Below, piece after piece: positions 1 to 64,000 of a stretch of DNA of 64,000 bases. A program made the translations under genes and the position numbers. Within the stretch, counting starts at the first letter, position 1, and each line of letters begins with the position of its first letter. The stretch lies in NCBI RefSeq assembly GCF_946482605.1, contig NZ_CAMLSE010000009.1:1-64000 (forward strand), in the 5' to 3' direction. The DNA comes from an uncultured Dyadobacter sp. (GTDB taxonomy: Bacteria; Bacteroidota; Bacteroidia; Cytophagales; Spirosomataceae). Below the pieces are notes generated by a model. The model saw only the letters and a program-made list of their open reading frames with translations, was not told the origin of the DNA and made no database searches.

Positions 1-53
1 AAATATAATCGGAAAGCTCCATTTATTCAACGATCACTTTTAGGGGAAGCTGA

Positions 54-370
54 CAAAATCACAAGTTAATCCCAGTAAATAGTAACTACCGCTATAACGT
101 CTATTTGAAAAATATTGCGCATCTATGCGAAATCCGGGAAATCAACGGAAACATCAGGAGGCTGGATACGCACGACGCCCGCCATTCCTTTGCCGATATG
201 ATGCTCAACAATGGCGTTCCTCTGGAAGATGTCAGCAAAATGTAAGCCACCGAAGCATTAGAACAACAATGCGCTACTGCCGAGTCAGAAAGTCGAGGAT
301 TAGCGAGAATGTCGCAAAAGTCAAGAATAGGCTATTCACTCCGTCTGGTTTATTGCGTCAATTAACCTAA
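54..370 (+). pseudogene. Tyrosine recombinase C-terminal remnant, frameshifted
   Basis: One frame from about position 54 reads a stretch typical of Bacteroidota phage-type integrases, including NVYLKNIAHL and then THDARHSFADMMLNNGVPLE, which carries the HxxR box of the catalytic domain. It stops at a TAA at 243-245. The next frame continues directly with GHRSIRTTMRYCRVR-like residues, the GHxxxxTT box and the tyrosine motif, up to about 370. A one- or two-base loss where 'ttaggccac' would be expected explains the break. No N-terminal part is visible downstream of position 1. The gene is therefore truncated by the window edge or by decay, and is also frameshifted. A sequencing error is the alternative to true decay. 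Confidence 0.75.
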
Positions 371-428
371 AGCCAGTGTATTAAGTTTTTCTTTTTGCCT
401 TCCTCGGTTCATCCTCGACTACAACCAT

Positions 429-458
429 AAAGCCCCCAACAACAAGTTTAGGGGCTTT
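429..458. terminator. Hairpin, likely terminator
   Basis: AAAGCCCC at 429-436 pairs with GGGGCTTT at 451-458 around a 14-base loop. It lies just beyond the stop of the minus-strand monooxygenase gene and after the integrase remnant, so it could serve both strands. Confidence 0.55.
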
Positions 459-477
459 GTGATTTATAGGCTCGTTC

Positions 478-873
478 CTATTTCTTATCCAACATATCTA
501 GTTTTGCCCCAAATGCAATCGAATCAACGTCAATAAGTTGTAATGATTTCACCATTTTGAGCGTCCCTGCCTTGTATTTCTTAAAATGGGCCGTCTTTAA
601 ATGGGCTTCATAAGTCTGTCTACTGGCATATACTTCAAAAACAGTCACGTGGGCGGGGTGCGCCTTGTCTTGCGTGGCGTACAAAGCCAGTACGCCGGGC
701 TCGGAAGCGATAGCAGCCTGTGTATGCTCCCGAATAGCTGCCTTGTAGTGTTCCAAGTATGCGCTATCGATTTCAATTTTTGCGATCCGCACCATCCAGT
801 CCTTATTTTGGGCCCATGCGGGCCGCAAAGCAGAACCGAATACAACCAATGCGACAATTATGAGTAGTCTCAT
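478..873 (-). CDS. Secreted antibiotic-biosynthesis-monooxygenase (ABM) domain protein
   Basis: This 131-residue protein starts with a clear signal peptide (MRLLIIVALVVFGSALRPAWA, cleavage before QN) and is followed by a single ABM-type ferredoxin-like fold of about 90 residues. The core is built around YLEHYKAAIREH, then EPGVLALYATQD, then VTVFEVYASRQTYEAHLKTAHFKKY. Proteins of this fold act as small quinol monooxygenases or as sensors of reactive compounds. The export signal places this one in the periplasm. A longer frame reaches upstream to 945, but the methionine at 873 gives the signal peptide and sits 16 bp after the cupin gene, so it was chosen. It probably forms a two-gene operon with the cupin. 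The substrate cannot be told from sequence. Confidence 0.8.
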   Translation of the reverse strand: MRLLIIVALVVFGSALRPAWAQNKDWMVRIAKIEIDSAYLEHYKAAIREHTQAAIASEPGVLALYATQDKAHPAHVTVFEVYASRQTYEAHLKTAHFKKYKAGTLKMVKSLQLIDVDSIAFGAKLDMLDKK

Positions 874-889
874 CGAACAGATGATCGGG

Positions 890-1285
890 TTAGACGCCAT
901 ACTGCTCCTCGGTAACCTTCTCCATCCATGTAACCACATTGCCATTCAGGTTCTCCTGGATTGCGATGTGACTCATGGCCGTTGTTGCGGTAGCGCCGTG
1001 CCAGTGTTTTTCGTTGGCTTCAAACCAAATCACGTCACCCGGAAATATTTGCTTTACCGGCCCGCCTTCGCGCTGGACCCAGCCGCTGCCAGCGGTGACG
1101 ATCAGCGTTTGGCCCAGCGGATGGGTATGCCAAGCAGTCCTTGCACCGGGCTCAAAAGTAACCAGTGCCGATGCGGCACGCCGTGCATCGTTAGGCTCAA
1201 AAAGCGGATCAATTCTTACCGCTCCGGTGAACCAGTCGTCCGGGCCTTTACCGGACGGTCTGCTACCTATTCTTGTAATCTCCAT
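890..1285 (-). CDS. Cupin domain protein (mandelonitrile-lyase-like small cupin)
   Basis: This single-domain cupin has about 131 residues when started at [12 protein letters not shown], rather than at the longer reading that begins at 1318. Motif 1 reads [18 protein letters not shown], with the two metal-binding histidines and Gln where classical cupins have Glu. Motif 2 reads [18 protein letters not shown] and contributes the third histidine. Such small cupins are often encoded with carboxymuconolactone decarboxylase or ABM proteins and were proposed to be redox or lyase enzymes. The partner here is the secreted ABM protein 16 bp downstream. No signal peptide is seen, so it is probably cytoplasmic. 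The exact reaction is unknown. Confidence 0.8.
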
Positions 1286-1336
1286 AATTTGCCTTTCGAT
1301 TGCTAAATATATTTGCAATGTACTAAGAACGACTTT

Positions 1337-1854
1337 TCACATAACCTTTTCGGTTTCGTCTCTGAACGGTTGATTGTGATAACGTTTTCCCTTCAATTTG
1401 TACAGCGCATTGGCAACCGCACCAAAAACCGGTGGGAACGGCGGCTCTCCCAATCCCGTAGGGTCTAGTTCGTTCTGGACAAAATGCACCTGAATGCTTT
1501 TCGGCACTTCGTTGATCCGGATCATCCGGTAATTACTAAAATTGTTCTTCTGGGGAGCCCCATCTTTGAAAGTCAGTTCACCATAGAATGAATTGCCGAT
1601 TCCATCAACCACTGCGCCTTGTACCATATTGGTGGCCGCATCCGGATTAATGACAATCCCGCAGTCCATTGCACTGAACACGCGCTCGACATAAGGTTGG
1701 CCATAGCGCGTTACCATATCCACCACATGCGCCGCGTAGGAATTGTGACAGAAATACGCGGCCACTCCACGGTTGTATTTTTCATTTCCCGGCTTGTTCC
1801 AGCTTGATTTATCACGCACCAGTTCCAATACACCGGCGTAACGGTCGGCATCAT
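1337..1854 (-). pseudogene. C-terminal fragment of a molybdopterin hydroxylase large subunit
   Basis: About 170 residues match the end of the isoquinoline-oxidoreductase/xanthine-dehydrogenase-family molybdopterin subunit. Landmarks are DADRYAGVLELV, RVFSAMDCGIVINPDAATNM, MVQGAVVDGIGNSFYGELTF, FSNYRMIRINEVP and GLGEPPFPPVFGAVANALY. A complete subunit has about 700 residues, so roughly three quarters is missing. The open frame continues upstream into unrelated residues and then into an IS630-type helix-turn-helix, so the break coincides with mobile-element debris. The small iron-sulphur subunit that normally accompanies it is absent. It is almost certainly nonfunctional. Confidence 0.8.
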
Positions 1855-1945
1855 ATTCGTTGTTTTTTCCACCTCGAAATAGTGGAACGTTCACAGGTAA
1901 GACTTGGGTGGTCATTTCCTTGGGTGTCAAATAATAGGGACAATT

Positions 1946-2170
1946 TAAACCATCAAGGCCTAATTTACGGAACTGCTGGCGCCATTTATTGGCAATGGGA
2001 CTACTAAGGCCGATGCTCACTATTATCTCCTCCATGCTCTTTCTCTCCCCGCTCAAAAGGATCACCTCCGCCCGCTGGAAATATCTTTTTCAATTTTCAA
2101 AGAGCGGTTCCTTACGGCAATTCCCGCAGATTTCTTCGCTCGTTGTAATGGGTTGTGCTATTCTGGACAT
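1946..2170 (-). mobile_element. IS630-family transposase N-terminal remnant
   Basis: The minus-strand reading RAEVILLSGERKSMEEI...GLSSPIANKWRQQFRKLGLDGL is the characteristic N-terminal helix-turn-helix of IS630-type transposases. An ATG at 2170 opens MSRIAQPITTSEEI, which looks like the usual N-terminus, but this frame stops after 25 codons and the helix-turn-helix is in another frame. Beyond the GLDGL residues there is no DDE catalytic domain. The frame runs into the molybdenum hydroxylase tail instead. No terminal inverted repeats could be assigned. This is a decayed fragment, probably tied to the deletion that removed the rest of the hydroxylase gene. Confidence 0.65.
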
Positions 2171-2329
2171 AGCATAAGTATTATAGATTCAGTAGGTTAA
2201 CTTAGTAATTGACACGCTAGAATTTCCTCGTACTGAGCATTTAAGAGGCTGGGTTGGAATGGTAATTTAGGCGGTATCTCTCGGAAACTAAAAGACGACA
2301 CCTGGGCCCGGGCAATCTGATAACGAGAA

Positions 2330-5200
2330 TTAGACACCCAGGTCGTTCAGAGGGATCTCTATGAAAATTTTAGTTCCTCCCACTGACTGAATCTTGATTT
2401 TTCCTTTTAATCTACGAATTCGCGCCTCCGCATTTTTCAGGCCCATTGATGCAGGCCTTACTGTCGTATAGTCAAATCCTTTACCGTCGTCGTTGATCCA
2501 TATACTCAGGGATTTGTTGCTGATGTACATTTCCAATGTGATTATTGAAGCATCCGAATGCTTATAAGCATTGTGAATTAATTCTTTAACCATGAGTGAA
2601 ATTTCTCTGCGATTACGTCCAGACACCACAACTTCCGGAATTTCACTAGGAATTTTCGCGGCAAAATCGACATCAATGTGCTCGAACTGTCCATAAGCCT
2701 GATCTCTAATATACGTAATCAGATCCACCAGAGTGTCATTCTCGACATCTGTGGTCCAGATGGTTTCTCTGATTTTCTTGGCTATATCATTGATCATTTG
2801 AACAATCTGGCCCAAATCTTCTCGCGGGTCCTCCCGCCTACTTGCGACTTCGGCAAATAGTCGGATAGCAAAGATCCCAGCACCGATGTCATCGTGAATT
2901 TCACTGCTGATCCTCTGCCTCTCCTCCAAAATGAGCTGTTGTTGCCATTCAATTTTTCGCTGGAGGTTTCTGCGATCGACAATGAACCTGAATATCAGAT
3001 AACTCGCAAAAGAGATAAACATCGCGATCACAAAGTTTTGGAACAATGCGTTTTGCCACCACGAATGCCGGATCTCAAAATGATAAACTATCGGGATTTT
3101 TGCTACGCCCAGCTCGGGATTGACAGCAAAGGCTTTGAGCGTATACTGCCCAGGGGCCAGTGATGCGAATGTAATGGTCCGCATTCCGGGACTGGTAGCG
3201 TTCCAGGCGGAGTCTTTCCCAGTTATTAGACAGTATTTAATGAAGGTTTGCCTAGCTTTGTTATAAATTGGTACGGATATGTTGAACTGGAGGTTATTCT
3301 GATTGCGATCGAATACGGCCTGTTTGGCCATTGCCATGTTATTGACCAGTACACTGTACAAGTAATTGGAAAGTTGCTCACCAACTGACTTTTGGTTGAG
3401 TGGAATTTTAAAAAGCCCGCTTACAGTGGCAAGGTATACCTGGTCTTCGACAACCAACAGGTCCGTGGTCAAAACGCCATCTGATGTTGACAGATTTTTA
3501 CTATTGCCCAACTGATTTTTTTGAACATCCAACACTTGCACGGCCCCCCCTGTTAGCAGCCATATTGCATTCTCACTCTCGCGCAGTTTGAGAATATTAT
3601 TTGAAAGTAAACCATCCTCAAGGGTAAACTGAGAAATACTTCGATTATGATAAACTAACAGTCCATTATTGACTGTGCCTATATAAATTTTGTTGTTCTG
3701 ATATCGCAATGCTTCACAGTATATGGGTCTCCCTTTGAATAATACCGGTGTAATCCCTCTATCATTCATTGAAAATAATTCATTTTTAAAAGCAACAAAC
3801 AATGTCTTTTCTCCCGGATGATATGCGAGCGCATCACATCTCTTGCCATAGCGAAATGAATTGGACTCCGGATTGTATTCATCAACCCCTCTCAGTTGTT
3901 GGGCCACCTGTTTTCTTAGACCATCACTTCTATGCCTTAAAAGAATAACCAGCCCGTTGGCCGTGGTGGCAAAAATCAGGTCCTTTGTGCTGTCCATTTG
4001 TTTCAAAGCACTCAGAGCGGCGATGACCCGCAGCTCACCTGTAACGATGTTAAGCTCGTATGCTTGAATGGGGGTTCCGATTATCACACGGCGTTCGTCG
4101 ATAGAGACTATCTTGCGGATGGATTGAAAATCTTTTGGAAATTTAATGTTCTGCCTGAGCTCATTACGCTTATAGTCGTATGCATATATCTTCCCATATT
4201 GAGTACCCATCAAAAGCATATTTCCATGTTTAGCTATGGTTCTGACAATATCATTGGCGGGCAATGAGGGAAGAATTATACGCTGTCTGGCAGTATGGCT
4301 CTTTTTAACCAGTAAGCCGTTGTTCAAACTTGAAAACCAGATATTACCTTCGTGATCCCTTACCACGTCGCTGAGGTTTAGGCCGCTTATAGATGCTGAG
4401 CCATCAAGCAGAGTACTTTTTTTCTGCGTATTTACCCATATCGCATCACTTGAAGTTGAAATTGTATTGATGAATTCCTGATAGATCTTTCGTTGATAAA
4501 CAAGCACTGAATCTCCACGAACCCCCAACTTGGTAAGCGTGCCTGAGGGATTGGAAAACAGCAACAATGTATCACCAAGCGTCTCCGCGTGAAGGGATGA
4601 TGCCTGATGGGGCAGCATGTCCCAGGGTGCCAGCAATTGCCGGAGTTTCGCCTGATGGCCGGGCTGGTAAATGTACAAGCCGGTTTTGCCCTGCACAACT
4701 AACCTATCATGAAGTATCGCCAGTGAGCTGGTCCACTCGGAAGGCTTATTTTCAACACCTACATATTTGCCTGTGCGTGTTCTGGTGTCGCAAACAAAGA
4801 TGCCTTTATCAGAAGTCGCGTAAAGGATGTTCTTGTGTATTAGGATTTTTGGAAACCTGGTTTCGGAATGTGCATCATAAGACCTTAACAGATGCGTTTG
4901 ATCGTGCTCTATATAAAAAATCTGTCCTGTAAAGTTGTAAAACCATATTCTTCCTTGTTCATCCTGATTCAGCCCGGATACACTCATTGAGCTTTGCTCG
5001 TTGGAAGCAAACGGGGTAAAGCTGATTCCGTCATAACGGTATATGCCTACCTCAGTTGCAATCCACAGAAAGTTTTGCCTATCTAAAAACAAATCATAAA
5101 TGGTTTTGCATGGCACTTCCAGTACTGACTCAACAGGCATCTGATTGCCTTGCGCCATAGAACGTGTGCAAATCAGCATTAATAGCAGAAATCTAATCAT
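2330..5200 (-). CDS. Sensor histidine kinase with N-terminal beta-propeller (Reg_prop/Y_Y_Y, HisKA_3 class)
   Basis: The 956-residue protein starts at MIRFLLLMLICTRSMAQG, a signal peptide. The reading frame extends upstream to 5512, but those extra residues look non-coding. Repeats such as TIYDLFLDRQNFLWIATEVGIYRYDG and NGLLVYHNRSISQFTLEDGL are Reg_prop propeller blades. A Y_Y_Y domain follows, ending near GQYTLKAFAVNP, then one membrane helix (NFVIAMFISFASYLIFRFIV). The cytoplasmic part has EERQRISSEIHDDIGAG, whose His is the NarL-class phosphoacceptor, and a HATPase with NAYKHSDA and NDDGKGFD. A LuxR-type response regulator is the expected partner but none is adjacent. These kinases usually sense extracellular ligands. 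Confidence in the class is high, but the ligand is unknown. Confidence 0.93.
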   Translation of the reverse strand: MIRFLLLMLICTRSMAQGNQMPVESVLEVPCKTIYDLFLDRQNFLWIATEVGIYRYDGISFTPFASNEQSSMSVSGLNQDEQGRIWFYNFTGQIFYIEHDQTHLLRSYDAHSETRFPKILIHKNILYATSDKGIFVCDTRTRTGKYVGVENKPSEWTSSLAILHDRLVVQGKTGLYIYQPGHQAKLRQLLAPWDMLPHQASSLHAETLGDTLLLFSNPSGTLTKLGVRGDSVLVYQRKIYQEFINTISTSSDAIWVNTQKKSTLLDGSASISGLNLSDVVRDHEGNIWFSSLNNGLLVKKSHTARQRIILPSLPANDIVRTIAKHGNMLLMGTQYGKIYAYDYKRNELRQNIKFPKDFQSIRKIVSIDERRVIIGTPIQAYELNIVTGELRVIAALSALKQMDSTKDLIFATTANGLVILLRHRSDGLRKQVAQQLRGVDEYNPESNSFRYGKRCDALAYHPGEKTLFVAFKNELFSMNDRGITPVLFKGRPIYCEALRYQNNKIYIGTVNNGLLVYHNRSISQFTLEDGLLSNNILKLRESENAIWLLTGGAVQVLDVQKNQLGNSKNLSTSDGVLTTDLLVVEDQVYLATVSGLFKIPLNQKSVGEQLSNYLYSVLVNNMAMAKQAVFDRNQNNLQFNISVPIYNKARQTFIKYCLITGKDSAWNATSPGMRTITFASLAPGQYTLKAFAVNPELGVAKIPIVYHFEIRHSWWQNALFQNFVIAMFISFASYLIFRFIVDRRNLQRKIEWQQQLILEERQRISSEIHDDIGAGIFAIRLFAEVASRREDPREDLGQIVQMINDIAKKIRETIWTTDVENDTLVDLITYIRDQAYGQFEHIDVDFAAKIPSEIPEVVVSGRNRREISLMVKELIHNAYKHSDASIITLEMYISNKSLSIWINDDGKGFDYTTVRPASMGLKNAEARIRRLKGKIKIQSVGGTKIFIEIPLNDLGV

Positions 5201-5227
5201 CAGAGGGCAAATTGCGTTTCCCCCGAA

Positions 5228-5267
5228 TATATGTAATTGGGTTTTCTCAAAAACACAATTACATATA
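5228..5267. promoter_or_regulatory. 12-bp perfect inverted repeat in the sensor-kinase leader
   Basis: TATATGTAATTG at 5228-5239 and CAATTACATATA at 5256-5267 are exact reverse complements separated by 16 bp. They lie 27-67 bp upstream of the kinase start codon at 5200. The size and place suit a dimeric regulator site or an mRNA leader hairpin. Which regulator would bind is not visible. The rest of 5268-5830 shows no convincing gene. Confidence 0.45.
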
Positions 5268-5830
5268 AATATCTGATGATTAGCGTTTCCCTTTTCGAAG
5301 ATCAAGATCCAGGTGCGGACATTAAAGCTTTTTTGATAGCCACTCCGTCGTTTTCTAATACAATATACCCCTATCGGGGTGTTGAATGTATTTTGATAAG
5401 CCAGGAAATTTGCCTCAGATCCGTAACCGGGTGTTTCATGATTGTAGCAGCACCAGCTGAGAACGATGATTTGACGGAAGAAGATGGCGCGGATAATACC
5501 GCTGTTGCCCACATATACGGCAGCAATAAAGGCGAGCAGGCAATGAGGCCTACTGCAAGGTCATGGCTCAAAACCGGCAAGAGATTGAAAATCGAGATCA
5601 AAAACAACCAAATATTCTCTAGATGAAACACCTCTACTCATTATGCGAATATCCATTTTAGCGGGTTTCAGGTAAGGGAAGAACAGGAGACTGAGGGAAT
5701 TTCCGAAAGTCAGCGAAAGGCGATCATCAAAGAGCTTCAGGCCAATGTTGCTAAGCTAAAGTCATCAGGAGCAAACAGGTGACCTCCTCCCAGGTATTCA
5801 GAGGGTTGAAAGTAGAGTTTCCGGTATCAT

Positions 5831-8800
5831 TTACTCCTTCACAACCCTAAACCACCTTTCTCCCTGATTTGATGTCAATTTGATTAGATAAAGCCCATTG
5901 GCCACGTCCGGCGAGCCGAGATCGACTTCCAAAACAGGCCCAGCCTGCTGAAATTCCAATTTTCTGCACAGCTTGCCAGTCTGGTCGATCACTTCGATGA
6001 CAGCCGGGCCTTTTATTTCCGTTTTTGGTTCGAGGCTGAAAATCCCTTTTGACGGATTTGGGAAAACGCGCCATTCCGGATTATGATCAAAAACGACGGA
6101 CCTCATTGATGAATACGTGAAGCTACCGTCCAAGTCGACCATTTTCAGACGGTAGTAACGCGTTGAGCCAGGCCTGCCCTGCCCGTCGAGAAAGTAGTAT
6201 TTTCTGGTTCCACCCATACCTTGCCCGGCAATCGTGCCAAGGTCATGGAACAATCCCATTTTCAGATTTTCGGAACCCACCGCCGCCTCCACCACAAAGT
6301 GACTAAAATCTTTCTCGGAAGCTGTCGACCACTGCAAATTTACCGTAACACTTTCACCGGAACTCCGTTTCTCGGCTGTGAAACCAATCAGTGTCACTGG
6401 CAAAGGCGCTCCTGTTCCAATGTAATTTTTCGCGAGCCAGAATTCCGAGAAGCTCTTTATTGCAAATTCAATGTAATATCCGTTTCGAAAAGGTACCTTC
6501 GTGACTACATCGTGCGTAAAATAGTCCCATGCTTCCCTTGTATTGTTGGTCAGGTCACCATCCTGGTTTGGTCCCGAATATTTTGTCACAGCGAGGTCGT
6601 AAGCCGATCTCGGTTTACTTACGTTCGGACTGTCTGCCGCCTTCACCATCCTTTCAATATCTTTCTCGGGAATGTACAATCGAACTCCAACCGGCGTCTC
6701 AAAATTTTTGGCCGAACTTATTACAAAATTCCGATCCAGCACCAACTGCTTCTCGCTAACCCGCAACGGCCCATCATTGACGAAAGTCTTGAGATTGATC
6801 CCCCCGATATCCTGCCCTTGCGGATGTACCGACGCGACGATTTGGTTATCAATAATATAGTTGGTCCAATCGTTACCCGGCGCATTGGCAGGGCCGATTT
6901 CCTGGGGAGCGGATCCTCCTTCATAAATATCGGACCCTAGATTGCTATAAATATGAATATCGTCGATGGCAATTCCCTCTCCATTGCCGGCGGCATTGCT
7001 TTTAAAAACAAAACGGAGCCGCATATTCCCGGCTGTGGGCAACTGCGTCGTAAATACCCGCCATCCGGCAGCAATCTCTCCACCCCAAAATCCCATTCCT
7101 TGTTTCTCACTATTGTACCAATTCACACCGGCACCTTTTATACCTAGCCGATACCATCCGTATCCGTAATTGTATTCGACATAAAGCATGTCACAAAGAT
7201 CCCCATTGCAGGACTCCATGTTCATTTGGGCACTAAAACTCAACAACAATGGATAGGTTAGGTTCAAATTGAGGCACGGGGAATACAGGTAAGACTCTTC
7301 GTTATTGTTATAAGGCCCGGTAAGGTTTGTCTTCCAGGCGCCATTCCCGCTAGCGGCACCCGCAACACCGGCGCTATTAGGCGTACCAAACTGCCACGAA
7401 GAGCGGGCTCCCTCGGTATACCAACCTCCGTTTCCGGATTCGAAATTTTCCAGGTAAAAACCATTCGCCGAAACAACGCCCGGGGTGAAGGTTTCAACTG
7501 TAAGTGTGTCATTTGCCGGATTGATGTCAGAACCTTTTTCACACCATATTTTGACAAGGTGCTTTCCTTCCTTATAAATTTCTCCGGGATAATAGACCGT
7601 AAGGGTGCTGTTTTCGCCTTTCCGAATCACGTTAATGTTGTATTCCGACACGTTACCATCAACAGAGAGTTTGACGGGAACATTGAAACAGTCGTCAGTA
7701 CCACTATTCTTGAACACTGCATTCATAGCATAAGAACCGCGATAGTCACAAATCGAAGCTGAGGGCACATCCAGTGTCACGACCTCCACATCACTAGTGG
7801 TTTTGAATAGCCTGATATCATGAATTGCGTAGCCACCTTCCGGAAAAACATTGGAAGCCGAACTCGCCCACCTCACCTGAAAACCCGCCGAAAATTCCTG
7901 ACCGTTACTTCGGAGCAGTTGCGAAATCTCCACCGATGCCAGTTTGTAATTATTGTCTATGTCTGTGTCTCCATACGGTCCTCCATTAATAATATAGGCT
8001 GTAATCCATGGATCGTCGCTGTCTCCGCGAATGTATACCCTGTTCAAATCGTAATTGTAGTCGCCACCCCTGTAGGTATGGCGGAAATCAAGTCTGATAT
8101 CATCATCGCGCACCCGGTATCCCGACAAGTTAAAGGTGCCCTCTAAATAACTCAGAGTCGGAGAAAAGATACGTTCAGGTGCGTCCAGAACAAATGTGCT
8201 CTCAGATAGCCAGTAAGGAATCGGAGGCGCTTGCGTCCTTAACCGGCCGTAACCTTGAATCCTTGTAAAGTCGTACTTCTCTGCGTTCTGAATACCTAAA
8301 GTTGACGCCCTGATATCCAGAGCCGGTAGGGCCGCGGTATTCTGGAAAAAAGGTAACACCAGCTTTGGATTGGGAATCTGCCGCAGCCAGACTGTAAGGG
8401 AGTCGTTTCCGTTTACAGGGTCACCGGTGAGCCGTATACGGACCAGTAACGTTGCTTCGGTGATGGATGCCAAATCTATACGCTGCTGAAAAGTATATTC
8501 TGTGCTCGCGACTGCCGGTAAAGTAATATTGACTTGCTCCCAATGCATTTCGCCACCAAGCGAATAACCTATCTCGAATGGCCTGGTCAGTGGCTGGTCG
8601 TCCAGATTTTTAATTCGAACGGTAACGGGCTGACTGGCAGAGTATGCCGTTTTCGTGAACAGCCTCACTGTTGGCAGAGGTGCGACGACGGCTTCTATTT
8701 TGACGTCATTGTCCGAAATTGTTCCCTGACAGGTTCCGTTATCAGGCTTTCTGATGATAGCCACTGAGCGTCGCCCTGGCACCTGATTTTTCCGCACCCT

Positions 8801-11182
8801 AACCGATACATAGTAAGTGGAGTCTTTTGATAATCCCGCCAATGTGTATTTCAACTCGGTTGTGACTGCAATTGCCCTCATCTCGTTTCCGGTCGATACC
8901 ATGACTTCGTAGTCCGAGGCCCCGCTGACCGCATTCCACTGAACTGCAATGTAGCCTTCACATTGAACGGATTGGAGCGTCGAAGCCGGAACTCCCAGAA
9001 CAGAGAAAGGGCCGCTTACATTCGCGAAAGCAGTGCCATTCCGGATTACTCTCACTTTCGTATTACCCGTCGCCGCATCGGGTACAGTCCAGGCCAATTG
9101 ACGTTGGTTTGCCGCTACGCTGGCATTAAGGGTTGTCCAAACACCGCCGTTGTCAAGCGAATAGGCCACATTGAATGTGCTTAACGTATCTCCATAAGAT
9201 TCCCAGCAGATATTAATGGCGTCGCCTTTTGTCAGATGCTCGCCTTCCAAAGGATATGTGACAGTTACAGAAGGTTCTATGATATCGTAAACAACAAAAT
9301 ATTCCTGCACACCCTGAGGAATCCGTGTAGCCGACACTTGAATCGAATATGTACCCGCGGCAGGATCATCCAGAACGATTTGCTCGACGTTATTGACCGA
9401 ATCAACACCTGACACCGCGGCGGCCGTCGGTGCAGCCATAGAAGGAAATTTGGGCAAGACTTTGGCACCTCCCGACTGGCTTGCCGAAAGGTCAAGATTG
9501 TTTACCAGCGCCTTTCCTCCCGCGAGCACTGACGCGCCAGGATCATTCCAATAGATCATGATTTTCAATTTGGTGGTATTTGCCGGCACGAAGATCTGAT
9601 GCGTATTAGTAGCCAAATGTGTGATCTGTCCACTAAAATAATGGCCTTCGTCTAACATAGTTACCGAACGAAGCAGGTTCATCTGCCCAAAACCATAAGT
9701 ATAATCTGGCCCTGGCAAACCCTGGTCGTTAGCACCGTTACAGATCAACGCCTTTATCAATGCATTTCTAGGGTTACTCTGCTGGTGCAACTGACGATAT
9801 CGCTCGTATAGCAATGCCGCGCCGCCTGTGACTGCTGGCGTAGCCATGCTGGTTCCCGAAGCACTCTGGTAGGTGTTGCCTGGTATGGTTGAAACAATAC
9901 TTGTTCCCAGGGCGGTTACTTCCGGTTTAATCCGCCCATCCTGAACCGGCCCTTTGGAAGAGGAAGGGTTGATCACGCCGTTTAGCTGGGTATTTCCTAC
10001 TGTCAGCACGTTCTTTGCTGAATGGTAGCCGCCGTGAACCGTGCCAAAACCACCGGAGAGTCCCTGGCAAATCGCTGATCCACTATTTCCGGCAGCAAAA
10101 ACGTGTTGTAGATTGGGATATTTAAATGCCTGTTCATCCAACCAGGAGGCATCAAAAGAGTAGTTGCCAAAACCGCTACAGTTGTCGGAGCCGCCGTACG
10201 TATTGCTGGTTACCACCATCCCATAATCCTGGACGAGCAGCGCTGCATTCGACAATGTCCCCGACAAGTCCTGATAAACGATTTTAGATCCGGGCGCATA
10301 ACCCCGATACTTTTCGTTAAGAAGACCCGATCCGGCTGCCGTACCTCCTACGTGCACACCATGCCAAAAATTGCTGATTGTACCATGATTGACGACACGC
10401 GAACCGATATCCGGATGTATGGTGGGATTTGAAAAATCTCCAAGACCTATTACAACTCCGTCACCTGTAAGCTTATAGCCCATAATCGCGGTAGACGCAA
10501 GTATGTTCGCTCGGGTACTCGCCGTACTTTTGTCGTTGAGCATTTCTCCTGGTGCCGTAACCGGTGTGATGTATTGTACCCAGGGAAATCCCGCCAAGCT
10601 CCGAACACTGCCCTCCGGAATTCTGACGTCGAGAACCCGGTAGGACTTCAAATCGCCCGATACTAGCTCGAAGCCAGCTTGGGCAATGTCACGCATCACC
10701 TCTTCTGCTGTGAACGATCGAGCGAAGCTTAGTCTAACATCGAACTTACCGGCAACCTTGCGGGCATGCTTGGGCACAATTCCGGACAACAACGATGGTT
10801 CCACGACATCTTCTGCCCCAGGCTTGAACACAGCCCGTACCCCCATGCTTTTCAGGTTCCTTACATTGACAGAACTGGTCAATGTTGCCGTATAAGCATT
10901 CTCGGGAACATAATCCAGCAATTCAACACCGACATTCTTCAGGCGAGACTGCGTCGCTTGATCAGGAATTTGGTTAAACTGGATAATCACCAGCGATTTT
11001 CGCTCAGGCACTGACCGGTGATGGGTAGGGCTGGCCGCGAGTTCGTCCGCGGTACTTTCGGACAGCGACACCACTCTGTTTTTCAAAAATAATTGACCCC
11101 CTGGTAAATGCTGAGCGACGGTTTTCAATGAAGGAAATAATAGCAAAAGTAATAGACAAGCCGTCCGCTTTCTTGAAACCAT
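5831..11182 (-). CDS. Giant secreted S8 (subtilisin-like) serine protease with T9SS sorting domain
   Basis: This 1783-residue protein opens with a signal peptide (MVSRKRTACLLLLLLFPSLKTVAQ) and a propeptide-like stretch. The S8 catalytic triad is in order: Asp in IGLGDFSNP (residue 249), His in FWHGVHVGGTAAG, and Ser in SGTSMATPAV. A fibronectin-III-like region (SVQCEGYIAVQWNAVSGASDYEVMV) and large beta-rich adhesion or jelly-roll segments follow. The C-terminus, WRVFPNPSKGIFSLEPK to GLYLIKLTSNQGERWFRVV, is a type A T9SS sorting domain. The protein should therefore cross the outer membrane by type IX secretion and be anchored or released. HGVHVGGT departs slightly from the usual HGTHVAGT but keeps the key residues. 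It appears monocistronic. Confidence 0.93.
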   Translation of the reverse strand: MVSRKRTACLLLLLLFPSLKTVAQHLPGGQLFLKNRVVSLSESTADELAASPTHHRSVPERKSLVIIQFNQIPDQATQSRLKNVGVELLDYVPENAYTATLTSSVNVRNLKSMGVRAVFKPGAEDVVEPSLLSGIVPKHARKVAGKFDVRLSFARSFTAEEVMRDIAQAGFELVSGDLKSYRVLDVRIPEGSVRSLAGFPWVQYITPVTAPGEMLNDKSTASTRANILASTAIMGYKLTGDGVVIGLGDFSNPTIHPDIGSRVVNHGTISNFWHGVHVGGTAAGSGLLNEKYRGYAPGSKIVYQDLSGTLSNAALLVQDYGMVVTSNTYGGSDNCSGFGNYSFDASWLDEQAFKYPNLQHVFAAGNSGSAICQGLSGGFGTVHGGYHSAKNVLTVGNTQLNGVINPSSSKGPVQDGRIKPEVTALGTSIVSTIPGNTYQSASGTSMATPAVTGGAALLYERYRQLHQQSNPRNALIKALICNGANDQGLPGPDYTYGFGQMNLLRSVTMLDEGHYFSGQITHLATNTHQIFVPANTTKLKIMIYWNDPGASVLAGGKALVNNLDLSASQSGGAKVLPKFPSMAAPTAAAVSGVDSVNNVEQIVLDDPAAGTYSIQVSATRIPQGVQEYFVVYDIIEPSVTVTYPLEGEHLTKGDAINICWESYGDTLSTFNVAYSLDNGGVWTTLNASVAANQRQLAWTVPDAATGNTKVRVIRNGTAFANVSGPFSVLGVPASTLQSVQCEGYIAVQWNAVSGASDYEVMVSTGNEMRAIAVTTELKYTLAGLSKDSTYYVSVRVRKNQVPGRRSVAIIRKPDNGTCQGTISDNDVKIEAVVAPLPTVRLFTKTAYSASQPVTVRIKNLDDQPLTRPFEIGYSLGGEMHWEQVNITLPAVASTEYTFQQRIDLASITEATLLVRIRLTGDPVNGNDSLTVWLRQIPNPKLVLPFFQNTAALPALDIRASTLGIQNAEKYDFTRIQGYGRLRTQAPPIPYWLSESTFVLDAPERIFSPTLSYLEGTFNLSGYRVRDDDIRLDFRHTYRGGDYNYDLNRVYIRGDSDDPWITAYIINGGPYGDTDIDNNYKLASVEISQLLRSNGQEFSAGFQVRWASSASNVFPEGGYAIHDIRLFKTTSDVEVVTLDVPSASICDYRGSYAMNAVFKNSGTDDCFNVPVKLSVDGNVSEYNINVIRKGENSTLTVYYPGEIYKEGKHLVKIWCEKGSDINPANDTLTVETFTPGVVSANGFYLENFESGNGGWYTEGARSSWQFGTPNSAGVAGAASGNGAWKTNLTGPYNNNEESYLYSPCLNLNLTYPLLLSFSAQMNMESCNGDLCDMLYVEYNYGYGWYRLGIKGAGVNWYNSEKQGMGFWGGEIAAGWRVFTTQLPTAGNMRLRFVFKSNAAGNGEGIAIDDIHIYSNLGSDIYEGGSAPQEIGPANAPGNDWTNYIIDNQIVASVHPQGQDIGGINLKTFVNDGPLRVSEKQLVLDRNFVISSAKNFETPVGVRLYIPEKDIERMVKAADSPNVSKPRSAYDLAVTKYSGPNQDGDLTNNTREAWDYFTHDVVTKVPFRNGYYIEFAIKSFSEFWLAKNYIGTGAPLPVTLIGFTAEKRSSGESVTVNLQWSTASEKDFSHFVVEAAVGSENLKMGLFHDLGTIAGQGMGGTRKYYFLDGQGRPGSTRYYRLKMVDLDGSFTYSSMRSVVFDHNPEWRVFPNPSKGIFSLEPKTEIKGPAVIEVIDQTGKLCRKLEFQQAGPVLEVDLGSPDVANGLYLIKLTSNQGERWFRVVKE

Positions 11183-11855
11183 ACAATTGTAACCGATAGG
11201 TAAGGGATTTACGAATATAGCTAATTAGGAATGATTCTCAATCTGCAACAAAATCCATAAGATCGGCATTTTCTGGCCTAGATTAATCTGTCTTTTTTGA
11301 TCAGCACTTACCCAGACTGAGAAGTGCTCTCATTTGGCCATGCCTTTCTCCTTCGGCGGTCTGCCTTTTTGTTCCTGATTTTCCATGTGTCTTTTTTGAT
11401 TAGCTATGAGCCGGAAGGCGAATAGCAGGGGTCCAGGGGTTTTCCCATGGCCAGCTCCCGCCGAGGAGTCGCATTTCGCGACCTTGGCGCGGCAGAGACG
11501 ATGCCTCATATACATTCCCAGAGGTTCAGTTCTGGAATTGTCTCCGGTCAGTGCAACAATCATCTTGCAGCTATCCCAACTACCGTAGCAATGTTCGCTC
11601 AAAAATGTAGGCTATACTTCCCAAGGCAGAGTGATGATGACAGAGATTTGAATCTCGTTCCCACTATTCCCAAACGGCCCCGAGCCTGGAACACGAAGTA
11701 TCCAGGTCAGAAATTTCTACATATTGGTGACTTGGCAACGACCTTCGCTATGTAGGATCATGAAGTTGGAAAGCCATACTTTGACCGCATCTGATCATGA
11801 TAATGACCGTTTCCAGTATGGTTATAACCCACTAGCGATATGATCAAGTAAATTT
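11183..11855. other. Long intergenic stretch without a supported gene
   Basis: Between the protease start and the first susC-side palindrome I find only short frames with implausible composition. A short sequence close to 'gtcttttttgat' occurs twice (near 11290 and 11392), which hints at old duplication. No transposase, RNA gene or recognisable domain can be supported. Together with 11873-12154 this is a leader region of about 1 kb ahead of susC. Confidence 0.4.
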
Positions 11856-11872
11856 ATTTTATATTATAAAAT
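11856..11872. promoter_or_regulatory. Predicted IclR operator, distal susC site
   Basis: The 17-mer ATTTTATATTATAAAAT is a perfect palindrome of 8+1+8. The identical 17-mer lies before the glycosidase operon at 25745, and a near copy sits at 12155. This copy is 299 bp upstream of the second susC site. Both susC-side copies are followed by TTACT. Two separated sites before one gene would allow looping. Assignment to the IclR protein encoded at 25921-26661 is an inference from the related palindrome over its own start. Confidence 0.6.
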
Positions 11873-12154
11873 TTACTCACGACAGGATGCTTACTCTCGT
11901 CGGCAAGCTCAGCTTCGTTCAATCACCTAAGGAAAGCCTCAACTCCGCTGACTAAACCCATTAGTTATAAGTTTGCTTATGGTTATTTATCCTTTTAACA
12001 CACTGTTAATCAACGCATCAAGATCCTATCTAGCTCATTTGATAAGTATCATTACCTATGAGTAGGCAATCGCAAATTAACTTCTATAAAAAAATGGACA
12101 AAAATTTGGATTGAACCAGTTTAAAGAAGTAGTATTGTAACTAAATAAAATTGA

Positions 12155-12171
12155 TTTTTATATTATAAAAT
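12155..12171. promoter_or_regulatory. Predicted IclR operator, proximal susC site
   Basis: TTTTTATATTATAAAAT matches the 17-mer at 11856 and 25745 except for the first base. Its inner 15 bases are a perfect palindrome. It ends 15 bp before the susC start codon at 12187, so bound protein would cover the ribosome-binding or transcription-start region. That position suggests repression. Confidence 0.6.
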
Positions 12172-12186
12172 TTACTATCCTACCTC

Positions 12187-15100
12187 ATGAAACTAAAGCG
12201 CTACAAATGGCTTCTAAGCTGCGTGGCAGTGATCGTTGCCACCTCTTTGGGATGGGCACAGCAAAGGGTAATCACAGGGACGGTAACCGGGTCAGCAGAC
12301 AAGGCATCCCTGCCCGGAACAACGATTACCGTAAAAGGAACTTCGACGGGTACTACCACCGATGCAGATGGAAAGTACCAGGTTACGCTACCCGATCAGA
12401 ATCCCGCCACGCTGGTCTTTTCATCCATTGGGTATGTAGGTCAGGAAATCGCTTTGAGCGGTCAATCCGTCGTGAATGTCGAACTGTCCGTTGACCAAAA
12501 GCAACTGGACGAAGTGGTAGTGGTCGGGTACGGGACCAAAGAACGACGTGATGTTATCAGCGCCATTTCGACAGTGAATGGCCGTCAGGTTCAAAACCTG
12601 CCGGTGGCTTCGCCGGTCGCTTTGCTGCAGGGACGCACACCTGGTGTTCAGATCGTTCAGAATACAGGCGCGCCCGGAGGCACGAATTTCAGTATCAGGA
12701 TACGCGGAACCACCTCGATCAATGCGGGAAATGACCCTCTTTACGTGGTTGACGGCTTACCTTTTCTAGGAAACTCCTCCGATATCAATCCTAATGATAT
12801 TGAATCCATGGAGATTCTGAAAGACGCGGCGGCATCTGCGATCTACGGCTCGCGGGCAGCCAATGGCGTGGTGCTGATCACCACCAAGAGAGGAAAATCA
12901 GGAAAGGCATCCATTTCTTTCAACTATTACAAAGCCGTTCAAAAAGTAGACAAGCAGCGCATGCCGAAACTGATGGATTCCCGCGAATTCATTGAAATGA
13001 TCCAGGAGCAGCGTGCAAACGGCGCCGGTGTGACCTCTTTGTATGGCTTCATACTTCCCCAAAATGGGATGATCGGTGGCAATGGTCAGATCTCGAACAC
13101 CAGCTGGCTGGACGAAATTGTGCAGACCGGCAGCATGGATAACTACCAGATGACCATTCAGGGAGGCGACAGTAAACTAAGGTTTTATCTGAGCGGGGCT
13201 TTGCTCAAACAAAAAGGCGTATTGATCAGCACAGACTATAAGCGCTATACGGCAAAACTGAACCTGGATTACCAGGCAACGACAAGACTTAAAATTGGTA
13301 CCAGTATCAATTTTACCAGAGGAGCACAAAACGGGTCCCCGGAGAACCAGGGCGGTATCTTGCAGGCTGCATTGTTCAAATCTCCCGTCAATCCTGTGTA
13401 TGCAGTAGACGGAACGTATTTTCTTGAAGATATATCGACGATCATCAATCCAGTTGCGGTCTCAAACCTTGAAACTCGTTACAATCTGCGGAATCGCCTT
13501 TTAACAAATGCCTTTGCAGAGTACAACATCCTCCCCGGTCTGACTTTCAAAACCTCCTGGGGCGCAGATCTGATCTCCGCCAAAAGCGATTACTTTCAGC
13601 CCAGCACCGCTCGCCGACTCACAGTCACCAATGGCTCCTCGGCCTATAATGACGCTACAAACTGGATCTATGAGCACACTTTGAATTATGTTAATTCTTT
13701 CGGAGCGCATCGCCTGAATGCATTGATTGGTTACAGCCAGCTAGAAAACAACAGTGGCGGCAACTCGGCGGCAGCCCGGGATTATGGGACTAACAATATT
13801 GAGACCCTTAATGCGGCATCGACGCCCACATCAGCAAGCTCTTCCAGAACAGCCGACGGCCTGGCCTCGCTGTTCGGAAGGGTTGGATACATCTACGCCA
13901 ACAAATACTACCTGGAAGCAAGCTTGCGCCGTGACGGCTCCTCCAAATTCGGGGCTAATAACCGGTATGCACTCTTTCCTGCGGCCTCGATAGGCTGGCA
14001 AGCTGGCAGGGAAGATTTTTTCAAAAGCATCTCAACGGTGGTCAATGACCTCAAATTCCGGGCAAGTTATGGTAGGACGGGTAATCAGGGAGGCATAGGC
14101 AACTATACCAGCCAGGGAGCCTATTCGACCGGCCAGGGCTATGCGGGATTGAATGGGGTGAGCCCGTCGGCGATCGCAAATCCTGACTTGAAATGGGAGA
14201 CGACGGATCAGTTCAACGCGGGGGCCGATATTTCGTTTTTGAAATCCAGGATTAATCTCAGCGCGGACATTTACCTAAAAAAGACGGGCAACCTGCTGCT
14301 GAATGTGGAGCTGCCCAACACATCAGGATTTAGCACCGCCCTTCAAAATGTAGGAAATACCGAAAACCGGGGGCTTGAATTAAGTATGAACACCGTGAAC
14401 TTCGAAGGTGAAGCGCTCAGATGGAGCTCCAACTTCAATATCAGCTTTAACAGAAACAAGATCACCAAGCTCTATAATGGCAATGACATTATCAACACAC
14501 GCGGTGGTGTCGGCTTCGGTGAAGCTCAGACGTTCGGGTTGCTCAGAGAAGGAGAGTCGATTGGCGCATTCTTTGGCTGGAAGACGAATGGCGTTTACGC
14601 GACCTCGGCAGAAAACGAGAAACAACTGAGGGCGGACAATGCCACCGGCTATGTTTTCAAGGGCGGGGACATGCGTTTCACCGACGTCAACAAGGACAAT
14701 ATCATCGACAATCTCGACCGAGTCGTCATCGGCAATGCATTGCCCAAATTTACCGGAGGGTTTACCAACAATCTTCAATACAAAAACTTCCAGCTGGACG
14801 TGCTTGCACAGTTTACTCAGGGAAATGATGTCTATAATGGCACGCGGACTGTCAGCGAAAGCATGTTCCAATTTGCGAACGGCGCCAAGATCCTGCGCAA
14901 CCGCTGGCGAAAAGAGGGAGACATTACCGATATCCCCCGCGCCGACCATACCGACCCGGCTGGCAATCACCGCAGCTCGACCAGGTGGCTGGAAGACGGC
15001 TCCTACCTGAGGATCAAGACTGTGACCTTATCCTATAATATCCCCGCTGGCATGCTTAAAAAGCTCGGTGTGACAAGTCTGAACATTTATGCAACAGCCC

Positions 15101-15246
15101 AAAACCTGTTCACCTTCACACACTACACGGGCATAGACCCTGAATCAAACTCCTACGGAAACAGCACGGTGACCGACCTGGGTTTCGACTACGCTGCCTA
15201 CCCACAATATAAAACATTTCTGTTCGGCGTAAATCTTGGTTTTTAG
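12187..15246 (+). CDS. susC: SusC-type TonB-dependent outer-membrane transporter
   Basis: This 1019-residue protein has a signal peptide ending near LGWAQQ. A carboxypeptidase-regulatory-like domain follows (VITGTVTGSADKASLPGTTI to SVDQKQ). The plug is introduced by DEVVVVGYGTKERRDVISAI, typical of the SusC/RagA class, with RIRGTTSINAGNDPLYVVDG inside it. The rest is a beta barrel ending with the aromatic terminus LFGVNLGF. It sits directly upstream of susD (22 bp gap) and would form the lid-and-barrel complex that imports glycan oligomers across the outer membrane. Two predicted IclR palindromes precede it. The cargo is inferred from the nearby glycosidases to be a mannose- or uronate-containing glycan, which remains unproven. 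Confidence 0.95.
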   Translation: MKLKRYKWLLSCVAVIVATSLGWAQQRVITGTVTGSADKASLPGTTITVKGTSTGTTTDADGKYQVTLPDQNPATLVFSSIGYVGQEIALSGQSVVNVELSVDQKQLDEVVVVGYGTKERRDVISAISTVNGRQVQNLPVASPVALLQGRTPGVQIVQNTGAPGGTNFSIRIRGTTSINAGNDPLYVVDGLPFLGNSSDINPNDIESMEILKDAAASAIYGSRAANGVVLITTKRGKSGKASISFNYYKAVQKVDKQRMPKLMDSREFIEMIQEQRANGAGVTSLYGFILPQNGMIGGNGQISNTSWLDEIVQTGSMDNYQMTIQGGDSKLRFYLSGALLKQKGVLISTDYKRYTAKLNLDYQATTRLKIGTSINFTRGAQNGSPENQGGILQAALFKSPVNPVYAVDGTYFLEDISTIINPVAVSNLETRYNLRNRLLTNAFAEYNILPGLTFKTSWGADLISAKSDYFQPSTARRLTVTNGSSAYNDATNWIYEHTLNYVNSFGAHRLNALIGYSQLENNSGGNSAAARDYGTNNIETLNAASTPTSASSSRTADGLASLFGRVGYIYANKYYLEASLRRDGSSKFGANNRYALFPAASIGWQAGREDFFKSISTVVNDLKFRASYGRTGNQGGIGNYTSQGAYSTGQGYAGLNGVSPSAIANPDLKWETTDQFNAGADISFLKSRINLSADIYLKKTGNLLLNVELPNTSGFSTALQNVGNTENRGLELSMNTVNFEGEALRWSSNFNISFNRNKITKLYNGNDIINTRGGVGFGEAQTFGLLREGESIGAFFGWKTNGVYATSAENEKQLRADNATGYVFKGGDMRFTDVNKDNIIDNLDRVVIGNALPKFTGGFTNNLQYKNFQLDVLAQFTQGNDVYNGTRTVSESMFQFANGAKILRNRWRKEGDITDIPRADHTDPAGNHRSSTRWLEDGSYLRIKTVTLSYNIPAGMLKKLGVTSLNIYATAQNLFTFTHYTGIDPESNSYGNSTVTDLGFDYAAYPQYKTFLFGVNLGF

Positions 15247-15268
15247 ACCAGAAATAAAATTCAAACTT

Positions 15269-16681
15269 ATGAAAAGTATTCACAAGAACCGGCTCATCTA
15301 CCTTTCTCTGCTCCTGACGCCCCTGCAAAGTTGCCGGGATGTAACTGTACAGCTAAGCCCGAGCAGCATCTCCGCCGCCAATTTTTACAAAAACGGGGCT
15401 GACGCGGACGTGGCCATCAACGGATGTTACGACGCATTCCAGAACTCGGAGCGTTATGTATTTTGGGGTGATGGCCGAAGCGACCTCTTCGCGGTCACCG
15501 ACCGTTCAACGCTTACCGAGCAGCAAATCACGAATGGAGACGTAAACGCCTCCAATGGATTGGTTAGCTGGAATGAGCAGTATGCAGCCATCAATCGAAC
15601 CAATAGTGTGCTCAAAAATGTGCCTGGAATTGCTGACCCCGGACTTGACAACAGAAGAGAGCGCATCCTGGGCGAAGCCTACTTCCTCAGAGCGATGGCC
15701 TATTTCTATTTAGCCAGGACATTCGACAACGTCCCCCTCATTCTCGAACCTTATGAAAGTCTCTCGCAAGACTTTTTCCCGAAACAGTCTACTCGCGATC
15801 AACTGTATACGCAGATCGAATCCGACCTGAAAGATGCCGAAAGCCGACTTTCTGACAAGCCGTTCAGTAGTGCCGTGGAATTGAAGGGCAAGGCGTCGCT
15901 TGGCTCGGTCAGGTCGGCGCTGGCAGATCTGTATTTATGGCAAAAAAAATACGAACTCGCTGCCGAAGCTGCGCTTAAAGTGATCAACAGCCCTGCGGGG
16001 TACTCCCTCGTCTCAGGGGCTAACTACGGTACGATATTCCTCAGCAAAAATACGTCTGAGTCGATCTGGGAAATTCAGTATAACAACACCTACCTGGAAG
16101 GCAACAACAACAATTTGGTCAACCGGTTTCTGCCACTGGGCGGCACGGGATATGGGGCCGGGAACTGGACGGTCAAGTATTCGGCCAAGCTGCTCGCGGC
16201 ATATTTGCTTGAAGATCTCAGGGGCCCGGTCACGGTAAAAAATACCGGCGCGGGTGCTCCCTGGCGGGATGCCAACACAGAATACATAGCCAAATACCAG
16301 GGGACGCTGGCCAATCAGAATGCGACACGCTTCTTTGATTCCAACCAGGTGATCTACCGGCTTGCTGATGTCATTCTGATGCGCGCCGAGGCGCTGAATG
16401 AGCTGGGAAAAACCGCCGATGCCATACCGCTGCTGAACCAGATCCGTACCCGTGCAGGGCTGGCTGCAACCAGCGCTGTATCCCAGGCCGAAGTTCGCCT
16501 GGCTATCGAGCAGGAGCGTTTTCTGGAACTTGCTTTCGAAGGCAAGCGGTATTTCGATCTTAAACGCACCGGCCGTTACGCTGCGGTAACCGGCCATACC
16601 GACCCCAACTGGCTCCGCTGGCCGATAACCGCCAACGAATTGATTAAGAATCAAAATCTGATCCAAAACCCTGGCTACTAA
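15269..16681 (+). CDS. susD: SusD/RagB-family outer-membrane lipoprotein
   Basis: The start at 15269 (MKSIHKNRLIYLSLLLTPLQSC) gives a lipoprotein signal with the acylated Cys in LQSCRD. An upstream in-frame start at 15236 would overlap susC and bury the signal, so it is rejected. The 470-residue protein shows the SusD pattern: an N-terminal segment with INGCYDAFQNSERY, tetratricopeptide-like helices around ILGEAYFLRAMAYFYLARTF, and the C-terminal block VIYRLADVILMRAEALNELG to FLELAFEGKRYFDLKRTGRY. It binds glycan at the cell surface and caps the SusC barrel encoded just upstream. Confidence 0.95.
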   Translation: MKSIHKNRLIYLSLLLTPLQSCRDVTVQLSPSSISAANFYKNGADADVAINGCYDAFQNSERYVFWGDGRSDLFAVTDRSTLTEQQITNGDVNASNGLVSWNEQYAAINRTNSVLKNVPGIADPGLDNRRERILGEAYFLRAMAYFYLARTFDNVPLILEPYESLSQDFFPKQSTRDQLYTQIESDLKDAESRLSDKPFSSAVELKGKASLGSVRSALADLYLWQKKYELAAEAALKVINSPAGYSLVSGANYGTIFLSKNTSESIWEIQYNNTYLEGNNNNLVNRFLPLGGTGYGAGNWTVKYSAKLLAAYLLEDLRGPVTVKNTGAGAPWRDANTEYIAKYQGTLANQNATRFFDSNQVIYRLADVILMRAEALNELGKTADAIPLLNQIRTRAGLAATSAVSQAEVRLAIEQERFLELAFEGKRYFDLKRTGRYAAVTGHTDPNWLRWPITANELIKNQNLIQNPGY

Positions 16682-16691
16682 CACTCGAAAT

Positions 16692-17156
16692 ATGAAGACG
16701 CCATTAAATTGCTTTTCAATAATTGCATTAGTACTACTAATCACTGGCTGCAAAGAAGACGAAGTGTATAACGAACTGCCCAAAGCAGTTTACATTACCA
16801 ATAAAGCACCGGATGGCACGGCGAATATTACCAATTCGGCCACTGCCAGGAAAAATGTTGCAGCCGGCGCGGCGCGGGTTTACCTGAACCAGCCCAACGA
16901 AAAGGATGTGGTCGTTAATTTTACACTTTCCGGCACGGCGGTACAGGGACAAGATTACACGCCTCCGACAGCGCTGGCAGTAACAATCCCGGCCGGCAGC
17001 TATTCCGGCGACATTAATTTCTCGGTGCTCAACAATGCCGGTCAGACGACCAACAAAACGGTCATCATCCAGCTTACTTCCGCCTCGGAAGGATTCGGGA
17101 TCGGCATTGGCGTCTTGAAAGGATATGGCACATTTTCGTACACGATTACACCCTGA
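16692..17156 (+). CDS. Surface lipoprotein, Calx-beta-like domain, SusE/F position
   Basis: A 154-residue protein begins 10 bp after susD. It has a lipoprotein signal (MKTPLNCFSIIALVLLITGC, Cys20). The mature part is beta-rich and reads AARVYLNQPNEKDVVVNFTL, SGTAVQGQDYTPP, AVTIPAGSYSGDINFSVLNN, a pattern like Calx-beta or DUF1735/4843-type modules found after SusCD pairs. Such proteins add glycan-binding capacity on the cell surface. Only one module is present, so it is short for a SusE or SusF homologue. The ligand cannot be inferred. Confidence 0.8.
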   Translation: MKTPLNCFSIIALVLLITGCKEDEVYNELPKAVYITNKAPDGTANITNSATARKNVAAGAARVYLNQPNEKDVVVNFTLSGTAVQGQDYTPPTALAVTIPAGSYSGDINFSVLNNAGQTTNKTVIIQLTSASEGFGIGIGVLKGYGTFSYTITP

Positions 17157-17227
17157 ACTGGCGCTGTCCGGTCATATTCCGGTGCCGCTCGTCAGTAAAT
17201 ATCGATCACCTTCATTAAGTTCTCCCA

Positions 17228-17269
17228 GAAAGGGCTATCCTAAACCTCAAATGGATAGTCCTTTCCGTT
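17228..17269 (+). terminator. Terminator after the susCD operon
   Basis: GAAAGGGCTATCC at 17228-17240 pairs with GGATAGTCCTTTC at 17253-17265 (13 bp with one G-U pair) around a 12-base loop. It lies 70 bp downstream of the lipoprotein stop. The T-run is weak. Confidence 0.55.
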
Positions 17270-17360
17270 TGCCTGACCAAACCAAGACTCTACAACCACA
17301 AATCCAGTCACTTTGGTCAGAAATCAATCCGGGTGATACCGTTAATACACCCCTGATCAC

Positions 17361-17391
17361 AGAAAAGCCCCGTCAGCATTTGACGAGGCTT
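17361..17391 (-). terminator. Terminator of the minus-strand uronate operon
   Basis: On the minus strand AAGCCTCGTCA (17391-17381) pairs with TGACGGGGCTT (17375-17365) with one internal mismatch and a five-base loop. A run of T follows. It lies just past the stop of the RraA-like gene. Confidence 0.65.
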
Positions 17392-17418
17392 AACAGCATT
17401 GTAAATGGAACTGCCGAC

Positions 17419-18162
17419 TCAGAAATAGCCGCCCTTCCCGGTAATATCCTGAATGGATTGTCCGTCTTTGACCCATCCAAATATTACTTTCTCGTTTTCG
17501 ATAATCTCTTCTGCCCGCAGTAGCACCTGGTACGCACGCTCTCTGGGCACGACGAGCACTCCATCGATATCACCAAGAATGACGTCACCAGGCTTGATAG
17601 TGGCATCACCAATCTGAATGGTCACCTGATAATGCGTAATCAGGCAGCGTCCAAGGCTTCCATTGGATATCCTGTATTTATAAAACACAGGGAAATCTGC
17701 CTCCAAAATCTGATGGGTATCGCGGATACCTCCGTCGATACAGGCCGCTTTTACTTTCTTTCCCTTGGCTGTGGCTGTCATTACGCCGCCCCAAAGCGTT
17801 GCCTTCGAATCGCTGGTCGTATCCCAGACTACGAACGAGTCTTCATGCATTTCGTCGAGCATCTGCACACGGAACTCCATTTCTCCCTTAATCATCGCAT
17901 TGGGGGCACTTTTAACGGTAAATGCAATTCCTGCAACCGTACGATACTCCCGAAGCGGGACGATATGGCCTGGCAGGGCTTGATTGAGCATGCAAAACTC
18001 CCGCATTACATCGTTGACCGCGCCGGTATACATCCGTTCGAAACGCTCGATAAGCTCCTTATCCGAAATCGGAAACGGTTCAACAGAGCGGCCCTCCCTA
18101 AGCTCGATGAGATTTTCCAGGTTCATCATACCTACTTCCTTCTGATATTGATCTACGCTCAT
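17419..18162 (-). CDS. RraA-family protein (HMG-aldolase/demethylmenaquinone methyltransferase-like)
   Basis: This 247-residue protein belongs to the RraA/4-hydroxy-4-methyl-2-oxoglutarate aldolase fold. The signature stretches are GVMTATAKGKKVKAACIDGG followed by IRDT, where the R-D pair is involved in metal and substrate binding, and VQIGD-type IQIGDATIKPGDVILGDIDGVLVVP near the C-terminus. Members cleave or decarboxylate branched oxo-acids using a divalent metal, while others only regulate RNase E. Its place as the last gene of a mannonate-dehydratase operon argues for a sugar-acid role, perhaps on a 2-keto-3-deoxy acid. That role is inference. Methionines at residues 12 and 13 are alternative starts. 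Confidence 0.85.
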   Translation of the reverse strand: MSVDQYQKEVGMMNLENLIELREGRSVEPFPISDKELIERFERMYTGAVNDVMREFCMLNQALPGHIVPLREYRTVAGIAFTVKSAPNAMIKGEMEFRVQMLDEMHEDSFVVWDTTSDSKATLWGGVMTATAKGKKVKAACIDGGIRDTHQILEADFPVFYKYRISNGSLGRCLITHYQVTIQIGDATIKPGDVILGDIDGVLVVPRERAYQVLLRAEEIIENEKVIFGWVKDGQSIQDITGKGGYF

Positions 18163-18231
18163 CTTATTTAATGTTTAATATTCGACAGTTTTTTTGATGT
18201 TGAAAGACAAATCCGGATGGCATTGTCAAGC

Positions 18232-21069
18232 TTAAAGCGGCGATTGAACTGCGGCGGAATTCCATCCCTTGACAGTCAGGATCGGTTTGTCCCCATTTCC
18301 GGGTTCTCTCCACAAGACGTCCAGGACGATTTCGCGGGACTCCCCTGCGGCTAGCCAGAAATAGTTATCCGCTGCGACAAAGGCTCGCCTGGCACCGATG
18401 ATATCCAGCTTGGTCATAAAAGACGGCACTTTGCCATGGTTGGTAATTTTTACTTTAAGCTGGCTGTGGGCCTGATCTGTTTTTTGGTGCCCGGTGACAG
18501 ACAATGCGAGCTCTGCCTGCGGGGCATGGGACATGGCCGGTTTCAGCCAAGGTCCTTTTTCAAGGGTAATCCATGGTATCGGCGTTGTGGTGTAATCCTT
18601 GTAAAATGCTTCCTCATCCATTTTCGATAACACTCGTGGATAATAGCAGGACCGTGAAATGAGCCTGCCACCAGGGTCTTTCAGCTCTGCGAGAACCAGC
18701 AGAAAACGATCACGATAACCTGCCGGAATCGCAAATTTCCCCATATCCAGCCCTGTCACAGAAGTCCCAGCCGCCACCTGAGCAGTCTTTTGCCCTTGCC
18801 AGAGCACCTTGAAGGCATCATCCATCACCAGCACCGACAGTTTCCCACCATTCATAGCAACAGGTGTAGCGTGCGTGATTTTCACCGGAAGGTCGATCTG
18901 CTCGCCTGCCCTCCATAAAAGTCTGGGAATATCTACGGCCACATGCGTGGGCTCGTAAGTGCGTTTCAAAAAATAATAGGGTGCAGCGGCGTGTCCAAAC
19001 CAGTCCATCAGTTGGATGGCTACCACTGGCCAGTGCCTTTTGAAAACCCAGGGAATAAGACCGGCGGTTACCGGATAATTCCCTTGTACCTTCTCAGAGA
19101 AAACCTGATAAAATTCACCCGCCCCCACCTGCGAGGCTTCGGCGATATCCTCAATACTTGGATCAGTCACATCGACGATATGCGATGCTCGGCTCAACAT
19201 ACGCGGTACCCTGCTAGGCCCGTACTCGGTAAAATGGTGAATGAATTCGGGATGATCTTTTGCAAAATCCTTATCCCACATCTTACCCAGCTCCTTGAAT
19301 TCCTGATTGTCGACGGTTTCATAAAACACATTAGCCTCGGGAAGTGAGTGCACCCCAGTTTCGGAAATCCATGGCACCTTCGCATAGCTGTGGTTGTACC
19401 AAACCGGGTCCATGTCCGGGTACACGTGCACGGCACCATGATCCGGGGTGGTACGCTTGAAGGGGCGCGAGGGGTCAAATATTTTCAGATTGCGCTCGAC
19501 AATGCCGATAACGGCGGTATTACCAGTTGAATAGGGGTTGAATTCATTGCCTCCACACCATATCGCGAGCGAAGGATGATTGCGCAGCCGAAGAATATTC
19601 TGCACGACCTGGGCCTCCCATACGTCCTGTGGAAAGTCGGGGGAATCCTGATTGCCAACCGGAAAATCCTGCCATACCATCATCCCCAGCTCATCGCAGA
19701 TTTCATAGAATTGTTTTGTTTCCAACAATCCCCCTCCCCAGATGCGGATCATCTGCACTCCCATTTTATGGGCAGCTTGCAGCGTCCACCGGTATCGTTC
19801 GGGAGACAAGTCCAGCAAAATATCCTGCGGGGTGAAATTCATTCCCTTCACAAATACCTTCCTGCCATTGATGACAAACTGCCAGTTATCCCAGCGGTCT
19901 CTTGTTCGGGGCCCGGCGGTAGGCACAAAATCGATCTTGCGGATCCCGTGCTTGAAGCCAATCAGATCGACCTGTTTGCCAGCGTCTAAAAGCGCTATTT
20001 TGACATCATAACTTTCGGCCTTACCCAGCCCATTGAGATTCCAAAGTCTGGGATTTGGGACGATAATGTCTTTTTCCAGCCAGTTACGGCCCTTGGTCAG
20101 GTCCACTTTCCAGCTTTTTTTAATAAAGCTTTTACCATCGAGCGAAAGCTCAATCTGAACAGCATAATCGCCCGAAACCGGCTCAAACTTTTGTCCAAAA
20201 TTGTCAGGATGGTCCATCTGGGTATTTTTCCAGGGATGCAGCGTCAGATTCGTTGAAGATTCTCCGGCCAGCAATTCCAGCGAAAGGTGCAGATCAGCCT
20301 GTTTTTCCGACACGGTGGAGGTGGTCAAAAATGGCCGCTCCAAATGCACTTTCGGCACCACTTCCAGCCTAACACCCTGCCACATTCCCACGCTGAAAAA
20401 AGCCTCCCCTCCCAGCCCACCGGAGATTACCCAGGGTTTGATAATCTTACCGGTGTTACGCGGGTCAAAACCTTTGCGGACGGGTGCTTCGCCTGGCTTG
20501 CTGGCCTTATTACCCCAGTTACCCGCCTTTACCTCCACAACGATTTCGTTGTCTGTTTTCAAAAACCGGCTGATTTCCACAGTTGGCCCGCCAAACATCC
20601 CTTCGTGCACGCCTACAAGGGAATCGTTGACCCATACCTTTGAAAAATAGTCCAATCCTTCAAAACAAAGAAATGCATATTGGCCGTCGGTACTTTGCGG
20701 CATTTGAAACGATTTGCGGTAGTACCAGACTTTTTCATCCATCCAGGCATACTGCTCCGAATTTTTATGATAATACGGATGTGGAAGTTTTCCGGCCTTA
20801 TAGTAAGACCATTGCACCGAGTTGGGCACGCTTGTTTGAAATTCGTCCCGGATGCCCTTTAACTCGGAAAGTGCTCCAACAGGCTTGTCCGTATACCCCA
20901 GTCGCCAGCCATCTCCGGAAAGCTCGACGTGCTGGCTTCCCGCACGCTCGGTGACCCGGTAAGGTTGCCACAATGATTTTTCGGAGGACTGGCTCCGGGC
21001 CGTTTCTGAAAAGGTGAATGTCAAAACGGTCATTAGTATAAAGACCCTCGCATGCAGAAGTACTTTCAT
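18232..21069 (-). CDS. GH2-family exo-glycosidase, beta-mannosidase-like, secreted
   Basis: This 945-residue protein begins with a signal peptide (MKVLLHARVFILMTVLTFTFSETARS). The N-terminal jelly-roll sugar-binding domain contains EKVWYYRKSFQMP and WVNDSLVGVHEGMFGG. The catalytic barrel has MIRIWGGGLLETKQFYEICD, then LAIWCGGNEFN, whose Asn-Glu pair is the GH2 acid/base, and WISETGVHSLP with the likely nucleophile Glu. The overall style matches beta-mannosidase and exo-glucosaminidase branches rather than LacZ. It would act in the periplasm on oligosaccharides brought in by SusCD. The gene lies between the SDR and the RraA-like gene in one minus-strand operon. Confidence 0.88.
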   Translation of the reverse strand: MKVLLHARVFILMTVLTFTFSETARSQSSEKSLWQPYRVTERAGSQHVELSGDGWRLGYTDKPVGALSELKGIRDEFQTSVPNSVQWSYYKAGKLPHPYYHKNSEQYAWMDEKVWYYRKSFQMPQSTDGQYAFLCFEGLDYFSKVWVNDSLVGVHEGMFGGPTVEISRFLKTDNEIVVEVKAGNWGNKASKPGEAPVRKGFDPRNTGKIIKPWVISGGLGGEAFFSVGMWQGVRLEVVPKVHLERPFLTTSTVSEKQADLHLSLELLAGESSTNLTLHPWKNTQMDHPDNFGQKFEPVSGDYAVQIELSLDGKSFIKKSWKVDLTKGRNWLEKDIIVPNPRLWNLNGLGKAESYDVKIALLDAGKQVDLIGFKHGIRKIDFVPTAGPRTRDRWDNWQFVINGRKVFVKGMNFTPQDILLDLSPERYRWTLQAAHKMGVQMIRIWGGGLLETKQFYEICDELGMMVWQDFPVGNQDSPDFPQDVWEAQVVQNILRLRNHPSLAIWCGGNEFNPYSTGNTAVIGIVERNLKIFDPSRPFKRTTPDHGAVHVYPDMDPVWYNHSYAKVPWISETGVHSLPEANVFYETVDNQEFKELGKMWDKDFAKDHPEFIHHFTEYGPSRVPRMLSRASHIVDVTDPSIEDIAEASQVGAGEFYQVFSEKVQGNYPVTAGLIPWVFKRHWPVVAIQLMDWFGHAAAPYYFLKRTYEPTHVAVDIPRLLWRAGEQIDLPVKITHATPVAMNGGKLSVLVMDDAFKVLWQGQKTAQVAAGTSVTGLDMGKFAIPAGYRDRFLLVLAELKDPGGRLISRSCYYPRVLSKMDEEAFYKDYTTTPIPWITLEKGPWLKPAMSHAPQAELALSVTGHQKTDQAHSQLKVKITNHGKVPSFMTKLDIIGARRAFVAADNYFWLAAGESREIVLDVLWREPGNGDKPILTVKGWNSAAVQSPL

Positions 21070-21117
21070 GAACAGCTGATTTTGGTTTGTAAAAATTGGG
21101 TAAGCTAAAATGGTTTT

Positions 21118-21909
21118 TCAGGTCCCGTAAGGTTTGGGTTTTCCATAGCCTCTCATCAACAGAAGACCTCCGTCAATGGTGATCGATTCCCCGGTGAGAT
21201 AACTTCCGCTGGCCAAAAGACCCACAATGACCGCGGCAATCTCCTCGGGCAAACCAAAGCGTTTCATGGCGATACCTTCGGTAACTTCCCGGAAAGAGTC
21301 CAGATTTTCGCGGGCATCCCTGGTCATATCCGTTTCGATCGCGCCGGCGGCGATGGTATTCACTTTAATGTTGTGAGGAGCCAGCTCCAGGGCGACACCT
21401 TTCATCAGCGTTTCCAGAGCGCTTTTGGAAGCACCATATGCACTCTGCCCAATGCCGGGGCGTATGCCGTTCACAGACGTAATGGAATAGATAGCGCCTT
21501 CTACACCGCTGTCGACCATCATTCTGGCGACTGCCTGCGTGAGAAAAAAAGTCCCTTTGAAATTCATATTGGTAAACAAATCCAGATCGTCTTCGGTGGT
21601 ATCCAGAAAAAGCTTTTTGTACGACACCCCTGCGTTATTGACCAGAAAATCAATGCCCCCCATCGTTTCCCACACAACTTTTGCCAACGCCTTGGCCTGC
21701 TCAGGGTCGGCCAGATCCGCACGGAACACATACGCCCTGCCCTGCCGCAACCGGATCTGCTCAGCCAATTCGTCCGCCTCCGCGGGCTGATCGTAGTAGT
21801 GAATACCCACTTCACATTGATCACCGGCGAGCGCCAGTGCGATGGCCCGTCCTATCCCACGCGACGCCCCGGTCACCAGCGCCCTTTTACCCGATAATGA
21901 TGGTTTCAT
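21118..21909 (-). CDS. SDR oxidoreductase, candidate D-mannonate oxidoreductase
   Basis: This is a classical short-chain dehydrogenase of about 263 residues. It has the cofactor motif VTGASRGIGRAIA, the NNAG motif (LVNNAGVS), and the catalytic Ser and Tyr-x3-Lys in SITSVNGIRPGIGQSAYGASK. The C-terminal GESITIDGG block is usual for sugar or 3-oxoacyl reductases. The start at MKPSLSGKR was preferred over codons six to nine bases upstream. In Bacillus the fructuronate-to-mannonate step is performed by an SDR. With mannonate dehydratase and a sugar-acid-type transporter as neighbours, that is the most economical role here. The family itself does not prove the substrate. Confidence 0.85.
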   Translation of the reverse strand: MKPSLSGKRALVTGASRGIGRAIALALAGDQCEVGIHYYDQPAEADELAEQIRLRQGRAYVFRADLADPEQAKALAKVVWETMGGIDFLVNNAGVSYKKLFLDTTEDDLDLFTNMNFKGTFFLTQAVARMMVDSGVEGAIYSITSVNGIRPGIGQSAYGASKSALETLMKGVALELAPHNIKVNTIAAGAIETDMTRDARENLDSFREVTEGIAMKRFGLPEEIAAVIVGLLASGSYLTGESITIDGGLLLMRGYGKPKPYGT

Positions 21910-21941
21910 AAGCATCAAGCTGTTAGGATGATCTTCCTGAT

Positions 21942-23162
21942 CTACTGAAATTGAACCTGATCTCTTTTAAAAAATAGCAGCGCGCCCACAATGATGAAAG
22001 CGCCGCCCAATATATAAGCAACCGAAAGCAGTGACAACCCCAGCGACAAGCCCAGCGTGGGTTTGAGCGCCCCAAGCAAATACGGAGAAAATGCGCCGGC
22101 CAAAAAAGCACACATCAACATCAGCCCCGAAGCAGAAGAGCGCAAACCGGCAGGTACGACCTCATAAAGAGACGCAAAAATATTAGAATCGTATGCCCCG
22201 CGAAAAAGGCCGAAAATGAATAGGGCGAGATAAGTGACGGGCTCTGAGCCAGCCGCTGCCATCCAGAATATAAATGGTGCCGCCAAGAGCAATGAAATAC
22301 CTTGCAGCATTAAGCGTGCCTTTCTGTCTGAAAGGGATAACCGGTCGGCCAGCTTCCCTCCTGCCAATACGCCTATCACCGCCCCGCCATGGTGATAGAA
22401 CATGGAGTTGAATCCTGCCGCAGAAAGCGACAAGCTGAATTTGGCTGCAATAAAGGACGGCATCCATGTCAAATAGCCCACGTTCACGAAAACCATGCAG
22501 GCAAAACCAAGCGTAAGCAGCAGCACAGTGGGCTTACGGAAAATGACACCGGCGGTTTTAAGTATGTCCGGTTTCTCCTGAACAGGCACGGGAATGTCAT
22601 TTCTTAATTGCATAAAAACGAGCATGCCGACGATAATGCCAAAAGCCCCGAATAAATAAAATGCCTTCTGCCATCCGTAGGTTTCACCGATATATCCGGC
22701 GATCAGCCCGCTGAGTATGATTCCAAGGTAATTCGCCGACTGATGTACCGATAGGGCAAACGAGCGGGTTTCCTGGTGATGCTCACTGATGAGCGCATTG
22801 GCCGATGGGGCGTAAAACGCCTCGCCGCCGCCTGTCGCAATGCCTCTGAGCAAAATGAATTGAAGCAGCGTCGTGCAGAGTCCTGTCGAAAGGGTGGCAA
22901 TACTCCAGAAAATCAGGCTGAACCCAATAATTTTCTTCCGCGAAAAACGGTCGCCCCAAAAACCGGCCACAGGCACCATGATCCCGTAGGTCCATACCAA
23001 TACGGATGCGATGAGTCCAAGTTGCTCGTCGCTAAGACCCAGATCCTGCCGGATCAGGGGAAGCACGATGCTGAAAATCTGGCGATCTGCCTGATTCAGA
23101 AAAAAGGCCAGCCAGAGCAAGGCAAGCAACTGCCATTTGTAACCCGCATTTCGCTTTGTCAT
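21942..23162 (-). CDS. MFS transporter (hexuronate/anion:cation symporter-like)
   Basis: This 406-residue membrane protein has about twelve hydrophobic segments and the MFS loop motif GDRFSRKK between helices 2 and 3. FFLNQADRQIFSIVLPLIRQD near the N-terminus is typical of the ACS (ExuT/GudP) branch that takes up hexuronates and aldonates. Its start overlaps the mannonate dehydratase stop by four bases (ATGA), so the two are translationally coupled. It probably brings the acidic monosaccharide released in the periplasm across the inner membrane. Confidence 0.88.
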   Translation of the reverse strand: MTKRNAGYKWQLLALLWLAFFLNQADRQIFSIVLPLIRQDLGLSDEQLGLIASVLVWTYGIMVPVAGFWGDRFSRKKIIGFSLIFWSIATLSTGLCTTLLQFILLRGIATGGGEAFYAPSANALISEHHQETRSFALSVHQSANYLGIILSGLIAGYIGETYGWQKAFYLFGAFGIIVGMLVFMQLRNDIPVPVQEKPDILKTAGVIFRKPTVLLLTLGFACMVFVNVGYLTWMPSFIAAKFSLSLSAAGFNSMFYHHGGAVIGVLAGGKLADRLSLSDRKARLMLQGISLLLAAPFIFWMAAAGSEPVTYLALFIFGLFRGAYDSNIFASLYEVVPAGLRSSASGLMLMCAFLAGAFSPYLLGALKPTLGLSLGLSLLSVAYILGGAFIIVGALLFFKRDQVQFQ

Positions 23163-24127
23163 ATCGTGCTGATATTTAAGGCATCCATCAGGCCCTTGAT
23201 ATAGCCTATGCCGAACAGATTACCTTTCACCCCGTACCCTGCGTGCTCATTTGCCTCTCCGGACATCGTCGGGACGTGATCAGACCGAAGCGGCACATCG
23301 ATCCCCAGATCCCGGTAAGCACGAAAAACCGAGGCCATATCCGTTGGTCCATTGTCGTGAAAAGTCTCCCGGAAATCGGTTGGCACACCTGAAACATCCC
23401 TGACATGCACAAAATGAATGCGGTCCTTCCACTGCTGCGCCAGCGAAATCAGATCCTTTCCCATGGTAGCATAAGTTCCCTGGCAAAATGTAATGCCATG
23501 CGCTGGGCTATTCGACAAGTTGAGCGCTTTTCGGGTAGCGTCCGCAGTAATGAAAATCCTTCCGATACCCTGCAATACCGGTACGGGCGGATCGTCGGGA
23601 TGCATAGCCATTTTTACCCCCGCCTTTTCAGCCACGGGCAATACCTTTTCAAGAAAATAGGCATAATTATCCCAAATCCTTTCTGCTGAAACCTCCCCGT
23701 ACCGCGTCAAAGGAAGCTTTGCTGCCGCCTCTGAACTAAATCCTGTTACCAGCGCGCCTCCACGTTCGGCAATGTTCGTGGCCGTGCGGAACCAGCCGGT
23801 GGCCATAAAATTGTAGCAAAGCAGGTTGATGCCCAGCTCACCCATATTTTCGAGCATGGCCATGTAGCTGTCCAGGTCCTCGTCGCGGCCGTCAATACCT
23901 AATTTGATGCGGGTCATATCGAATTGATCGCCCTCAAAGCCGATGAGTCTGAAACCACTTTTCTCAAAAGTTTCTTTCGACTTTTTCAGAGATGCCTTAT
24001 CCCATGGCGGCAAATCGCCCGTTAGTTCTGGTGCAAGCTTGGCAATGGCATGGTCGATTCCCATTTGCCTGGCCAGCGCCCATTTTTCGTCAGGCTTATT
24101 TCCAAAAAAAAGAAAAGATAGTTTCAT
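23159..24127 (-). CDS. uxuA: Mannonate dehydratase
   Basis: This 322-residue TIM-barrel enzyme matches UxuA-type mannonate dehydratases. Landmarks are ELTGDLPPWD, GINLLCYNFMATGWFRT, MAMHPDDPPVP, FCQGTYATMG, IHFVHVRDVSG and PLRSDHVPTM, which include the metal-binding His, Cys, His and Asp positions of the family. It converts D-mannonate to 2-keto-3-deoxy-D-gluconate in glucuronate catabolism. It lies downstream of a glycosidase gene and overlaps the MFS gene. No uronate isomerase or KDG kinase is present in the window, so those steps must be encoded elsewhere or bypassed. Confidence 0.92.
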   Translation of the reverse strand: MKLSFLFFGNKPDEKWALARQMGIDHAIAKLAPELTGDLPPWDKASLKKSKETFEKSGFRLIGFEGDQFDMTRIKLGIDGRDEDLDSYMAMLENMGELGINLLCYNFMATGWFRTATNIAERGGALVTGFSSEAAAKLPLTRYGEVSAERIWDNYAYFLEKVLPVAEKAGVKMAMHPDDPPVPVLQGIGRIFITADATRKALNLSNSPAHGITFCQGTYATMGKDLISLAQQWKDRIHFVHVRDVSGVPTDFRETFHDNGPTDMASVFRAYRDLGIDVPLRSDHVPTMSGEANEHAGYGVKGNLFGIGYIKGLMDALNISTI

Positions 24128-24193
24128 GCAATATCGTTCTGAGGATAAATGGTCGGTATGTGCCGCAAGCCATTTTGAAATGTGAAAGCATTT

Positions 24194-25672
24194 TTACGGA
24201 TCGACGAGCAGCTTCACAACACAGGATCGTTTGAAGTCCGGCAACCGGATCTTGCCGTCTTTGCCTGCCAAAATTTCGGAAGTGTTCTTCCATGGATCAT
24301 ACAAGCTTGCCTGCCGAGTTTTGATCTTGAATGGCAGTTGGAAAGAAAGTCCAGAAAGGACATTAGGCTTCAAATTCCTGGTCAGCTCACTCTCCCACGT
24401 GTTCGACTTATCTCGACACCAAAGCAGTACTGTTCTCTGCCCTTTCAAACCATATATGGTCAGTGCGCTTTCTTCCAGCACGAAAGGTTTGAAGTTCTCC
24501 GATCTTGGATCGATGCCCTGTATTGCTGTATTGAATCGGGCTAAATGATACCACAGATCATGCTTGTCGATATAGAAGTCCCAATGCCAGCTTTGCCCGG
24601 GCCCGGCCGCACCCGCGAAGAACGGGGCAAACAGGTAGTCGTGAAGCAGCATACCCACCGAATCCTTCCCGTAAAGTTTGGATGGGCCGGCATGATGAGG
24701 CTCCACCGCCCCGACTTCGGAAAGCAATATGGGCTTTGCCTGGGTATATCCTGTAAGCGAGGTGACCGCGTCGTAGGCCAGCTGGTCCATCGGCCCCCTG
24801 GCGACGTCCAGCTTTGCGCCTGGATCAAGATAGCGATGCACCTGCGCTACCTGGTTGCCCTGCATGACCGAGTAATTGCGGTATAAGTCCCGCGAAGCTT
24901 CCGAATCAAAACTTCCAAGACTTTGCATGACCAATTGATTCTGGACCAGCGTTTTGACCTCTCCGAGCATTTTTTGCGTCCATTGAGCCAAAACGTCTTT
25001 GTCAACCTGGACCGCATTAACCTCATTCCAAAGTTCCCATCCAAAAACGACGGTGTCGGCCGCGTAGCGTTTGGCCAGAAATTCAACGCGCCTCAAATAC
25101 AAATCGCGACCTTGAGAACTGGTGAAAAAGTCGCTAACACTTGCCAGGCCGGTGCCCTGCGACTGATCGTAGACTGGTTTATCAAAAGGCACCGAGCCTG
25201 CAAACAATGGTGGCAGGTTGGTAAGCTTTCGGAAATTTTCCAGGCAAAACTTAATGCGGACCCCATTTCTTCTGGCCATCTCAACGACCTTATCAATGCG
25301 CTGCGCCAGCTTTTCGTCGTATTCTCCTGCCTTAACATGCTCGACCTCAAAAGCAGGTGCACTTAGCCAGATACGGGTAAAATTGCCTCCGTTCTGTCCG
25401 AGCTTTGTCAGGTAATGTTCCATTTTGGCAAGCACCGAATCTTCCTGTGAGACAAAGCGCGGCCAGCAGATATTGACGCCAACGGGCACGAATAATTTTC
25501 CGTTTTTCAGCTCGAAATAACGAGGATCCGAGCCGCTTATCTCGACGAAAGCGGCGGCTGTATCTGCTACCAATGCTCTATCCGGCTGCCCTATGTGCCT
25601 AGGCATCGCCATAACGTCGCTGAAAATCATTAATGCGGTGTACAATGAAATCATCATCTTTAATTTGTTCAT
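24194..25672 (-). CDS. Secreted clan GH-A glycosidase (GH5-like cellulase-family fold)
   Basis: This 492-residue protein has an N-terminal signal segment (MNKLKMMISLYTALMIFSDVMA). The barrel begins with FELKNGKLFVPVGVNICWPRF. The acid/base lies in VVFGWELWNEVNAVQ, the Asn-Glu at the end of strand 4. The nucleophile is the Glu in AKPILLSEVGAVEPHH. These are clan GH-A hallmarks shared by GH5 and related families, but the exact family cannot be set by eye. A C-terminal beta module follows from about residue 420. It is the first gene of the operon under the 25745 palindrome and probably attacks the main chain or side groups of the imported glycan in the periplasm. Confidence 0.82.
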   Translation of the reverse strand: MNKLKMMISLYTALMIFSDVMAMPRHIGQPDRALVADTAAAFVEISGSDPRYFELKNGKLFVPVGVNICWPRFVSQEDSVLAKMEHYLTKLGQNGGNFTRIWLSAPAFEVEHVKAGEYDEKLAQRIDKVVEMARRNGVRIKFCLENFRKLTNLPPLFAGSVPFDKPVYDQSQGTGLASVSDFFTSSQGRDLYLRRVEFLAKRYAADTVVFGWELWNEVNAVQVDKDVLAQWTQKMLGEVKTLVQNQLVMQSLGSFDSEASRDLYRNYSVMQGNQVAQVHRYLDPGAKLDVARGPMDQLAYDAVTSLTGYTQAKPILLSEVGAVEPHHAGPSKLYGKDSVGMLLHDYLFAPFFAGAAGPGQSWHWDFYIDKHDLWYHLARFNTAIQGIDPRSENFKPFVLEESALTIYGLKGQRTVLLWCRDKSNTWESELTRNLKPNVLSGLSFQLPFKIKTRQASLYDPWKNTSEILAGKDGKIRLPDFKRSCVVKLLVDP

Positions 25673-25744
25673 CCTAAAGGGAATTCAAAGTGCGGGTTCT
25701 TCATCCTGACTATCTGCTGAATATTGTGGTGACTTTTTGATTTA

Positions 25745-25761
25745 ATTTTATATTATAAAAT
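25745..25761. promoter_or_regulatory. Predicted IclR operator of the glycosidase-uxuA operon
   Basis: ATTTTATATTATAAAAT is a perfect 17-bp palindrome, identical to the site at 11856 and extendable by one further pair on each side. It lies 73 bp upstream of the glycosidase start and 160 bp beyond the stop of iclR. Confidence 0.65.
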
Positions 25762-25870
25762 TTATTTTTACCTTATGACAATATTGGTACATGTTCTGAT
25801 TTTATCCAAATCCTTCACCATTTTTTTACAGCTTTTTGCAAAAAATATCCAATCAGCGTTCTGGTAAACA

Positions 25871-25903
25871 AAAAACGGGAAAGCTGACTGCCTTCCCGTT
25901 TTG
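25871..25903 (-). terminator. Terminator of iclR
   Basis: AAAACGGGAA at 25872-25881 pairs exactly with TTCCCGTTTT at 25893-25902. It lies 17 bp past the iclR stop on the minus strand, with A/T-rich flanks on both sides. It should insulate iclR from the glycosidase operon. Confidence 0.7.
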
Positions 25904-25920
25904 CAAAAAAATGATGCGTC

Positions 25921-26661
25921 CTAATGTTTGAGCTTCTGCGTTATTTTTTGCGCAGTTGTTTTCAACAGATTGATGAGCGTCAGCTTGTCGATAGCCATAA
26001 ACCGGTATTCGGGCAGATAGATGCTCAGGCTCGCGACGATTCGTTCATTTTTATAAACAGGTACGGCCAACCCGACCACCTGCCTGCCAGGAAGCACCTG
26101 AAATGCACAATGCTCCCTTCTTATCTGTGCAGTGACCGCTCTAAGCCCTTCGTCGGTACTTGCCTCTACCCACATTTCCGGTGACGGCATCCCGTATTTG
26201 CTAATAAACCGCTCTATTTCAGCATCTGAAAACATCGCGAATAACAATCGTCCCGACGCCGAATCGTAGATGTGTTTCTCGTCTGCTGTTCGAACTTGCA
26301 GCTCCTGTTCGGCACTTACTCTATGGATCGCGATCCGCTTGTCACCATTGAGAACAGCCAGCAAGCTATTTTCATTGGTTGCATTTGTTAGCTTTTCCAT
26401 TTCGGGCGCAGCGGCTTCAATCAAATCCTTGCGGTATGCATCATTTCCCGAAAGCGTATAAGAACGACTCCCGAGGATATAACCTTTCTTAGTCCCCACC
26501 TGCTCGATGTACTTTCTGGCAACAAGCGTCTTCATGATGTTTGCGCATGTTCCATGATTTAACGCCAGGGAATTTGCAATTTCACCTAAAGATTTAGGTC
26601 TTTCCGGTTCAGCAGCAACGATTTCCAGAATATCGAGCGCACGATTCACGACTTGTATCAT
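25921..26661 (-). CDS. IclR-family transcriptional regulator
   Basis: This 246-residue protein has the IclR layout. The N-terminal winged helix-turn-helix covers RALDILEIVAAEPERPKSLG, EIANSLALNHGTCANIMKTL and ARKYIEQVGTKKGYILG. The effector domain follows, with ENSLLAVLNGDKRIAIHRVS, YDSASGRLLFAMFSD and VVGLAVPVYKNERIVASLSI. IclR proteins bind sugar-derived or aromatic acids and short palindromes, and often control their own gene. Here the start codon lies inside a 51-bp perfect palindrome. Related 17-bp palindromes mark the adjacent uronate operon and susC, so it is the likely local repressor or activator. Confidence 0.92.
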   Translation of the reverse strand: MIQVVNRALDILEIVAAEPERPKSLGEIANSLALNHGTCANIMKTLVARKYIEQVGTKKGYILGSRSYTLSGNDAYRKDLIEAAAPEMEKLTNATNENSLLAVLNGDKRIAIHRVSAEQELQVRTADEKHIYDSASGRLLFAMFSDAEIERFISKYGMPSPEMWVEASTDEGLRAVTAQIRREHCAFQVLPGRQVVGLAVPVYKNERIVASLSIYLPEYRFMAIDKLTLINLLKTTAQKITQKLKH

Positions 26662-26706
26662 ACTATGTCATTATTTTACATTGTAAAATAATGACATAGT
26701 ATGATA
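26656..26706. promoter_or_regulatory. 51-bp perfect palindrome over the iclR start codon
   Basis: Positions 26656-26680 are the exact reverse complement of 26682-26706 around a single central T at 26681. The core is ATTTTACATTGTAAAAT, which differs from the three other sites only by a symmetric change (C and G instead of T and A). The iclR ATG (26661-26659) lies inside the left arm, so the mirrored arm carries an ATG at 26701 on the plus strand that opens only 23 codons. The DNA could extrude a cruciform, and the iclR mRNA cannot contain both arms unless transcription starts beyond 26706. Confidence 0.8.
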
Positions 26707-26979
26707 GAAAGCAAACACACCATTCACGCTGCGAAGTATTCCGCCATTTTCGGTAGTGGTCATTTGGAATAATCTAAATATGCCGAGCTTTCTCTGCGTC
26801 AACTTACATTACTTCCTCATCACAGAGTGCCTTTAATGTTTAAATAACCTTGCAAAGTCTTTTGCAAATTTTGTGTGGCTATCGGCACAGTTTAAGTGTG
26901 TTTGCGAATGCTACCTTTGGCGTTCAGAACGCTACATCCGATAATGACGCGTGAGGAACACCGCTCGCAGAGAGAAACA

Positions 26980-27240
26980 CTATAAAGGTTCGTTGAGCCG
27001 CTGGGCCACCGATTGCAGCTGGATAATGCGTAGGGTGCTGTCGCTGAGTTGCAGATTCTTCCGGGCGGTTACAATCTGCGCGTCCAGCATCAGCAGTTTG
27101 TAATAGCCTTGCGCCACCTGGCCAACGAGCCTCGTCTGTACTGCTTTGCGCGCCTCGGCGGTTTGCAGGAAACCGGCCAGCGCAGCGGATTTCCGGCTGC
27201 GGATTTTGCCCCAGATGTCGGCGGGCGGTGTTTGTTTTAT
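26980..27240 (-). pseudogene. Fragment of a TolC/RND outer-membrane efflux protein
   Basis: One minus-strand frame reads ADIWGKIRSRKSAALAGFLQ, TAEARKAVQTRLVGQVAQGY, YKLLMLDAQIVTARKNLQLS and DSTLRIIQLQ, ending at a TAG. This is the helical-hairpin part of an OprM/NodT-type outer-membrane factor, about 85 of the usual 450-plus residues. No start, signal peptide or second repeat remains. The membrane fusion and RND pump genes are absent. From 26707 to 26979 and 27241 to 27393 I see nothing else coding. Confidence 0.75.
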
Positions 27241-27393
27241 AACGATGGGGTAAGCTTCCCAAATTATGGCGATGCTCTAGACCACTAGTTTTTCGCAAAG
27301 TCATCGAAGTTAACATGGCCGCTATGCGCATAGAAATTTTGGTGACGGAGAGCTTTCGTTTGAAGGACAGGCTAAGCGTCGTTCATCTAGAAC

Positions 27394-27409
27394 GACATAT
27401 ATATATGTC
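27394..27409. repeat. 16-bp AT-rich palindrome downstream of the HEPN-like gene
   Basis: GACATATATATATGTC is self-complementary. It lies 35 bp past the stop of the minus-strand HEPN-like gene and could form a weak hairpin at the transcript end. It may also be chance in AT-rich DNA. Confidence 0.3.
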
Positions 27410-27444
27410 TTTGTTTCCGCACAATGAAGTTTAGCAAAAGATTT

Positions 27445-28653
27445 CTAGTCAGGGATGCTGTCTTCCAAAGTTCCAAGCTCATTATCCTGCGAACTTCCTG
27501 TAAGATTATTCATTATTCTTTCATAGTATTGATGCCAAGGAACCGGCATACCGATTAACATGCGCATTTCTGGCGCGATTAACCTGCTTGAGAATCGAAA
27601 TTTATAGCCAAAGATGTTCAGTAGGCTCAATTCTACCATATACAAAAATATTCTTCTGGTTTCTCGTATCGCGCCAGATGGCATCTTTTCAAGGCTTTCT
27701 CTTTTCACTTTTTGGGAGTGAACTAACGCATTTCTAACTTCTACCATCATTTCAAAAATGTCCTTTTGCTGGCCTTGATCTTCAATCATTTTCACTAAAA
27801 TAGGAAGGGCTTTAGGATCAACTTTAAATTGGACAGAATTTGCAACAAGACGCAACTTGTTTGACGCCGTGATATTCTTGGCATCGTCTCCAGACAATAA
27901 CTTCTTTTTTTCAATAACAAGCCAATTATAGATTAGCTCCATAGCGGTTTGTGCAACTATAATTGAAGTCTCATCCGTTTGGTTTGTATTCGATTCGGTA
28001 TACCACAAGACAGCCAATCTTATAAAACTTGTGTCAGTTGATTCGTTGAAGAAGCTTGAAAAATCTCGCCAAAGGGAACTAAGCCTTCTGCGAAAACTCG
28101 ATTGCGCCCAACTATGGATCTGTACATTTGGTCCTTGATAATATGCGTATCGTGTATAATCTGACCATATCGGATAATCGTTATCATTATCCATCCCTTG
28201 AAGTAAAAGCGACGCCGTCTTGCGGCCATTTAGGAAGCTTAGGAATAGATCAAATTTTTCAATGAAGGTCGTAGCTTCCGTTCTTGAGATTGCTGCACCA
28301 TTTTTCTTTCTCAATTCGCATGCATAGTTTAAAAACATTCCGCCTTTCCTTTGCCATTCCTGCATTCTACGACGAAAATCATGTACCTCATCCATCGTGA
28401 CAATAAACTTGCCATCGTCGAACACATGGCGACCTAAGGCAACTGCCCCATCAAAGTACTCAATAGGATCACCTGGGATTTCAACCATATTAGGGACCCG
28501 GAACCTTATGATTGACACGTCGACACTTTTGTCGCCATATATCACTTCACCAAAAATTTCACCCTCTATTGAAAGGGTTAGCTCATTATAGCTTCGAATT
28601 CCCAAAACGCCGATACTAAGCCCGTCAACAGAGGCCTTGTAATTGGTTTCCAT
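27445..28653 (-). CDS. Large hypothetical protein with C-terminal HEPN-like domain
   Basis: This is a 402-residue protein started at METNYKASVDG, whose ATG overlaps the stop of the preceding small gene (TAATG). An upstream in-frame start would run inside that gene. The N-terminal half is beta-rich (LTLSIEGEIFGEVIYGDKSV and onward) and has no recognised name. The C-terminal 150 residues are helical, with AQTAMELIYNWLVIEKKKLL and then VEVRNALVHSQ. The R-N-x3-H of RNALVH is the RNase-type motif of HEPN proteins. The size and layout recall ApeA-like abortive-infection proteins, but that similarity is only by eye. Coupling to a 70-residue partner suggests a two-gene defence or toxin module. AT content looks higher than in neighbouring genes. 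Confidence 0.6.
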   Translation of the reverse strand: METNYKASVDGLSIGVLGIRSYNELTLSIEGEIFGEVIYGDKSVDVSIIRFRVPNMVEIPGDPIEYFDGAVALGRHVFDDGKFIVTMDEVHDFRRRMQEWQRKGGMFLNYACELRKKNGAAISRTEATTFIEKFDLFLSFLNGRKTASLLLQGMDNDNDYPIWSDYTRYAYYQGPNVQIHSWAQSSFRRRLSSLWRDFSSFFNESTDTSFIRLAVLWYTESNTNQTDETSIIVAQTAMELIYNWLVIEKKKLLSGDDAKNITASNKLRLVANSVQFKVDPKALPILVKMIEDQGQQKDIFEMMVEVRNALVHSQKVKRESLEKMPSGAIRETRRIFLYMVELSLLNIFGYKFRFSSRLIAPEMRMLIGMPVPWHQYYERIMNNLTGSSQDNELGTLEDSIPD

Positions 28654-28865
28654 TATTGCCAGTAGGCACATGGGGGCTTTTCTCGACTCGCAAATCCGGA
28701 GAACCATACATGATTAGTCGGCGATGTTCTAAACTCGATCTTTCCGGTTACTTCGGCCACGGTAGATTCATTTTCTAATTCTATTTTATCTTGGCCGACA
28801 AGAATCGAAGAGAACAAAGGAATTTGGTCATTAGCTCCTTTAAGAGCGGCAGGTATTTGAGACAT
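28653..28865 (-). CDS. Small hypothetical protein coupled to the HEPN-like gene
   Basis: A 70-residue frame starts at MSQIPAALKGANDQIPLFSS and ends at CAYWQ, its TAA overlapping the ATG of the HEPN-like gene. An alternative start lies six codons upstream. The sequence QDKIELENESTVAEVTGKIE looks like real soluble protein with a beta-strand pattern. I recognise no family. It could be a separate partner (an antitoxin or the missing N-terminus of ApeA-type proteins). It could also be the front part of one larger gene split by a frameshift near the junction. The exact TAATG overlap favours coupled genes, but the case is open. Confidence 0.5.
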   Translation of the reverse strand: MSQIPAALKGANDQIPLFSSILVGQDKIELENESTVAEVTGKIEFRTSPTNHVWFSGFASREKPPCAYWQ

Positions 28866-29027
28866 AAGGAGGTACCGGTTCAACGTTCTAACTAGTATAT
28901 CACAGGACTATCCTGTTTTTAACAGAATCCTGATCAGAGCTGTAATAGCGAATGACAACCTCGTCTGCTCTCGCCGCAGAATCATCCAGAAGGTCATCAG
29001 GCAAATAGTAAGTGTTCATTTTCAAGT

Positions 29028-29813
29028 TTACGTTTCTTCTTCATCCGCCAGTACAATCCAGGCCGGTGCATGATCGCTGGATTTTTCCCAACCACGAACA
29101 TGCTTGTCTACGCCTGCCGAGATCAGTCGCGGGGCAATCTGCGGACTTAAAAGCAAATGATCCAATCTCAAACCAGCATTTCGGCCACACGCATTCCGAA
29201 GATAGTCCCAGAATGTGTAAATAGTTTCATCAGGATAAAGATGTCTGATCGAATCGATCCAGCCTTGATCCACTAATTCCTTGTAAGCTTTGCGCGGCTC
29301 CGGAAAAAACAATGCGTTATCGGACCATCGCTCTGGTTTGTAAACATCTTTCTCCGTCGGGATAACGTTATAATCTCCCGCTAACACAACGGGCACTTCC
29401 TCCGATAACAAATATTTCGCATGTTTTTTCAATCGCTTAAACCAGGCCATTTTATAGTCAAACTTGGGTCCCGGTGCCGGATTCCCGTTCGGTAGATAAA
29501 GGCAACACACCAACATCTTCCCAACGATCGATTCAATATACCTGCTGTGTAAATCATCCTCGTCACCTGAGAGGAAGTTCCTCACTTCTTGCAAAGGCAA
29601 ATCTTTCGATAGGATTGCCACGCCATTCCACATTTTCTGTCCGTGCCAGATCGCATTGTACCCGGCATCGAGCAATGGCCTTTCAGGAAATTTATCCTGC
29701 GGCGCTTTCAATTCTTGCAGACAAGCGATATCAGGCTTGGCCTATTCGAGCCATTTTAACAGAACCCGGAGGCGGTCATTTACGCCGTTGATATTGTAGG
29801 TAGCGGTATTCAT
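29028..29813 (-). pseudogene. xth: Exonuclease III-type nuclease gene with in-frame amber codon
   Basis: A complete reading from an ATG at 29813 gives MNTATYNINGVNDRLRVLLK, then WLE, a TAG at 29744-29742, then AKPDIACLQELKAPQDKFPE and a full exodeoxyribonuclease III body. Landmarks include WHGQKMWNGVAILSK, VVLAGDYNVIP, YTFWDYLRNACGRNAGLRLDHLLLS and KSSDHAPAWIVL. Only codon 24 is broken. The first open restart downstream (a TTG at 29711) would lose the metal-binding Glu of LQE and the N-terminal Asn. The product would therefore be inactive without readthrough. The enzyme normally removes abasic sites in DNA. A single sequencing error would restore the gene. Confidence 0.85.
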
Positions 29814-30038
29814 TGCATAAGACTGTGATTTTGTTTTTAGGTAAGAAAAATCAGACCAATATGCTGTGGTGTTACATGCCGCATATTACCGTAGAGGGCG
29901 AGACAATTCATCTGGCCAAGGCCCGGCTTTTTGTTAGCATTTGCTTTACCACCATTAGATGTTGGGATATATCTCAAACAAAATGTCTTAATGAGACTGT
30001 TTCCTAAAATTCATTCAGTTATTCCGTAGCTTTCAAAT

Positions 30039-30445
30039 ATGTGGATCAGCAAAATTATAGCATCGGCAACGGCGGCTCTGGCCTTACTCAATTGTACCAA
30101 AGACAATACTGAACCGGCGTCGGAAATTCAATGCATTCTGCCGTGTATCTGACTAGCTATTGCCCGACGAAAACGGAAACACATTTGGTCCGGCTGCTGA
30201 AACCAACCCCGTACGCACCAAAAATGGAAAGAGGTAGCCAGAGTAACGAATTTTATGTGGCTGCAGTGATAAATCTTCCACAATCGTTGTTCAAACGCGA
30301 TACCGTTTTTCAATTGCAGTTTCATTATGACCCTAAGGCGGAGCTGGAAAATAAGGCGGCTGGCTATTGCAACGCGAATATTGCGCCAGCGAAAATGGTC
30401 GTTTATGATGGAGTAAGTGAGTCTGACTGTCCCTTATTCAATTGA
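30039..30445 (+). pseudogene. Small lipoprotein gene split by a frameshift
   Basis: The frame from 30039 encodes a lipoprotein signal, MWISKIIASATAALALLNCT, and stops at 30150 or nearby. An overlapping frame open from before 30131 to 30445 continues with YLTSYCPTKTETHLVRLLKP, then SNEFYVAAVINLPQSLFKRD, and ends with DCPLFN. The second frame has good protein character but no signal and no natural start, so the two look like one gene of about 130 residues broken near 30130. I recognise no family. From 29814 to 30038 nothing else is evident. Confidence 0.5.
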
Positions 30446-30673
30446 TCATCACGTTTCGCAAAGAATACCCAATACTATTTCTGAGCGGTCTAGATCAACA
30501 TTTATTTCCGGCCTCCATTGCGCGCTCTCTGGTGGGCGACCCTGCATTTAGCTTAATCGCGGCTGGTCATGCTCCCCCTGGTCGTTGTATCCTATATTTG
30601 TTGCGGTCGGCTCAGGCAACATAGCCTGCCCATGGCTTGATTCTCAATCATAGCAATTAACTATCTAGAAACC

Positions 30674-31209
30674 ATGACAAATCAAGAGGCGATAGACCTA
30701 ATCGGTGGCGGAGCCAATGGCGAGCATGCGCAGTGCTGGCTGGATTTGGGTTGTGGAAGCGGGACTTTCACCGAGGCCTTAGCGACGATCCTTCCAGCGC
30801 ACAGCAAGATTACCGGCGTGGACAAAACTACCAACATCTTCCGCCGCAAATGGGCAACCAGGTTTCGATCAAATTCATCGAGGCCGATTTTGGAACGGAG
30901 GTGTTGGAGGTGGCGGGATTAGACGGGATCCTGATGGCGAACTCCCTTCATTTCATCAGGGATAAGGAATCCTTAATCCGGCGTCTGGAAAACCATTTTA
31001 GTAAAGGTAGAAGGTTTTTGATTGTCGAGTATGACACAACAGCATCCAATCCCTGGGTGCCGCATCCCATTGACTTCAAAGGTTTAAAAAGCATTTTCGG
31101 CCGTGTCCGGAATTATTCGATATCAAAACTTGGGGAGCGTAGGTCTTTGTATGGTTCCGCGATGCTCTATGGTGCGCTGGTTACTTCCCCGGACGAATCA
31201 ATAAGCTGA
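30674..31209 (+). pseudogene. Class I SAM-dependent methyltransferase, frameshifted
   Basis: The first frame from 30674 gives MTNQEAIDLIGGG, the SAM-binding loop CWLDLGCGSGTFTEALATIL and ITGVDKT. Near 30840 the coding signal moves to the next frame, which continues with NQVSIKFIEADFGTEVLEVA, LDGILMANSLHFIRDKESLI, FLIVEYDTTASNPWVPHPID and ends at 31209. Combined, this is a normal methyltransferase of about 178 residues (Methyltransf_25/11 type). One base change in length restores it, so either recent decay or a sequencing error explains it. No substrate can be proposed. Confidence 0.75.
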
Positions 31210-31245
31210 TCAAAAACCGAGGCCTTCAACAAATGGAGCAATTGC

Positions 31246-32142
31246 CTAATTCAAGCTTTCACGGTACTGTACCGGAGACATCTTCGTCTTGTTCTTGAAC
31301 AGCTTATGAAAGGATTGTGGATATTCAAAGCCCATCTGGTAGGCAATTTCGCTGACCTGCAAGTTTGTGGTCGCCAGTAGCTGTTTGGCCTTGTCGATCA
31401 CCCGGGCTTGGATATGCTGCTGGGCGGTTTTTCCGGAAACGGTCCGCAGCATATCGCTGAGATAATCGGCGGACACGTTCAGCTCCCTGGCGACCTGATG
31501 CACGGTCGGCAGCCCTTTCTCCGATTCCAGAAATGCGTTCAGCACAACTTCGAGTCGGACCAGGATTTCGTCGTTGGCCACTTTTCGGGTGATAAACTGA
31601 CGGGCATAAAACCTGCTGCTATATTGCAGCAAAAGCTCAATGTGGGTGATCATCACTTCGTGGCTGAAATGATCGATGCTGCTTTGGTATTCCGTCTCAA
31701 TGCTGGCAAACAGGTCCTTGATCTTCGCCTCTTCCTGCTCTGACAAATGAAGGGCTTCGTGGAGCTCGTAGGAGAAAAAGCCAAAATTCCGGATTTTGGT
31801 AGCCAGCGAAGTGCCTGCAATGAAATCCTGATGAAACATCAGTGTCATGCCACCCGGCGGTTTCGATCCAGGATCCAGTTTCATCAGCAGCTGATACGGC
31901 GAAACAAAGGCCATCATACCTTCATCGAAGTCGTAGTGCCGGTGCCCGTACTTTAACCTGCCGTCATAATCCGTTTTGATGGATATGCAGTAGAAATTGA
32001 CGGTAAAATGTTGCAGATCGACCAGTCTGGCGTAATCAGCACGTTCATGCCGGAATACGCTGATCAGCGGATGTTTAGGCTTGGGCAATCCGAGCAGCCT
32101 GTGCTGCTCGGATATGGAATTGATGAGGTATGGCTTGTTCAC
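31246..32142 (-). CDS. AraC-family regulator (paralogue 1 of the LGLPxPxHPLIS group)
   Basis: This 298-residue protein has a variable N-terminal cupin-like sensor and a C-terminal AraC DNA-binding domain. The sensor begins SISEQHRLLGLPKPKHPLIS and contains GRLKYGHRHYDFDEGMMAFV. The DNA-binding part includes VHQVARELNVSADYLSDMLR and LQVSEIAYQMGFEYPQSFHK. Two other regulators in the window (35175 and 42925) share the sensor signature. It follows the zinc alcohol dehydrogenase gene on the same strand with a 9-bp gap, so it is probably the last gene of that operon and its local controller. Confidence 0.9.
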   Translation of the reverse strand: MNKPYLINSISEQHRLLGLPKPKHPLISVFRHERADYARLVDLQHFTVNFYCISIKTDYDGRLKYGHRHYDFDEGMMAFVSPYQLLMKLDPGSKPPGGMTLMFHQDFIAGTSLATKIRNFGFFSYELHEALHLSEQEEAKIKDLFASIETEYQSSIDHFSHEVMITHIELLLQYSSRFYARQFITRKVANDEILVRLEVVLNAFLESEKGLPTVHQVARELNVSADYLSDMLRTVSGKTAQQHIQARVIDKAKQLLATTNLQVSEIAYQMGFEYPQSFHKLFKNKTKMSPVQYRESLN

Positions 32143-32151
32143 TGATTGAAG

Positions 32152-33213
32152 TTACAAGGTTTTCATATCAATGACAAAACGGTAGCGGACATCACCTTTT
32201 TGCATTCGGTCATAGGCTTTGTGAATATCCTTGATATCAATCAGCTCAATGTCGGAGACGATATTATGTTCTGCACAAAAGTCCAGCATCTGTTGTGTTT
32301 CGGGCAGGCCTCCGGCGCCAGACCCGGCAATGACTTTATTGCCCGTTGCCAGCGAAAAGGAGCTTACTTCCCAAGGCTTGGCCGGCATCCCGACATTAAC
32401 GTAAACACCGTTGCTTTTTAAAACCGCCAGATAAGGATTGACATCACTATTGCCCGAAACGGTATCCAGCACAAAGTCAAATGTTTTGAAGGCTGCTTTC
32501 ATCTGCGCCTCGTCCCTGGAAATGATAAAACGATCAGCCCCGAGCTGCATAGCCGCTTCCTTTTTGCCGGGAGAAGTGCTCAGCACCGTCACTTCTGCAC
32601 CCAAAGCTTTCCCAAACTTAACGCCCATATGACCGAGTCCACCCAATCCTACCACAGCCAGTTTATGTCCTTTACCTACATTCCATCTCTTTAGCGGCGA
32701 ATAGGTCGTTATCCCCGCGCAAAGCAATGGCGCAACTCCGGCCAGGTCGAGCTTTTCAGAAATGCGATGTACGAAGTCTTCATGGACGACGATGGTATTG
32801 GAATATCCGCCGTAAACAGGCTGGCCGTCGTGGCCCAGATTGTTATAGGTTTGCACCGGGGCGATACTGCAAAACTGTTCCTGCCCATTCCTGCAATCAG
32901 GGCACTCCCGGCAGGAATCTACCATCACGCCCACCCCACCCAGACTGCCGATGCTGAACTTCTTGGCATGGGCACCCAGGGCATTGATACGCCCTACGAT
33001 CTCATGGCCGGGAACCATTGGGAAAATTCCTGCAAACCATTCGTTACGGGTCAGGTGAATGTCGGTATGGCAAACCCCGCAGTATAGTATTTCGATCTGT
33101 ACATCGTGTGCGCCGAGCTCGCGTCTTTCAAATTGCCAGGGCGCTAGTGGGCTTTCCGCTGTTTGCGCCGCATATCCTTTTGCTGTGATCATAGTATCGT
33201 TTATATGATACAA
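32152..33213 (-). CDS. Zinc-dependent NAD(P) alcohol dehydrogenase (CAD/YahK-like)
   Basis: This 353-residue medium-chain dehydrogenase has the catalytic zinc ligands in LYCGVCHTDIH and the GHEIVGRI motif. The structural zinc lobe is formed by CRECPDCRNGQEQFC. The nucleotide fold is marked by AVVGLGGLGHMGVKFGKALG. This layout fits the cinnamyl-alcohol/YahK-type aldehyde reductases, which reduce a broad range of aldehydes with NADPH. The gene is preceded by two direct TATCCAAAT repeats spaced 21 bp and followed by an AraC regulator, which suggests aldehyde- or substrate-responsive control. Confidence 0.92.
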   Translation of the reverse strand: MYHINDTMITAKGYAAQTAESPLAPWQFERRELGAHDVQIEILYCGVCHTDIHLTRNEWFAGIFPMVPGHEIVGRINALGAHAKKFSIGSLGGVGVMVDSCRECPDCRNGQEQFCSIAPVQTYNNLGHDGQPVYGGYSNTIVVHEDFVHRISEKLDLAGVAPLLCAGITTYSPLKRWNVGKGHKLAVVGLGGLGHMGVKFGKALGAEVTVLSTSPGKKEAAMQLGADRFIISRDEAQMKAAFKTFDFVLDTVSGNSDVNPYLAVLKSNGVYVNVGMPAKPWEVSSFSLATGNKVIAGSGAGGLPETQQMLDFCAEHNIVSDIELIDIKDIHKAYDRMQKGDVRYRFVIDMKTL

Positions 33214-33240
33214 ACTTAGGAAGCAGCCTGCGGCCGCAAT

Positions 33241-33270
33241 TATCCAAATCCGGGTAAAAGGTATCCAAAT
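33241..33270 (-). promoter_or_regulatory. Direct repeat TATCCAAAT x2, 21-bp period
   Basis: TATCCAAAT occurs at 33241-33249 and 33262-33270, start to start 21 bp, or two helical turns. It sits 27-57 bp before the alcohol dehydrogenase start. Paired direct half-sites of this spacing are how AraC proteins usually bind. The AraC gene that ends this operon is the likely user. Confidence 0.55.
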
Positions 33271-33301
33271 TTGCCAATGTTGCTAAGCCCACTGTCCATG
33301 G

Positions 33302-34162
33302 CTACAAAATATCAAGATCGCGGGCCACATAGTAGCTCGGCACCAATGGCCGGAAGCCGGTTTTCCTTCGAAGTTTGGAAATATCCTGAACGCCCTGGAA
33401 AGGGTCGTTAAGCGGGCCTTCGGTTCCATCAAAGGTATCGGCCGCTTTTCCGACAGAATCAGCCAGTTCGTACAAAGTGATCGGCGCATCGTCGGCTACA
33501 TTGAAGATCTCCCCATCCAACCCCTCGATAGTGAGCAGCAGGGTCAGCGCCTGCGCGACATCCAGGTGATGGACCATATGCATGCGCGATCCTGAATGCA
33601 TGTTCAGCTTTTTTATATATGGGATAATTTCAGCGATATGCGGGTCTTTGTCTCCATAAACAAAGCCGAGGCGCAGGATACGGACGTCGAATCCCTGGTT
33701 TTGCTGCATCCCGATCAATTCCCTTTCTGCGGCGATCTTGCTGGAAGAGTAAGCGCGCGGATCGTTGATATCTACCCGTTCGTCTTCTTTTGCCGGGCGG
33801 TGGTAACCCGAACCGTACACATTTGAGGTGCTGGTAAACACAAATCGTTTGACACCGGCTTCGTGTGCTGCCTGTGCTAATGCGATACTTCCCTCGCGGT
33901 TGGTTTTGATGATACCTTCGTTATCTGTAAAGGTCCGGAAGAGCGCGGCAAGATGGATCACTGCATCCATACCAGCTACCGCTGCTGGCAAGGTGGCGGG
34001 TTCAAATAGGTCGCCGGTGATGGGTGTAGCGCCGAGATCGATCAAACTACCGGCCTTTGCAGCGTCCCTGACCAATATCGACACGTCGTAGCCTTTGGCT
34101 ATCAGGCGTGGCACTAAACGGCTGCCTACCTTTCCTGTCGCTCCTGTTACTAAAATTTTCAT
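33302..34162 (-). CDS. NAD-dependent epimerase/dehydratase-family protein
   Basis: This 286-residue extended SDR was started at [20 protein letters not shown]. The 77 extra residues encoded upstream overlap the adjacent AraC gene and are not coding-like. It has the GxxGxxG nucleotide motif (GATGKVG), [10 protein letters not shown], a Ser-Thr catalytic stretch [17 protein letters not shown], and the Tyr-x3-Lys in [12 protein letters not shown]. Such proteins act on nucleotide sugars or reduce small carbonyls. It is followed on the same strand by the alcohol dehydrogenase module. No specific substrate can be read from the sequence. Confidence 0.88.
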
Positions 34163-34247
34163 TGTCGAATGATTTAATAATGATACGGCAAAATTAGGCC
34201 GCAGCTTGGCGGGCAGCCAATCAATATCAAACCAATCACTATGATTT

Positions 34248-35111
34248 TCAAACCTTGCGAAAAGTATTCGGTGTGCTGCCGGTCTGCCGTTTGAAATAGT
34301 TATTAAAGTAGGCTGGGTATTCAAACCCGAGTGCGTAAGCGATCTCGGCCACGCTCCAATCACTGTGTTGCAACAGTGCTTTCGCTTCGGCAATAATCCG
34401 TGCGGATATATGCGCCGAAGTGGTTTTACCCGTCGTTTCCCTGACAGACCGGTTCAGGTAATTGACATGTACATTTAAATGCCTTGCATAGTCCTGCGGA
34501 CTGCGCAAGCGGAGCGGCTGGTCGCTGCGTTCTATCGGGAACTGCTTTTCGAGCTGCTCAGTGAAGAGATGTGTAAGGCGGCTTTCGCCATTTCGGAAGG
34601 TGGAGGTATTCTGTGCAGGCTGTATTTGAAGGGCCTCGTGGATGATGAGCGCGATGTAGTTTTTGACCAGGTCACTTTTATAAAGATAGTCTCCGTCATA
34701 AACAGACAGCATTTTCTCAAACAGGCTAGTCATAAATGCTGCTTGTTCTGCATTCAACGTCACGACTGGATTTTCGCCGACCCTGAAAAGAGGAGAATCC
34801 TGTAAATCCCGGCCATTGAGGAAGGTTTCGGTAAAAATGCAGGCGTAACCACTGGTACGGTTGATGCGGCGGACAAGCGCGTGTGATACTTGCGGGTTGA
34901 CGAAAAAGAGTGCGGTTCCTTTGATTTCCACTAGCTGGCCGCCACAATTAATAGTCATGTCGCCATTGACCAAACCCATTTTGTAAAAGTCGCGCCGCCC
35001 GGCTTTAACCGGAACATCTGTTGATTCGGGAAGGGCGTGAACTTTAAAACCTTTCAGTCGAAGGTCCACTTCATTCAGCCCGGGTATTCCAGCTCTTTCT
35101 TCATTCAGCAT
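34248..35111 (-). CDS. AraC-family regulator
   Basis: This 287-residue protein has an N-terminal cupin-like domain ([20 protein letters not shown] and [12 protein letters not shown]) and a C-terminal AraC DNA-binding domain. The latter contains [20 protein letters not shown], then [29 protein letters not shown]. Its sensor differs from the LGLPxPxHPLIS group. It lies 85 bp upstream of the epimerase gene on the same strand. It probably controls that gene, with a possible site at CCAATCA repeats near 34217-34238. Confidence 0.88.
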
Positions 35112-35174
35112 TTGGCAAAGTTAATAAAATCAATCCTTTACCATCCTTATATTCATTGCTTAGAGGGAATGTTT

Positions 35175-36095
35175 TTATGTGAACGAAGCCCTGAATTCCA
35201 TCGGAGATTGATTGGTTTTGTTTTTAAAGAGCTTACTGAAACTTTGCGAATGTTCAAAACCGAGCTCATAAGCAATTTCGGACATGCTCAGTTGCGTCGT
35301 CGTCAGCCGCTCCTTGGCTTTTTCGATTAATTTCTCGTGGATGTACTGCTGGGCATTCTGCCCGATCAGCGAACGGAGCATATCGCTCAGGTAACCGGGC
35401 GAGAGGTTCAGTTTTTCGGAAAGATATTGAACCGTAGGAACCCCGTCATGCAGGGATTGCTGGCTGTTCAAATAATGATCCAGTATGGCTTCTGTTTTCG
35501 ACAAAATATCATCGTTGACCACTTTGCGGGTGATAAACTGCCGCTTGTAGTAGCGGTTGACATAGCTCAACAGCAATTCAATATGGGCGATCATTAGCTC
35601 CTGACTGAATTCATCCAAACGGCTGTTGAGCTCCTTTTCCATATTCCTGTAAATCGACAGGATATTTTCCTTTTCCGTGTCGGATAAATGCAGTGCTTCA
35701 TTGGCTGAATATGCGAAATAACCGTATTGCCTGATTTTACTTGCCAAAGGGTGGCCCAGTAAAAAATCGGGGTGTATGAGCAGGATGTAACAATAGGTCC
35801 TACTATTATAATCGGTGCTGCCCACTAATTGGTTGGGTGCCAGGAAAAGCATGCTTCCTTCGTCGTAATCATAATAATCCCGTCCATATTTAAGCCTTCC
35901 GTTGTTATCGGTGATAAAGGTGATCTTGTAGAAGCTAAGCACGTCATAGATCGGTGCCATGCTCGTATTGAAGGGATTGCGCTCGTTGAAATGCACAAGG
36001 CTGATCAAAGGATGCTGGGGCTTGGGCAAGCCGAAGGCCTCATGCGTTTCCGAGATTGTTATGAACCGTATCAATTTGTCGTCCTTATTTTTCAT
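35175..36095 (-). CDS. AraC-family regulator (paralogue 2 of the LGLPxPxHPLIS group)
   Basis: The 306-residue protein begins MKNKDDKLIRFITISETHEA, then FGLPKPQHPLISLVHFNERN, closely resembling the regulators at 31246 and 42925. The sensor has GRLKYGRDYYDYDEGSMLFL. The C-terminal domain reads VQYLSEKLNLSPGYLSDMLR and LSMSEIAYELGFEHSQSFSK. The gene follows an SDR gene (36156-36929) on the same strand after 60 bp, so SDR and regulator are likely one operon. The SDR promoter carries two perfect 11-bp repeats that may be its binding site. Confidence 0.9.
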   Translation of the reverse strand: MKNKDDKLIRFITISETHEAFGLPKPQHPLISLVHFNERNPFNTSMAPIYDVLSFYKITFITDNNGRLKYGRDYYDYDEGSMLFLAPNQLVGSTDYNSRTYCYILLIHPDFLLGHPLASKIRQYGYFAYSANEALHLSDTEKENILSIYRNMEKELNSRLDEFSQELMIAHIELLLSYVNRYYKRQFITRKVVNDDILSKTEAILDHYLNSQQSLHDGVPTVQYLSEKLNLSPGYLSDMLRSLIGQNAQQYIHEKLIEKAKERLTTTQLSMSEIAYELGFEHSQSFSKLFKNKTNQSPMEFRASFT

Positions 36096-36155
36096 TATAT
36101 AAATATACCAAAACCCCGTGACTGTTTCCAGCCACAGGATTTTGACCTCTTAATA

Positions 36156-36929
36156 TCACCAAGGCACAATGTTGTCTGCTCCGGCATAATGAGCTGGTCC
36201 CGTAAAACTTCCTGTTGGCAGGTCTTCTGATAAGGCCACTCTTATTGGTTCCATAGATCCTTCTTCCACCGTATCGGTCCCCTGGAAATTATTGAGTGCC
36301 GTTGCCGTAAAACCAGGACTTACCAGGTATACTTTGATATTGGTATTTGCCAAATCGATGGCCAGCGAAAGGAAGACGCCATTCAACGCAGTTTTGGATG
36401 CCCCATAGACGGCATCGAACGCCGAGCGGTATGGGTTAGCCGGATTGGCATTCAAAGTAAGAGAACCCAATGCGCTCGACACGGTCACAATCCTTGCTGC
36501 CTGAGCTTTCCTTAATAGAGGTAAAAAGGCTTGCGTCACGGCAAGTGTACCAAACACATTCGTTTCCCAGACCGTTTTCAATTCGTCGATCGGTGCGATA
36601 GTGGCCCGCTGAGCTCCGAGAACTTCTTCCATGGTGCGTCCAGGTTTCCCTGCATTCGAGATAGCCGCGTTATTGACCAGCAGCGTCAGGTATCCGGCTT
36701 CGCTTTGAATTTGCCTTACTGCTGCATCAATGGATTGGGAATCGGTAATATCTAATTGAATGGGTTTTGACTGTTTTCCAATCTCGGTAGCAGCAATCAC
36801 CCCTTTGTCCATATTTCTGGTACCAACGTAAACCGTATAGCCATTTTCTGCAAGTGACTTGGCAATCTGGTATCCGACACCGGTGTTTGCTCCCGTCACT
36901 AGTGCCACTTTCTTTGTTTCTGTCTGCAT
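36156..36929 (-). CDS. SDR oxidoreductase
   Basis: This 257-residue classical SDR starts at MQTETKKVALVTGANTGVGY. An upstream in-frame extension covers the operator and was discarded. It has the TGxxxGxG cofactor motif, LLVNNAAIS, Ser in VTVSSALGSL and Tyr-x3-Lys in DAVYGASKTALNG. The motif after the cofactor loop is compatible with NADPH. It resembles carbonyl reductases that detoxify reactive carbonyls. It is flanked by the AraC regulator downstream and by perfect direct repeats 50-81 bp upstream of the start. Confidence 0.9.
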   Translation of the reverse strand: MQTETKKVALVTGANTGVGYQIAKSLAENGYTVYVGTRNMDKGVIAATEIGKQSKPIQLDITDSQSIDAAVRQIQSEAGYLTLLVNNAAISNAGKPGRTMEEVLGAQRATIAPIDELKTVWETNVFGTLAVTQAFLPLLRKAQAARIVTVSSALGSLTLNANPANPYRSAFDAVYGASKTALNGVFLSLAIDLANTNIKVYLVSPGFTATALNNFQGTDTVEEGSMEPIRVALSEDLPTGSFTGPAHYAGADNIVPW

Positions 36930-36978
36930 ATTATTTTTAATTTTTACACAGCAAAATTCCGAGATCGCGACAAGGCGC

Positions 36979-37010
36979 TTGTAGCCGAAACAGGAAATGT
37001 TGTAGCCGAA
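36979..37010 (-). promoter_or_regulatory. Perfect 11-bp direct repeat, 21-bp period, before an SDR gene
   Basis: TTGTAGCCGAA occurs at 36979-36989 and again at 37000-37010. In the direction of the SDR gene it reads TTCGGCTACAA twice. The period is 21 bp, and the nearer copy ends 50 bp before the start codon. The same element with its flank (TTCGGCTACAACATTTTCC) is found before another SDR gene at 41979. Confidence 0.7.
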
Positions 37011-37036
37011 TTGAGGGTGCATTCCGTATTGATCTA

Positions 37037-37930
37037 CTATCGTTGAAAAGCAGGCGCATACACCTCGCTGGCAAACTCTTCGGCGGTAGTGGCGGTCGTC
37101 GTTGACTCATCCCGCTTCTGGTAGTTCATATAACCAGAGCTGATCGCGGTGCCCATTTCAATCAGGTTTGAGACGAAATCAGGAGAGAAGCCATTGCCGA
37201 GGAACACTTCTCTCACTTTTTCAACCGGCAGCTGAATGTAAGCCAGGTCTGGCTTACCGATCGCATTACCGACAATGCTCGTCAGTTCCACATAGGTGTA
37301 ATCCCGCGGCCCCATCACGGCGTGGACGCTTTTGCCGCTGAAATCGAGGTTAGCCAGATGGCTGGCGGCCACTTGCGCCACATCGCGGGTAGCGACCATT
37401 GGGATGGCATGGTTACCGGCAGCCACCGTACCGTTGATACCAGCCTGTTTGACCAGACCGATCGTGCGCAGCAAGTTTTCCATAAAATAGGCAGAACGGA
37501 TGTGCAGCACATTGACGCCTTCGAGCTGGTTGAGCCTTACTTCCTGCTCGCCCGTGCCGCCCATGATGCCATTGCCCTCGTGCATATGCGATCCCAAACT
37601 GCTCATATTGACAATGTACCGGATGCCCGAGCGCTGAATCGCCTCGATCAATGTGCCGGTGACCTTGCGCTGGTGGGCCCGCGTATTTTCGGCTCTTACA
37701 TTGTCAGGCAACAGTACGAATGCACTGTCCACGCCGGTGAAAGCCCTCGTGAGTTGATCCGCATCAGTGATTTCCGCCGCGATGATTTCGGCACCCTGAT
37801 CACGGTACGTTTCCAGTTTTTCGGTATGTCTTGCAACCAGCGTCACGTGGTGGCCTTCGCTAATCAGGATTTGTGCAATTTTACTACCTACCGTGCCGGT
37901 GGCGCCGAGTATGACGATGTTCTTTTTCAT
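37037..37930 (-). CDS. NmrA-like NAD(P)-binding protein
   Basis: This 297-residue Rossmann protein starts at MKKNIVILGATGTVGSKIAQ, with a GxxGxxG loop and no SDR Tyr-x3-Lys. Further marks are DSAFVLLPDNVRAENTRAHQ, IRYIVNMSSLGSHMHEGNGI and LHIRSAYFMENLLRTI, the pattern of NmrA/QOR2-like atypical SDRs. Such proteins reduce quinones or sense the NADP redox state. It is the next gene downstream of the broken MDR gene on the same strand. Its leader shares a 26-base element with the region upstream of that gene. Confidence 0.88.
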   Translation of the reverse strand: MKKNIVILGATGTVGSKIAQILISEGHHVTLVARHTEKLETYRDQGAEIIAAEITDADQLTRAFTGVDSAFVLLPDNVRAENTRAHQRKVTGTLIEAIQRSGIRYIVNMSSLGSHMHEGNGIMGGTGEQEVRLNQLEGVNVLHIRSAYFMENLLRTIGLVKQAGINGTVAAGNHAIPMVATRDVAQVAASHLANLDFSGKSVHAVMGPRDYTYVELTSIVGNAIGKPDLAYIQLPVEKVREVFLGNGFSPDFVSNLIEMGTAISSGYMNYQKRDESTTTATTAEEFASEVYAPAFQR

Positions 37931-37984
37931 TGCGTTAGTTGTTTGAATTTGTTTGGTACGATACAAATGTCCCCCGCTGCGGGA

Positions 37985-38012
37985 GCAAAAACTTGTATCA
38001 GATCACTATTGT
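37985..38012. repeat. Copy A of a shared ~26-bp element
   Basis: GCAAAAACTTGTATCAGATC followed by ACTATTGT here matches 38531-38556 with two extra A and two substitutions. It overlaps the last codons of the broken MDR gene and lies about 55 bp upstream of the NmrA-like gene. Read on the minus strand it would encode NNSDLIQV, close to the NSDLIRIY end of the AraC protein at 38584. Confidence 0.5.
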
Positions 38013-38475
38013 TCGATCACCACCTTGCCTGTATAGCCGCCCTGCTCGGCGTAGCGATAGGCTTCTTTGAATGCGTGGCTGCCGTACCTACCACGGGAAG
38101 CGATGCGGCCTGAGCGAAAGTGATATTCGAAGGCTTTTTCCAGATTTGGGAAGAAGAAATGGCGATGTACTCGGCGGAGGCGCCTTCTTTCATCATGTTT
38201 TTGACGACACCGAAAACCTCATCCCCCTTCTTGAATCCGGTAACCGCATTACCAGCCTCTTCCACAATGCCGCTGAAATCGGCACCAGTATATTTTGGGA
38301 ATTTCGAGCCCGACATCAGTTTCATTTCCCCTTTCCGGATTTTCCAATCCATGGGATTAATGGAAAATGCCTTGACTTTAATGAGTACTTCGCCTGATCG
38401 GATGGCTGGTTTGGGAAGTTCGGCCATCTGTAACACGTCAGCGGTTCCAAATGCCTGATACACGATTGCTTTCAT
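38006..38475 (-). pseudogene. Quinone-reductase-like MDR with large internal deletion
   Basis: The N-terminal 130 residues are a normal zinc-free medium-chain dehydrogenase: MKAIVYQAFGTADVLQMAEL, FSINPMDWKIRKGEMKLMSG, YTGADFSGIVEEAGNAVTGF and FAQAASLPVVGTAAT. At that point the sequence jumps to the extreme C-terminus of the same family, readable one frame over as AFKEAYRYAEQGGYTGKVVI followed by EQ and a stop at 38006. About 170 residues, including the whole nucleotide-binding core, are missing. The gene therefore suffered an internal deletion plus a frame change. The open 152-residue product cannot be an active enzyme. Confidence 0.8.
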
Positions 38476-38530
38476 GATATTGTTTTGTTTTGTTCAAAAT
38501 GTTATCACAAAGGTGCGGACGGGGCCGCGG

Positions 38531-38556
38531 GCAAACTTGTATCAGATCGCTGTTGT
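38531..38556. repeat. Copy B of a shared ~26-bp element
   Basis: GCAAACTTGTATCAGATCGC followed by TGTTGT matches the copy at 37985-38012. It lies between the stop of the AraC gene (38584) and the start of the MDR gene (38475), 56 bp upstream of that start. A third, weaker likeness (GGATCAGGTCGCTGTTGTG) lies within the last codons of the AraC gene itself. Confidence 0.5.
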
Positions 38557-38583
38557 AGCGATGTTAACTTACAAATGGGAATG

Positions 38584-39324
38584 TTAGTAAATGCGGATCA
38601 GGTCGCTGTTGTGCTTCAATGCTTTCGGTGGCATCCCAAACATCTCGTACATGTACTTGTTGAATTGCGGCAGGTCATAGAATCCGGTATCGTATGCGAC
38701 ATCGGTGAGCGTCCGGCTTTCGTTGGAGAGGATCATGTAAATGGCCTGCCGCAGCCGTGTCCACAGCAGGTATTTGGACAAGCTGCTGCCGGTTTGCTGC
38801 TTGAAAAGCGAAGCCAGACGGGACGGAGAAAGAAAGACGATATCCGTAAATGTCTGCGGCGAAATATCGGCCTGAAAATAGTTCTCCGTAATGTAATCGA
38901 CGATTTTGGCCACCCGATCGTCGTATGTAGCAGCCGGAAGTTTTGCCAACAAGGCTTCCAGCACATTCCCCACGTCCAAACTGCCGGTGGATGTCTGGAA
39001 AAAAGCATTTGAATCTTCCGAGTTTTCAAAGACAATACAGTTTTCTTCCGCCTGAAATCGTCCTGCCAGTTCCAGCCCAATGGCTGAGTACGGCTCTACA
39101 TTCAGGACATTCAATGTGCCTTTCTCGGCTACGCAAAAATGCGAAACATGCGGTTTGATCAAGAAACCGTGGATGCTTTCATGCTTCACCCCATCGATGG
39201 TCGAATCGAACGGCGTGTCGTTAGACAGCACAATCTGATAGGCCGAATGATGATGGATCTCCACCGTAAGGTTATGGGCGATCAGCGCGAGGATAAAGGG
39301 ATTGTGGGTGGAAGTCGCTTTCAT
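38584..39324 (-). CDS. AraC-family regulator
   Basis: This 246-residue protein has a His-rich cupin-like N-terminus (VEIHHHSAYQIVLSND and HGFLIKPHVSHFCVAEKG) and a C-terminal AraC domain with FTDIVFLSPSRLASLFKQQT and RTLTDVAYDTGFYDLPQFNK. Its ATG overlaps the stop of the HxlR gene by four bases (ATGA), so two regulators of different families are translationally coupled. The next genes on the strand are the deleted MDR and the NmrA-like protein, its likely targets. The group differs from the LGLPxPxHPLIS set. Confidence 0.88.
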   Translation of the reverse strand: MKATSTHNPFILALIAHNLTVEIHHHSAYQIVLSNDTPFDSTIDGVKHESIHGFLIKPHVSHFCVAEKGTLNVLNVEPYSAIGLELAGRFQAEENCIVFENSEDSNAFFQTSTGSLDVGNVLEALLAKLPAATYDDRVAKIVDYITENYFQADISPQTFTDIVFLSPSRLASLFKQQTGSSLSKYLLWTRLRQAIYMILSNESRTLTDVAYDTGFYDLPQFNKYMYEMFGMPPKALKHNSDLIRIY

Positions 39325-39662
39325 TTGCCAACAATTTCGTCCCGGAAGTGCTTGCCCCAGTTCCGCAGCTCGTTCAAAAGTTCACGCAGCGACATGCCCA
39401 GCGGCGTCAGCGCGTACTCGACCGTCACGGGCATACTGTCGTGCAAGGTGCGGGTAATGAGCTTATTTTCTTCCAGCGCCTTCAATTCCTGCGAAAGCAT
39501 TTTAGGTGAAATGTCAGGTATATCACGGTGGATTTCTCCGAAACGCTTGGTGCCGTAAGTCAGAGCGATCACAATCGGAATACGCCATTTGCCCTGGATC
39601 ACTTCCATGGCGTCGCGCGCAGCTTTGAGCTCATACTGGCAAACCGGTTCTGTACTTTTCAT
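39321..39662 (-). CDS. HxlR-family regulator
   Basis: This 113-residue winged-helix protein has the family pattern: an N-terminal Cys (MKSTEPVCQYELKAARD), VIQGKWRIPIVIALTYGTKR, FGEIHRDIPDISPKMLSQEL, KALEENKLITRTLHDSMPVT, VEYALTPLGMSL. HxlR proteins often sense reactive carbonyls or quinones through the conserved Cys and control adjacent redox genes. It diverges from the alpha/beta hydrolase gene at 39782. Inverted TACTTACC/GGTAAGTA elements lie between them. Confidence 0.9.
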   Translation of the reverse strand: MKSTEPVCQYELKAARDAMEVIQGKWRIPIVIALTYGTKRFGEIHRDIPDISPKMLSQELKALEENKLITRTLHDSMPVTVEYALTPLGMSLRELLNELRNWGKHFRDEIVGK

Positions 39663-39679
39663 AGAGATTTCAAATCGGC

Positions 39680-39734
39680 TACTTACCTGACTGTAACTAC
39701 TTACTCAGAGGTAACAACTATCTTTTGGTAAGTA
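39680..39734. promoter_or_regulatory. Inverted repeat in an hxlR-hydrolase divergent promoter
   Basis: TACTTACC at 39680-39687 and GGTAAGTA at 39727-39734 are exact complements, with further TTACT and GGTAAC half-copies between. The segment separates the HxlR gene from the hydrolase gene. It is a plausible multi-site HxlR operator. Confidence 0.4.
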
Positions 39735-39781
39735 AATGTAGGTAGTTTTGTTGCATTGATCACCATCATCGAAGCAAAATC

Positions 39782-40537
39782 ATGAAATATCTCATTCTTG
39801 TTCTCGCGTTCACTTTCAGCACCACCGCATTCGCACAAAAACACAAGCCTCGAACATTCCTGCTCGTCCATGGCGCCTGGTCGGGCGGCTGGGATTATGC
39901 CAAAGTGGATTCTATTTTTAAAAAGAAAGGAGACATCGTCTACCGGCCCACGCTCACCGGCCTGGGCGAACGGGTGCACCTGGCCAATGCAAATGTCAAC
40001 TTGAGCACTTACATCACAGACATCGTCAATGTGATCCGGTACGAAAACCTGCGTGATGTCATCCTGGTAGGCCATAGCTTTGGTGGCATCGTTATTTCCG
40101 GTGTCGCCGAGCGAGTCCCCGACCGCATCAACCAACTCATTTACCTGGACGCGATGGTACCCGACAACGGCCAAAGCGCCCGAGACGTCTGCGGCACATT
40201 GTGGGACCAGATGATGGTACCCTTCATCAAAGACAGTATAATGCAATATCCCTTCGGCAAATCCAGCACGGGTACCCCAAGCGATCTTCCGCAGCCCATC
40301 AAGACTTTCACCGAGCCTTTAAAAATCACCAACCCACAAGTCAAAACGATACCGTCAGCCTTCATTGTGATGACCAAAAACGGGGAATCCAACCCGCTCA
40401 ATGACCAAATGGGCCTAAACAAAGCGCGGGCACGCGGCTGGAAAATCTACCCAATGGAAGGCGGGCACTACTCCATGCGCGAGCAGCCGGTCCAGTTGGT
40501 AAGGAAGCTGGAAGAGGTGATACGCAGTCATGACTAG
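39782..40537 (+). CDS. Exported alpha/beta-hydrolase
   Basis: This 251-residue protein has a signal peptide (MKYLILVLAFTFSTTAFAQ). The hydrolase core begins TFLLVHGAWSGGWDYAKV. The nucleophile elbow is VGHSFGG, the motif INQLIYLDAMVPDNGQS follows, and the catalytic His is in EGGHYSMRE. It resembles small esterases of the plant methyl-esterase/EstC type (AB_hydrolase_6) with a short cap. It probably hydrolyses a small ester in the periplasm. It is divergent from the HxlR/AraC regulator pair. Confidence 0.88.
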   Translation: MKYLILVLAFTFSTTAFAQKHKPRTFLLVHGAWSGGWDYAKVDSIFKKKGDIVYRPTLTGLGERVHLANANVNLSTYITDIVNVIRYENLRDVILVGHSFGGIVISGVAERVPDRINQLIYLDAMVPDNGQSARDVCGTLWDQMMVPFIKDSIMQYPFGKSSTGTPSDLPQPIKTFTEPLKITNPQVKTIPSAFIVMTKNGESNPLNDQMGLNKARARGWKIYPMEGGHYSMREQPVQLVRKLEEVIRSHD

Positions 40538-40587
40538 AAAAACCCTACGAAAAAGTCGATTCAGGCAATGGAAAAAAGAGCAATGCA

Positions 40588-41013
40588 TTATACCCCGTAA
40601 GACTGCCTTTCGCTTCTTAATTTATCTTGTAGCTCCGCAATCGCTTTCTTTTTATTCTGCCTGATTTGGGCAAGCAATGGTGCCGGACCACCGTCTGGAT
40701 TGTACCTGGATCCCCAGTCAACAACCTCTATCATCACCGGCACCAGCTCAATGCCTTTATCCGTGATCAGATACAGGAATTTAGATGAATTTCTGGGCGA
40801 TACTACCTTAGAAACGATGCCTTCGTCCACTAATATATTCAACTTCTCTGTCAGTACAGCAGAGGAAATTTTCTCGGCTGATGCCCGAAATTCCAGAAAC
40901 GAGTTTTTGCCGTTAAACATCAAGTCTCTCAAGATCAGCAGCATCCATTTGTCTCCAAAGATTTCTACTGTGAAATTGATGGGGCATGTGGACCTTCTCT
41001 CCATTGTTTTCAT
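40588..41013 (-). CDS. HxlR-family regulator
   Basis: This 141-residue winged-helix regulator reads MKTMERRSTCPINFTVEIFG, DKWMLLILRDLMFNGKNSFL, EFRASAEKISSAVLTEKLNI, with the N-terminal sensor Cys in RRSTCPI. The wing DEGIVSKVVSPRNSSKFLYL is followed by a C-terminal extension. An internal Met three residues in may be the true start. It faces the SDR gene at 41106 across an 86-bp promoter region with an AGTTTG/CAAACT dyad, the common HxlR-SDR arrangement. Confidence 0.9.
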   Translation of the reverse strand: MKTMERRSTCPINFTVEIFGDKWMLLILRDLMFNGKNSFLEFRASAEKISSAVLTEKLNILVDEGIVSKVVSPRNSSKFLYLITDKGIELVPVMIEVVDWGSRYNPDGGPAPLLAQIRQNKKKAIAELQDKLRSERQSYGV

Positions 41014-41031
41014 AATATCGCAGCTAAAAGC

Positions 41032-41048
41032 AGTTTGTTTTTCAAACT
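41032..41048. promoter_or_regulatory. Dyad in the hxlR-SDR divergent promoter
   Basis: AGTTTG TTTTT CAAACT lies 19 bp before the HxlR start. A second dyad of GCAGT and ACTGC arms follows within the next 45 bp. The position suits autoregulation together with control of the divergent SDR. Confidence 0.4.
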
Positions 41049-41105
41049 ACTTTTGTTTAGATTGCAGTTTTAAAAACAGACTGCAAAAATAGCTAAAATT
41101 TGATT

Positions 41106-41849
41106 ATGGACTTCACAGGCAAAAACGTCATTATTACGGGCGGAACAACAGGAATAGGATTGGCAACAGCAAAGGCGTTCATTGCCGCAGGTGCAAACGT
41201 GTGGATTACAGGAAGAAGCGCGGAAAATCTACACAAGGCTAGCACGGACATCAATAGCCCAAAACTGACTACTGTTATTTCGGATACTTCAAAACTCTCT
41301 GACATCTCGGTTCTGGAACAAGCATTTGCGGAAAGTGGAAAGAAGCTGGATGTTCTCTTCCTGAATGCAGCGATCGGGATATTTGAGCCGATAGAAAACG
41401 TCACAGAAGCTAATTTTGACGCACAATTCACCACCAATGTAAAAGGGCATTTCTTCACACTGCAAAGATTACTCCCGCATCTGGCTGACGGAGCATCCGT
41501 CATATTCACTTCTTCATCGGCTGCGACTGCTGCAACCTTGGGAACAAGCGTATATTCTGCAACCAAGGGTGCGCTGAATAAAATTGCTCAAATCGCAGCT
41601 AATGAGCTGGCAGCCAGAAAAATACGCGTAAACCTGGTTAGTCCGGGACCTATTGCCACACCGGGCTTGAATAGCGTCTTATCTGCTGAGGCGCAAGCTT
41701 TCCTGGCTACTACCACTGCATTGCAAAGGCTCGGCCATCCCGATGAAATTGCAAAAACCGTGTTATTCCTGGCCTCAGATGCCGCAAGCTATATCTCGGG
41801 AACAGAGATTGTCGCTGATGGTGGCTACCACACCTATGCATTGAAGTAA
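41106..41849 (+). CDS. SDR oxidoreductase
   Basis: This 247-residue classical SDR uses the ATG at 41106; a TTG two codons upstream is less likely. The motifs are complete: NVIITGGTTGIGLATAKAFI, VLFLNAAIGI in place of NNAG, Ser in VIFTSSSAATAATLGTS and Tyr-x3-Lys in VYSATKGALNK. The end reads YISGTEIVADGGYHTY. LNAAIG instead of NNAG is a known variant. It is divergent from the HxlR gene at 40588 and likely under its control, perhaps against reactive aldehydes or quinones. Confidence 0.9.
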   Translation: MDFTGKNVIITGGTTGIGLATAKAFIAAGANVWITGRSAENLHKASTDINSPKLTTVISDTSKLSDISVLEQAFAESGKKLDVLFLNAAIGIFEPIENVTEANFDAQFTTNVKGHFFTLQRLLPHLADGASVIFTSSSAATAATLGTSVYSATKGALNKIAQIAANELAARKIRVNLVSPGPIATPGLNSVLSAEAQAFLATTTALQRLGHPDEIAKTVLFLASDAASYISGTEIVADGGYHTYALK

Positions 41850-41978
41850 CGGTGAGTCCGAATATATCTGCAAGCCGTTTTCGCTCGCATTCAGAATATG
41901 TTCAAAAAATAGGTGGCAATTGGGCTTATTTAGCAGAAAATCGATACGCTAAACTATGGTCATGCCTCCTAAGACCAT

Positions 41979-42010
41979 TTCGGCTACAACATTTTCCACA
42001 TCCGCTCCAA
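41979..42010 (+). promoter_or_regulatory. Second instance of the SDR 21-bp direct-repeat operator
   Basis: TTCGGCTACAA at 41979-41989 is identical to the repeat before the SDR gene at 36929. ATCCGCTCCAA at 42000-42010 matches it at 8 of 11 positions at exactly the same 21-bp period. The nearer repeat ends 53 bp before the SDR start, against 50 bp in the first instance. Confidence 0.6.
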
Positions 42011-42063
42011 GCGGCAGCCACGCGCTACGGAAATTTGTCTTCCTAAAATAACAAGTGAGACAA

Positions 42064-42864
42064 ATGACAAACACGATTTTTATTACCGGTGCTTCAACAG
42101 GCATCGGGCGGGCTACGGCCAAATTGTTTGCGGCCAAAGGCTGGAAGGTGATCGCGACTATGCGCAAGCCTGAAAATGAAACAGAACTCAATGCGCTGGA
42201 TAACGTAGCCTTGCTGCCCCTGGACGTGACCAACCCAGCGCAAATCCGTGAAACCACGCAGCGGGCGCTGGCTTTGGGCGATATTGATGTGGTATTCAAC
42301 AATGCGGGCTATGGGTTATTCGGCGCCTTGGAAGCGATGACCGACGAGCAGTTGGTGCAGCAAATGGACACCAATTTTTTCGGTGTCGTGCGGGTGACGC
42401 AAGCCTTTATCCCCTATTTCCGCGAGCGAAAAGCGGGACTTTTCATCACTACCGGCTCATCGGCTGGGTTGATGGCTTTCCCGGTAAGCTCCATGTACGA
42501 TGCCAGCAAATTTGCGCTGGAAGGGTGGGCGGAAAGCTTGTCCTATGAGCTGAATGAGTTTGGAATCGGGATTAAAACCATTGAACCTGGATTGGTGGCG
42601 ACGGAGATCGGCGCGAAGTCGGTGCTTGCAAGGCACCCGGCTTATGAGGCATTGACGAACAAATTCACGACGATGCTGGCGCCTGACCAAGCCGCGACCA
42701 CTTCCGAGCAAATCGCCGAAGTGGTGTACGGCGCGGCAACTGATGGTACCAGCACATTAAGGTACGTCTGTGGAGAGGATGCCAAAGAATGGTATGCGCT
42801 GCGTCTGGCTAAGGGCGACGAGGCTTTTCGGAACTCGATCAAACAATTGCTAGCCGCTGTTTAA
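42064..42864 (+). CDS. SDR oxidoreductase
   Basis: This 266-residue SDR has TIFITGASTGIGRATAKLFA, VVFNNAGYGLFGALEAMTDE, Ser in TTGSSAGLMAFPVSS and Tyr-x3-Lys in MYDASKFALEGWAE. The C-terminal half, with GIKTIEPGLVATEIG, is typical of the 17-beta-hydroxysteroid/retinol-dehydrogenase-like branch. An upstream GTG at 42055 is an alternative start. The AraC gene follows after a 60-bp gap containing a strong hairpin. The operator before it matches that of the SDR at 36929. Confidence 0.9.
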   Translation: MTNTIFITGASTGIGRATAKLFAAKGWKVIATMRKPENETELNALDNVALLPLDVTNPAQIRETTQRALALGDIDVVFNNAGYGLFGALEAMTDEQLVQQMDTNFFGVVRVTQAFIPYFRERKAGLFITTGSSAGLMAFPVSSMYDASKFALEGWAESLSYELNEFGIGIKTIEPGLVATEIGAKSVLARHPAYEALTNKFTTMLAPDQAATTSEQIAEVVYGAATDGTSTLRYVCGEDAKEWYALRLAKGDEAFRNSIKQLLAAV

Positions 42865-42872
42865 AAAGAAAA

Positions 42873-42913
42873 GGGCTGCCGGCGTCGGCCGGAACGATTT
42901 GCGCCGACAGCCC
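42873..42913 (+). promoter_or_regulatory. Strong hairpin between SDR and araC genes
   Basis: GGGCTGCCGGCG at 42873-42884 pairs with CGCCGACAGCCC at 42902-42913 at 11 of 12 positions. It lies directly in front of the AraC start at 42925 and has no T-run. It could be an attenuator, an mRNA-stabilising structure at the SDR 3' end, or a brake on AraC translation. Confidence 0.5.
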
Positions 42914-42924
42914 ATTATGTGATT

Positions 42925-43842
42925 ATGAAAAGGGAACTTCTCAAACCCCGTGTGTACCACTCCATTGCCGAAATGCAGCGAGCATTCGGCCTGCCACAGT
43001 CTTTGCATCCGCTGATCAGCCTGCTCGATTTCGATAAGGTGCGGATCACCGCCGAAATGTTGGCCGATACTTTTGCCATGGATTTTTATAACATCACCTA
43101 CAACGAATCGGCGGGCTGCCGGATGCGGTACGGGCAAACCACCTACGATTTTCAGGTAGGCGGGATATTCTTTTCCTCGCCAGGCCAACCGTTGACGGGC
43201 ATTCAGGTGGCCGAAACGACCCGAGGCTTTACCTTGCTGGTCCACCCTGATTTTCTGAGAAACTATTCACTGGACGCCAAAATCAAACAATACGGCTTTT
43301 TCTCCTACTCGGTAACCGAGTCGCTGCATTTGTCGGATAAAGAGAAGCTGATCATCGAGGGCATTGGCAAAAACATCGGTGACGAGCTCGAAACGGCGAT
43401 CGACGACCTGAGCCAGGATGTGCTGATTTCGCAGTTGGAGCTGATGCTGAATTACAGTCAGCGGTTTTACAAACGCCAGTTCATTACCCGAAAACCTATC
43501 CACAATGCATTGCTGGAAAAGCTGGACCTGTTGCTGAATAACTATTTCGACGACGAAACCGCCCTGCTCAAAGGGCTGCCGAGCGTTCAGTATCTTTCCG
43601 ACGAATTAAACGTTTCGCCCCGCTACCTGGGCGACATGCTCCGTGCACTGACCGGCCAGAATACACAGCAGCATATTCACAATAAGCTGATCGAAAAAGC
43701 AAAGGAAGTGCTGACATTCACCGACCTGACAGTCGGAGAAATCGCCTACCAGCTCGGTTTCGAACACCAGCAATCTTTTAGCAAGTTGTTCAAATCAAAG
43801 ACAAACTTTTCTCCCCTGGAATTCAGGGCGAGTTTTAATTGA
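42925..43842 (+). CDS. AraC-family regulator (paralogue 3 of the LGLPxPxHPLIS group)
   Basis: This 305-residue protein has HSIAEMQRAFGLPQSLHPLI, then CRMRYGQTTYDFQVGGIFFS in the sensor. The DNA-binding part reads VQYLSDELNVSPRYLGDMLR and LTVGEIAYQLGFEHQQSFSK. It is clearly related to the regulators at 31246 and 35175. It sits downstream of the SDR gene in the same direction, mirroring the SDR-AraC order at 36 kb. The ATG at 42925 is preferred over a GTG two codons upstream. The acyltransferase gene follows 157 bp later. Confidence 0.9.
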   Translation: MKRELLKPRVYHSIAEMQRAFGLPQSLHPLISLLDFDKVRITAEMLADTFAMDFYNITYNESAGCRMRYGQTTYDFQVGGIFFSSPGQPLTGIQVAETTRGFTLLVHPDFLRNYSLDAKIKQYGFFSYSVTESLHLSDKEKLIIEGIGKNIGDELETAIDDLSQDVLISQLELMLNYSQRFYKRQFITRKPIHNALLEKLDLLLNNYFDDETALLKGLPSVQYLSDELNVSPRYLGDMLRALTGQNTQQHIHNKLIEKAKEVLTFTDLTVGEIAYQLGFEHQQSFSKLFKSKTNFSPLEFRASFN

Positions 43843-43885
43843 GGCACTGGATTAACCGATGGGTTTCGGGTAGGAATTGGCAAAA

Positions 43886-43945
43886 TGTACCTGCCCCATC
43901 AACTTTTGTCCATTCTCTCCCCTATTTCAGCCTGCCAATTTTGCA
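43886..43945 (+). promoter_or_regulatory. Promoter/operator block shared with the hydrolase at 48074
   Basis: TGTACC at 43886 and TGTCC at 43907 lie 21 bp apart. They are followed by CATTCT and then TTCAGCCTGCCAATTTTGC. The block before the hydrolase at 47945 has TGTACA, then TATCC exactly 21 bp later, CATTCT, and TTCAACCTGCCACCTTTG. The TTTG within the last element may serve as a Bacteroidota -7-type box. Confidence 0.5.
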
Positions 43946-43999
43946 TTCAGTTTAAAGGACGCGGCGCGGTGCCGCTCCCTCACTTCAACTCAATGCATA

Positions 44000-45250
44000 A
44001 TGACAACACAACAGAACCGCACATTAGGTGCATTCGAAAAAACGTTTTGGCTGCTGGATCAAATTGATTCAAAAGACTTCTGCCTGGCTGCCGACATCTG
44101 TGGAACACAGCCCGTTGAAAAGTGGCGGAAAGCCATTGACATGGCTCAGCAACGCCATCCAAACCTTTCTGTAAAGGTGGTGCTCGACGAGCTGGGAAGA
44201 CCAACCTTGCAGCATGCAGACAACCTGCACATTCCGCTCCGTGTGGTGCATGCAGAGCAGAACTATCGCTGGGAACAGGAAGTTGAAAAGGAGCTTTCCA
44301 TAAGGTTCAACACAGCCGAAGGCCCATTGCTACGGGTTGTTTTGGTGCAAAAAACAGATCGCACCGTCCTGATTCTGGCTGCAAACCATACCGTGGCCGA
44401 CGGCACATCATTAAGCTATTTGACCCGGGATATATTACTTGCCGTTACCGGAAAGGAGCTCGAATTAATGCAGCCGCAAGTGTCTAACGATGAAACCCTC
44501 GGCCTTGGGGAAGATGTTCCTGCGCAGGTTGTTGAGAAGGTGCTCGAACTGAAAATGAAGACGGGTATGGTTTACCCATTGGTTTCGTCACACCGCTTTG
44601 CTGAAACCACAACCCACAACCTTCTGGAACGCGCAAGACAGGAAAATACAAGCGTTCATGGCGCCATTTGTGCGGCCGTGCTAATCGCTTCAAGAAAACT
44701 GCGTCCGGAATGGGACGAGACCAGAATGGAGCTGGTTTCGCCTGTTTGCACCAGGGCAGCGCTTGATCTGGACGATAACTTTGGGCTGAACATTACCACA
44801 CAATCCGTGTTCTTTGAAAACCAGCGACATTTATCCTTCTGGGATCTGGCAAGGTTGGCGAAGGCCGGACTCGGCGGGACCGGTTCTGTGGAATATACAA
44901 CGGGCTATCTGTCATTTTTCCGGGACCTGGTTTTCGGTCACAATGATATGCAGCAAATGCTGGATGCTTTGAAACAAGCATTTAACCACCACATTATGGT
45001 TACTAACCTGGTGCGGGTGAGATACAAAACTGAGTTCGGACCGTTGAAGCTCGAAGCCTTGTATGGTCCGATGGTTCGGTCTGGAAAGGGAATGGAGCAG
45101 ACGATCGGCGCATTGACAACCAATGGTTCGCTGGGCCTGACCAATACAAGCGATACGCCGATTCCTGGTCTGCTTGATGAAATGGAGCGAATTCTGGAAA
45201 AAGCTTGCCAGGAAAATGTAATTACGAAGACGGCATGTTCTTTTCGATAA
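44000..45250 (+). CDS. Standalone condensation-type acyltransferase (PapA/WS-DGAT-like fold)
   Basis: This 416-residue protein belongs to the CoA-dependent acyltransferase/condensation superfamily. The catalytic motif HxxxDG is present in ILAANHTVADGTSLS at about residue 135. Supporting features are the tandem fold halves, FNTAEGPLLRVVLV before the motif, and the late segment LEALYGPMVRSGKGMEQTIG. There is no carrier protein or NRPS module in the window, so it is freestanding, like PapA-type or O-acyltransferases that esterify a hydroxyl or amine. The start at MTTQQNRTLGAFEKTFWLLD was chosen, since residues upstream overlap the promoter block. Its 3' end overlaps the convergent HxlR gene by 29 bp. 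Confidence 0.8.
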   Translation: MTTQQNRTLGAFEKTFWLLDQIDSKDFCLAADICGTQPVEKWRKAIDMAQQRHPNLSVKVVLDELGRPTLQHADNLHIPLRVVHAEQNYRWEQEVEKELSIRFNTAEGPLLRVVLVQKTDRTVLILAANHTVADGTSLSYLTRDILLAVTGKELELMQPQVSNDETLGLGEDVPAQVVEKVLELKMKTGMVYPLVSSHRFAETTTHNLLERARQENTSVHGAICAAVLIASRKLRPEWDETRMELVSPVCTRAALDLDDNFGLNITTQSVFFENQRHLSFWDLARLAKAGLGGTGSVEYTTGYLSFFRDLVFGHNDMQQMLDALKQAFNHHIMVTNLVRVRYKTEFGPLKLEALYGPMVRSGKGMEQTIGALTTNGSLGLTNTSDTPIPGLLDEMERILEKACQENVITKTACSFR

Positions 45251-45584
45251 GCTCCCGTAAGCGCTGGTCATTCTGATCGCCCCACGCGCCGATCGCACCA
45301 ATAACGGGGATGAGTGATTTTCCGAAATCGGTAAGATAATATTCGACTTTGGGCGGAACGACCGGGTAAATGATTTTTCCGACCAGCTCGTGGTTTTCAA
45401 GCTCTTTCAATTGCACATTCAACACCCGGCGGGATGCATCCGGAATTTTCCGTTGCAGCTCGCTGGGGCGTTGGAAGCCCTGGTGAATGAACCACAGAAG
45501 CCTCATTTTCCATTTGCCATATAGCACTTCACCGATCAGGTCGAGCCCGCAATTCAAGTTGGGCATTGTCTTTCTTTCGTACAT
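45222..45584 (-). CDS. HxlR-family regulator
   Basis: This 120-residue winged-helix protein is MYERKTMPNLNCGLDLIGEV, LYGKWKMRLLWFIHQGFQRP, SELQRKIPDASRRVLNVQLK, with Cys12 as the usual sensor residue. It diverges from the SDR gene at 45714. A 22-bp perfect palindrome lies 34 bp before its start. The last codons overlap the acyltransferase gene on the other strand. Autoregulation and control of the SDR are likely. Confidence 0.9.
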   Translation of the reverse strand: MYERKTMPNLNCGLDLIGEVLYGKWKMRLLWFIHQGFQRPSELQRKIPDASRRVLNVQLKELENHELVGKIIYPVVPPKVEYYLTDFGKSLIPVIGAIGAWGDQNDQRLRELIEKNMPSS

Positions 45585-45618
45585 TCTGCAAATATAAACA
45601 TATGCCTCTGGTGGTTCA

Positions 45619-45640
45619 ATAGGGATAAATTTATCCCTAT
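45619..45640. promoter_or_regulatory. 22-bp perfect palindrome between hxlR and SDR
   Basis: ATAGGGATAAA at 45619-45629 is the exact complement of TTTATCCCTAT at 45630-45640, without a spacer. It is centred between the divergent hxlR and SDR genes. The size suits an HxlR dimer or pair of dimers. Confidence 0.65.
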
Positions 45641-45713
45641 CTGAATCGTAAATCCGTACTTGTCAGCGGTAACCATTGTGCTGAAATTTGTCCTAAACAA
45701 AACCAGCAAGGAC

Positions 45714-46502
45714 ATGGATTTCAATTTCGAAAACGAACTAAAAGACAAAATTGCGCTCGTAACCGGGGGATCAAAAGGCGCCGGAAAAGCCATTGCAGAC
45801 CGTCTTGTAAAAGCGGGCGCAACGGTAATCATTACCGCAAGAAATAATCCCGAAGAAAATGGCAACGGCGTTCATTTTATATCGGCCGATTTAAGCAAAC
45901 CCGAAGGCACCCAACAAGTGGTGGAAGAGATTCAAAAACGATTCGGGCGACTGGATATTCTGGTCAATAACCTGGGCGGCTCGGAAACGCCAGGCGGCGG
46001 CTTTGCGGTGCTCACCGACGGCCATTGGGAAGAATCCTTTCAAACCAATCTGCTGGCGCCCGTGCGACTAGACCGCGGCTTCCTGCCCGGCATGATCGAG
46101 CAGCGCGGAGGTGTGATCATTCACATTGCGTCCATTCAGGCGAAGCTGCCTTTGTACGATTCGACATTGCCTTACGCGGCAGCGAAAGCAGCTTTGGTCA
46201 ATTATAGTAAAAGCTTATCGAATGAAGTCACCCCAAAAGGCGTACGTGTGCTCACCGTTTCGCCGGGCTGGATCATGACGAGCTCGTCAACCCGAATGCT
46301 GGAACGCATTGCCGAAAGCTCAGGCGTCACGATGGAGGAGGCTGAAAAAAGCGTCATCGATGCATTGGGAGGCATTCCGTTTGGCAGAGCAGCCTGGCCG
46401 GAGGAAGTTGCCGAGTTGGTCGGTTTCTTGGTCTCGCCAAGAGCAGGCTATCTCACCGGGACCGAATACATCATCGACGGCGGCACAGTCCGCACGATTT
46501 AA
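45714..46502 (+). CDS. SDR oxidoreductase
   Basis: This 262-residue SDR starts at MDFNFENELKDKIALVTGGS, with the start preferred over one 18 codons upstream that abuts the palindrome. The motifs are VTGGSKGAGKAIADRLV, LVNNLGG in place of NNAG, IHIASIQAKLPLYDSTL, and Tyr-x3-Lys in LPYAAAKAALVNYS. It ends in YLTGTEYIIDGGTVRT. The branch includes bacterial 3-oxoacyl reductase-like enzymes and hydroxysteroid reductases. It is divergent from the HxlR gene and followed by a small NTF2-like gene that may be cotranscribed. Confidence 0.9.
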   Translation: MDFNFENELKDKIALVTGGSKGAGKAIADRLVKAGATVIITARNNPEENGNGVHFISADLSKPEGTQQVVEEIQKRFGRLDILVNNLGGSETPGGGFAVLTDGHWEESFQTNLLAPVRLDRGFLPGMIEQRGGVIIHIASIQAKLPLYDSTLPYAAAKAALVNYSKSLSNEVTPKGVRVLTVSPGWIMTSSSTRMLERIAESSGVTMEEAEKSVIDALGGIPFGRAAWPEEVAELVGFLVSPRAGYLTGTEYIIDGGTVRTI

Positions 46503-46582
46503 GCTAGCATTGACCACTTTACTTCATTCTCATTTTTTCAATACTAAAATCATTTGCTTAACAACATAATCCATTCATAATC

Positions 46583-46906
46583 ATGAAACTTCCTGAAAAC
46601 ATAGCAGGCTTTATCAAAGCACAAAATGATGCAGACAGCACCGCATTTGCCAGTTTCTTTACAGAACACGCAACCGTTCTCGACGAAGGCTCGTCCTACA
46701 CCGGTAGAGACGAAATCAAACATTGGATACAGGAGGCGACCGAAAAGTATAATATGCAAGTGACGCCCATTGATTTCACGCAAAATGGCACAAAAGGAAC
46801 GCTTTCAGTGGAAACAAGCGGCACGTTTCCAGGCAGTCCGGCAATAATGCATTACCACCTTGATATGGAAAATGCATTGATTAGTTCGTTGAAAATTACA
46901 GGTTGA
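46583..46906 (+). CDS. NTF2-like/SnoaL-fold small protein
   Basis: The 107-residue protein reads MKLPENIAGFIKAQNDADST, AFASFFTEHATVLDEGSSYT, GRDEIKHWIQEATEKYNMQV and ends LDMENALISSLKITG. This is the cone-shaped NTF2/SnoaL fold found in ketosteroid isomerases and polyketide cyclases. It may be a small isomerase or a ligand-binding protein. It lies 80 bp after the SDR gene on the same strand. Confidence 0.82.
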   Translation: MKLPENIAGFIKAQNDADSTAFASFFTEHATVLDEGSSYTGRDEIKHWIQEATEKYNMQVTPIDFTQNGTKGTLSVETSGTFPGSPAIMHYHLDMENALISSLKITG

Positions 46907-46995
46907 TAGCCTGTTACATTAGTTCACAGGATTGTTTCGCAAAAGTTTGGACCTTGGCGAAGCAATCCTGCGAACATTTCACTATAATTTAAAAA

Positions 46996-47925
46996 ATGAT
47001 CAGAAAATTGCGGTTCACATCGACAGTTGCAGGTTTAGTACTGCTGTGTTTCTCAACATTCATTTTTGCGCAAAAGGCAGATTCGGTGAACATTACCGAA
47101 CCTGCTCAACGGGTCAAAATTGCCCCTGAAAGTGTCTTTAAAATGTTCCGTGAGGCGGGGATTCAGCCAGTCAACCGCACACTGACATCGGCAGAAAAAG
47201 AAAAAGTGAGCAATGCATTTGCCTTGTTGCCACCGCTCCACCAGCGGATTTTGAAACAACATTTGCTCAGCATCAGCTTTATGGATAACATGCCCAACAC
47301 CGCATTGACCTCGCCGGTTGATCCGGTCGGCGGGATTAAAATGTTTAACATCACTTTTCGAAGCGGCTTATTGAACGAAAACGTTTCAGAATGGGCGACG
47401 TGGAAAGAGAATACTTGCTTTACGCCCGCAGCTGATTCGAGTTACCAGGTACGCGTGGAAGGCGGCAACTTGGACGCGATCATTTATGTGCTCCTGCACG
47501 AGGCCACGCACATTGTCGATGTGGTAACAGGGATTAGCCCGCATCCGGAAGATGCAGATGCAGTGGTGGAGCCGACAGCGTTCACAAAAGATATCTGGCG
47601 ACTGATGAATAAGCCCACCGAACCATACATTGATTCCCTGCTGGAACAAACGCGGTTCCGGAGCGGGAAGCCAATGGCGATGAGCCTCGCGCCGGATGTT
47701 TATGCGAAGCTTTCGAAAACGCCTTTTTCTTCATTGTATGCAATGGCTGCATGGTCTGAGGATGCCGCCGAGCTGCTCACGATTTATCACATGACCACCC
47801 GGTTAAAGCAACCGTTTTATGTGGTGGTTACCAAAAATAATGTGGAAGTGGCCCGGTTTGAACCCATGAAAAATCCGCTGGTCAAAGCGCGATTGGGTCA
47901 GTTAGCGGCTTTCTACCAGCCATAA
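46996..47925 (+). CDS. Exported HExxH-containing protein, putative metallopeptidase
   Basis: This 309-residue protein starts with a signal peptide (MIRKLRFTSTVAGLVLLCFS...IFAQ). The middle has IIYVLLHEATHIVDVVTGI, whose HEATH is an HExxH zinc-binding motif. The helix after it has DADAVVEPTAFTKDIW, and AAWSEDAAELLTIYHM could give the third, glutamate ligand about 90 residues later. That pattern would make it gluzincin-like. I do not recognise a named family, and the surrounding genes (SDR, hydrolase) give no clear partner. It probably works in the periplasm. Confidence 0.6.
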   Translation: MIRKLRFTSTVAGLVLLCFSTFIFAQKADSVNITEPAQRVKIAPESVFKMFREAGIQPVNRTLTSAEKEKVSNAFALLPPLHQRILKQHLLSISFMDNMPNTALTSPVDPVGGIKMFNITFRSGLLNENVSEWATWKENTCFTPAADSSYQVRVEGGNLDAIIYVLLHEATHIVDVVTGISPHPEDADAVVEPTAFTKDIWRLMNKPTEPYIDSLLEQTRFRSGKPMAMSLAPDVYAKLSKTPFSSLYAMAAWSEDAAELLTIYHMTTRLKQPFYVVVTKNNVEVARFEPMKNPLVKARLGQLAAFYQP

Positions 47926-47944
47926 TTTCATGTTACGGGAAAAA

Positions 47945-48005
47945 TGTACAAGGAGCTTGGACTTTTATCCATTCTTCCGCGCGGTTCAACCTGCCACCTT
48001 TGTAA
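47945..48005 (+). promoter_or_regulatory. Promoter/operator block shared with the acyltransferase
   Basis: TGTACAAGG at 47945 and TATCCATTC at 47966 are spaced 21 bp, as in the block at 43886. The following ACTTTTxTCCATTCT and TTCAACCTGCCACCTTTGT elements align with the acyltransferase promoter. The two genes are probably co-regulated. Confidence 0.5.
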
Positions 48006-48073
48006 TGTCAAAACAAAGCGACAATCTACTAACGGTTAGCGGATTAACTCAAAAACTTAAACTTACCACTCAG

Positions 48074-48979
48074 ATGAAAACTATTGCCCTGACTATCGCA
48101 TTCCTTTTCACTTTTATCCAAAGCCAATCTCTATTTGCACAAACACGCAAGCCCGCAGCATTGGGAAGAGAAGAATACATTGAGGTTGAAAAAAATGTAA
48201 AACTGCACGTGATCGACCTTGGTGAAGGCCAGCCCGTCGTACTCATCCACGGATGGCCGCTGAACAACGAAATGTATGAATATCAATACCAGTATCTAGT
48301 TGAAAAAGGGTTCAGGGTCATCGGCATTTCCCTCCGCGGTTTCGGAAAATCGGACAGACCTTATGGAAAATACGATTTCGATACTTTCTCCGACGACATT
48401 AAGGCGGTTTTGGAAAAACTGAAAATCGAGAATGCAACATTAGGAGGATTTTCAATGGGAAGCGCGGTAACATTGCACTTTATAACCAAATACAATGGGG
48501 CGCATATCAAGAAGTTAGCACTGTTCGGCGCAACCGGTCCATCATGGAAACAACGCGAAGGCCATCCTTACGGTATCACCGAGCAAGGCGCAATCGATCT
48601 GATCAAACAGACCAAAACAAATCGGGAGCAATTGGTAGCAGGATTTGGAAAAGCATTCGAAGGCCAGGAAGGCGGTCTTTCACAGGAATCGATCAAATGG
48701 TTGGAAAGCATCAACCTGAATGCATCACCATACGCTACTACACAGGCGATCAGCGCATTGGGTGACCTGGATCTACGCCCTGTACTTGGGAAAATTAAAA
48801 TGCCGGTTGCGATATTCCACGGTGTAAATGACAAATTGTGTGACTATGCTCAGGCTGAGCAGCTTAACAAAGTCATTAAAGGATCTTACATCGTGAAATT
48901 CGAAAAAGGCGGACATGGGTTATTTTTGGAAGAAATGGATAAATTCAACTCCGAGCTTGAAAAGTTTGCAAGAAACTAA
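48074..48979 (+). CDS. Exported alpha/beta-hydrolase (haloperoxidase/esterase-like)
   Basis: This 301-residue protein starts at MKTIALTIAFLFTFIQSQSL with cleavage after LFAQ. The longer upstream reading covers the promoter block and was rejected. The fold is shown by VVLIHGWPLNNEMYEYQYQY, VIGISLRGFGKSDRPYGKYD, the nucleophile GGFSMGSAV, and the late Asp/His in FHGVNDKL and GGHGLFLEE. It resembles non-heme chloroperoxidases, which in practice are esterases or lactonases. It ends in a strong terminator. Confidence 0.9.
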   Translation: MKTIALTIAFLFTFIQSQSLFAQTRKPAALGREEYIEVEKNVKLHVIDLGEGQPVVLIHGWPLNNEMYEYQYQYLVEKGFRVIGISLRGFGKSDRPYGKYDFDTFSDDIKAVLEKLKIENATLGGFSMGSAVTLHFITKYNGAHIKKLALFGATGPSWKQREGHPYGITEQGAIDLIKQTKTNREQLVAGFGKAFEGQEGGLSQESIKWLESINLNASPYATTQAISALGDLDLRPVLGKIKMPVAIFHGVNDKLCDYAQAEQLNKVIKGSYIVKFEKGGHGLFLEEMDKFNSELEKFARN

Positions 48980-48991
48980 CTAACAGATGAC

Positions 48992-49025
48992 GCCAGTGAA
49001 GCAAATCATTGCTTCACTGGCTTTT
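48992..49025 (+). terminator. Strong intrinsic terminator
   Basis: GCCAGTGAAGCAA and TTGCTTCACTGGC form a perfect 13-bp stem with an ATCA loop, followed by TTTT. It lies 12 bp beyond the hydrolase stop. Confidence 0.85.
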
Positions 49026-49073
49026 GGTCTATTTTGAAAAAAAGAAACCCTTCATTCACAAGCGTATTTAGCC

Positions 49074-49913
49074 ATGAGTACTGTTTTCAATAACAATTTA
49101 AAGACACTGGGATTGCTGCAAGTAAGCAAGGAGCAAACGGAGATCATCAACGGGCCAGCCTATAAAGAATACATCAAGATTCTCTATCTGCCCGCCGGCT
49201 ACAAGCTGCGGGTCGATTTTACGTGTTACGACACCCGGCAGGCCACATTGTTTTTTATCAGCCCCAATCAATACCTCGAACTGGAAATCGCTGGTGAGGA
49301 AAGTGGTTATTTCATTTTTTACAACCGCGATTTTTACTGTATTCAAATTCACGATCAGGAAGTTGCCTGCGATGGTTTGTTGTTCAACAACATCAGGAAC
49401 ATGCCCAAAGTGGAGCTCTTGGAAAAGGAAATCGCTTTTCTCGGAGGCCTGTTTAAGGAAATGATCGGGGAATTTCAGTTGAATGACAGCTCGCTGGAAG
49501 AAATGATGCGGACTTACCTTAAACAACTCCTCATCCGCGCAACGCGCTCCTGGAAACGGCAACATTTGACCCATGACGTCACTGACCAGCAAAGTGACCT
49601 GGAATTTTTCCGCAAATTCACCAGGCTTGTAGAGGAGTATTATAAATCCAAACACACCGTCGCAGATTACGCTGATTTTCTTTGCATGGCGCCCAAGACG
49701 ATCACGCATAAGTTCAACCGCTTACGGTTACCACAGCCTAATGAGGTAATTAAAAACCGAATTATCCTGGAAGCGAAACGCTTGTTAGTCCATACTTCGC
49801 TAACAGCAAAAGAAATTGCTTATGAACTCGGGTATAGTGACCCGGCATATTTCAGCAGGCTATTTCAGACGAAAACGGGTGAATCTCCATCGGGTTTTCG
49901 GGCAAACTTTTAG
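49074..49913 (+). CDS. AraC-family regulator
   Basis: This 279-residue protein has a cupin-like sensor with YIKILYLPAGYKLRVDFTCY and TLFFISPNQYLELEIAGEES, and a C-terminal AraC domain with VADYADFLCMAPKTITHKFN and LTAKEIAYELGYSDPAYFSR. It does not share the LGLPxPxHPLIS signature. It lies downstream of the hydrolase and its terminator. It is a candidate regulator of the acyltransferase and hydrolase genes that share a promoter block. Confidence 0.9.
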   Translation: MSTVFNNNLKTLGLLQVSKEQTEIINGPAYKEYIKILYLPAGYKLRVDFTCYDTRQATLFFISPNQYLELEIAGEESGYFIFYNRDFYCIQIHDQEVACDGLLFNNIRNMPKVELLEKEIAFLGGLFKEMIGEFQLNDSSLEEMMRTYLKQLLIRATRSWKRQHLTHDVTDQQSDLEFFRKFTRLVEEYYKSKHTVADYADFLCMAPKTITHKFNRLRLPQPNEVIKNRIILEAKRLLVHTSLTAKEIAYELGYSDPAYFSRLFQTKTGESPSGFRANF

Positions 49914-50333
49914 GCTTGAAACTGCTTTGAAAACAATTGTCGGAATCGCTTTATCATATGTGTAAATTATTCAGAAGCCTATGCAACTGCTTACATGTTG
50001 GCAGTCTCCTGAAACACCGCGACACTTAAAAGGCTGTCTATACTAACCTACGCTTTCTGTGTAGGTATTTCTAACGGAAGTGTGTCCAGAAAATTGACGC
50101 GAATCATCCAAAGCGAATTAGATTTGTCTAGCAATCAATTGAGATATGGAATTCAAATCGTATCGGCGGAATTTTACCTTTTTACTATATTTGCTTAGAC
50201 GTAAAGAATTTCAAAAGGCATTAAAACAAGCTAAAAGAATCGGCTACCGTTTCGGCTACCTATTCTGAAGAGAATTTCAAGTAATTGATATACAGGCATT
50301 TTAAAGATTTAAATCGTTCCCAGTGGATCACTG

Positions 50334-50359
50334 AAAGCGCCTAAAATGGACGCTTTTTT
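50334..50359 (+). terminator. Short hairpin with T-run in the 49.9-50.7 kb gap
   Basis: AAAGCG and CGCTTT pair around a 11-base loop, followed by TTTTTTC-type tract. The flank GATCACTGAAAGCGCCT resembles the hairpin region at 55944. From 49914 to 50333 there is no convincing gene. Confidence 0.45.
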
Positions 50360-50460
50360 CGTTTAGAAACGTCATTTTTTCACCGTTTTCGAAGATAAGC
50401 ATATCATTCTGATTCACTCTAGATCAAAGCATTCAGTAACCGGCTTTACTTACTAAAATA

Positions 50461-50668
50461 GGTACTGTAATCTTCTGGCTGTACGGACAAAAAGCAAAAG
50501 CAGACAGCAAAGTCTCCTATTTATGCCAGAATCACAATTGACGGTAAGTACACCGAAATCTCAACAGGCAAGAAAGTAAATCCGGCAACCCGGGACTTGG
50601 ATGTCAAGCAGGTCACTCCATCGGACAAGGTTAGTGGAAAGCAAAAACCCGTGGGATTAGTCCGGTGA
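50461..50668 (+). pseudogene. Arm-domain fragment of a tyrosine recombinase
   Basis: One frame reads TVIFWLYGQKAKADSKVSYL and stops. The next frame reads QTAKSPIYARITIDGKYTEI, STGKKVNPATRDLD, ending VGLVR and a TGA. SPIYARITIDGKYTEISTGK is the typical N-terminal Arm DNA-binding domain of Bacteroidota integrases. A frameshift joins the two halves. Neither the SAM-like core nor the catalytic domain follows, since the TonB receptor gene begins on the other strand. Confidence 0.75.
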
Positions 50669-50711
50669 TCGGATCGCTACCACAGGCGTTCCCGTTTCCC
50701 TCCCCGAGGGG

Positions 50712-53144
50712 CTATAAATAAATCCGATACATCAGATTGGGGAAAATACCAAACTGCTTAAAATAACCCACAGAACCAGCCTTACTGTCGTCGTAATATT
50801 CCGAAATCCTGCTCTTGCGGTTGGTAATGTTGTCAATATTGAGAAAAAGCTCGCGGGTTGTTTTACGTTTGTTGACCTTGTAACTGGCAGAGAAAGTGAC
50901 CTGGTAAATGTCGTCAATCTTGTTCTCGTAAGCTTTGCCATAATCCCAGATCTCCCCACTTTTCAGGTCGGAAGTAACCTGTCCGGCACTGTTGCGCAGC
51001 AGCGGAATGTATTTTTTGCCCCCGCCAAAAAACACTTTTGCATTCAGCGCGATACTCTTGTTACGCTTGCGGCTCAGGTTCGTAAACTCCTTGCCTGCCA
51101 ACACATTCACAAGGTAATTGTCAGAATAGGCCGTGTTTCTTTCTTTGCCGTCAAGCGGAGTGTATTTGGACTGGTACAAAGAGGAATTGATGAGGAAATA
51201 GTAATTCTTATTAAAAAACCTTTCAATCGTCAGCTCAATCCCGTAATTCCGGCCCTTTCCTTTATTGACAAGTGCAACGTAGCGAAAGTCCTGGCCTTCA
51301 TTAATGGTCGCATAAGCGCTGGTATCGGAATTTTCGACGGGCAGATTGTACAAATGCTGGTAATAACCTTCCGCTTTGATTCTGAGATTCTCTGTCAGCC
51401 GGTATTCATAACCTACCACAAAATGGTGCGCTTTGAGCAGTCCCAGATCCCGGTTAGGCTCTGTGTAGCGTCCATTGGGTTGTTTTACTTTTGCAAAATA
51501 ATTGTGAACCCGGTCCATCGTGCTGTGCAGACCATATCCAGCATTGACTGTACCCCGGCTACCCGCATTCCAGCGAATTGCAAGCCGTGGTTCGAGCGTG
51601 CTTTTTTGGTTGTAAAGCACATTCATATTGTGGAGTCCGGCTACGATAGTTACGGTGCTTCCGGCCCTGTATTTCCAGCTTACAAAGTTGCGAAGCGTAG
51701 CAATCCCCTCATCGAAGTCAGACAGCACCTGAGGCGCGCCAGTACTATCATCCAAAAAGCGTTGAGCGTAAGAAAAGTGATTATAGGCATACTTGGCCCC
51801 GACCTCAAGCCGGTTGCGCGCATTCAACTTATTATTGTAGGTGATTGACGCGCGATAGTTGGTATTATTCAATCGGCTTTTGTAGCTGGGCCTTTTGTTT
51901 GCCAAAGAGTCCCTCAGCCACTGGTCTGCGGCATCACGGATTTTGATGACATCGGACTGATCAATATCCTCATTAATGCCATTCGCTGAAAAGGAAAACA
52001 GCGTCGTCAATGATCCGTTTCTACTGATTTGCAGGCGATGTGAAAGACCTGAGTTCATCAGAAACGAACGTTTATCATAGTCTTTCCGGATTGCTTCCCG
52101 GGCTGACTGATTTCCCGGAATCGGGGCTGTTCCCGGATTGAAGTCGGCAAGATATACCTTGCTTAGGCCAGCCAGGCCGAACAGCGAGAATGACCCTGCC
52201 TTTTTGGTTGGCAAAGACAATTTGAATGCGCCATCCTGAAATGTCGGAGCGCCGCCTTCGATGTCCACCAATCCGATATTACTTAAAAGACCAATCGTGG
52301 AATACCGGTAATTGGCCAGAAACGATCCCTGATAATCTTTTCGGAAAGGGCCTTCCAGTGTTACATCAGTACCTAAAATCCCTATTCCCAGAATTGACTG
52401 AAATTGCTGGTTATTTCCGCTCCGAAGCTTCACGTCATACACGCCCGAAAGCACGTCGCCATATTCAGCCGAAAATGCCCCCGTGTAAAAATCCGACGTG
52501 GCGAGCAGGTTATTGTTCAATGCGCTTACACCGCCGCCAACTGAATTCTGATCGGCGAAATGGTTGGGATTGGTAATCTCCACACCTTCCAGCCGCCACT
52601 GGACATATTTTGGCGAATTGCCCCGAACGATCACTTCATTGCTTCCCGTAGCATTGTTGGTAACACCCGCAAAATTCGACAGGATCATAGCCGGATCATT
52701 GAAACCGCCCGCATATCTCTTTGTTTCATCGAGTGAAATAGACCTGCCGCTCAGCAGCGCCATGTCATTTTGCGCCTCGCCTTTGTTGTCGGTTGCAGTT
52801 ACCACCACTTCATTCAACTGGGTAGTTGCTTCCTGCATGACTAGTTCCAAAACCACCTCGCGGCCCGCATCGACAACGATGTTAGAAACCTGACGCTGCT
52901 CGTACCCGACTAGGCGAAGTTCCAATGTGGCGCGGCCCAATGGAATTTGTTCCAATAAAAACTGGCCGGATTGGTCGGTTATGGTTCCTTTTACCGGCGC
53001 TGATCCGGCAATGAATACCGTCGCACCGACCAGTGGCTGCCTGCTGTCGGCGTCGGACAATGTCCCGCGGATGTTTTGAGTGAGGGTCTGAGCGCTCCCG
53101 GCCATGCCTAGCAGCGAGAAGAATGTTAAATACAGGTACTTCAT
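50712..53144 (-). CDS. TonB-dependent receptor with carboxypeptidase-regulatory domain
   Basis: This 810-residue protein has a signal peptide (MKYLYLTFFSLLGMAGSAQ). A CarboxypepD_reg-like domain follows, IRGTLSDADSRQPLVGATVF to LVGYEQRQVSNIVV. The plug starts with TQLNEVVVTATDNKGEAQND and carries YAGGFNDPAMILSNFAGVTN and NEVIVRGNSPKYVQWRLEGV. The barrel ends GIFPNLMYRIYL. It is shorter than SusC proteins and has no SusD partner, so it belongs to the siderophore/vitamin or peptide type of receptor rather than the glycan type. No ligand can be assigned. It is monocistronic. Confidence 0.92.
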   Translation of the reverse strand: MKYLYLTFFSLLGMAGSAQTLTQNIRGTLSDADSRQPLVGATVFIAGSAPVKGTITDQSGQFLLEQIPLGRATLELRLVGYEQRQVSNIVVDAGREVVLELVMQEATTQLNEVVVTATDNKGEAQNDMALLSGRSISLDETKRYAGGFNDPAMILSNFAGVTNNATGSNEVIVRGNSPKYVQWRLEGVEITNPNHFADQNSVGGGVSALNNNLLATSDFYTGAFSAEYGDVLSGVYDVKLRSGNNQQFQSILGIGILGTDVTLEGPFRKDYQGSFLANYRYSTIGLLSNIGLVDIEGGAPTFQDGAFKLSLPTKKAGSFSLFGLAGLSKVYLADFNPGTAPIPGNQSAREAIRKDYDKRSFLMNSGLSHRLQISRNGSLTTLFSFSANGINEDIDQSDVIKIRDAADQWLRDSLANKRPSYKSRLNNTNYRASITYNNKLNARNRLEVGAKYAYNHFSYAQRFLDDSTGAPQVLSDFDEGIATLRNFVSWKYRAGSTVTIVAGLHNMNVLYNQKSTLEPRLAIRWNAGSRGTVNAGYGLHSTMDRVHNYFAKVKQPNGRYTEPNRDLGLLKAHHFVVGYEYRLTENLRIKAEGYYQHLYNLPVENSDTSAYATINEGQDFRYVALVNKGKGRNYGIELTIERFFNKNYYFLINSSLYQSKYTPLDGKERNTAYSDNYLVNVLAGKEFTNLSRKRNKSIALNAKVFFGGGKKYIPLLRNSAGQVTSDLKSGEIWDYGKAYENKIDDIYQVTFSASYKVNKRKTTRELFLNIDNITNRKSRISEYYDDSKAGSVGYFKQFGIFPNLMYRIYL

Positions 53145-53366
53145 GTTACTTTGCTAATAGTTGATATTCCGCAAAGTTGGACCGAAGTCAACCGGCATCC
53201 ATTGACTTTGGTTAAGAAATGAAGCGTGAACGTTGTATTATTTTTTGCCGGGATAAAGTTTCAGGACGATTGGTGAAATATGGTCTGTTTCCAAATGCGC
53301 TGCAATCTGCGTATATTCAGGGATTGTATAAATTCAAGATGTGGCACAAATAAACAAAGTCTGAAA

Positions 53367-54026
53367 ATGCACGACATACTATTTGACTTTTTATCAAAAT
53401 ATGTTTCCTTGACAGAGGATGAAAAGAATATCATCATCTCGTTCAACACTTTTCGGACAGTCAAAAAAGGTACAATTCTATTGAGAGAAGGACAAACCTC
53501 TAATAATGTATACTTTGTATTGAAAGGTTGTATCCGGACTTATTACATCATTGACGGAATTGAAAAAACAACTGCTTTTTATACAGAAATGGACGCCTTG
53601 ACACCGCCATGCGTTATCAATAAAGCACCTTCCCAATATTACATATCTTGTATCGAAGACTCGATACTCAACGTTTCGAATCCTGAAATGGACGTCGAGG
53701 CTTTCAGCAAATTCCCAAAATTTGAATCGCTTTGCAGGATTTTATCGGAAGAGCTTCTGGCTAAACAGCAAACTAAGTTTGACGAGTTTAAAACCTCTTC
53801 GACCAAACAGCGATACCTCAATTTACTGCAATCGCGACCGGACCTTATTCAACGTGTACCACAGCATCAATTAGCGAGCTATTTAGGTATCACACCCGAA
53901 TCTTTAAGCAGGTTAAGAGCAAGGATTACGGAGAAAGACAAGGCGCATACTAACGCAGCTCAGCCTGCCTGCATCGTTGAAAATAACTTTTCCAGCAATT
54001 GCCTTGCTGATTACCTGGAAGAATAA
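53367..54026 (+). CDS. Crp/Fnr-family regulator
   Basis: The 219-residue protein starts at MHDILFDFLSKYVSLTEDEK. The cyclic-nucleotide-binding-like fold shows FRTVKKGTILLREGQTSNNV and FVLKGCIRTYYIIDGIEKTT. The helix-turn-helix reads RVPQHQLASYLGITPESLSR. The C-terminus continues about 20 residues beyond the usual end (TEKDKAHTNAAQPAC onward), perhaps because the gene now reads into the neighbouring decayed SDR region. The effector site lacks obvious cAMP residues, as is usual in this lineage. Confidence 0.88.
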   Translation: MHDILFDFLSKYVSLTEDEKNIIISFNTFRTVKKGTILLREGQTSNNVYFVLKGCIRTYYIIDGIEKTTAFYTEMDALTPPCVINKAPSQYYISCIEDSILNVSNPEMDVEAFSKFPKFESLCRILSEELLAKQQTKFDEFKTSSTKQRYLNLLQSRPDLIQRVPQHQLASYLGITPESLSRLRARITEKDKAHTNAAQPACIVENNFSSNCLADYLEE

Positions 54027-54424
54027 CTTTGCCTTGCTCGACAAAGATGGCAGCTTAGCTATTTTAAATGCTTCAATCAAGGCTTACATGGGACTTGAAG
54101 GGTTTGGTATTTATGCTGCGACCAAGGCAGCTGTCCGATGATTTGCAGGAAGCTGGGCTACGGATTTAAAAGACCGAAAAGTCAGGATGAACGGCCTTAG
54201 CCCTGTGCTTGTCCCCACAGAAGGGTATCGTAACGAACAGGGAATGTCACAGCAGCAGATCCAGGATATGTTGATTGCGTGACCACCGAAATACCGGCTG
54301 GACGTGTAGAAACTGGCCAGGATACGGGAACGCTATTGTATTTCTCGCCTCCGAAGTCAGCAGCTTTATCATAGGATTGACTGTAGATGGTGAACAAACA
54401 ATGATTTACGCTGGCAAAAATTAA
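54018..54424 (+). pseudogene. Decayed SDR oxidoreductase, C-terminal half
   Basis: The frame after the Crp gene reads NNFALLDKDGSLAILNASIK, AYMGLEGFGIYAATKAAVR, then a TGA, then FAGSWATDLKDRKVRMNGLS, PVLVPTEGYRNEQGMSQQQI. Another frame completes NAIVFLASEVSSFIIGLTVD, GEQTMIYAGKN. Tyr-x3-Lys (YAATK) is still visible. The N-terminal cofactor domain is missing, and there is at least one nonsense codon and one frameshift. It matches the EmrC-like SDRs that carry ASVKAxxGLEGFSIYAATKAA. Confidence 0.8.
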
Positions 54425-54603
54425 TGTCAAGTAAATAAAGCTGAAAGAGGCTGTCTCAAATGAGGCAGTCTTTTTCAGGTTCAAAGTTGGGTGATTTTTC
54501 TCGATCTGATTATCTTTAGGTAAAAGCAATTCTGGAAAAAATGCAAATTATCTACGCCCTGAATACAAATCTAAGCCGGCATGGTAATACCAACGGGCAG
54601 AGA

Positions 54604-55185
54604 TCAAAGAATGCCCCCCCTGCGAACCCTGCTCAGTGTTTCCTTGGTAATTCCAAGATAGGATGCAATGATATGTAGTGGAAATCGCTGCAAGAAATTG
54701 GGATACTCCCTTGCAAAATCTGCGTAACGGGCGTCAGCGGGGAGGCTAATCGTGGAATTCAAGCGTTTCTGGCTGGCGATCGAATTTTTCTCATCCATTA
54801 TTTGGAGCATCTTCCTTACCGAAGGTATTTGGTCCAGTAGGTCGATGGTATCTGCATGGCTAATGGTAAGCAGTTCGCAATTTTCCCAAGCATCAATGTT
54901 GTAATTTGATCGTGTCTGCATGACAATGCTTTCCCTGTCGCCCATCCACCAGTTCTCGATGCCCAGTTGTACGACATGCTCGATTCCCTTCTGATCAATG
55001 CTGTACTGCCTCATTGCTCCGCTGACAATAAAGCAAAAATGCTTGCAGAGATCTCCCTGCTGAAGAAAATACTGGCGCTTTTTAAGTCTTTTGGCGGAAA
55101 AGATCTGTCGGACAAGGTCCTCTTCCTGCTTATTCAAGGGCATGCCGGAGTACCTATTGACATATGAAATCAGTGAATCATGCAT
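54604..55185 (-). CDS. Crp/Fnr-family regulator
   Basis: This 193-residue regulator starts at MHDSLISYVNRYSGMPLNKQ; a longer start at 55224 is possible. The sensor has QYFLQQGDLCKHFCFIVSGA and WENCELLTISHADTIDLLDQ. The helix-turn-helix reads RFPLHIIASYLGITKETLSR. It is divergent from the SnoaL-like gene at 55432 across a 246-bp region, which it may control. It is of the cAMP-independent Bacteroidota type. Confidence 0.88.
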   Translation of the reverse strand: MHDSLISYVNRYSGMPLNKQEEDLVRQIFSAKRLKKRQYFLQQGDLCKHFCFIVSGAMRQYSIDQKGIEHVVQLGIENWWMGDRESIVMQTRSNYNIDAWENCELLTISHADTIDLLDQIPSVRKMLQIMDEKNSIASQKRLNSTISLPADARYADFAREYPNFLQRFPLHIIASYLGITKETLSRVRRGGIL

Positions 55186-55431
55186 AAGGCGAAAATTCAA
55201 GGTTTGAGCTGCACGGTCATTCATGACATTGCAGCCGGTAGCCGGTCTGCCTAAGCCTGCATCCAGCGGTTACCATGGGGGCATATACGCTAAGTTGCCG
55301 TTCCGTCAACTGTGAGCGAATATACAAACCTGTTGATATTTATCAACGTTCTTTTTTATCATTTGTCATCGCCCAACGACACTGCGAGCAAGTAGTTTTG
55401 TTGAACAATTATAAATTAAAAATCAGAAATC

Positions 55432-55857
55432 ATGACACAATCAAAGAATGGCATTTCGGCTAATTTAACTGAATCAAACAAGCAAATCGTGTTGCAGGCC
55501 TATGCCTCCCTGAAGGCAGGAAATGTCGCCGGCTACTTTGACAGCATGGCCGATGATATCACGCTCACCTATTTTGGCAATCACCTGTTCACGGGAACTT
55601 ATCGCGGCAAGAAGGACATTCTGGACAACTACGTACCTGTGTTGCTCAATCGCCTCGAAGGCCCCATAAAGATCACGGTTACCAACGCGATTGCAGAGGG
55701 CGATCAGGTTTTCGTCGAGGCGGAGGGCGAATCACAAACCAAGGATGGTCTGGACTACAACAACCTCTACGGCATTATACTCCGTTTGAAAGATGGAAAG
55801 ATTACCGAAGTACGTGAGTACATGGACACCGAGCTTGTTAAGGCCATCTTCGGCTGA
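55432..55857 (+). CDS. SnoaL-like/ketosteroid-isomerase-fold protein
   Basis: This 141-residue protein reads NKQIVLQAYASLKAGNVAGY, FDSMADDITLTYFGNHLFTG, TYRGKKDILDNYVPVLLNRL and KITEVREYMDTELVKAIFG. It matches the SnoaL-type NTF2 fold used by polyketide cyclases, isomerases and many stress-related proteins. There is no signal peptide. It is divergent from the Crp-family gene and followed by a strong terminator at 55944. Confidence 0.88.
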   Translation: MTQSKNGISANLTESNKQIVLQAYASLKAGNVAGYFDSMADDITLTYFGNHLFTGTYRGKKDILDNYVPVLLNRLEGPIKITVTNAIAEGDQVFVEAEGESQTKDGLDYNNLYGIILRLKDGKITEVREYMDTELVKAIFG

Positions 55858-55943
55858 CCTCGCAATAACGCGCAATGATGGGATTCTCAGTAAATTGATA
55901 AACAATCGCTTACAGAATTCAAATTGTTGCAGCATGATCACTG

Positions 55944-55968
55944 AAGCGCCTGAAAAGGGCGCTTTTTT
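55944..55968 (+). terminator. Intrinsic terminator of the SnoaL-like gene
   Basis: AAGCGCC pairs with GGCGCTT around TGAAAAG, followed by TTTT. The preceding GATCACTG is shared with the hairpin at 50334. Confidence 0.75.
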
Positions 55969-56007
55969 GTTAAAAAACCTCCAATTTTCTCAAAGCTCGT
56001 TTACACT

Positions 56008-57363
56008 TTACAGCTGGCCGTCAGGAAGATACACGCTGAATACAGCTCCCTCGCCTTCGACTCCCTCGGCAATGATTGCCCCGCCATATGAAACGACAAC
56101 CTTGCGGCAAATCGCCAGCCCGATGCCGGTTCCTGGAAAGTCTTTGGAACGCCGCAATCTTTGAAATGGTTGAAATATCCTGGCTGCCTGTTCTTGATCA
56201 AATCCCATCCCATTGTCAATGATCTGGATCAAATGGTAACGGTTGCCAGTGTTTGTCAGACCGGCGGTAGCTGGAATGTCGGCCCCAGTTACTATTTTGT
56301 GCCTAATCTGAATTTCAATCGGTGCTTCGGTGCGCCTGAATTTGACGGAATTGCCGATTAGATTCTGAAAAAGCTGACAAAAATGTGTTTTATCACCTTT
56401 TATGGTGGGTAGCGGGTCCATCGTGATAGTTGCACCTGACTCGGAAATCGCTAACTCGAGATCCAGCAGGATGATTTGAAATACTTCTTCCAGGGACACC
56501 GCGTTTAACGGACCGGCTTGTGCAGCTTTGGACAATTCCAACAGGTCTGTGACTAGTACCGACATGCGGTGAGCAGTAGATCGTATCTTTTCCAAATAGT
56601 CCGCGCCGGACCCCAGCTCGCCTTCATACCGCTTCATAAACAGGTCGCTGAATGCCTTTATTTTCCGTATCGGTTCTTGCAAGTCGTGAGACGCAAAATA
56701 AGCAAACTGTTGTAATTCCAGGTTTGATCTTTTCAGCTCCTCATTATTCTTCTGAACTTTCAAGTTCAATTTCGAAAGGCTGCGATTTAAATTTTCCAAT
56801 TCTTGTGTCCGACTACTCAAAATGCTCTGTACCCTCTCTTCAAAAAATGCTTCGGCATTGTCCAATGATTCTCGCAGCTTTCTTGATTCCAAAAGCCGCA
56901 CAACCTGTTTGGCCAGAACCCGCAAAGCAAACAATTGTTGCTCGTCCAACTGTCGGGGCGAATGATCTATCACGCACAGCGAGCCCAGCGCAAATCCCTG
57001 GCTATCCATCATGGGAACGCCCGCATAGAACACCACGTAAGGTTCTCCTGTTACCAAGGCATTGCCAGAAAACCGTTCATCCAGTCGCGAATCAGATATG
57101 ATCATCGGTTCGCCCGGATTAGTGATGGCATGGGCGCAAAAGGACAATTCGCGGGGTGTCTCGCGAATAGAAAGCCCATGATTGGATTTAAACCATTGCC
57201 GGTCCTGGTCCACCAGCGAAACCAGCGATATAGGCGTAGCACAGATCTGCGACGCCAGTTCGGTCAGATCATCATATTCCTCTTCCGGCTGAGAATCAAG
57301 TATCCCGTATCCACGAAGAGCTGAAAGCCGCTTCTCCTCTTCGATTGATTGGCCCAAGTTCAT
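56008..57363 (-). CDS. Cytoplasmic GAF-domain sensor histidine kinase
   Basis: This 451-residue protein has no membrane segment. Residues 25-165 form a GAF domain with [45 protein letters not shown] and [13 protein letters not shown] coiled coil links it to HisKA, whose phosphoacceptor His is in [20 protein letters not shown]. The HATPase has [31 protein letters not shown] and [13 protein letters not shown]. This is the GAF-phytochrome-like kinase type without the chromophore lobes. The adjacent divergent gene is a hybrid kinase. No response regulator lies next to it. Confidence 0.92.
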
Positions 57364-57549
57364 GTCTATGAGATACAGTATTTTCTATTACAATTGATAT
57401 AGTTCCCTCGACGGAAAGTATAAATACCGATCCAAGCGGGCAGATAATCAATGTGAGGATTAAATAGCGATAAATGAGGCTTCCTACATGCAATTTCGCT
57501 TCGAATGTAGACGATAAACCACAATAGGCTCGGTACCGTAAAATAGTCC

Positions 57550-57581
57550 TCTAAAAAAATACTTTCTAGTATTTTTTTAGA
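57550..57581. promoter_or_regulatory. 14-bp perfect stem hairpin between divergent kinases
   Basis: TCTAAAAAAATACT at 57550-57563 and AGTATTTTTTTAGA at 57568-57581 are exact complements around TTCT. The hairpin sits in the 456-bp gap between the two kinase starts, which otherwise holds no gene. It may be an operator or a bidirectional terminator-like element. Confidence 0.45.
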
Positions 57582-57819
57582 AAAGAAAAACACCCATTAG
57601 TATACACCATTTCAATTGGAAGCAGCTATTATCCTCAGCGTCAAACATCTTAATCCCTCTTCCGTAACTGTCTTTGCACCGTCCGAGGTATGACCGGAAC
57701 GATTGTTACCCTTCCTCTCTGGTTGTTCGGCATGGCCCGGGCCGGAATATCCCCGTCCAAAAACCAATGAACGAGTTCTGCCCTAATCGCATAACATTTG
57801 TCTGCAATTCAGGATTTCA

Positions 57820-59655
57820 ATGGAATATGTGCTCCAAATTGCTACTTTGCATTGGTTTTTATTTCCTCTTTTATCGGCATTGGCAACACTTAATTTCTAC
57901 CAACAGGTAAATGACGGCCCACGCGGCTTGCAGGATCTTTGGGAAAAAGAGTTTGAAGCAAAGTCCCTGTGGGGTAACAGGATATTTTGTTTCACGTTTG
58001 CGGTGTGTTACCCATCCACCTCACTCCTCTATTACCTGAACGGCAATCCCAATTATCAGTCTATTTTCCTGCTACAAATTACTTGCAGCTGCCTGGTAGC
58101 GGTGATCATTTTCCTTCATTTCAGAGAGAAGATAACCGGTCAGAACGCCTCTTTTTACAGCCGGATCTTAATGGTCATTTTTCATTCGTTTATCCTGGCC
58201 CGTTTTCAGACCCTGTATTACTATGATTTAAGTATAAATCTGACCCTACAACTTATTTTTTCGTTCTGGGTCCTGCGCTGGAAGTTTTACTATGCCCTGG
58301 TCAGTTCGGTAACCACAGTCTTGTTTTTTTCCCTTGCGCTATATATCAGCGGTCAGGATGTGCTGCTTCGTTTTTTGAGAGAAGGCGGCTTCTTCTTTTT
58401 TCTTGGGCAATGCGTTTTCCCGTTGGTTATGCAAATGCGCTATAACAAGCAGTACCGCGAATTTATCTATTTTCACAGCCTGCAAAGACAAAACAAGGAG
58501 CTCGAGAAGCAAAACCAGCTTGCAAAACAGGCCATGCAGGCAAAATCCGACTTCCTTTCCACCATGAGCCATGAGATCAGGACGCCCCTGAACGGCATCG
58601 TGGGCGTTATCCATTTGCTTCTGCAAGAAGATCTGCGAACGGATTTCCAAAAGGAGTTGGTCGGAACATTAAAGTTTTCCTCCGATCACCTGATGGCGGT
58701 GGTAAATGATGTCCTGGATTTCAATAAAATCAACTCCAATCACGTCAAACTCGCGAAAGAGCCATTTAACCTTCTCTCTTTTCTTGAAAGTCTTGAAAAA
58801 ACCTTCATTCCGCGTGCTCAGCAGAAGCAACTGGATTTAATCTTTGAAATTGACCGGGCCTTACCCGCACACCTGACCGGCGACCAGGTGCGCCTGAACC
58901 AGATCATCACCAATTTGATCCATAATGCGATTAAATTCACCGAGAAAGGCTTTGTAAAATTGGCAGTTAAAGAAATTAAAAGGGATGAAAGCCGAACATC
59001 GATACGCTTTGAAATCAGCGATTCGGGAATCGGCATTCCGCTCGAAGATCAATCTTCGATTTTCGACATCTTCGTACAAGGCGGTATGGAAGCCAAGAGG
59101 GGCAATCGCGGCACTGGGCTCGGACTGGCGATAACCAAAGAGCTCCTCCGACTTTTTGGAAGTGAAATAAAATTGGAAAGCGAGCAATGGCACGGATCGC
59201 GTTTTTCTTTTTGTATTGATTTCGAGTATTCCGATCAGCAAGTGCTGAAAGAAAAACCAGCGGGCGTAAAAGTTATCCTCCCGGAAGCAAGGGTTTTGGT
59301 CGTCGATGACAATGCAATTAATTTGCTGTTTGCCACCAATCTGCTTAAAAAAATAGGTTTGCAGTACGACACAGCCGAAAATGGCTGCGAAGCAGTTGAA
59401 AAATTCAATCACAATTACTACGATTTGGTGCTAATGGATCTTAAAATGCCGGTTATGGATGGCTTTGAGGCTACCCAGATCATCCGTGCCCAGGGCGCCC
59501 TCACGCCTATCATTGCCCTGACAGCATCGGCGTTTACCGACGAGCGTGAGAAGGCTTTATCAAACGGCTTTTCGGAATACCTGGTCAAGCCCTTTCTTCC
59601 GAAGGAATTTTATGATCTTGTTTTTACCTTTTTTAAAACCGAAGAGGAAGGGTAA
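57820..59655 (+). CDS. Membrane hybrid histidine kinase with receiver domain
   Basis: This 611-residue protein starts MEYVLQIATLHWFLFPLLSA, followed by six or so membrane helices up to about residue 205. A short coiled coil (QRQNKELEKQNQLAKQAMQA) leads to HisKA with His251 in FLSTMSHEIRTPLNGIVGVI. The HATPase shows NLIHNAIKFTEKGF, ISDSGIGIPLEDQSSIFDIF and GTGLGLAITKELL. A receiver follows, VLVVDDNAINLLFATNLLKK, with Asp540 in DLVLMDLKMPVMDG and ALTASAF. The domain order suggests autophosphorylation and transfer within the protein, then output through another phosphotransfer protein not present here. Confidence 0.93.
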   Translation: MEYVLQIATLHWFLFPLLSALATLNFYQQVNDGPRGLQDLWEKEFEAKSLWGNRIFCFTFAVCYPSTSLLYYLNGNPNYQSIFLLQITCSCLVAVIIFLHFREKITGQNASFYSRILMVIFHSFILARFQTLYYYDLSINLTLQLIFSFWVLRWKFYYALVSSVTTVLFFSLALYISGQDVLLRFLREGGFFFFLGQCVFPLVMQMRYNKQYREFIYFHSLQRQNKELEKQNQLAKQAMQAKSDFLSTMSHEIRTPLNGIVGVIHLLLQEDLRTDFQKELVGTLKFSSDHLMAVVNDVLDFNKINSNHVKLAKEPFNLLSFLESLEKTFIPRAQQKQLDLIFEIDRALPAHLTGDQVRLNQIITNLIHNAIKFTEKGFVKLAVKEIKRDESRTSIRFEISDSGIGIPLEDQSSIFDIFVQGGMEAKRGNRGTGLGLAITKELLRLFGSEIKLESEQWHGSRFSFCIDFEYSDQQVLKEKPAGVKVILPEARVLVVDDNAINLLFATNLLKKIGLQYDTAENGCEAVEKFNHNYYDLVLMDLKMPVMDGFEATQIIRAQGALTPIIALTASAFTDEREKALSNGFSEYLVKPFLPKEFYDLVFTFFKTEEEG

Positions 59656-59732
59656 TGATCCATACCGCAGCTGGGGCGCTTGCTTCTGGTGTGGTAGAAA
59701 TATAAGGCGGCTTTTGCAAGACACCCGTAATA

Positions 59733-60545
59733 TCAATGCACTATCAGCTCCCTTGGATTGATGCCAAATTCCTTCTTGAAGGCGAAGGAAAAATGAGACA
59801 GGTTTTCAAAACCTACTTCAAAATAAATATCAATCGGCTTTTTCCTTTGCTCGGTAAGCTTGAATCTGGCAAGCTCCAGACGTTTCTGCGTAAGCCATTT
59901 CTGAGGTGTCGTGTTGAATGCTTTTTTAAAATCACGTTTGAAGGTAGTAAGGCTTCTTCCGGTAAGGTAGCTGAACTTTTCCATTGACATATTGAACATA
60001 AAGTTCTTCTGCATAAAGTCTACCAGATTAATCTTATGGGGTTCTGAAAAATCAGATAGAATAGCATCGAGATTCCGGTCGACCGTGCGAAGGATCGTAA
60101 TGGCCTCCCTGATCTTTAACTGAGAGAGCTCGGGCGGAAGTTGGTATTCCAGATTGAAATAAGGAAGCATCGAATCAAAGAAACTGTCGAGTAAAGGACT
60201 TTTACGCAGCTTAACAATGTGATCTGTTTTAGATACAGGACTGATCTCTCCTTGACGGGCTTCATAGTATGACCTCAGAATATCGTGGGTAAGCTTCACT
60301 ACGATCGCTCTGTAGGGCTCACCGTCCTTATCGGACTTTACCAACAATGCCAGTCGGTTCCGAGGAAACAGATGGGTGTCCCCCGCACCGAAAACATAGG
60401 TTTTTTCTGCCTGTATCACCTTCAGCTCTCCGGACAGGACACGTACTACCGAGTGCTCTTCGGCAGTAAGCTCCGTACTGCGTTGGGAGCTACCGCTGCA
60501 AGTAAAGACGATGTTGGCATGTTGGGAGGTCTGTTTCGTTATCAT
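59733..60545 (-). CDS. AraC-family regulator
   Basis: This 270-residue protein has a cupin-like sensor (ELTAEEHSVVRVLSGELKVI, YVFGAGDTHLFPRNRLALLV) and a C-terminal AraC domain with MSMEKFSYLTGRSLTTFKRD and KPIDIYFEVGFENLSHFSFA. It lies 53 bp after the SDR gene on the same strand, again the SDR-then-AraC order seen at 36 kb and 42 kb. It probably regulates that SDR. Confidence 0.9.
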   Translation of the reverse strand: MITKQTSQHANIVFTCSGSSQRSTELTAEEHSVVRVLSGELKVIQAEKTYVFGAGDTHLFPRNRLALLVKSDKDGEPYRAIVVKLTHDILRSYYEARQGEISPVSKTDHIVKLRKSPLLDSFFDSMLPYFNLEYQLPPELSQLKIREAITILRTVDRNLDAILSDFSEPHKINLVDFMQKNFMFNMSMEKFSYLTGRSLTTFKRDFKKAFNTTPQKWLTQKRLELARFKLTEQRKKPIDIYFEVGFENLSHFSFAFKKEFGINPRELIVH

Positions 60546-60598
60546 ACTTACAAATTTAAAAAATTACCAAAGCCCCGTTACGAAGCCCTGGTAATTGG

Positions 60599-61624
60599 TT
60601 ATTGTACATCGAAAATTGTCCCGGTCAATTCCTCGCTCAGCGTCCAAAGTTTTTCTGCGGCTTTCGGATCGACGGCGAATGAGGCAACACCTCCCGCTCC
60701 GGCGGGACTCCCGGCAGTTTTGTCGCCAGCAACGTAATCTGCCACTTCGACATCTTGAAGGTAGACACCACCTATATTCCCTAGTTTTGGATTGGTCGCA
60801 GCCCACACCGCAGTAGCAGCGCCTTCCTCTACGGTCTTTTCAATACTTTTCATTGCCTCCTGAGCCGCTACATTCGGCGTCCCGTCGGGGTGTACTGCAC
60901 CGATTGCCACGAAATCCTCAAAGGTCAGGAAACGCGACAAATCGGTCGCCAGGATCAGACCAGGATGTACTGCATAGGAGCGGACCCCGAATGGTTGCGC
61001 TCTTTTGTCCAGCTCCACAGTGAAGAGTACGTTTGCTGTTTTTGACTGTCCGTACGCTTCAAACTTGTTGTACTCCCTGCTGTTATAATTGACATCATCG
61101 AAATGGATCGGTGAGGTATGGTGTGCCGAAGATGAAACATTCACAACCCTTGCACCGTCTGTTTTTTTCAGAGCTTTCCATAAATTGGCAGTCAATTGAA
61201 AGTGACCAAGGTGATTGATTGCAAACTGTCCTTCGTAACCTCGCTCGTCACGCTGAAGGGGTGTCCACATCACGCCCGCATTGTTGATTAGCATATGTAG
61301 CGGCCTTCCGGATAAGATAAATTTTTCAGCAAAAGCAATGATTGTTTCCTGTTTCGCCAGATTCATGTATTCCACTTCAACGTTAGAAATCCCTTCGAGG
61401 TTGGCTTTGGCCTTTTCAGGGTCTCTTGCCGGTACGATCACATGGGCACCTGCGGATGTTAGCGTTTTGGTAATCTCCAGACCAAGTCCTCCATAGCCAC
61501 CTGTTACGATGGCAATCTTACCGGTCAGGTCAATTCCATTAATTACGTTCTTTGTCGTTGACTTTGAGTTGAAGCCAGAACCTATCGCATTCTGGAGCGC
61601 GCCGTTGTAATTTGTCATTTTCAT
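60599..61624 (-). CDS. SDR oxidoreductase, retinol-dehydrogenase/WWOX-like
   Basis: This SDR of about 341 residues starts at MKMTNYNGALQNAIGSGFNS. It has the cofactor motif IVTGGYGGLGLEITKTLTSA, MLINNAGVMWTPLQRDERGY, VNVSSSAHHTSPIHFDDVNY, and Tyr-x3-Lys in EAYGQSKTANVLF. The long insert between the Ser and Tyr and the GVRSYAVHPGLI block are typical of the retinol-dehydrogenase/protochlorophyllide-reductase-like branch. It is followed by its AraC neighbour and preceded by integrase debris. Confidence 0.9.
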   Translation of the reverse strand: MKMTNYNGALQNAIGSGFNSKSTTKNVINGIDLTGKIAIVTGGYGGLGLEITKTLTSAGAHVIVPARDPEKAKANLEGISNVEVEYMNLAKQETIIAFAEKFILSGRPLHMLINNAGVMWTPLQRDERGYEGQFAINHLGHFQLTANLWKALKKTDGARVVNVSSSAHHTSPIHFDDVNYNSREYNKFEAYGQSKTANVLFTVELDKRAQPFGVRSYAVHPGLILATDLSRFLTFEDFVAIGAVHPDGTPNVAAQEAMKSIEKTVEEGAATAVWAATNPKLGNIGGVYLQDVEVADYVAGDKTAGSPAGAGGVASFAVDPKAAEKLWTLSEELTGTIFDVQ

Positions 61625-61799
61625 TTTTCTTTGAATTTTGTTTGACAAAGGTACGAGCCCCTAGAAGAAGCGATTTTGCTCAGAAGTTCTAATAATTTTG
61701 TTTTAAAGGTCATAATAACAATTCGTGTCGACTGGCTGGCACTTTCACTGACCAGAACGACTTTGCTCCTAATTATGTGGTGTATTTTATCTATAAGGC

Positions 61800-62095
61800 A
61801 AGTTTGTTTGGCTAGATACAAACTCAAAAAATCGCCAGGAGAGTACCCAAGGCTACGGGCTTTGATGTCATAGACCGACCCGAACTTGGATTTTATCTCC
61901 AACTCCAAGGCAGTCACCTCTGCCTCGGCTTCCTTCTGTGTGAGGTAACTGTTAATGACCGTAGCGTTTTGGGCTGTTGCTTTTAACTTGCCCGTCTTTT
62001 CGTTCCAGTCTTCCGGATGGATACGGATAGCAGTGCCAGGTATTCGATCTCCTGCACTTGGTGATGGGAAGGCAACTGGGAACGAGGTAATCGGA
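61800..62095 (-). pseudogene. Tyrosine recombinase Arm-domain remnant
   Basis: A minus-strand frame reads GTAIRIHPEDWNEKTGKLKA, TAQNATVINSYLTQKEAEAE, VTALELEIKSKFGSVYDIKA. HPEDWNEKTGK with the following VINSYLTQKE is the usual early part of Bacteroidota integrases. The sequence then drifts into implausible residues before 61800. No catalytic domain is present. The assignment rests on the short HPEDW block and is moderately certain. Confidence 0.5.
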
Positions 62096-62186
62096 CGAAG
62101 ATCCTCGAATTGTCAATAAAGATCTGCCTTGAGGTAGTCCACCTATTAACAAAAAATTTTCAAGAAAAAGTCATAAAATAAACTTT

Positions 62187-62204
62187 TTAGTATATTTTTA
62201 CTAA
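62187..62204. promoter_or_regulatory. TTAGTA/TACTAA dyad before tetR
   Basis: TTAGTA and TACTAA are complementary arms with a six-base spacer, ending 14 bp before the TetR start at 62218. It is a candidate autoregulatory site. Confidence 0.4.
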
Positions 62205-62217
62205 GCGATTTAAAGAT

Positions 62218-62808
62218 ATGATCACGAAGGCAGAAAGAACAAAGCGGTTTATCCTGGAAACAGCAGCGCCGCTGTATAACCAGAAAGGGATTTCAGGAGT
62301 TAACATTGATGACGTACTTGCGGCTACGAAGTTGACGAAGGGATGCCTTTACGGACACTTTGAAAATAAAGACGACTTGTCTGTGCAGGTCATTGAGTAT
62401 ATGCTAGATAATGTCGTTCAAAAAATGATGTTTGCAGTCGGTGCGGGAAAGACAGCCACTGCGAAAGTATTCGCATTCCTTGATTTTTATAAAGACCCCT
62501 TTAATACTTACATCAGTGGAGGATGCCCTATTATCAATACTGCTGTTGAGGTTGATGACAATTTCCCGGAGATTAAAGAAAAAATTGGCGGGGTAATCCG
62601 CCGGGGGCAGGATACGTTTACCGCTATATTGAAACAAGGCATTCAGGATGGTGAATTTTCAACAAAGCTGGATCCGGCCGTCTACGCTTTCAAGGCGACT
62701 GCCGCCATTGAAGGAGGACTGGTGATGTGCCGGGCCATGAATACCGCAAAGCCGATGCATGGCCTGATCAAAAGCCTTAAATCTGAACTAGAGAGTTATA
62801 AAGTTTAA
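62218..62808 (+). CDS. TetR-family regulator
   Basis: This 196-residue protein has the N-terminal TetR helix-turn-helix: ITKAERTKRFILETAAPLYN, QKGISGVNIDDVLAATKLTK, GCLYGHFENKDDLSVQVIEY. The C-terminal ligand domain contains GGCPIINTAVEVDDNFPEIK, with a Cys as in the AcnR/YcdC-like group. It is followed by a dyad and by an MDR gene in the same direction, which it probably controls. Confidence 0.92.
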   Translation: MITKAERTKRFILETAAPLYNQKGISGVNIDDVLAATKLTKGCLYGHFENKDDLSVQVIEYMLDNVVQKMMFAVGAGKTATAKVFAFLDFYKDPFNTYISGGCPIINTAVEVDDNFPEIKEKIGGVIRRGQDTFTAILKQGIQDGEFSTKLDPAVYAFKATAAIEGGLVMCRAMNTAKPMHGLIKSLKSELESYKV

Positions 62809-62821
62809 TTTTTTTACAATA

Positions 62822-62843
62822 AAATAGACCAAAAAGTCTATTT
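62822..62843. promoter_or_regulatory. AAATAGAC/GTCTATTT dyad, predicted TetR operator
   Basis: AAATAGAC at 62822-62829 and GTCTATTT at 62836-62843 are exact complements with a six-base spacer. A further half-site (AAAGTCTATTTT) occurs near 62899. Both lie between tetR and the MDR gene. Confidence 0.55.
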
Positions 62844-62885
62844 CTAATCAGCTAAGCTGATAGCTCGATTGATAACAACAAAGAA

Positions 62886-63056
62886 ATGAGAATATACTTA
62901 AAAGTCTATTTTGAGGCCATAATATTGAAAGATAAAAACGATCCCGATCATGGCCTTTGGTTCAGTCAATTCAAAAAAGAATTAAAACCTGCCGGAGCCA
63001 TAGCTGACCACTATTTCAAACATTCAAAGAAACAATATGAAAGCATTTATCATTGA
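62886..63056 (+). CDS. Possible small protein overlapping the MDR start
   Basis: A 56-codon frame begins at ATG 62886 (MRIYLKVYFEAIILKDKNDP) and ends 20 bp inside the MDR gene. The composition is protein-like (DHGLWFSQFKKELKPAGAIA) but I recognise no family. It may instead be a decayed fragment or a chance frame in the promoter region. Confidence 0.3.
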   Translation: MRIYLKVYFEAIILKDKNDPDHGLWFSQFKKELKPAGAIADHYFKHSKKQYESIYH

Positions 63057-64000
63057 TGGCTATAAGCCGAAAAACGGCATGCGTAAGGCAGACATTCCCG
63101 ACCCGGTTGTCGGAGAAAACGATGTGCTGGTGCAGGTCCATGCAGCCGGTGTTAACCAATTGGACTCCAAAATCATGAGTGGCGAATTCAAAGCGATGTT
63201 ACCTTACAAATTCCCCTTGATCATGGGACATGACATGGCTGGGGTGGTAGTAAAAACCGGCTCCCGTGTAAAGCAATTCAAAGCGGGTGATCAGGTATAT
63301 GCGCGGCCAGCTGATTTCAGCATCGGTACGTTTGCCGAACTGATAGCTATACGCGAATCGGATCTGGCCTTCAAGCCAACTTCGCTTTCTATGGAAGAGG
63401 CTGCATCGATTCCACTGGTGGGTCTTACCACATGGCAGGCGCTGGTTGAAAAGGCGAACCTGAAAAGAGGGCAAAAAGTGTTTATCCAGGCGGGTTCTGG
63501 CGGCGTGGGGACATTGGCCATACAACTAGCCAAGCATCTGGGGGCTACAGTGGCCACCACCACCAGCGCGCCCAACATAGAACTGGTAAAAAGCCTGGGA
63601 GCAGATGTGGTGATTGATTACCGGAAAGAGGATTTCGAGACCATTCTTAAAGATTACGATGTGGTCCTGAACAGCCAGGATGCAAAGACCCTCCAAAAGT
63701 CGCTGCGTATATTAAAACCCGGTGGAAAACTCATCTCCATCTCTGGCCCACCTGATCCCGCATTTGCCAAGGAATTCAGATTGAATGCAATACTGAAAGT
63801 AGTCATGTTCTTTCTAAGCTTTACGACGAAAAGAAAAGCCAGGCGGCTTGGCGTGGACTATTCTTTTCTTTTTATGAAGGCCGACGGAAACCAGCTTGGT
63901 AAAATCACTGACCTGATTAATTCAGGGATCATACGTCCTGTGATGGATAAAGTATTCCCATTCGATAAGGCCAATGAAGCTCTGGCTTATGTGGAAAGCG
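63037..64000 (+). CDS. Quinone-reductase-like MDR oxidoreductase, 3' end outside window
   Basis: The visible 321 codons read MKAFIIDGYKPKNGMRKADI, then VHAAGVNQLDSKIMSGEFKA, GHDMAGVVVKTGSRVKQFKA, SIPLVGLTTWQALVEKANLK and the nucleotide motif VFIQAGSGGVGTLAIQLAKH. This is the zinc-free NADP-dependent alkenal/quinone-reductase branch of the MDR superfamily. No structural zinc cysteines are seen. The usual length is 320-335 residues, so only about ten residues are cut off at the window edge. It lies downstream of tetR and its predicted operator. Confidence 0.9.
   Translation, partial: MKAFIIDGYKPKNGMRKADIPDPVVGENDVLVQVHAAGVNQLDSKIMSGEFKAMLPYKFPLIMGHDMAGVVVKTGSRVKQFKAGDQVYARPADFSIGTFAELIAIRESDLAFKPTSLSMEEAASIPLVGLTTWQALVEKANLKRGQKVFIQAGSGGVGTLAIQLAKHLGATVATTTSAPNIELVKSLGADVVIDYRKEDFETILKDYDVVLNSQDAKTLQKSLRILKPGGKLISISGPPDPAFAKEFRLNAILKVVMFFLSFTTKRKARRLGVDYSFLFMKADGNQLGKITDLINSGIIRPVMDKVFPFDKANEALAYVES

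What the first reader, a model, noticed from the sequence alone, without database searches (positions are those of the whole stretch)
11856..26706. A four-site palindrome set defines a local IclR regulon joining susCD to a mannonate operon
Exact 17-mers ATTTTATATTATAAAAT occur at 11856 and 25745, a one-base variant at 12155, and a symmetric C/G variant at 26673-26689 inside the iclR start region. They fall only before susC, before the glycosidase-uxuA operon and over iclR. The symmetric substitution keeps the dyad, which is what a protein site rather than chance would show.
Basis: partly seen in the sequence, partly recalled or inferred. Interest (0 to 1): 0.72.

Follow-up and report, generated by a model that had tools for sequence, protein, structure and literature searches.

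The report
IclR repressor sites in sugar-polymer locus
Four copies of one short palindrome mark the switch by which a single regulator protein very probably controls its own gene and a neighbouring set of genes for eating a plant sugar polymer, and the same switch is found in related bacteria even where the genes have been shuffled or swapped.

Summary
The four sites exist as described and are not chance: a matrix built only from relatives' sites scores them 26-29, next best in the window 10.9, random maximum 16.8. In Spirosomaceae relatives, 30 of 30 iclR orthologue loci carry the site 22-30 nt before iclR and 28 of 30 an exact 15-mer core within 400 nt after it, usually before susCD. It accompanies iclR in other gene orders and in Parabacteroides, Ulvibacterium and some Chitinophagaceae. 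Of 20 paralogue upstream regions none has a site with at most one mismatch. Genome-wide it is rare and concentrated at this locus. Additions: operon sites have a conserved third half-site and mostly follow a conserved Bacteroidota-type promoter; the substrate is probably beta-mannan; the window's susCD differs from most relatives' but carries a homologous promoter-operator; the iclR site sits in a perfect 51-bp palindrome not seen in 30 relatives. Weak or missing sites in a few divergent homologues are reported. Binding was not tested, and the window's own genome is not held.

The parts
11856..11872 (+). Upstream (auxiliary?) operator ATTTTATATTATAAAAT, 299 bp upstream of the susC operator; no promoter recognised beside it, third box poor (4 of 7)
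   Evidence: (among the best matches shown, only 12082-12182 of this intergenic stretch matches fetched loci); third box and absence of promoter read by eye
12105..12137 (+). Predicted susC promoter: TTTG 12105-12108, 21-nt spacer, TAGTATTG 12130-12137
   Evidence: 6 of 7; consensus TTTG/TAnnTTTG from a passage of PMC7366714
12145..12151 (+). Third half-site ATAAAAT of the susC operator (7 of 7 to RYAAAAW)
12155..12171 (+). susC operator TTTTTATATTATAAAAT
12187..15246 (+). susC (SusC/RagA TonB-linked outer membrane protein), called type B here
   Evidence: TIGR04056 912.4 bits, cut-off 368.25
15236..16681 (+). susD (true start probably downstream of the TTG; inferred)
   Evidence: PF07980, PF14322
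16692..17156 (+). small lipoprotein-like gene, weak match to BT_3987-like N-terminal domain
   Evidence: below curated cut-off
17419..18162 (-). RraA-like aldolase, last gene of the minus operon
18232..21069 (-). GH2 exo-glycosidase, nearest solved relatives beta-mannosidases
21118..21918 (-). SDR dehydrogenase (substrate unknown)
21942..23162 (-). MFS transporter, best NCBIfam match a D-galactonate transporter family, below its cut-off
23159..24127 (-). UxuA-like mannonate dehydratase
24194..25672 (-). GH5, nearest named solved relatives endo-mannanases; first gene of the minus operon
25745..25761 (-). GH5-operon operator ATTTTATAATATAAAAT (minus strand)
25765..25771 (-). Third half-site GTAAAAA (7 of 7 to RYAAAAW) of the GH5-operon operator
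25779..25810 (-). Predicted GH5-operon promoter: TTTG (25810-25807), 20-nt spacer, CAATATTG (25786-25779), 5 of 7
25921..26661 (-). iclR regulator gene, 246 aa
26656..26706 (.). Perfect 51-bp inverted repeat around the iclR operator, including the start codon
26673..26689 (-). iclR operator ATTTTACAATGTAAAAT (minus strand), overlapping the predicted -7 box
26684..26715 (-). Weak predicted iclR promoter: TTTG (26715-26712), 20-nt spacer, TTATTTTA (26691-26684), 5 of 7

Best explanation
The palindromes are operators of the IclR-family protein encoded at 25921-26661. A dimer reads ATTTTRY-AWT-RYAAAAT through its HTH. At iclR it sits on the predicted -7 box and start region (autocontrol). At the GH5-uxuA-MFS-SDR-GH2-rraA operon and at susCD it sits just after a TTTG-N20/21-(TAnnATTG-like) promoter, over and past the expected transcription start, with a third half-site 3 nt upstream that would let a further subunit bind. 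Most likely it represses all three units until a breakdown product of the polymer (KDG, mannonate or a mannose-derived sugar) releases it. Conserved association, position and rarity are shown; binding, repression and effector are inferred. The distal copy at 11856 is either an auxiliary operator or a duplicate without function. The regulated locus is most probably a beta-mannan-type PUL in which mannose is oxidised to mannonate, dehydrated to KDG and split; this is inferred from family matches only. The perfect 51-bp repeat is probably a replication template-switch product seeded by the operator dyad, with the coding-side arm as template (inferred, because ATGATNCARGT at the gene start is conserved in relatives).
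For: Window: four sites, next best far below. Relatives: iclR site in 30 of 30 loci at -22 to -30 (29 exact to the 15-mer TTTTRYAWTRYAAAA; L041 with one mismatch in the 15-mer, three in the 17-mer pattern), exact 15-mer within 400 nt after iclR in 28 of 30, not in L013 and L042; in L013's genome the operon site lies further on, directly before susC (L073). Other gene orders keep sites: divergent iclR/susC in G193 (both 1 mismatch), MFS-iclR plus a distant susC in G155, and in G076 a site after iclR before a catabolic run plus two sites about 20 kb away upstream of SusC-like fragments. Distant: Parabacteroides L010 0 mismatches at -24, L012 two 1-mismatch sites; Ulvibacterium L006 0-mismatch sites before MFS-iclR and before susC; 5 of 16 Chitinophagaceae loci with sites of at most 1 mismatch within about 200 nt of an end of iclR. 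Genome-wide concentration. Negative control: 20 paralogue upstream regions, none with at most 1 mismatch, one with 2; residues 36-37 of the HTH are HG in 31 of 31 (30 relatives and window) against QA in 20 of 20 paralogues. Third box RYAAAAW at spacer 3: 23 of 30 perfect and 2 of 30 with 6 of 7, background 0.6% perfect; none of 31 iclR sites reaches 6 at that spacer. Promoter at least 6 of 7: 22 of 30 operon sites, 12 of 31 iclR sites. Motif geometry equals the published IclR-family type WTTYCRYW3RYGRAAW and three-box sites (PMC8222616, sections 13-15).
Against: No binding or expression data. The motif of the Spirosomaceae set lacks the C/G pair of the published IclR consensus. Promoter calls are consensus matches; in the window the iclR and GH5 promoters score 5 of 7. 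More divergent orthologues are weaker: 2 mismatches to the 17-mer at iclR in G174, G160 and G126; no site of at most 2 mismatches before the nearest susC match in G139; no PUL gene matched beside iclR in G174; G221's divergent susC has a 2-mismatch site. In Chitinophagaceae 9 of 16 loci have no site of at most 2 mismatches in the stretch held, among them L163 at 50% identity, and the site-bearing L160-L162 have S, A or N instead of H at HTH position 36, so that residue is not required. L003-L005, L008, L009 and L011 have none of at most 2 mismatches in the up to 400 nt before iclR. Off-locus background is real: paralogue-only genomes hold 34 pattern hits against 35 control hits (three of the 34 are in G155, two of these at its IclR locus). 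The 11856 copy has no recognised promoter or conserved surroundings. Substrate assignment rests on distant matches; relatives also carry GH10, and an enolase-type dehydratase closer to glucarate/galactonate dehydratases than to ManD.
Confidence: 0.9

Rival explanations
1. IclR binds these sites but works as an activator or dual regulator, not mainly as a repressor.
For: IclR-family proteins of both kinds are known (recalled). The conserved third box could serve an alternative binding mode.
Against: In the window three of the four operators lie on the predicted -7 box or downstream of the predicted start, the usual place for repression; only the extra copy at 11856 is upstream of a predicted promoter.
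Confidence: 0.15
2. The sites belong to another regulator, and iclR merely lies among the targets.
For: Co-occurrence alone cannot name the protein; some site-bearing IclR homologues differ in the recognition helix (L160-L162).
Against: The site tracks this iclR group through at least four gene orders and several orders of Bacteroidota, is missing before the paralogue, sits before iclR itself, and has IclR-family geometry.
Confidence: 0.06
3. Chance A+T-rich palindromes or terminators.
For: The motif is nearly all A and T.
Against:: rarity, near-exact conservation and position.
Confidence: 0.01
4. The 51-bp repeat is a functional element of its own (RNA hairpin or extended operator controlling iclR translation).
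For: Folds strongly as single-stranded DNA (-22 kcal/mol, z -8.73) and covers the start codon.
Against: None of 30 relatives' iclR sites has a perfect arm of 9 or more; the predicted start of transcription would leave only one arm in the mRNA (inferred).
Confidence: 0.12

Closest known systems
IclR-family operators of group 1, subgroup WTT-11-AAW, and three-box sites (Suvorova and Gelfand 2021, PMC8222616; abstract, sections 13-15 and search passages seen, supplements not seen)
   Same: 17 bp, odd, centre RY-W3-RY, A/T ends; third box in alternating direction; sites close before the gene start (centres here about -14 to -22 at iclR; -22 is the commonest position there)
   Different: C and G of the consensus are T and A in the Spirosomaceae set (one Parabacteroides site in L012 has the C); Bacteroidetes/Chlorobi make up 0 to 1.56% of their motif classes, 0.65% of WTT-11-AAW; sugar genes are said to be under-represented in WTT-11-AAW regulons
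KdgR (IclR family) of gamma-proteobacteria
   Same: Best NCBIfam match of the window protein (NF011671); pectin and oligogalacturonate utilisation per Table 1 of PMC8222616 (passage)
   Different: 82.7 bits against a cut-off of 275, so not KdgR by that test; motif differs (RWWGAAACGNCGTTTCAKKA in the same table)
Polysaccharide utilisation loci of Bacteroidota
   Same: SusCD pair plus glycosidases, transporter and catabolic genes
   Different: Control by an IclR protein; commonly described PUL regulators are HTCS, ECF/anti-sigma, AraC, LacI (recalled; HTCS and LacI also named in a passage of PMC12125979)

Membership tests
IclR-family transcription factor | HTH_IclR and IclR_C domains above gathering score | tested here: met
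   PF09339 33.0 (cut-off 22), PF01614 60.6 (cut-off 24)
KdgR equivalog | NF011671 score at or above 275 | tested here: not met
   82.7 bits
IclR-family operator, WTT-11-AAW | 17-bp odd palindrome with RY-W3-RY centre and WTTY ends | tested here: met
IclR-family operator, WTT-11-AAW | C at position 5 and G at position 13 | tested here: not met
   T and A in 31 of 31 iclR rows and 30 of 30 operon rows; the L012 site at -69 has the C
IclR-family three-box site | Third half-site in alternating direction next to the palindrome | tested here: met
   23 of 30 operon sites perfect, incl. both window operon sites; 0 of 31 iclR sites. The spacing was chosen after viewing the alignment
Autoregulated local regulon | Site conserved before regulator and targets, rare elsewhere | tested here: met
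   on relatives; not testable in the window's own genome
Polysaccharide utilisation locus | Adjacent susC and susD with carbohydrate-active enzymes | tested here: met
UxuA mannonate dehydratase | NCBIfam cut-offs | tested here: inconclusive
   subfamily NF003027 met (216.9 vs 191), equivalog TIGR00695 not met (166.2 vs 199.55)
GH2 beta-mannosidase | Nearest characterised relatives and WQDF / NE motifs | tested here: inconclusive
   activity not testable here
Repressor released by KDG or a related sugar acid | Ligand binding and derepression | not testable with these tools
   needs protein and expression assays

The most novel reading that the evidence does not exclude
The IclR gene with its promoter-operator module is a portable control cassette: it stays constant while the outer-membrane pair it controls is exchanged. 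In the window a susCD of another type (SusC 35-38% to that of 20 relatives, 70% to that of G193, whose IclR is only 53%) carries a promoter-operator 75-80% identical over 88-102 bp to those before the relatives' different susC (best matches), while a second copy now drives GH5 where susC used to be (inferred). Two operator classes, two-box at iclR and three-box at the operons, would set different repression strengths, and the operator dyad seeded a 51-bp palindrome by template switching.
Probability: 0.5. Interest if true: 0.62.

Novelty: new member of a known kind. Interest (0 to 1): 0.5.

Why it matters
It gives a testable operator, regulator and target set for an IclR-controlled polysaccharide locus in Bacteroidota, a phylum with few IclR motifs in the one family-wide survey seen (PMC8222616, Table 2), and it suggests a promoter-operator unit retained across exchange of the SusCD pair. 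That bears on how newly acquired transporters come under existing control.

Tried and rejected
Considered and rejected: chance or terminator origin; extended symmetry as a general trait of iclR operators (flank symmetry over 31 rows is not consistently above expectation; only the window is perfect). A first third-box test with spacers 1-2 gave nothing because the spacing was wrong; it was repeated with spacers 2, 3 and 4, where spacer 3 stands out; I chose to look there after viewing the alignment. Attempts to find more orthologues in Flavobacteriaceae and in the order of Parabacteroides gave only the starting genome (1 of 397 and 1 of 393 at E 1e-50; genomes drawn evenly from larger groups). 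A plasmid search with 26600-26760 found no match. No structure prediction was run. Literature searches: no listed title or abstract describes this regulon or motif; two gave no paper at all. Of the listed papers I saw passages of PMC12125979, PMC12243196 and PMC7366714 and sections 13-15 plus passages of PMC8222616, nothing of the rest beyond the listing; the supplementary motif tables of PMC8222616 were not seen and could hold a related motif, so novelty of the motif is not proven.

Choices that affect counts. One search had 31 upstream rows (30 relatives, window) and 32 downstream rows (30 relatives, 2 window sites); rows with more than 1 mismatch in the 15-mer (L013 and L042, downstream) are left out of the downstream column counts, and, leaving 30. 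One search covers 20 of the 35 orthologue genomes, plus L001/L002, which are the genomes of L082/L083, 35 adds 9 more of the 35 and G155; G137, G140, G182, G184, G189 and G203 were not viewed with large flanks. The place list breaks off in G185, so places were seen for 22 of 33 genomes with a hit; of the 8 two-site genomes listed, 7 have both sites at the iclR locus, G051 one. One search shows the best 14 of 56 and of 79 matches, some of them the same place fetched twice. The relatives are related to each other and are not independent.
Full report
WHAT WAS CHECKED. The pattern ATTTTAYATTRTAAAAT with up to two mismatches occurs in the 64-kb window only at 11856, 12155, 25745 and 26673; 100 shuffles give 0.07 hits on average. 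The sequence around the sites agrees with the finding. Eleven nt separate the 26673 site from the iclR start codon; it is the centre of a perfect 51-bp inverted repeat, 26656-26706, by far the longest perfect repeat with a spacer of at most 8 nt in the window (next 14-bp arms).

GENES. On the plus strand susC, susD and a small lipoprotein-like gene. On the minus strand GH5, UxuA-like mannonate dehydratase, MFS transporter, SDR dehydrogenase, GH2 and an RraA-like aldolase; upstream of it iclR. The GH2's nearest solved relatives are beta-mannosidases, and it holds the WQDF and NE motifs; the GH5's nearest named ones are endo-mannanases, after a 'DUF5060 domain-containing protein'. Ten further proteins from three relatives' loci (L074, L082, L089) include GH10, laminin-G-like, an SMP-30/gluconolactonase-like and an enolase-superfamily protein. 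Beta-mannan with oxidative mannose catabolism is the reading I favour; it is inferred, and the GH10 genes and the dehydratase matches leave room for another substrate.

HOST. No genome is held for the window. The nearest named IclR relatives are Dyadobacter (72%), then Runella, Spirosoma, Larkinella, Fibrisoma; two unnamed ones reach 85%. The window is probably from Spirosomaceae (inferred).

CONSERVATION. A scan of the collection of 84,980 species genomes gave 12 loci. A family search centred on Fibrisoma montanum gave 56 of 222 genomes with a homologue at E 1e-30. In the 30 best loci the site precedes iclR at -22 to -30 in 30 of 30 (29 exact to TTTTRYAWTRYAAAA, L041 with one mismatch), and an exact 15-mer lies within 400 nt after iclR in 28 of 30, not in L013 and L042; for L013 the site is further on, before susC (L073). 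In the 20 loci with larger flanks the first matched gene after iclR is susC, then susD, then mostly GH5, SDR, GH2, MFS (genes without a window counterpart were not sought there). Other arrangements: divergent iclR and susC with a 1-mismatch site at each in G193; MFS-iclR with sites before MFS and a site before a distant susC in G155 (the latter 2 mismatches to the 17-mer, exact in the 15-mer); in G076 a site after iclR and two sites about 20 kb away upstream of SusC-like fragments. Weak or missing: iclR sites with two mismatches in G174, G160 and G126; 2-mismatch sites at the divergent susC of G160 and G221; no site of at most two mismatches before the nearest susC match in G139; no PUL gene matched beside iclR in G174.

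DISTANT RELATIVES. Parabacteroides L010 has an exact site at -24, L012 two 1-mismatch sites, L007 a 2-mismatch site at -36; L003-L006, L008, L009 (only 132 nt available) and L011 have none of at most 2 mismatches in the 400 nt before iclR. In Ulvibacterium marinum (L006) exact sites are before the MFS-iclR pair and before susC, beside SDR, RraA, UxuA, GH2 and GH5 matches. Of 16 Chitinophagaceae loci, 5 (L160, L161, L162, L171, L172) have sites of at most 1 mismatch within about 200 nt of an end of iclR; L166 has one 1.5 kb away, L164 a 2-mismatch site, and 9 have none, including L163 at 50% identity. Beyond these, 396 further Flavobacteriaceae and 392 further genomes of the order of L010 gave no homologue at E 1e-50, so outside Spirosomaceae and Chitinophagaceae the gene looks sporadic.

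GENOME-WIDE. With ATTTTRYATTATAAAA and one mismatch, Fibrisoma montanum has only the two locus sites; F. limi has its two locus sites and two others, one of which lies inside a long reading frame. Over 35 orthologue genomes TTTTRYAWTRYAAAA occurs 103 times against 44 for the reversed pattern; 14 of 35 genomes have exactly two, two have none. Over 20 genomes with only a 39-45% homologue the counts are 34 and 35; two of the 34 are at the IclR locus of G155. Ulvibacterium has 3 sites, two at the locus.

CONTROLS. Of 20 paralogue loci (41-46% identity), none has a site of at most 1 mismatch in the 400 nt before the gene; one has 2 mismatches. The Spirosomaceae set has H36-G37 at the HTH in 31 of 31, the paralogues Q36-A37 in 20 of 20; but the site-bearing Chitinophagaceae L160-L162 have S, A or N at 36, and L007 has H-S. 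That these residues contact DNA is inferred. A matrix from 58 relatives' sites, window excluded, scores the four window sites 26.2-28.8; the next is 10.9; the best of 30 second-order Markov 64-kb sequences is 16.75.

ANATOMY. Operon sites are invariant TTTTATAWTATAAAA, 30 of 30 fully symmetric; iclR sites vary and 3 of 31 are fully symmetric. The operon sites have a third half-site RYAAAAW 3 nt upstream: 23 of 30 perfect, against 0.6% background; both window operon sites are perfect; no iclR site reaches 6 of 7 there. The Bacteroidota promoter consensus, TTTG near -33 and TAnnTTTG at -7, is quoted from a passage of PMC7366714, which adds that the -33 motif was not seen in Flavobacterium johnsoniae. 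With TTG required and spacers of 18-22, 6 of 7 or better is reached by 22 of 30 operon sites, the -7 box mostly 26-28 nt before the 15-mer, and by 12 of 31 iclR sites, mostly with the -7 box overlapping the operator. In the window susC reaches 6, GH5 5 and iclR 5 of 7.

SWAPPED SUSCD. The window's SusC is 35-38% identical to the SusC after iclR in the 20 relatives, but 70% to that of G193, where IclR is only 53%. Yet the susC promoter-operator, within window 12082-12182, is 75-80% identical over 88-102 bp to those of relatives, and 25735-25792 before GH5 matches them at 84-89% over 44-55 bp (best matches). So one promoter-operator module appears to have been kept or copied while the susCD pair was replaced.

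EXTRA COPY. 11856 shares an identical 21-mer with the susC operator, but its surroundings are not among the matches shown and no promoter was recognised. Looping between the two, 299 bp apart, is possible; a functionless duplicate is as likely.

COMPARISON. The geometry is that of IclR-family motif subgroup WTT-11-AAW and of three-box sites (PMC8222616), without the C/G pair in the Spirosomaceae set. The protein is an IclR-family member but scores far below the KdgR equivalog cut-off. Literature searches listed no paper whose title or abstract describes this regulon; supplements were not seen. Quasipalindrome template switching is an established mutation type (starts of abstracts in the listing); applying it to the 51-bp repeat is my inference.

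VERDICT. It is a new member of a known kind.

Noticed in passing
26656-26706: Perfect 51-bp inverted repeat covering the iclR start codon and operator, without counterpart at the iclR sites of 30 relatives; template-switch product or assembly artefact
   Followed up: partly
17419-18162: RraA-like protein matches PDB 5ir2 at E 5.6e-118, an entry whose molecule is named 'Cellulase', an odd label
   Followed up: no
24194-25672: GH5 best solved match is 9gmj/9gpc, named only 'DUF5060 domain-containing protein'
   Followed up: no
17125-17523 and 17419-18162: Convergent overlapping reading frames at the junction of the two operons; the plus-strand one has no Pfam match and may not be a gene
   Followed up: no
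5831-11182: 1783-aa subtilase with a Por secretion tail, divergent from susC across a 1-kb intergenic stretch that holds the 11856 site
   Followed up: no
57550-57581, 48992-49021, 32088-32113, 45619-45640: Other strong short inverted repeats, possibly terminators
   Followed up: no
L006:11018-11054, L010:9813-9849, L012:9746-9782: Tandem operator-like sites 20 nt apart in distant relatives, within the 18-22 nt reported for tandem IclR-family sites
   Followed up: partly
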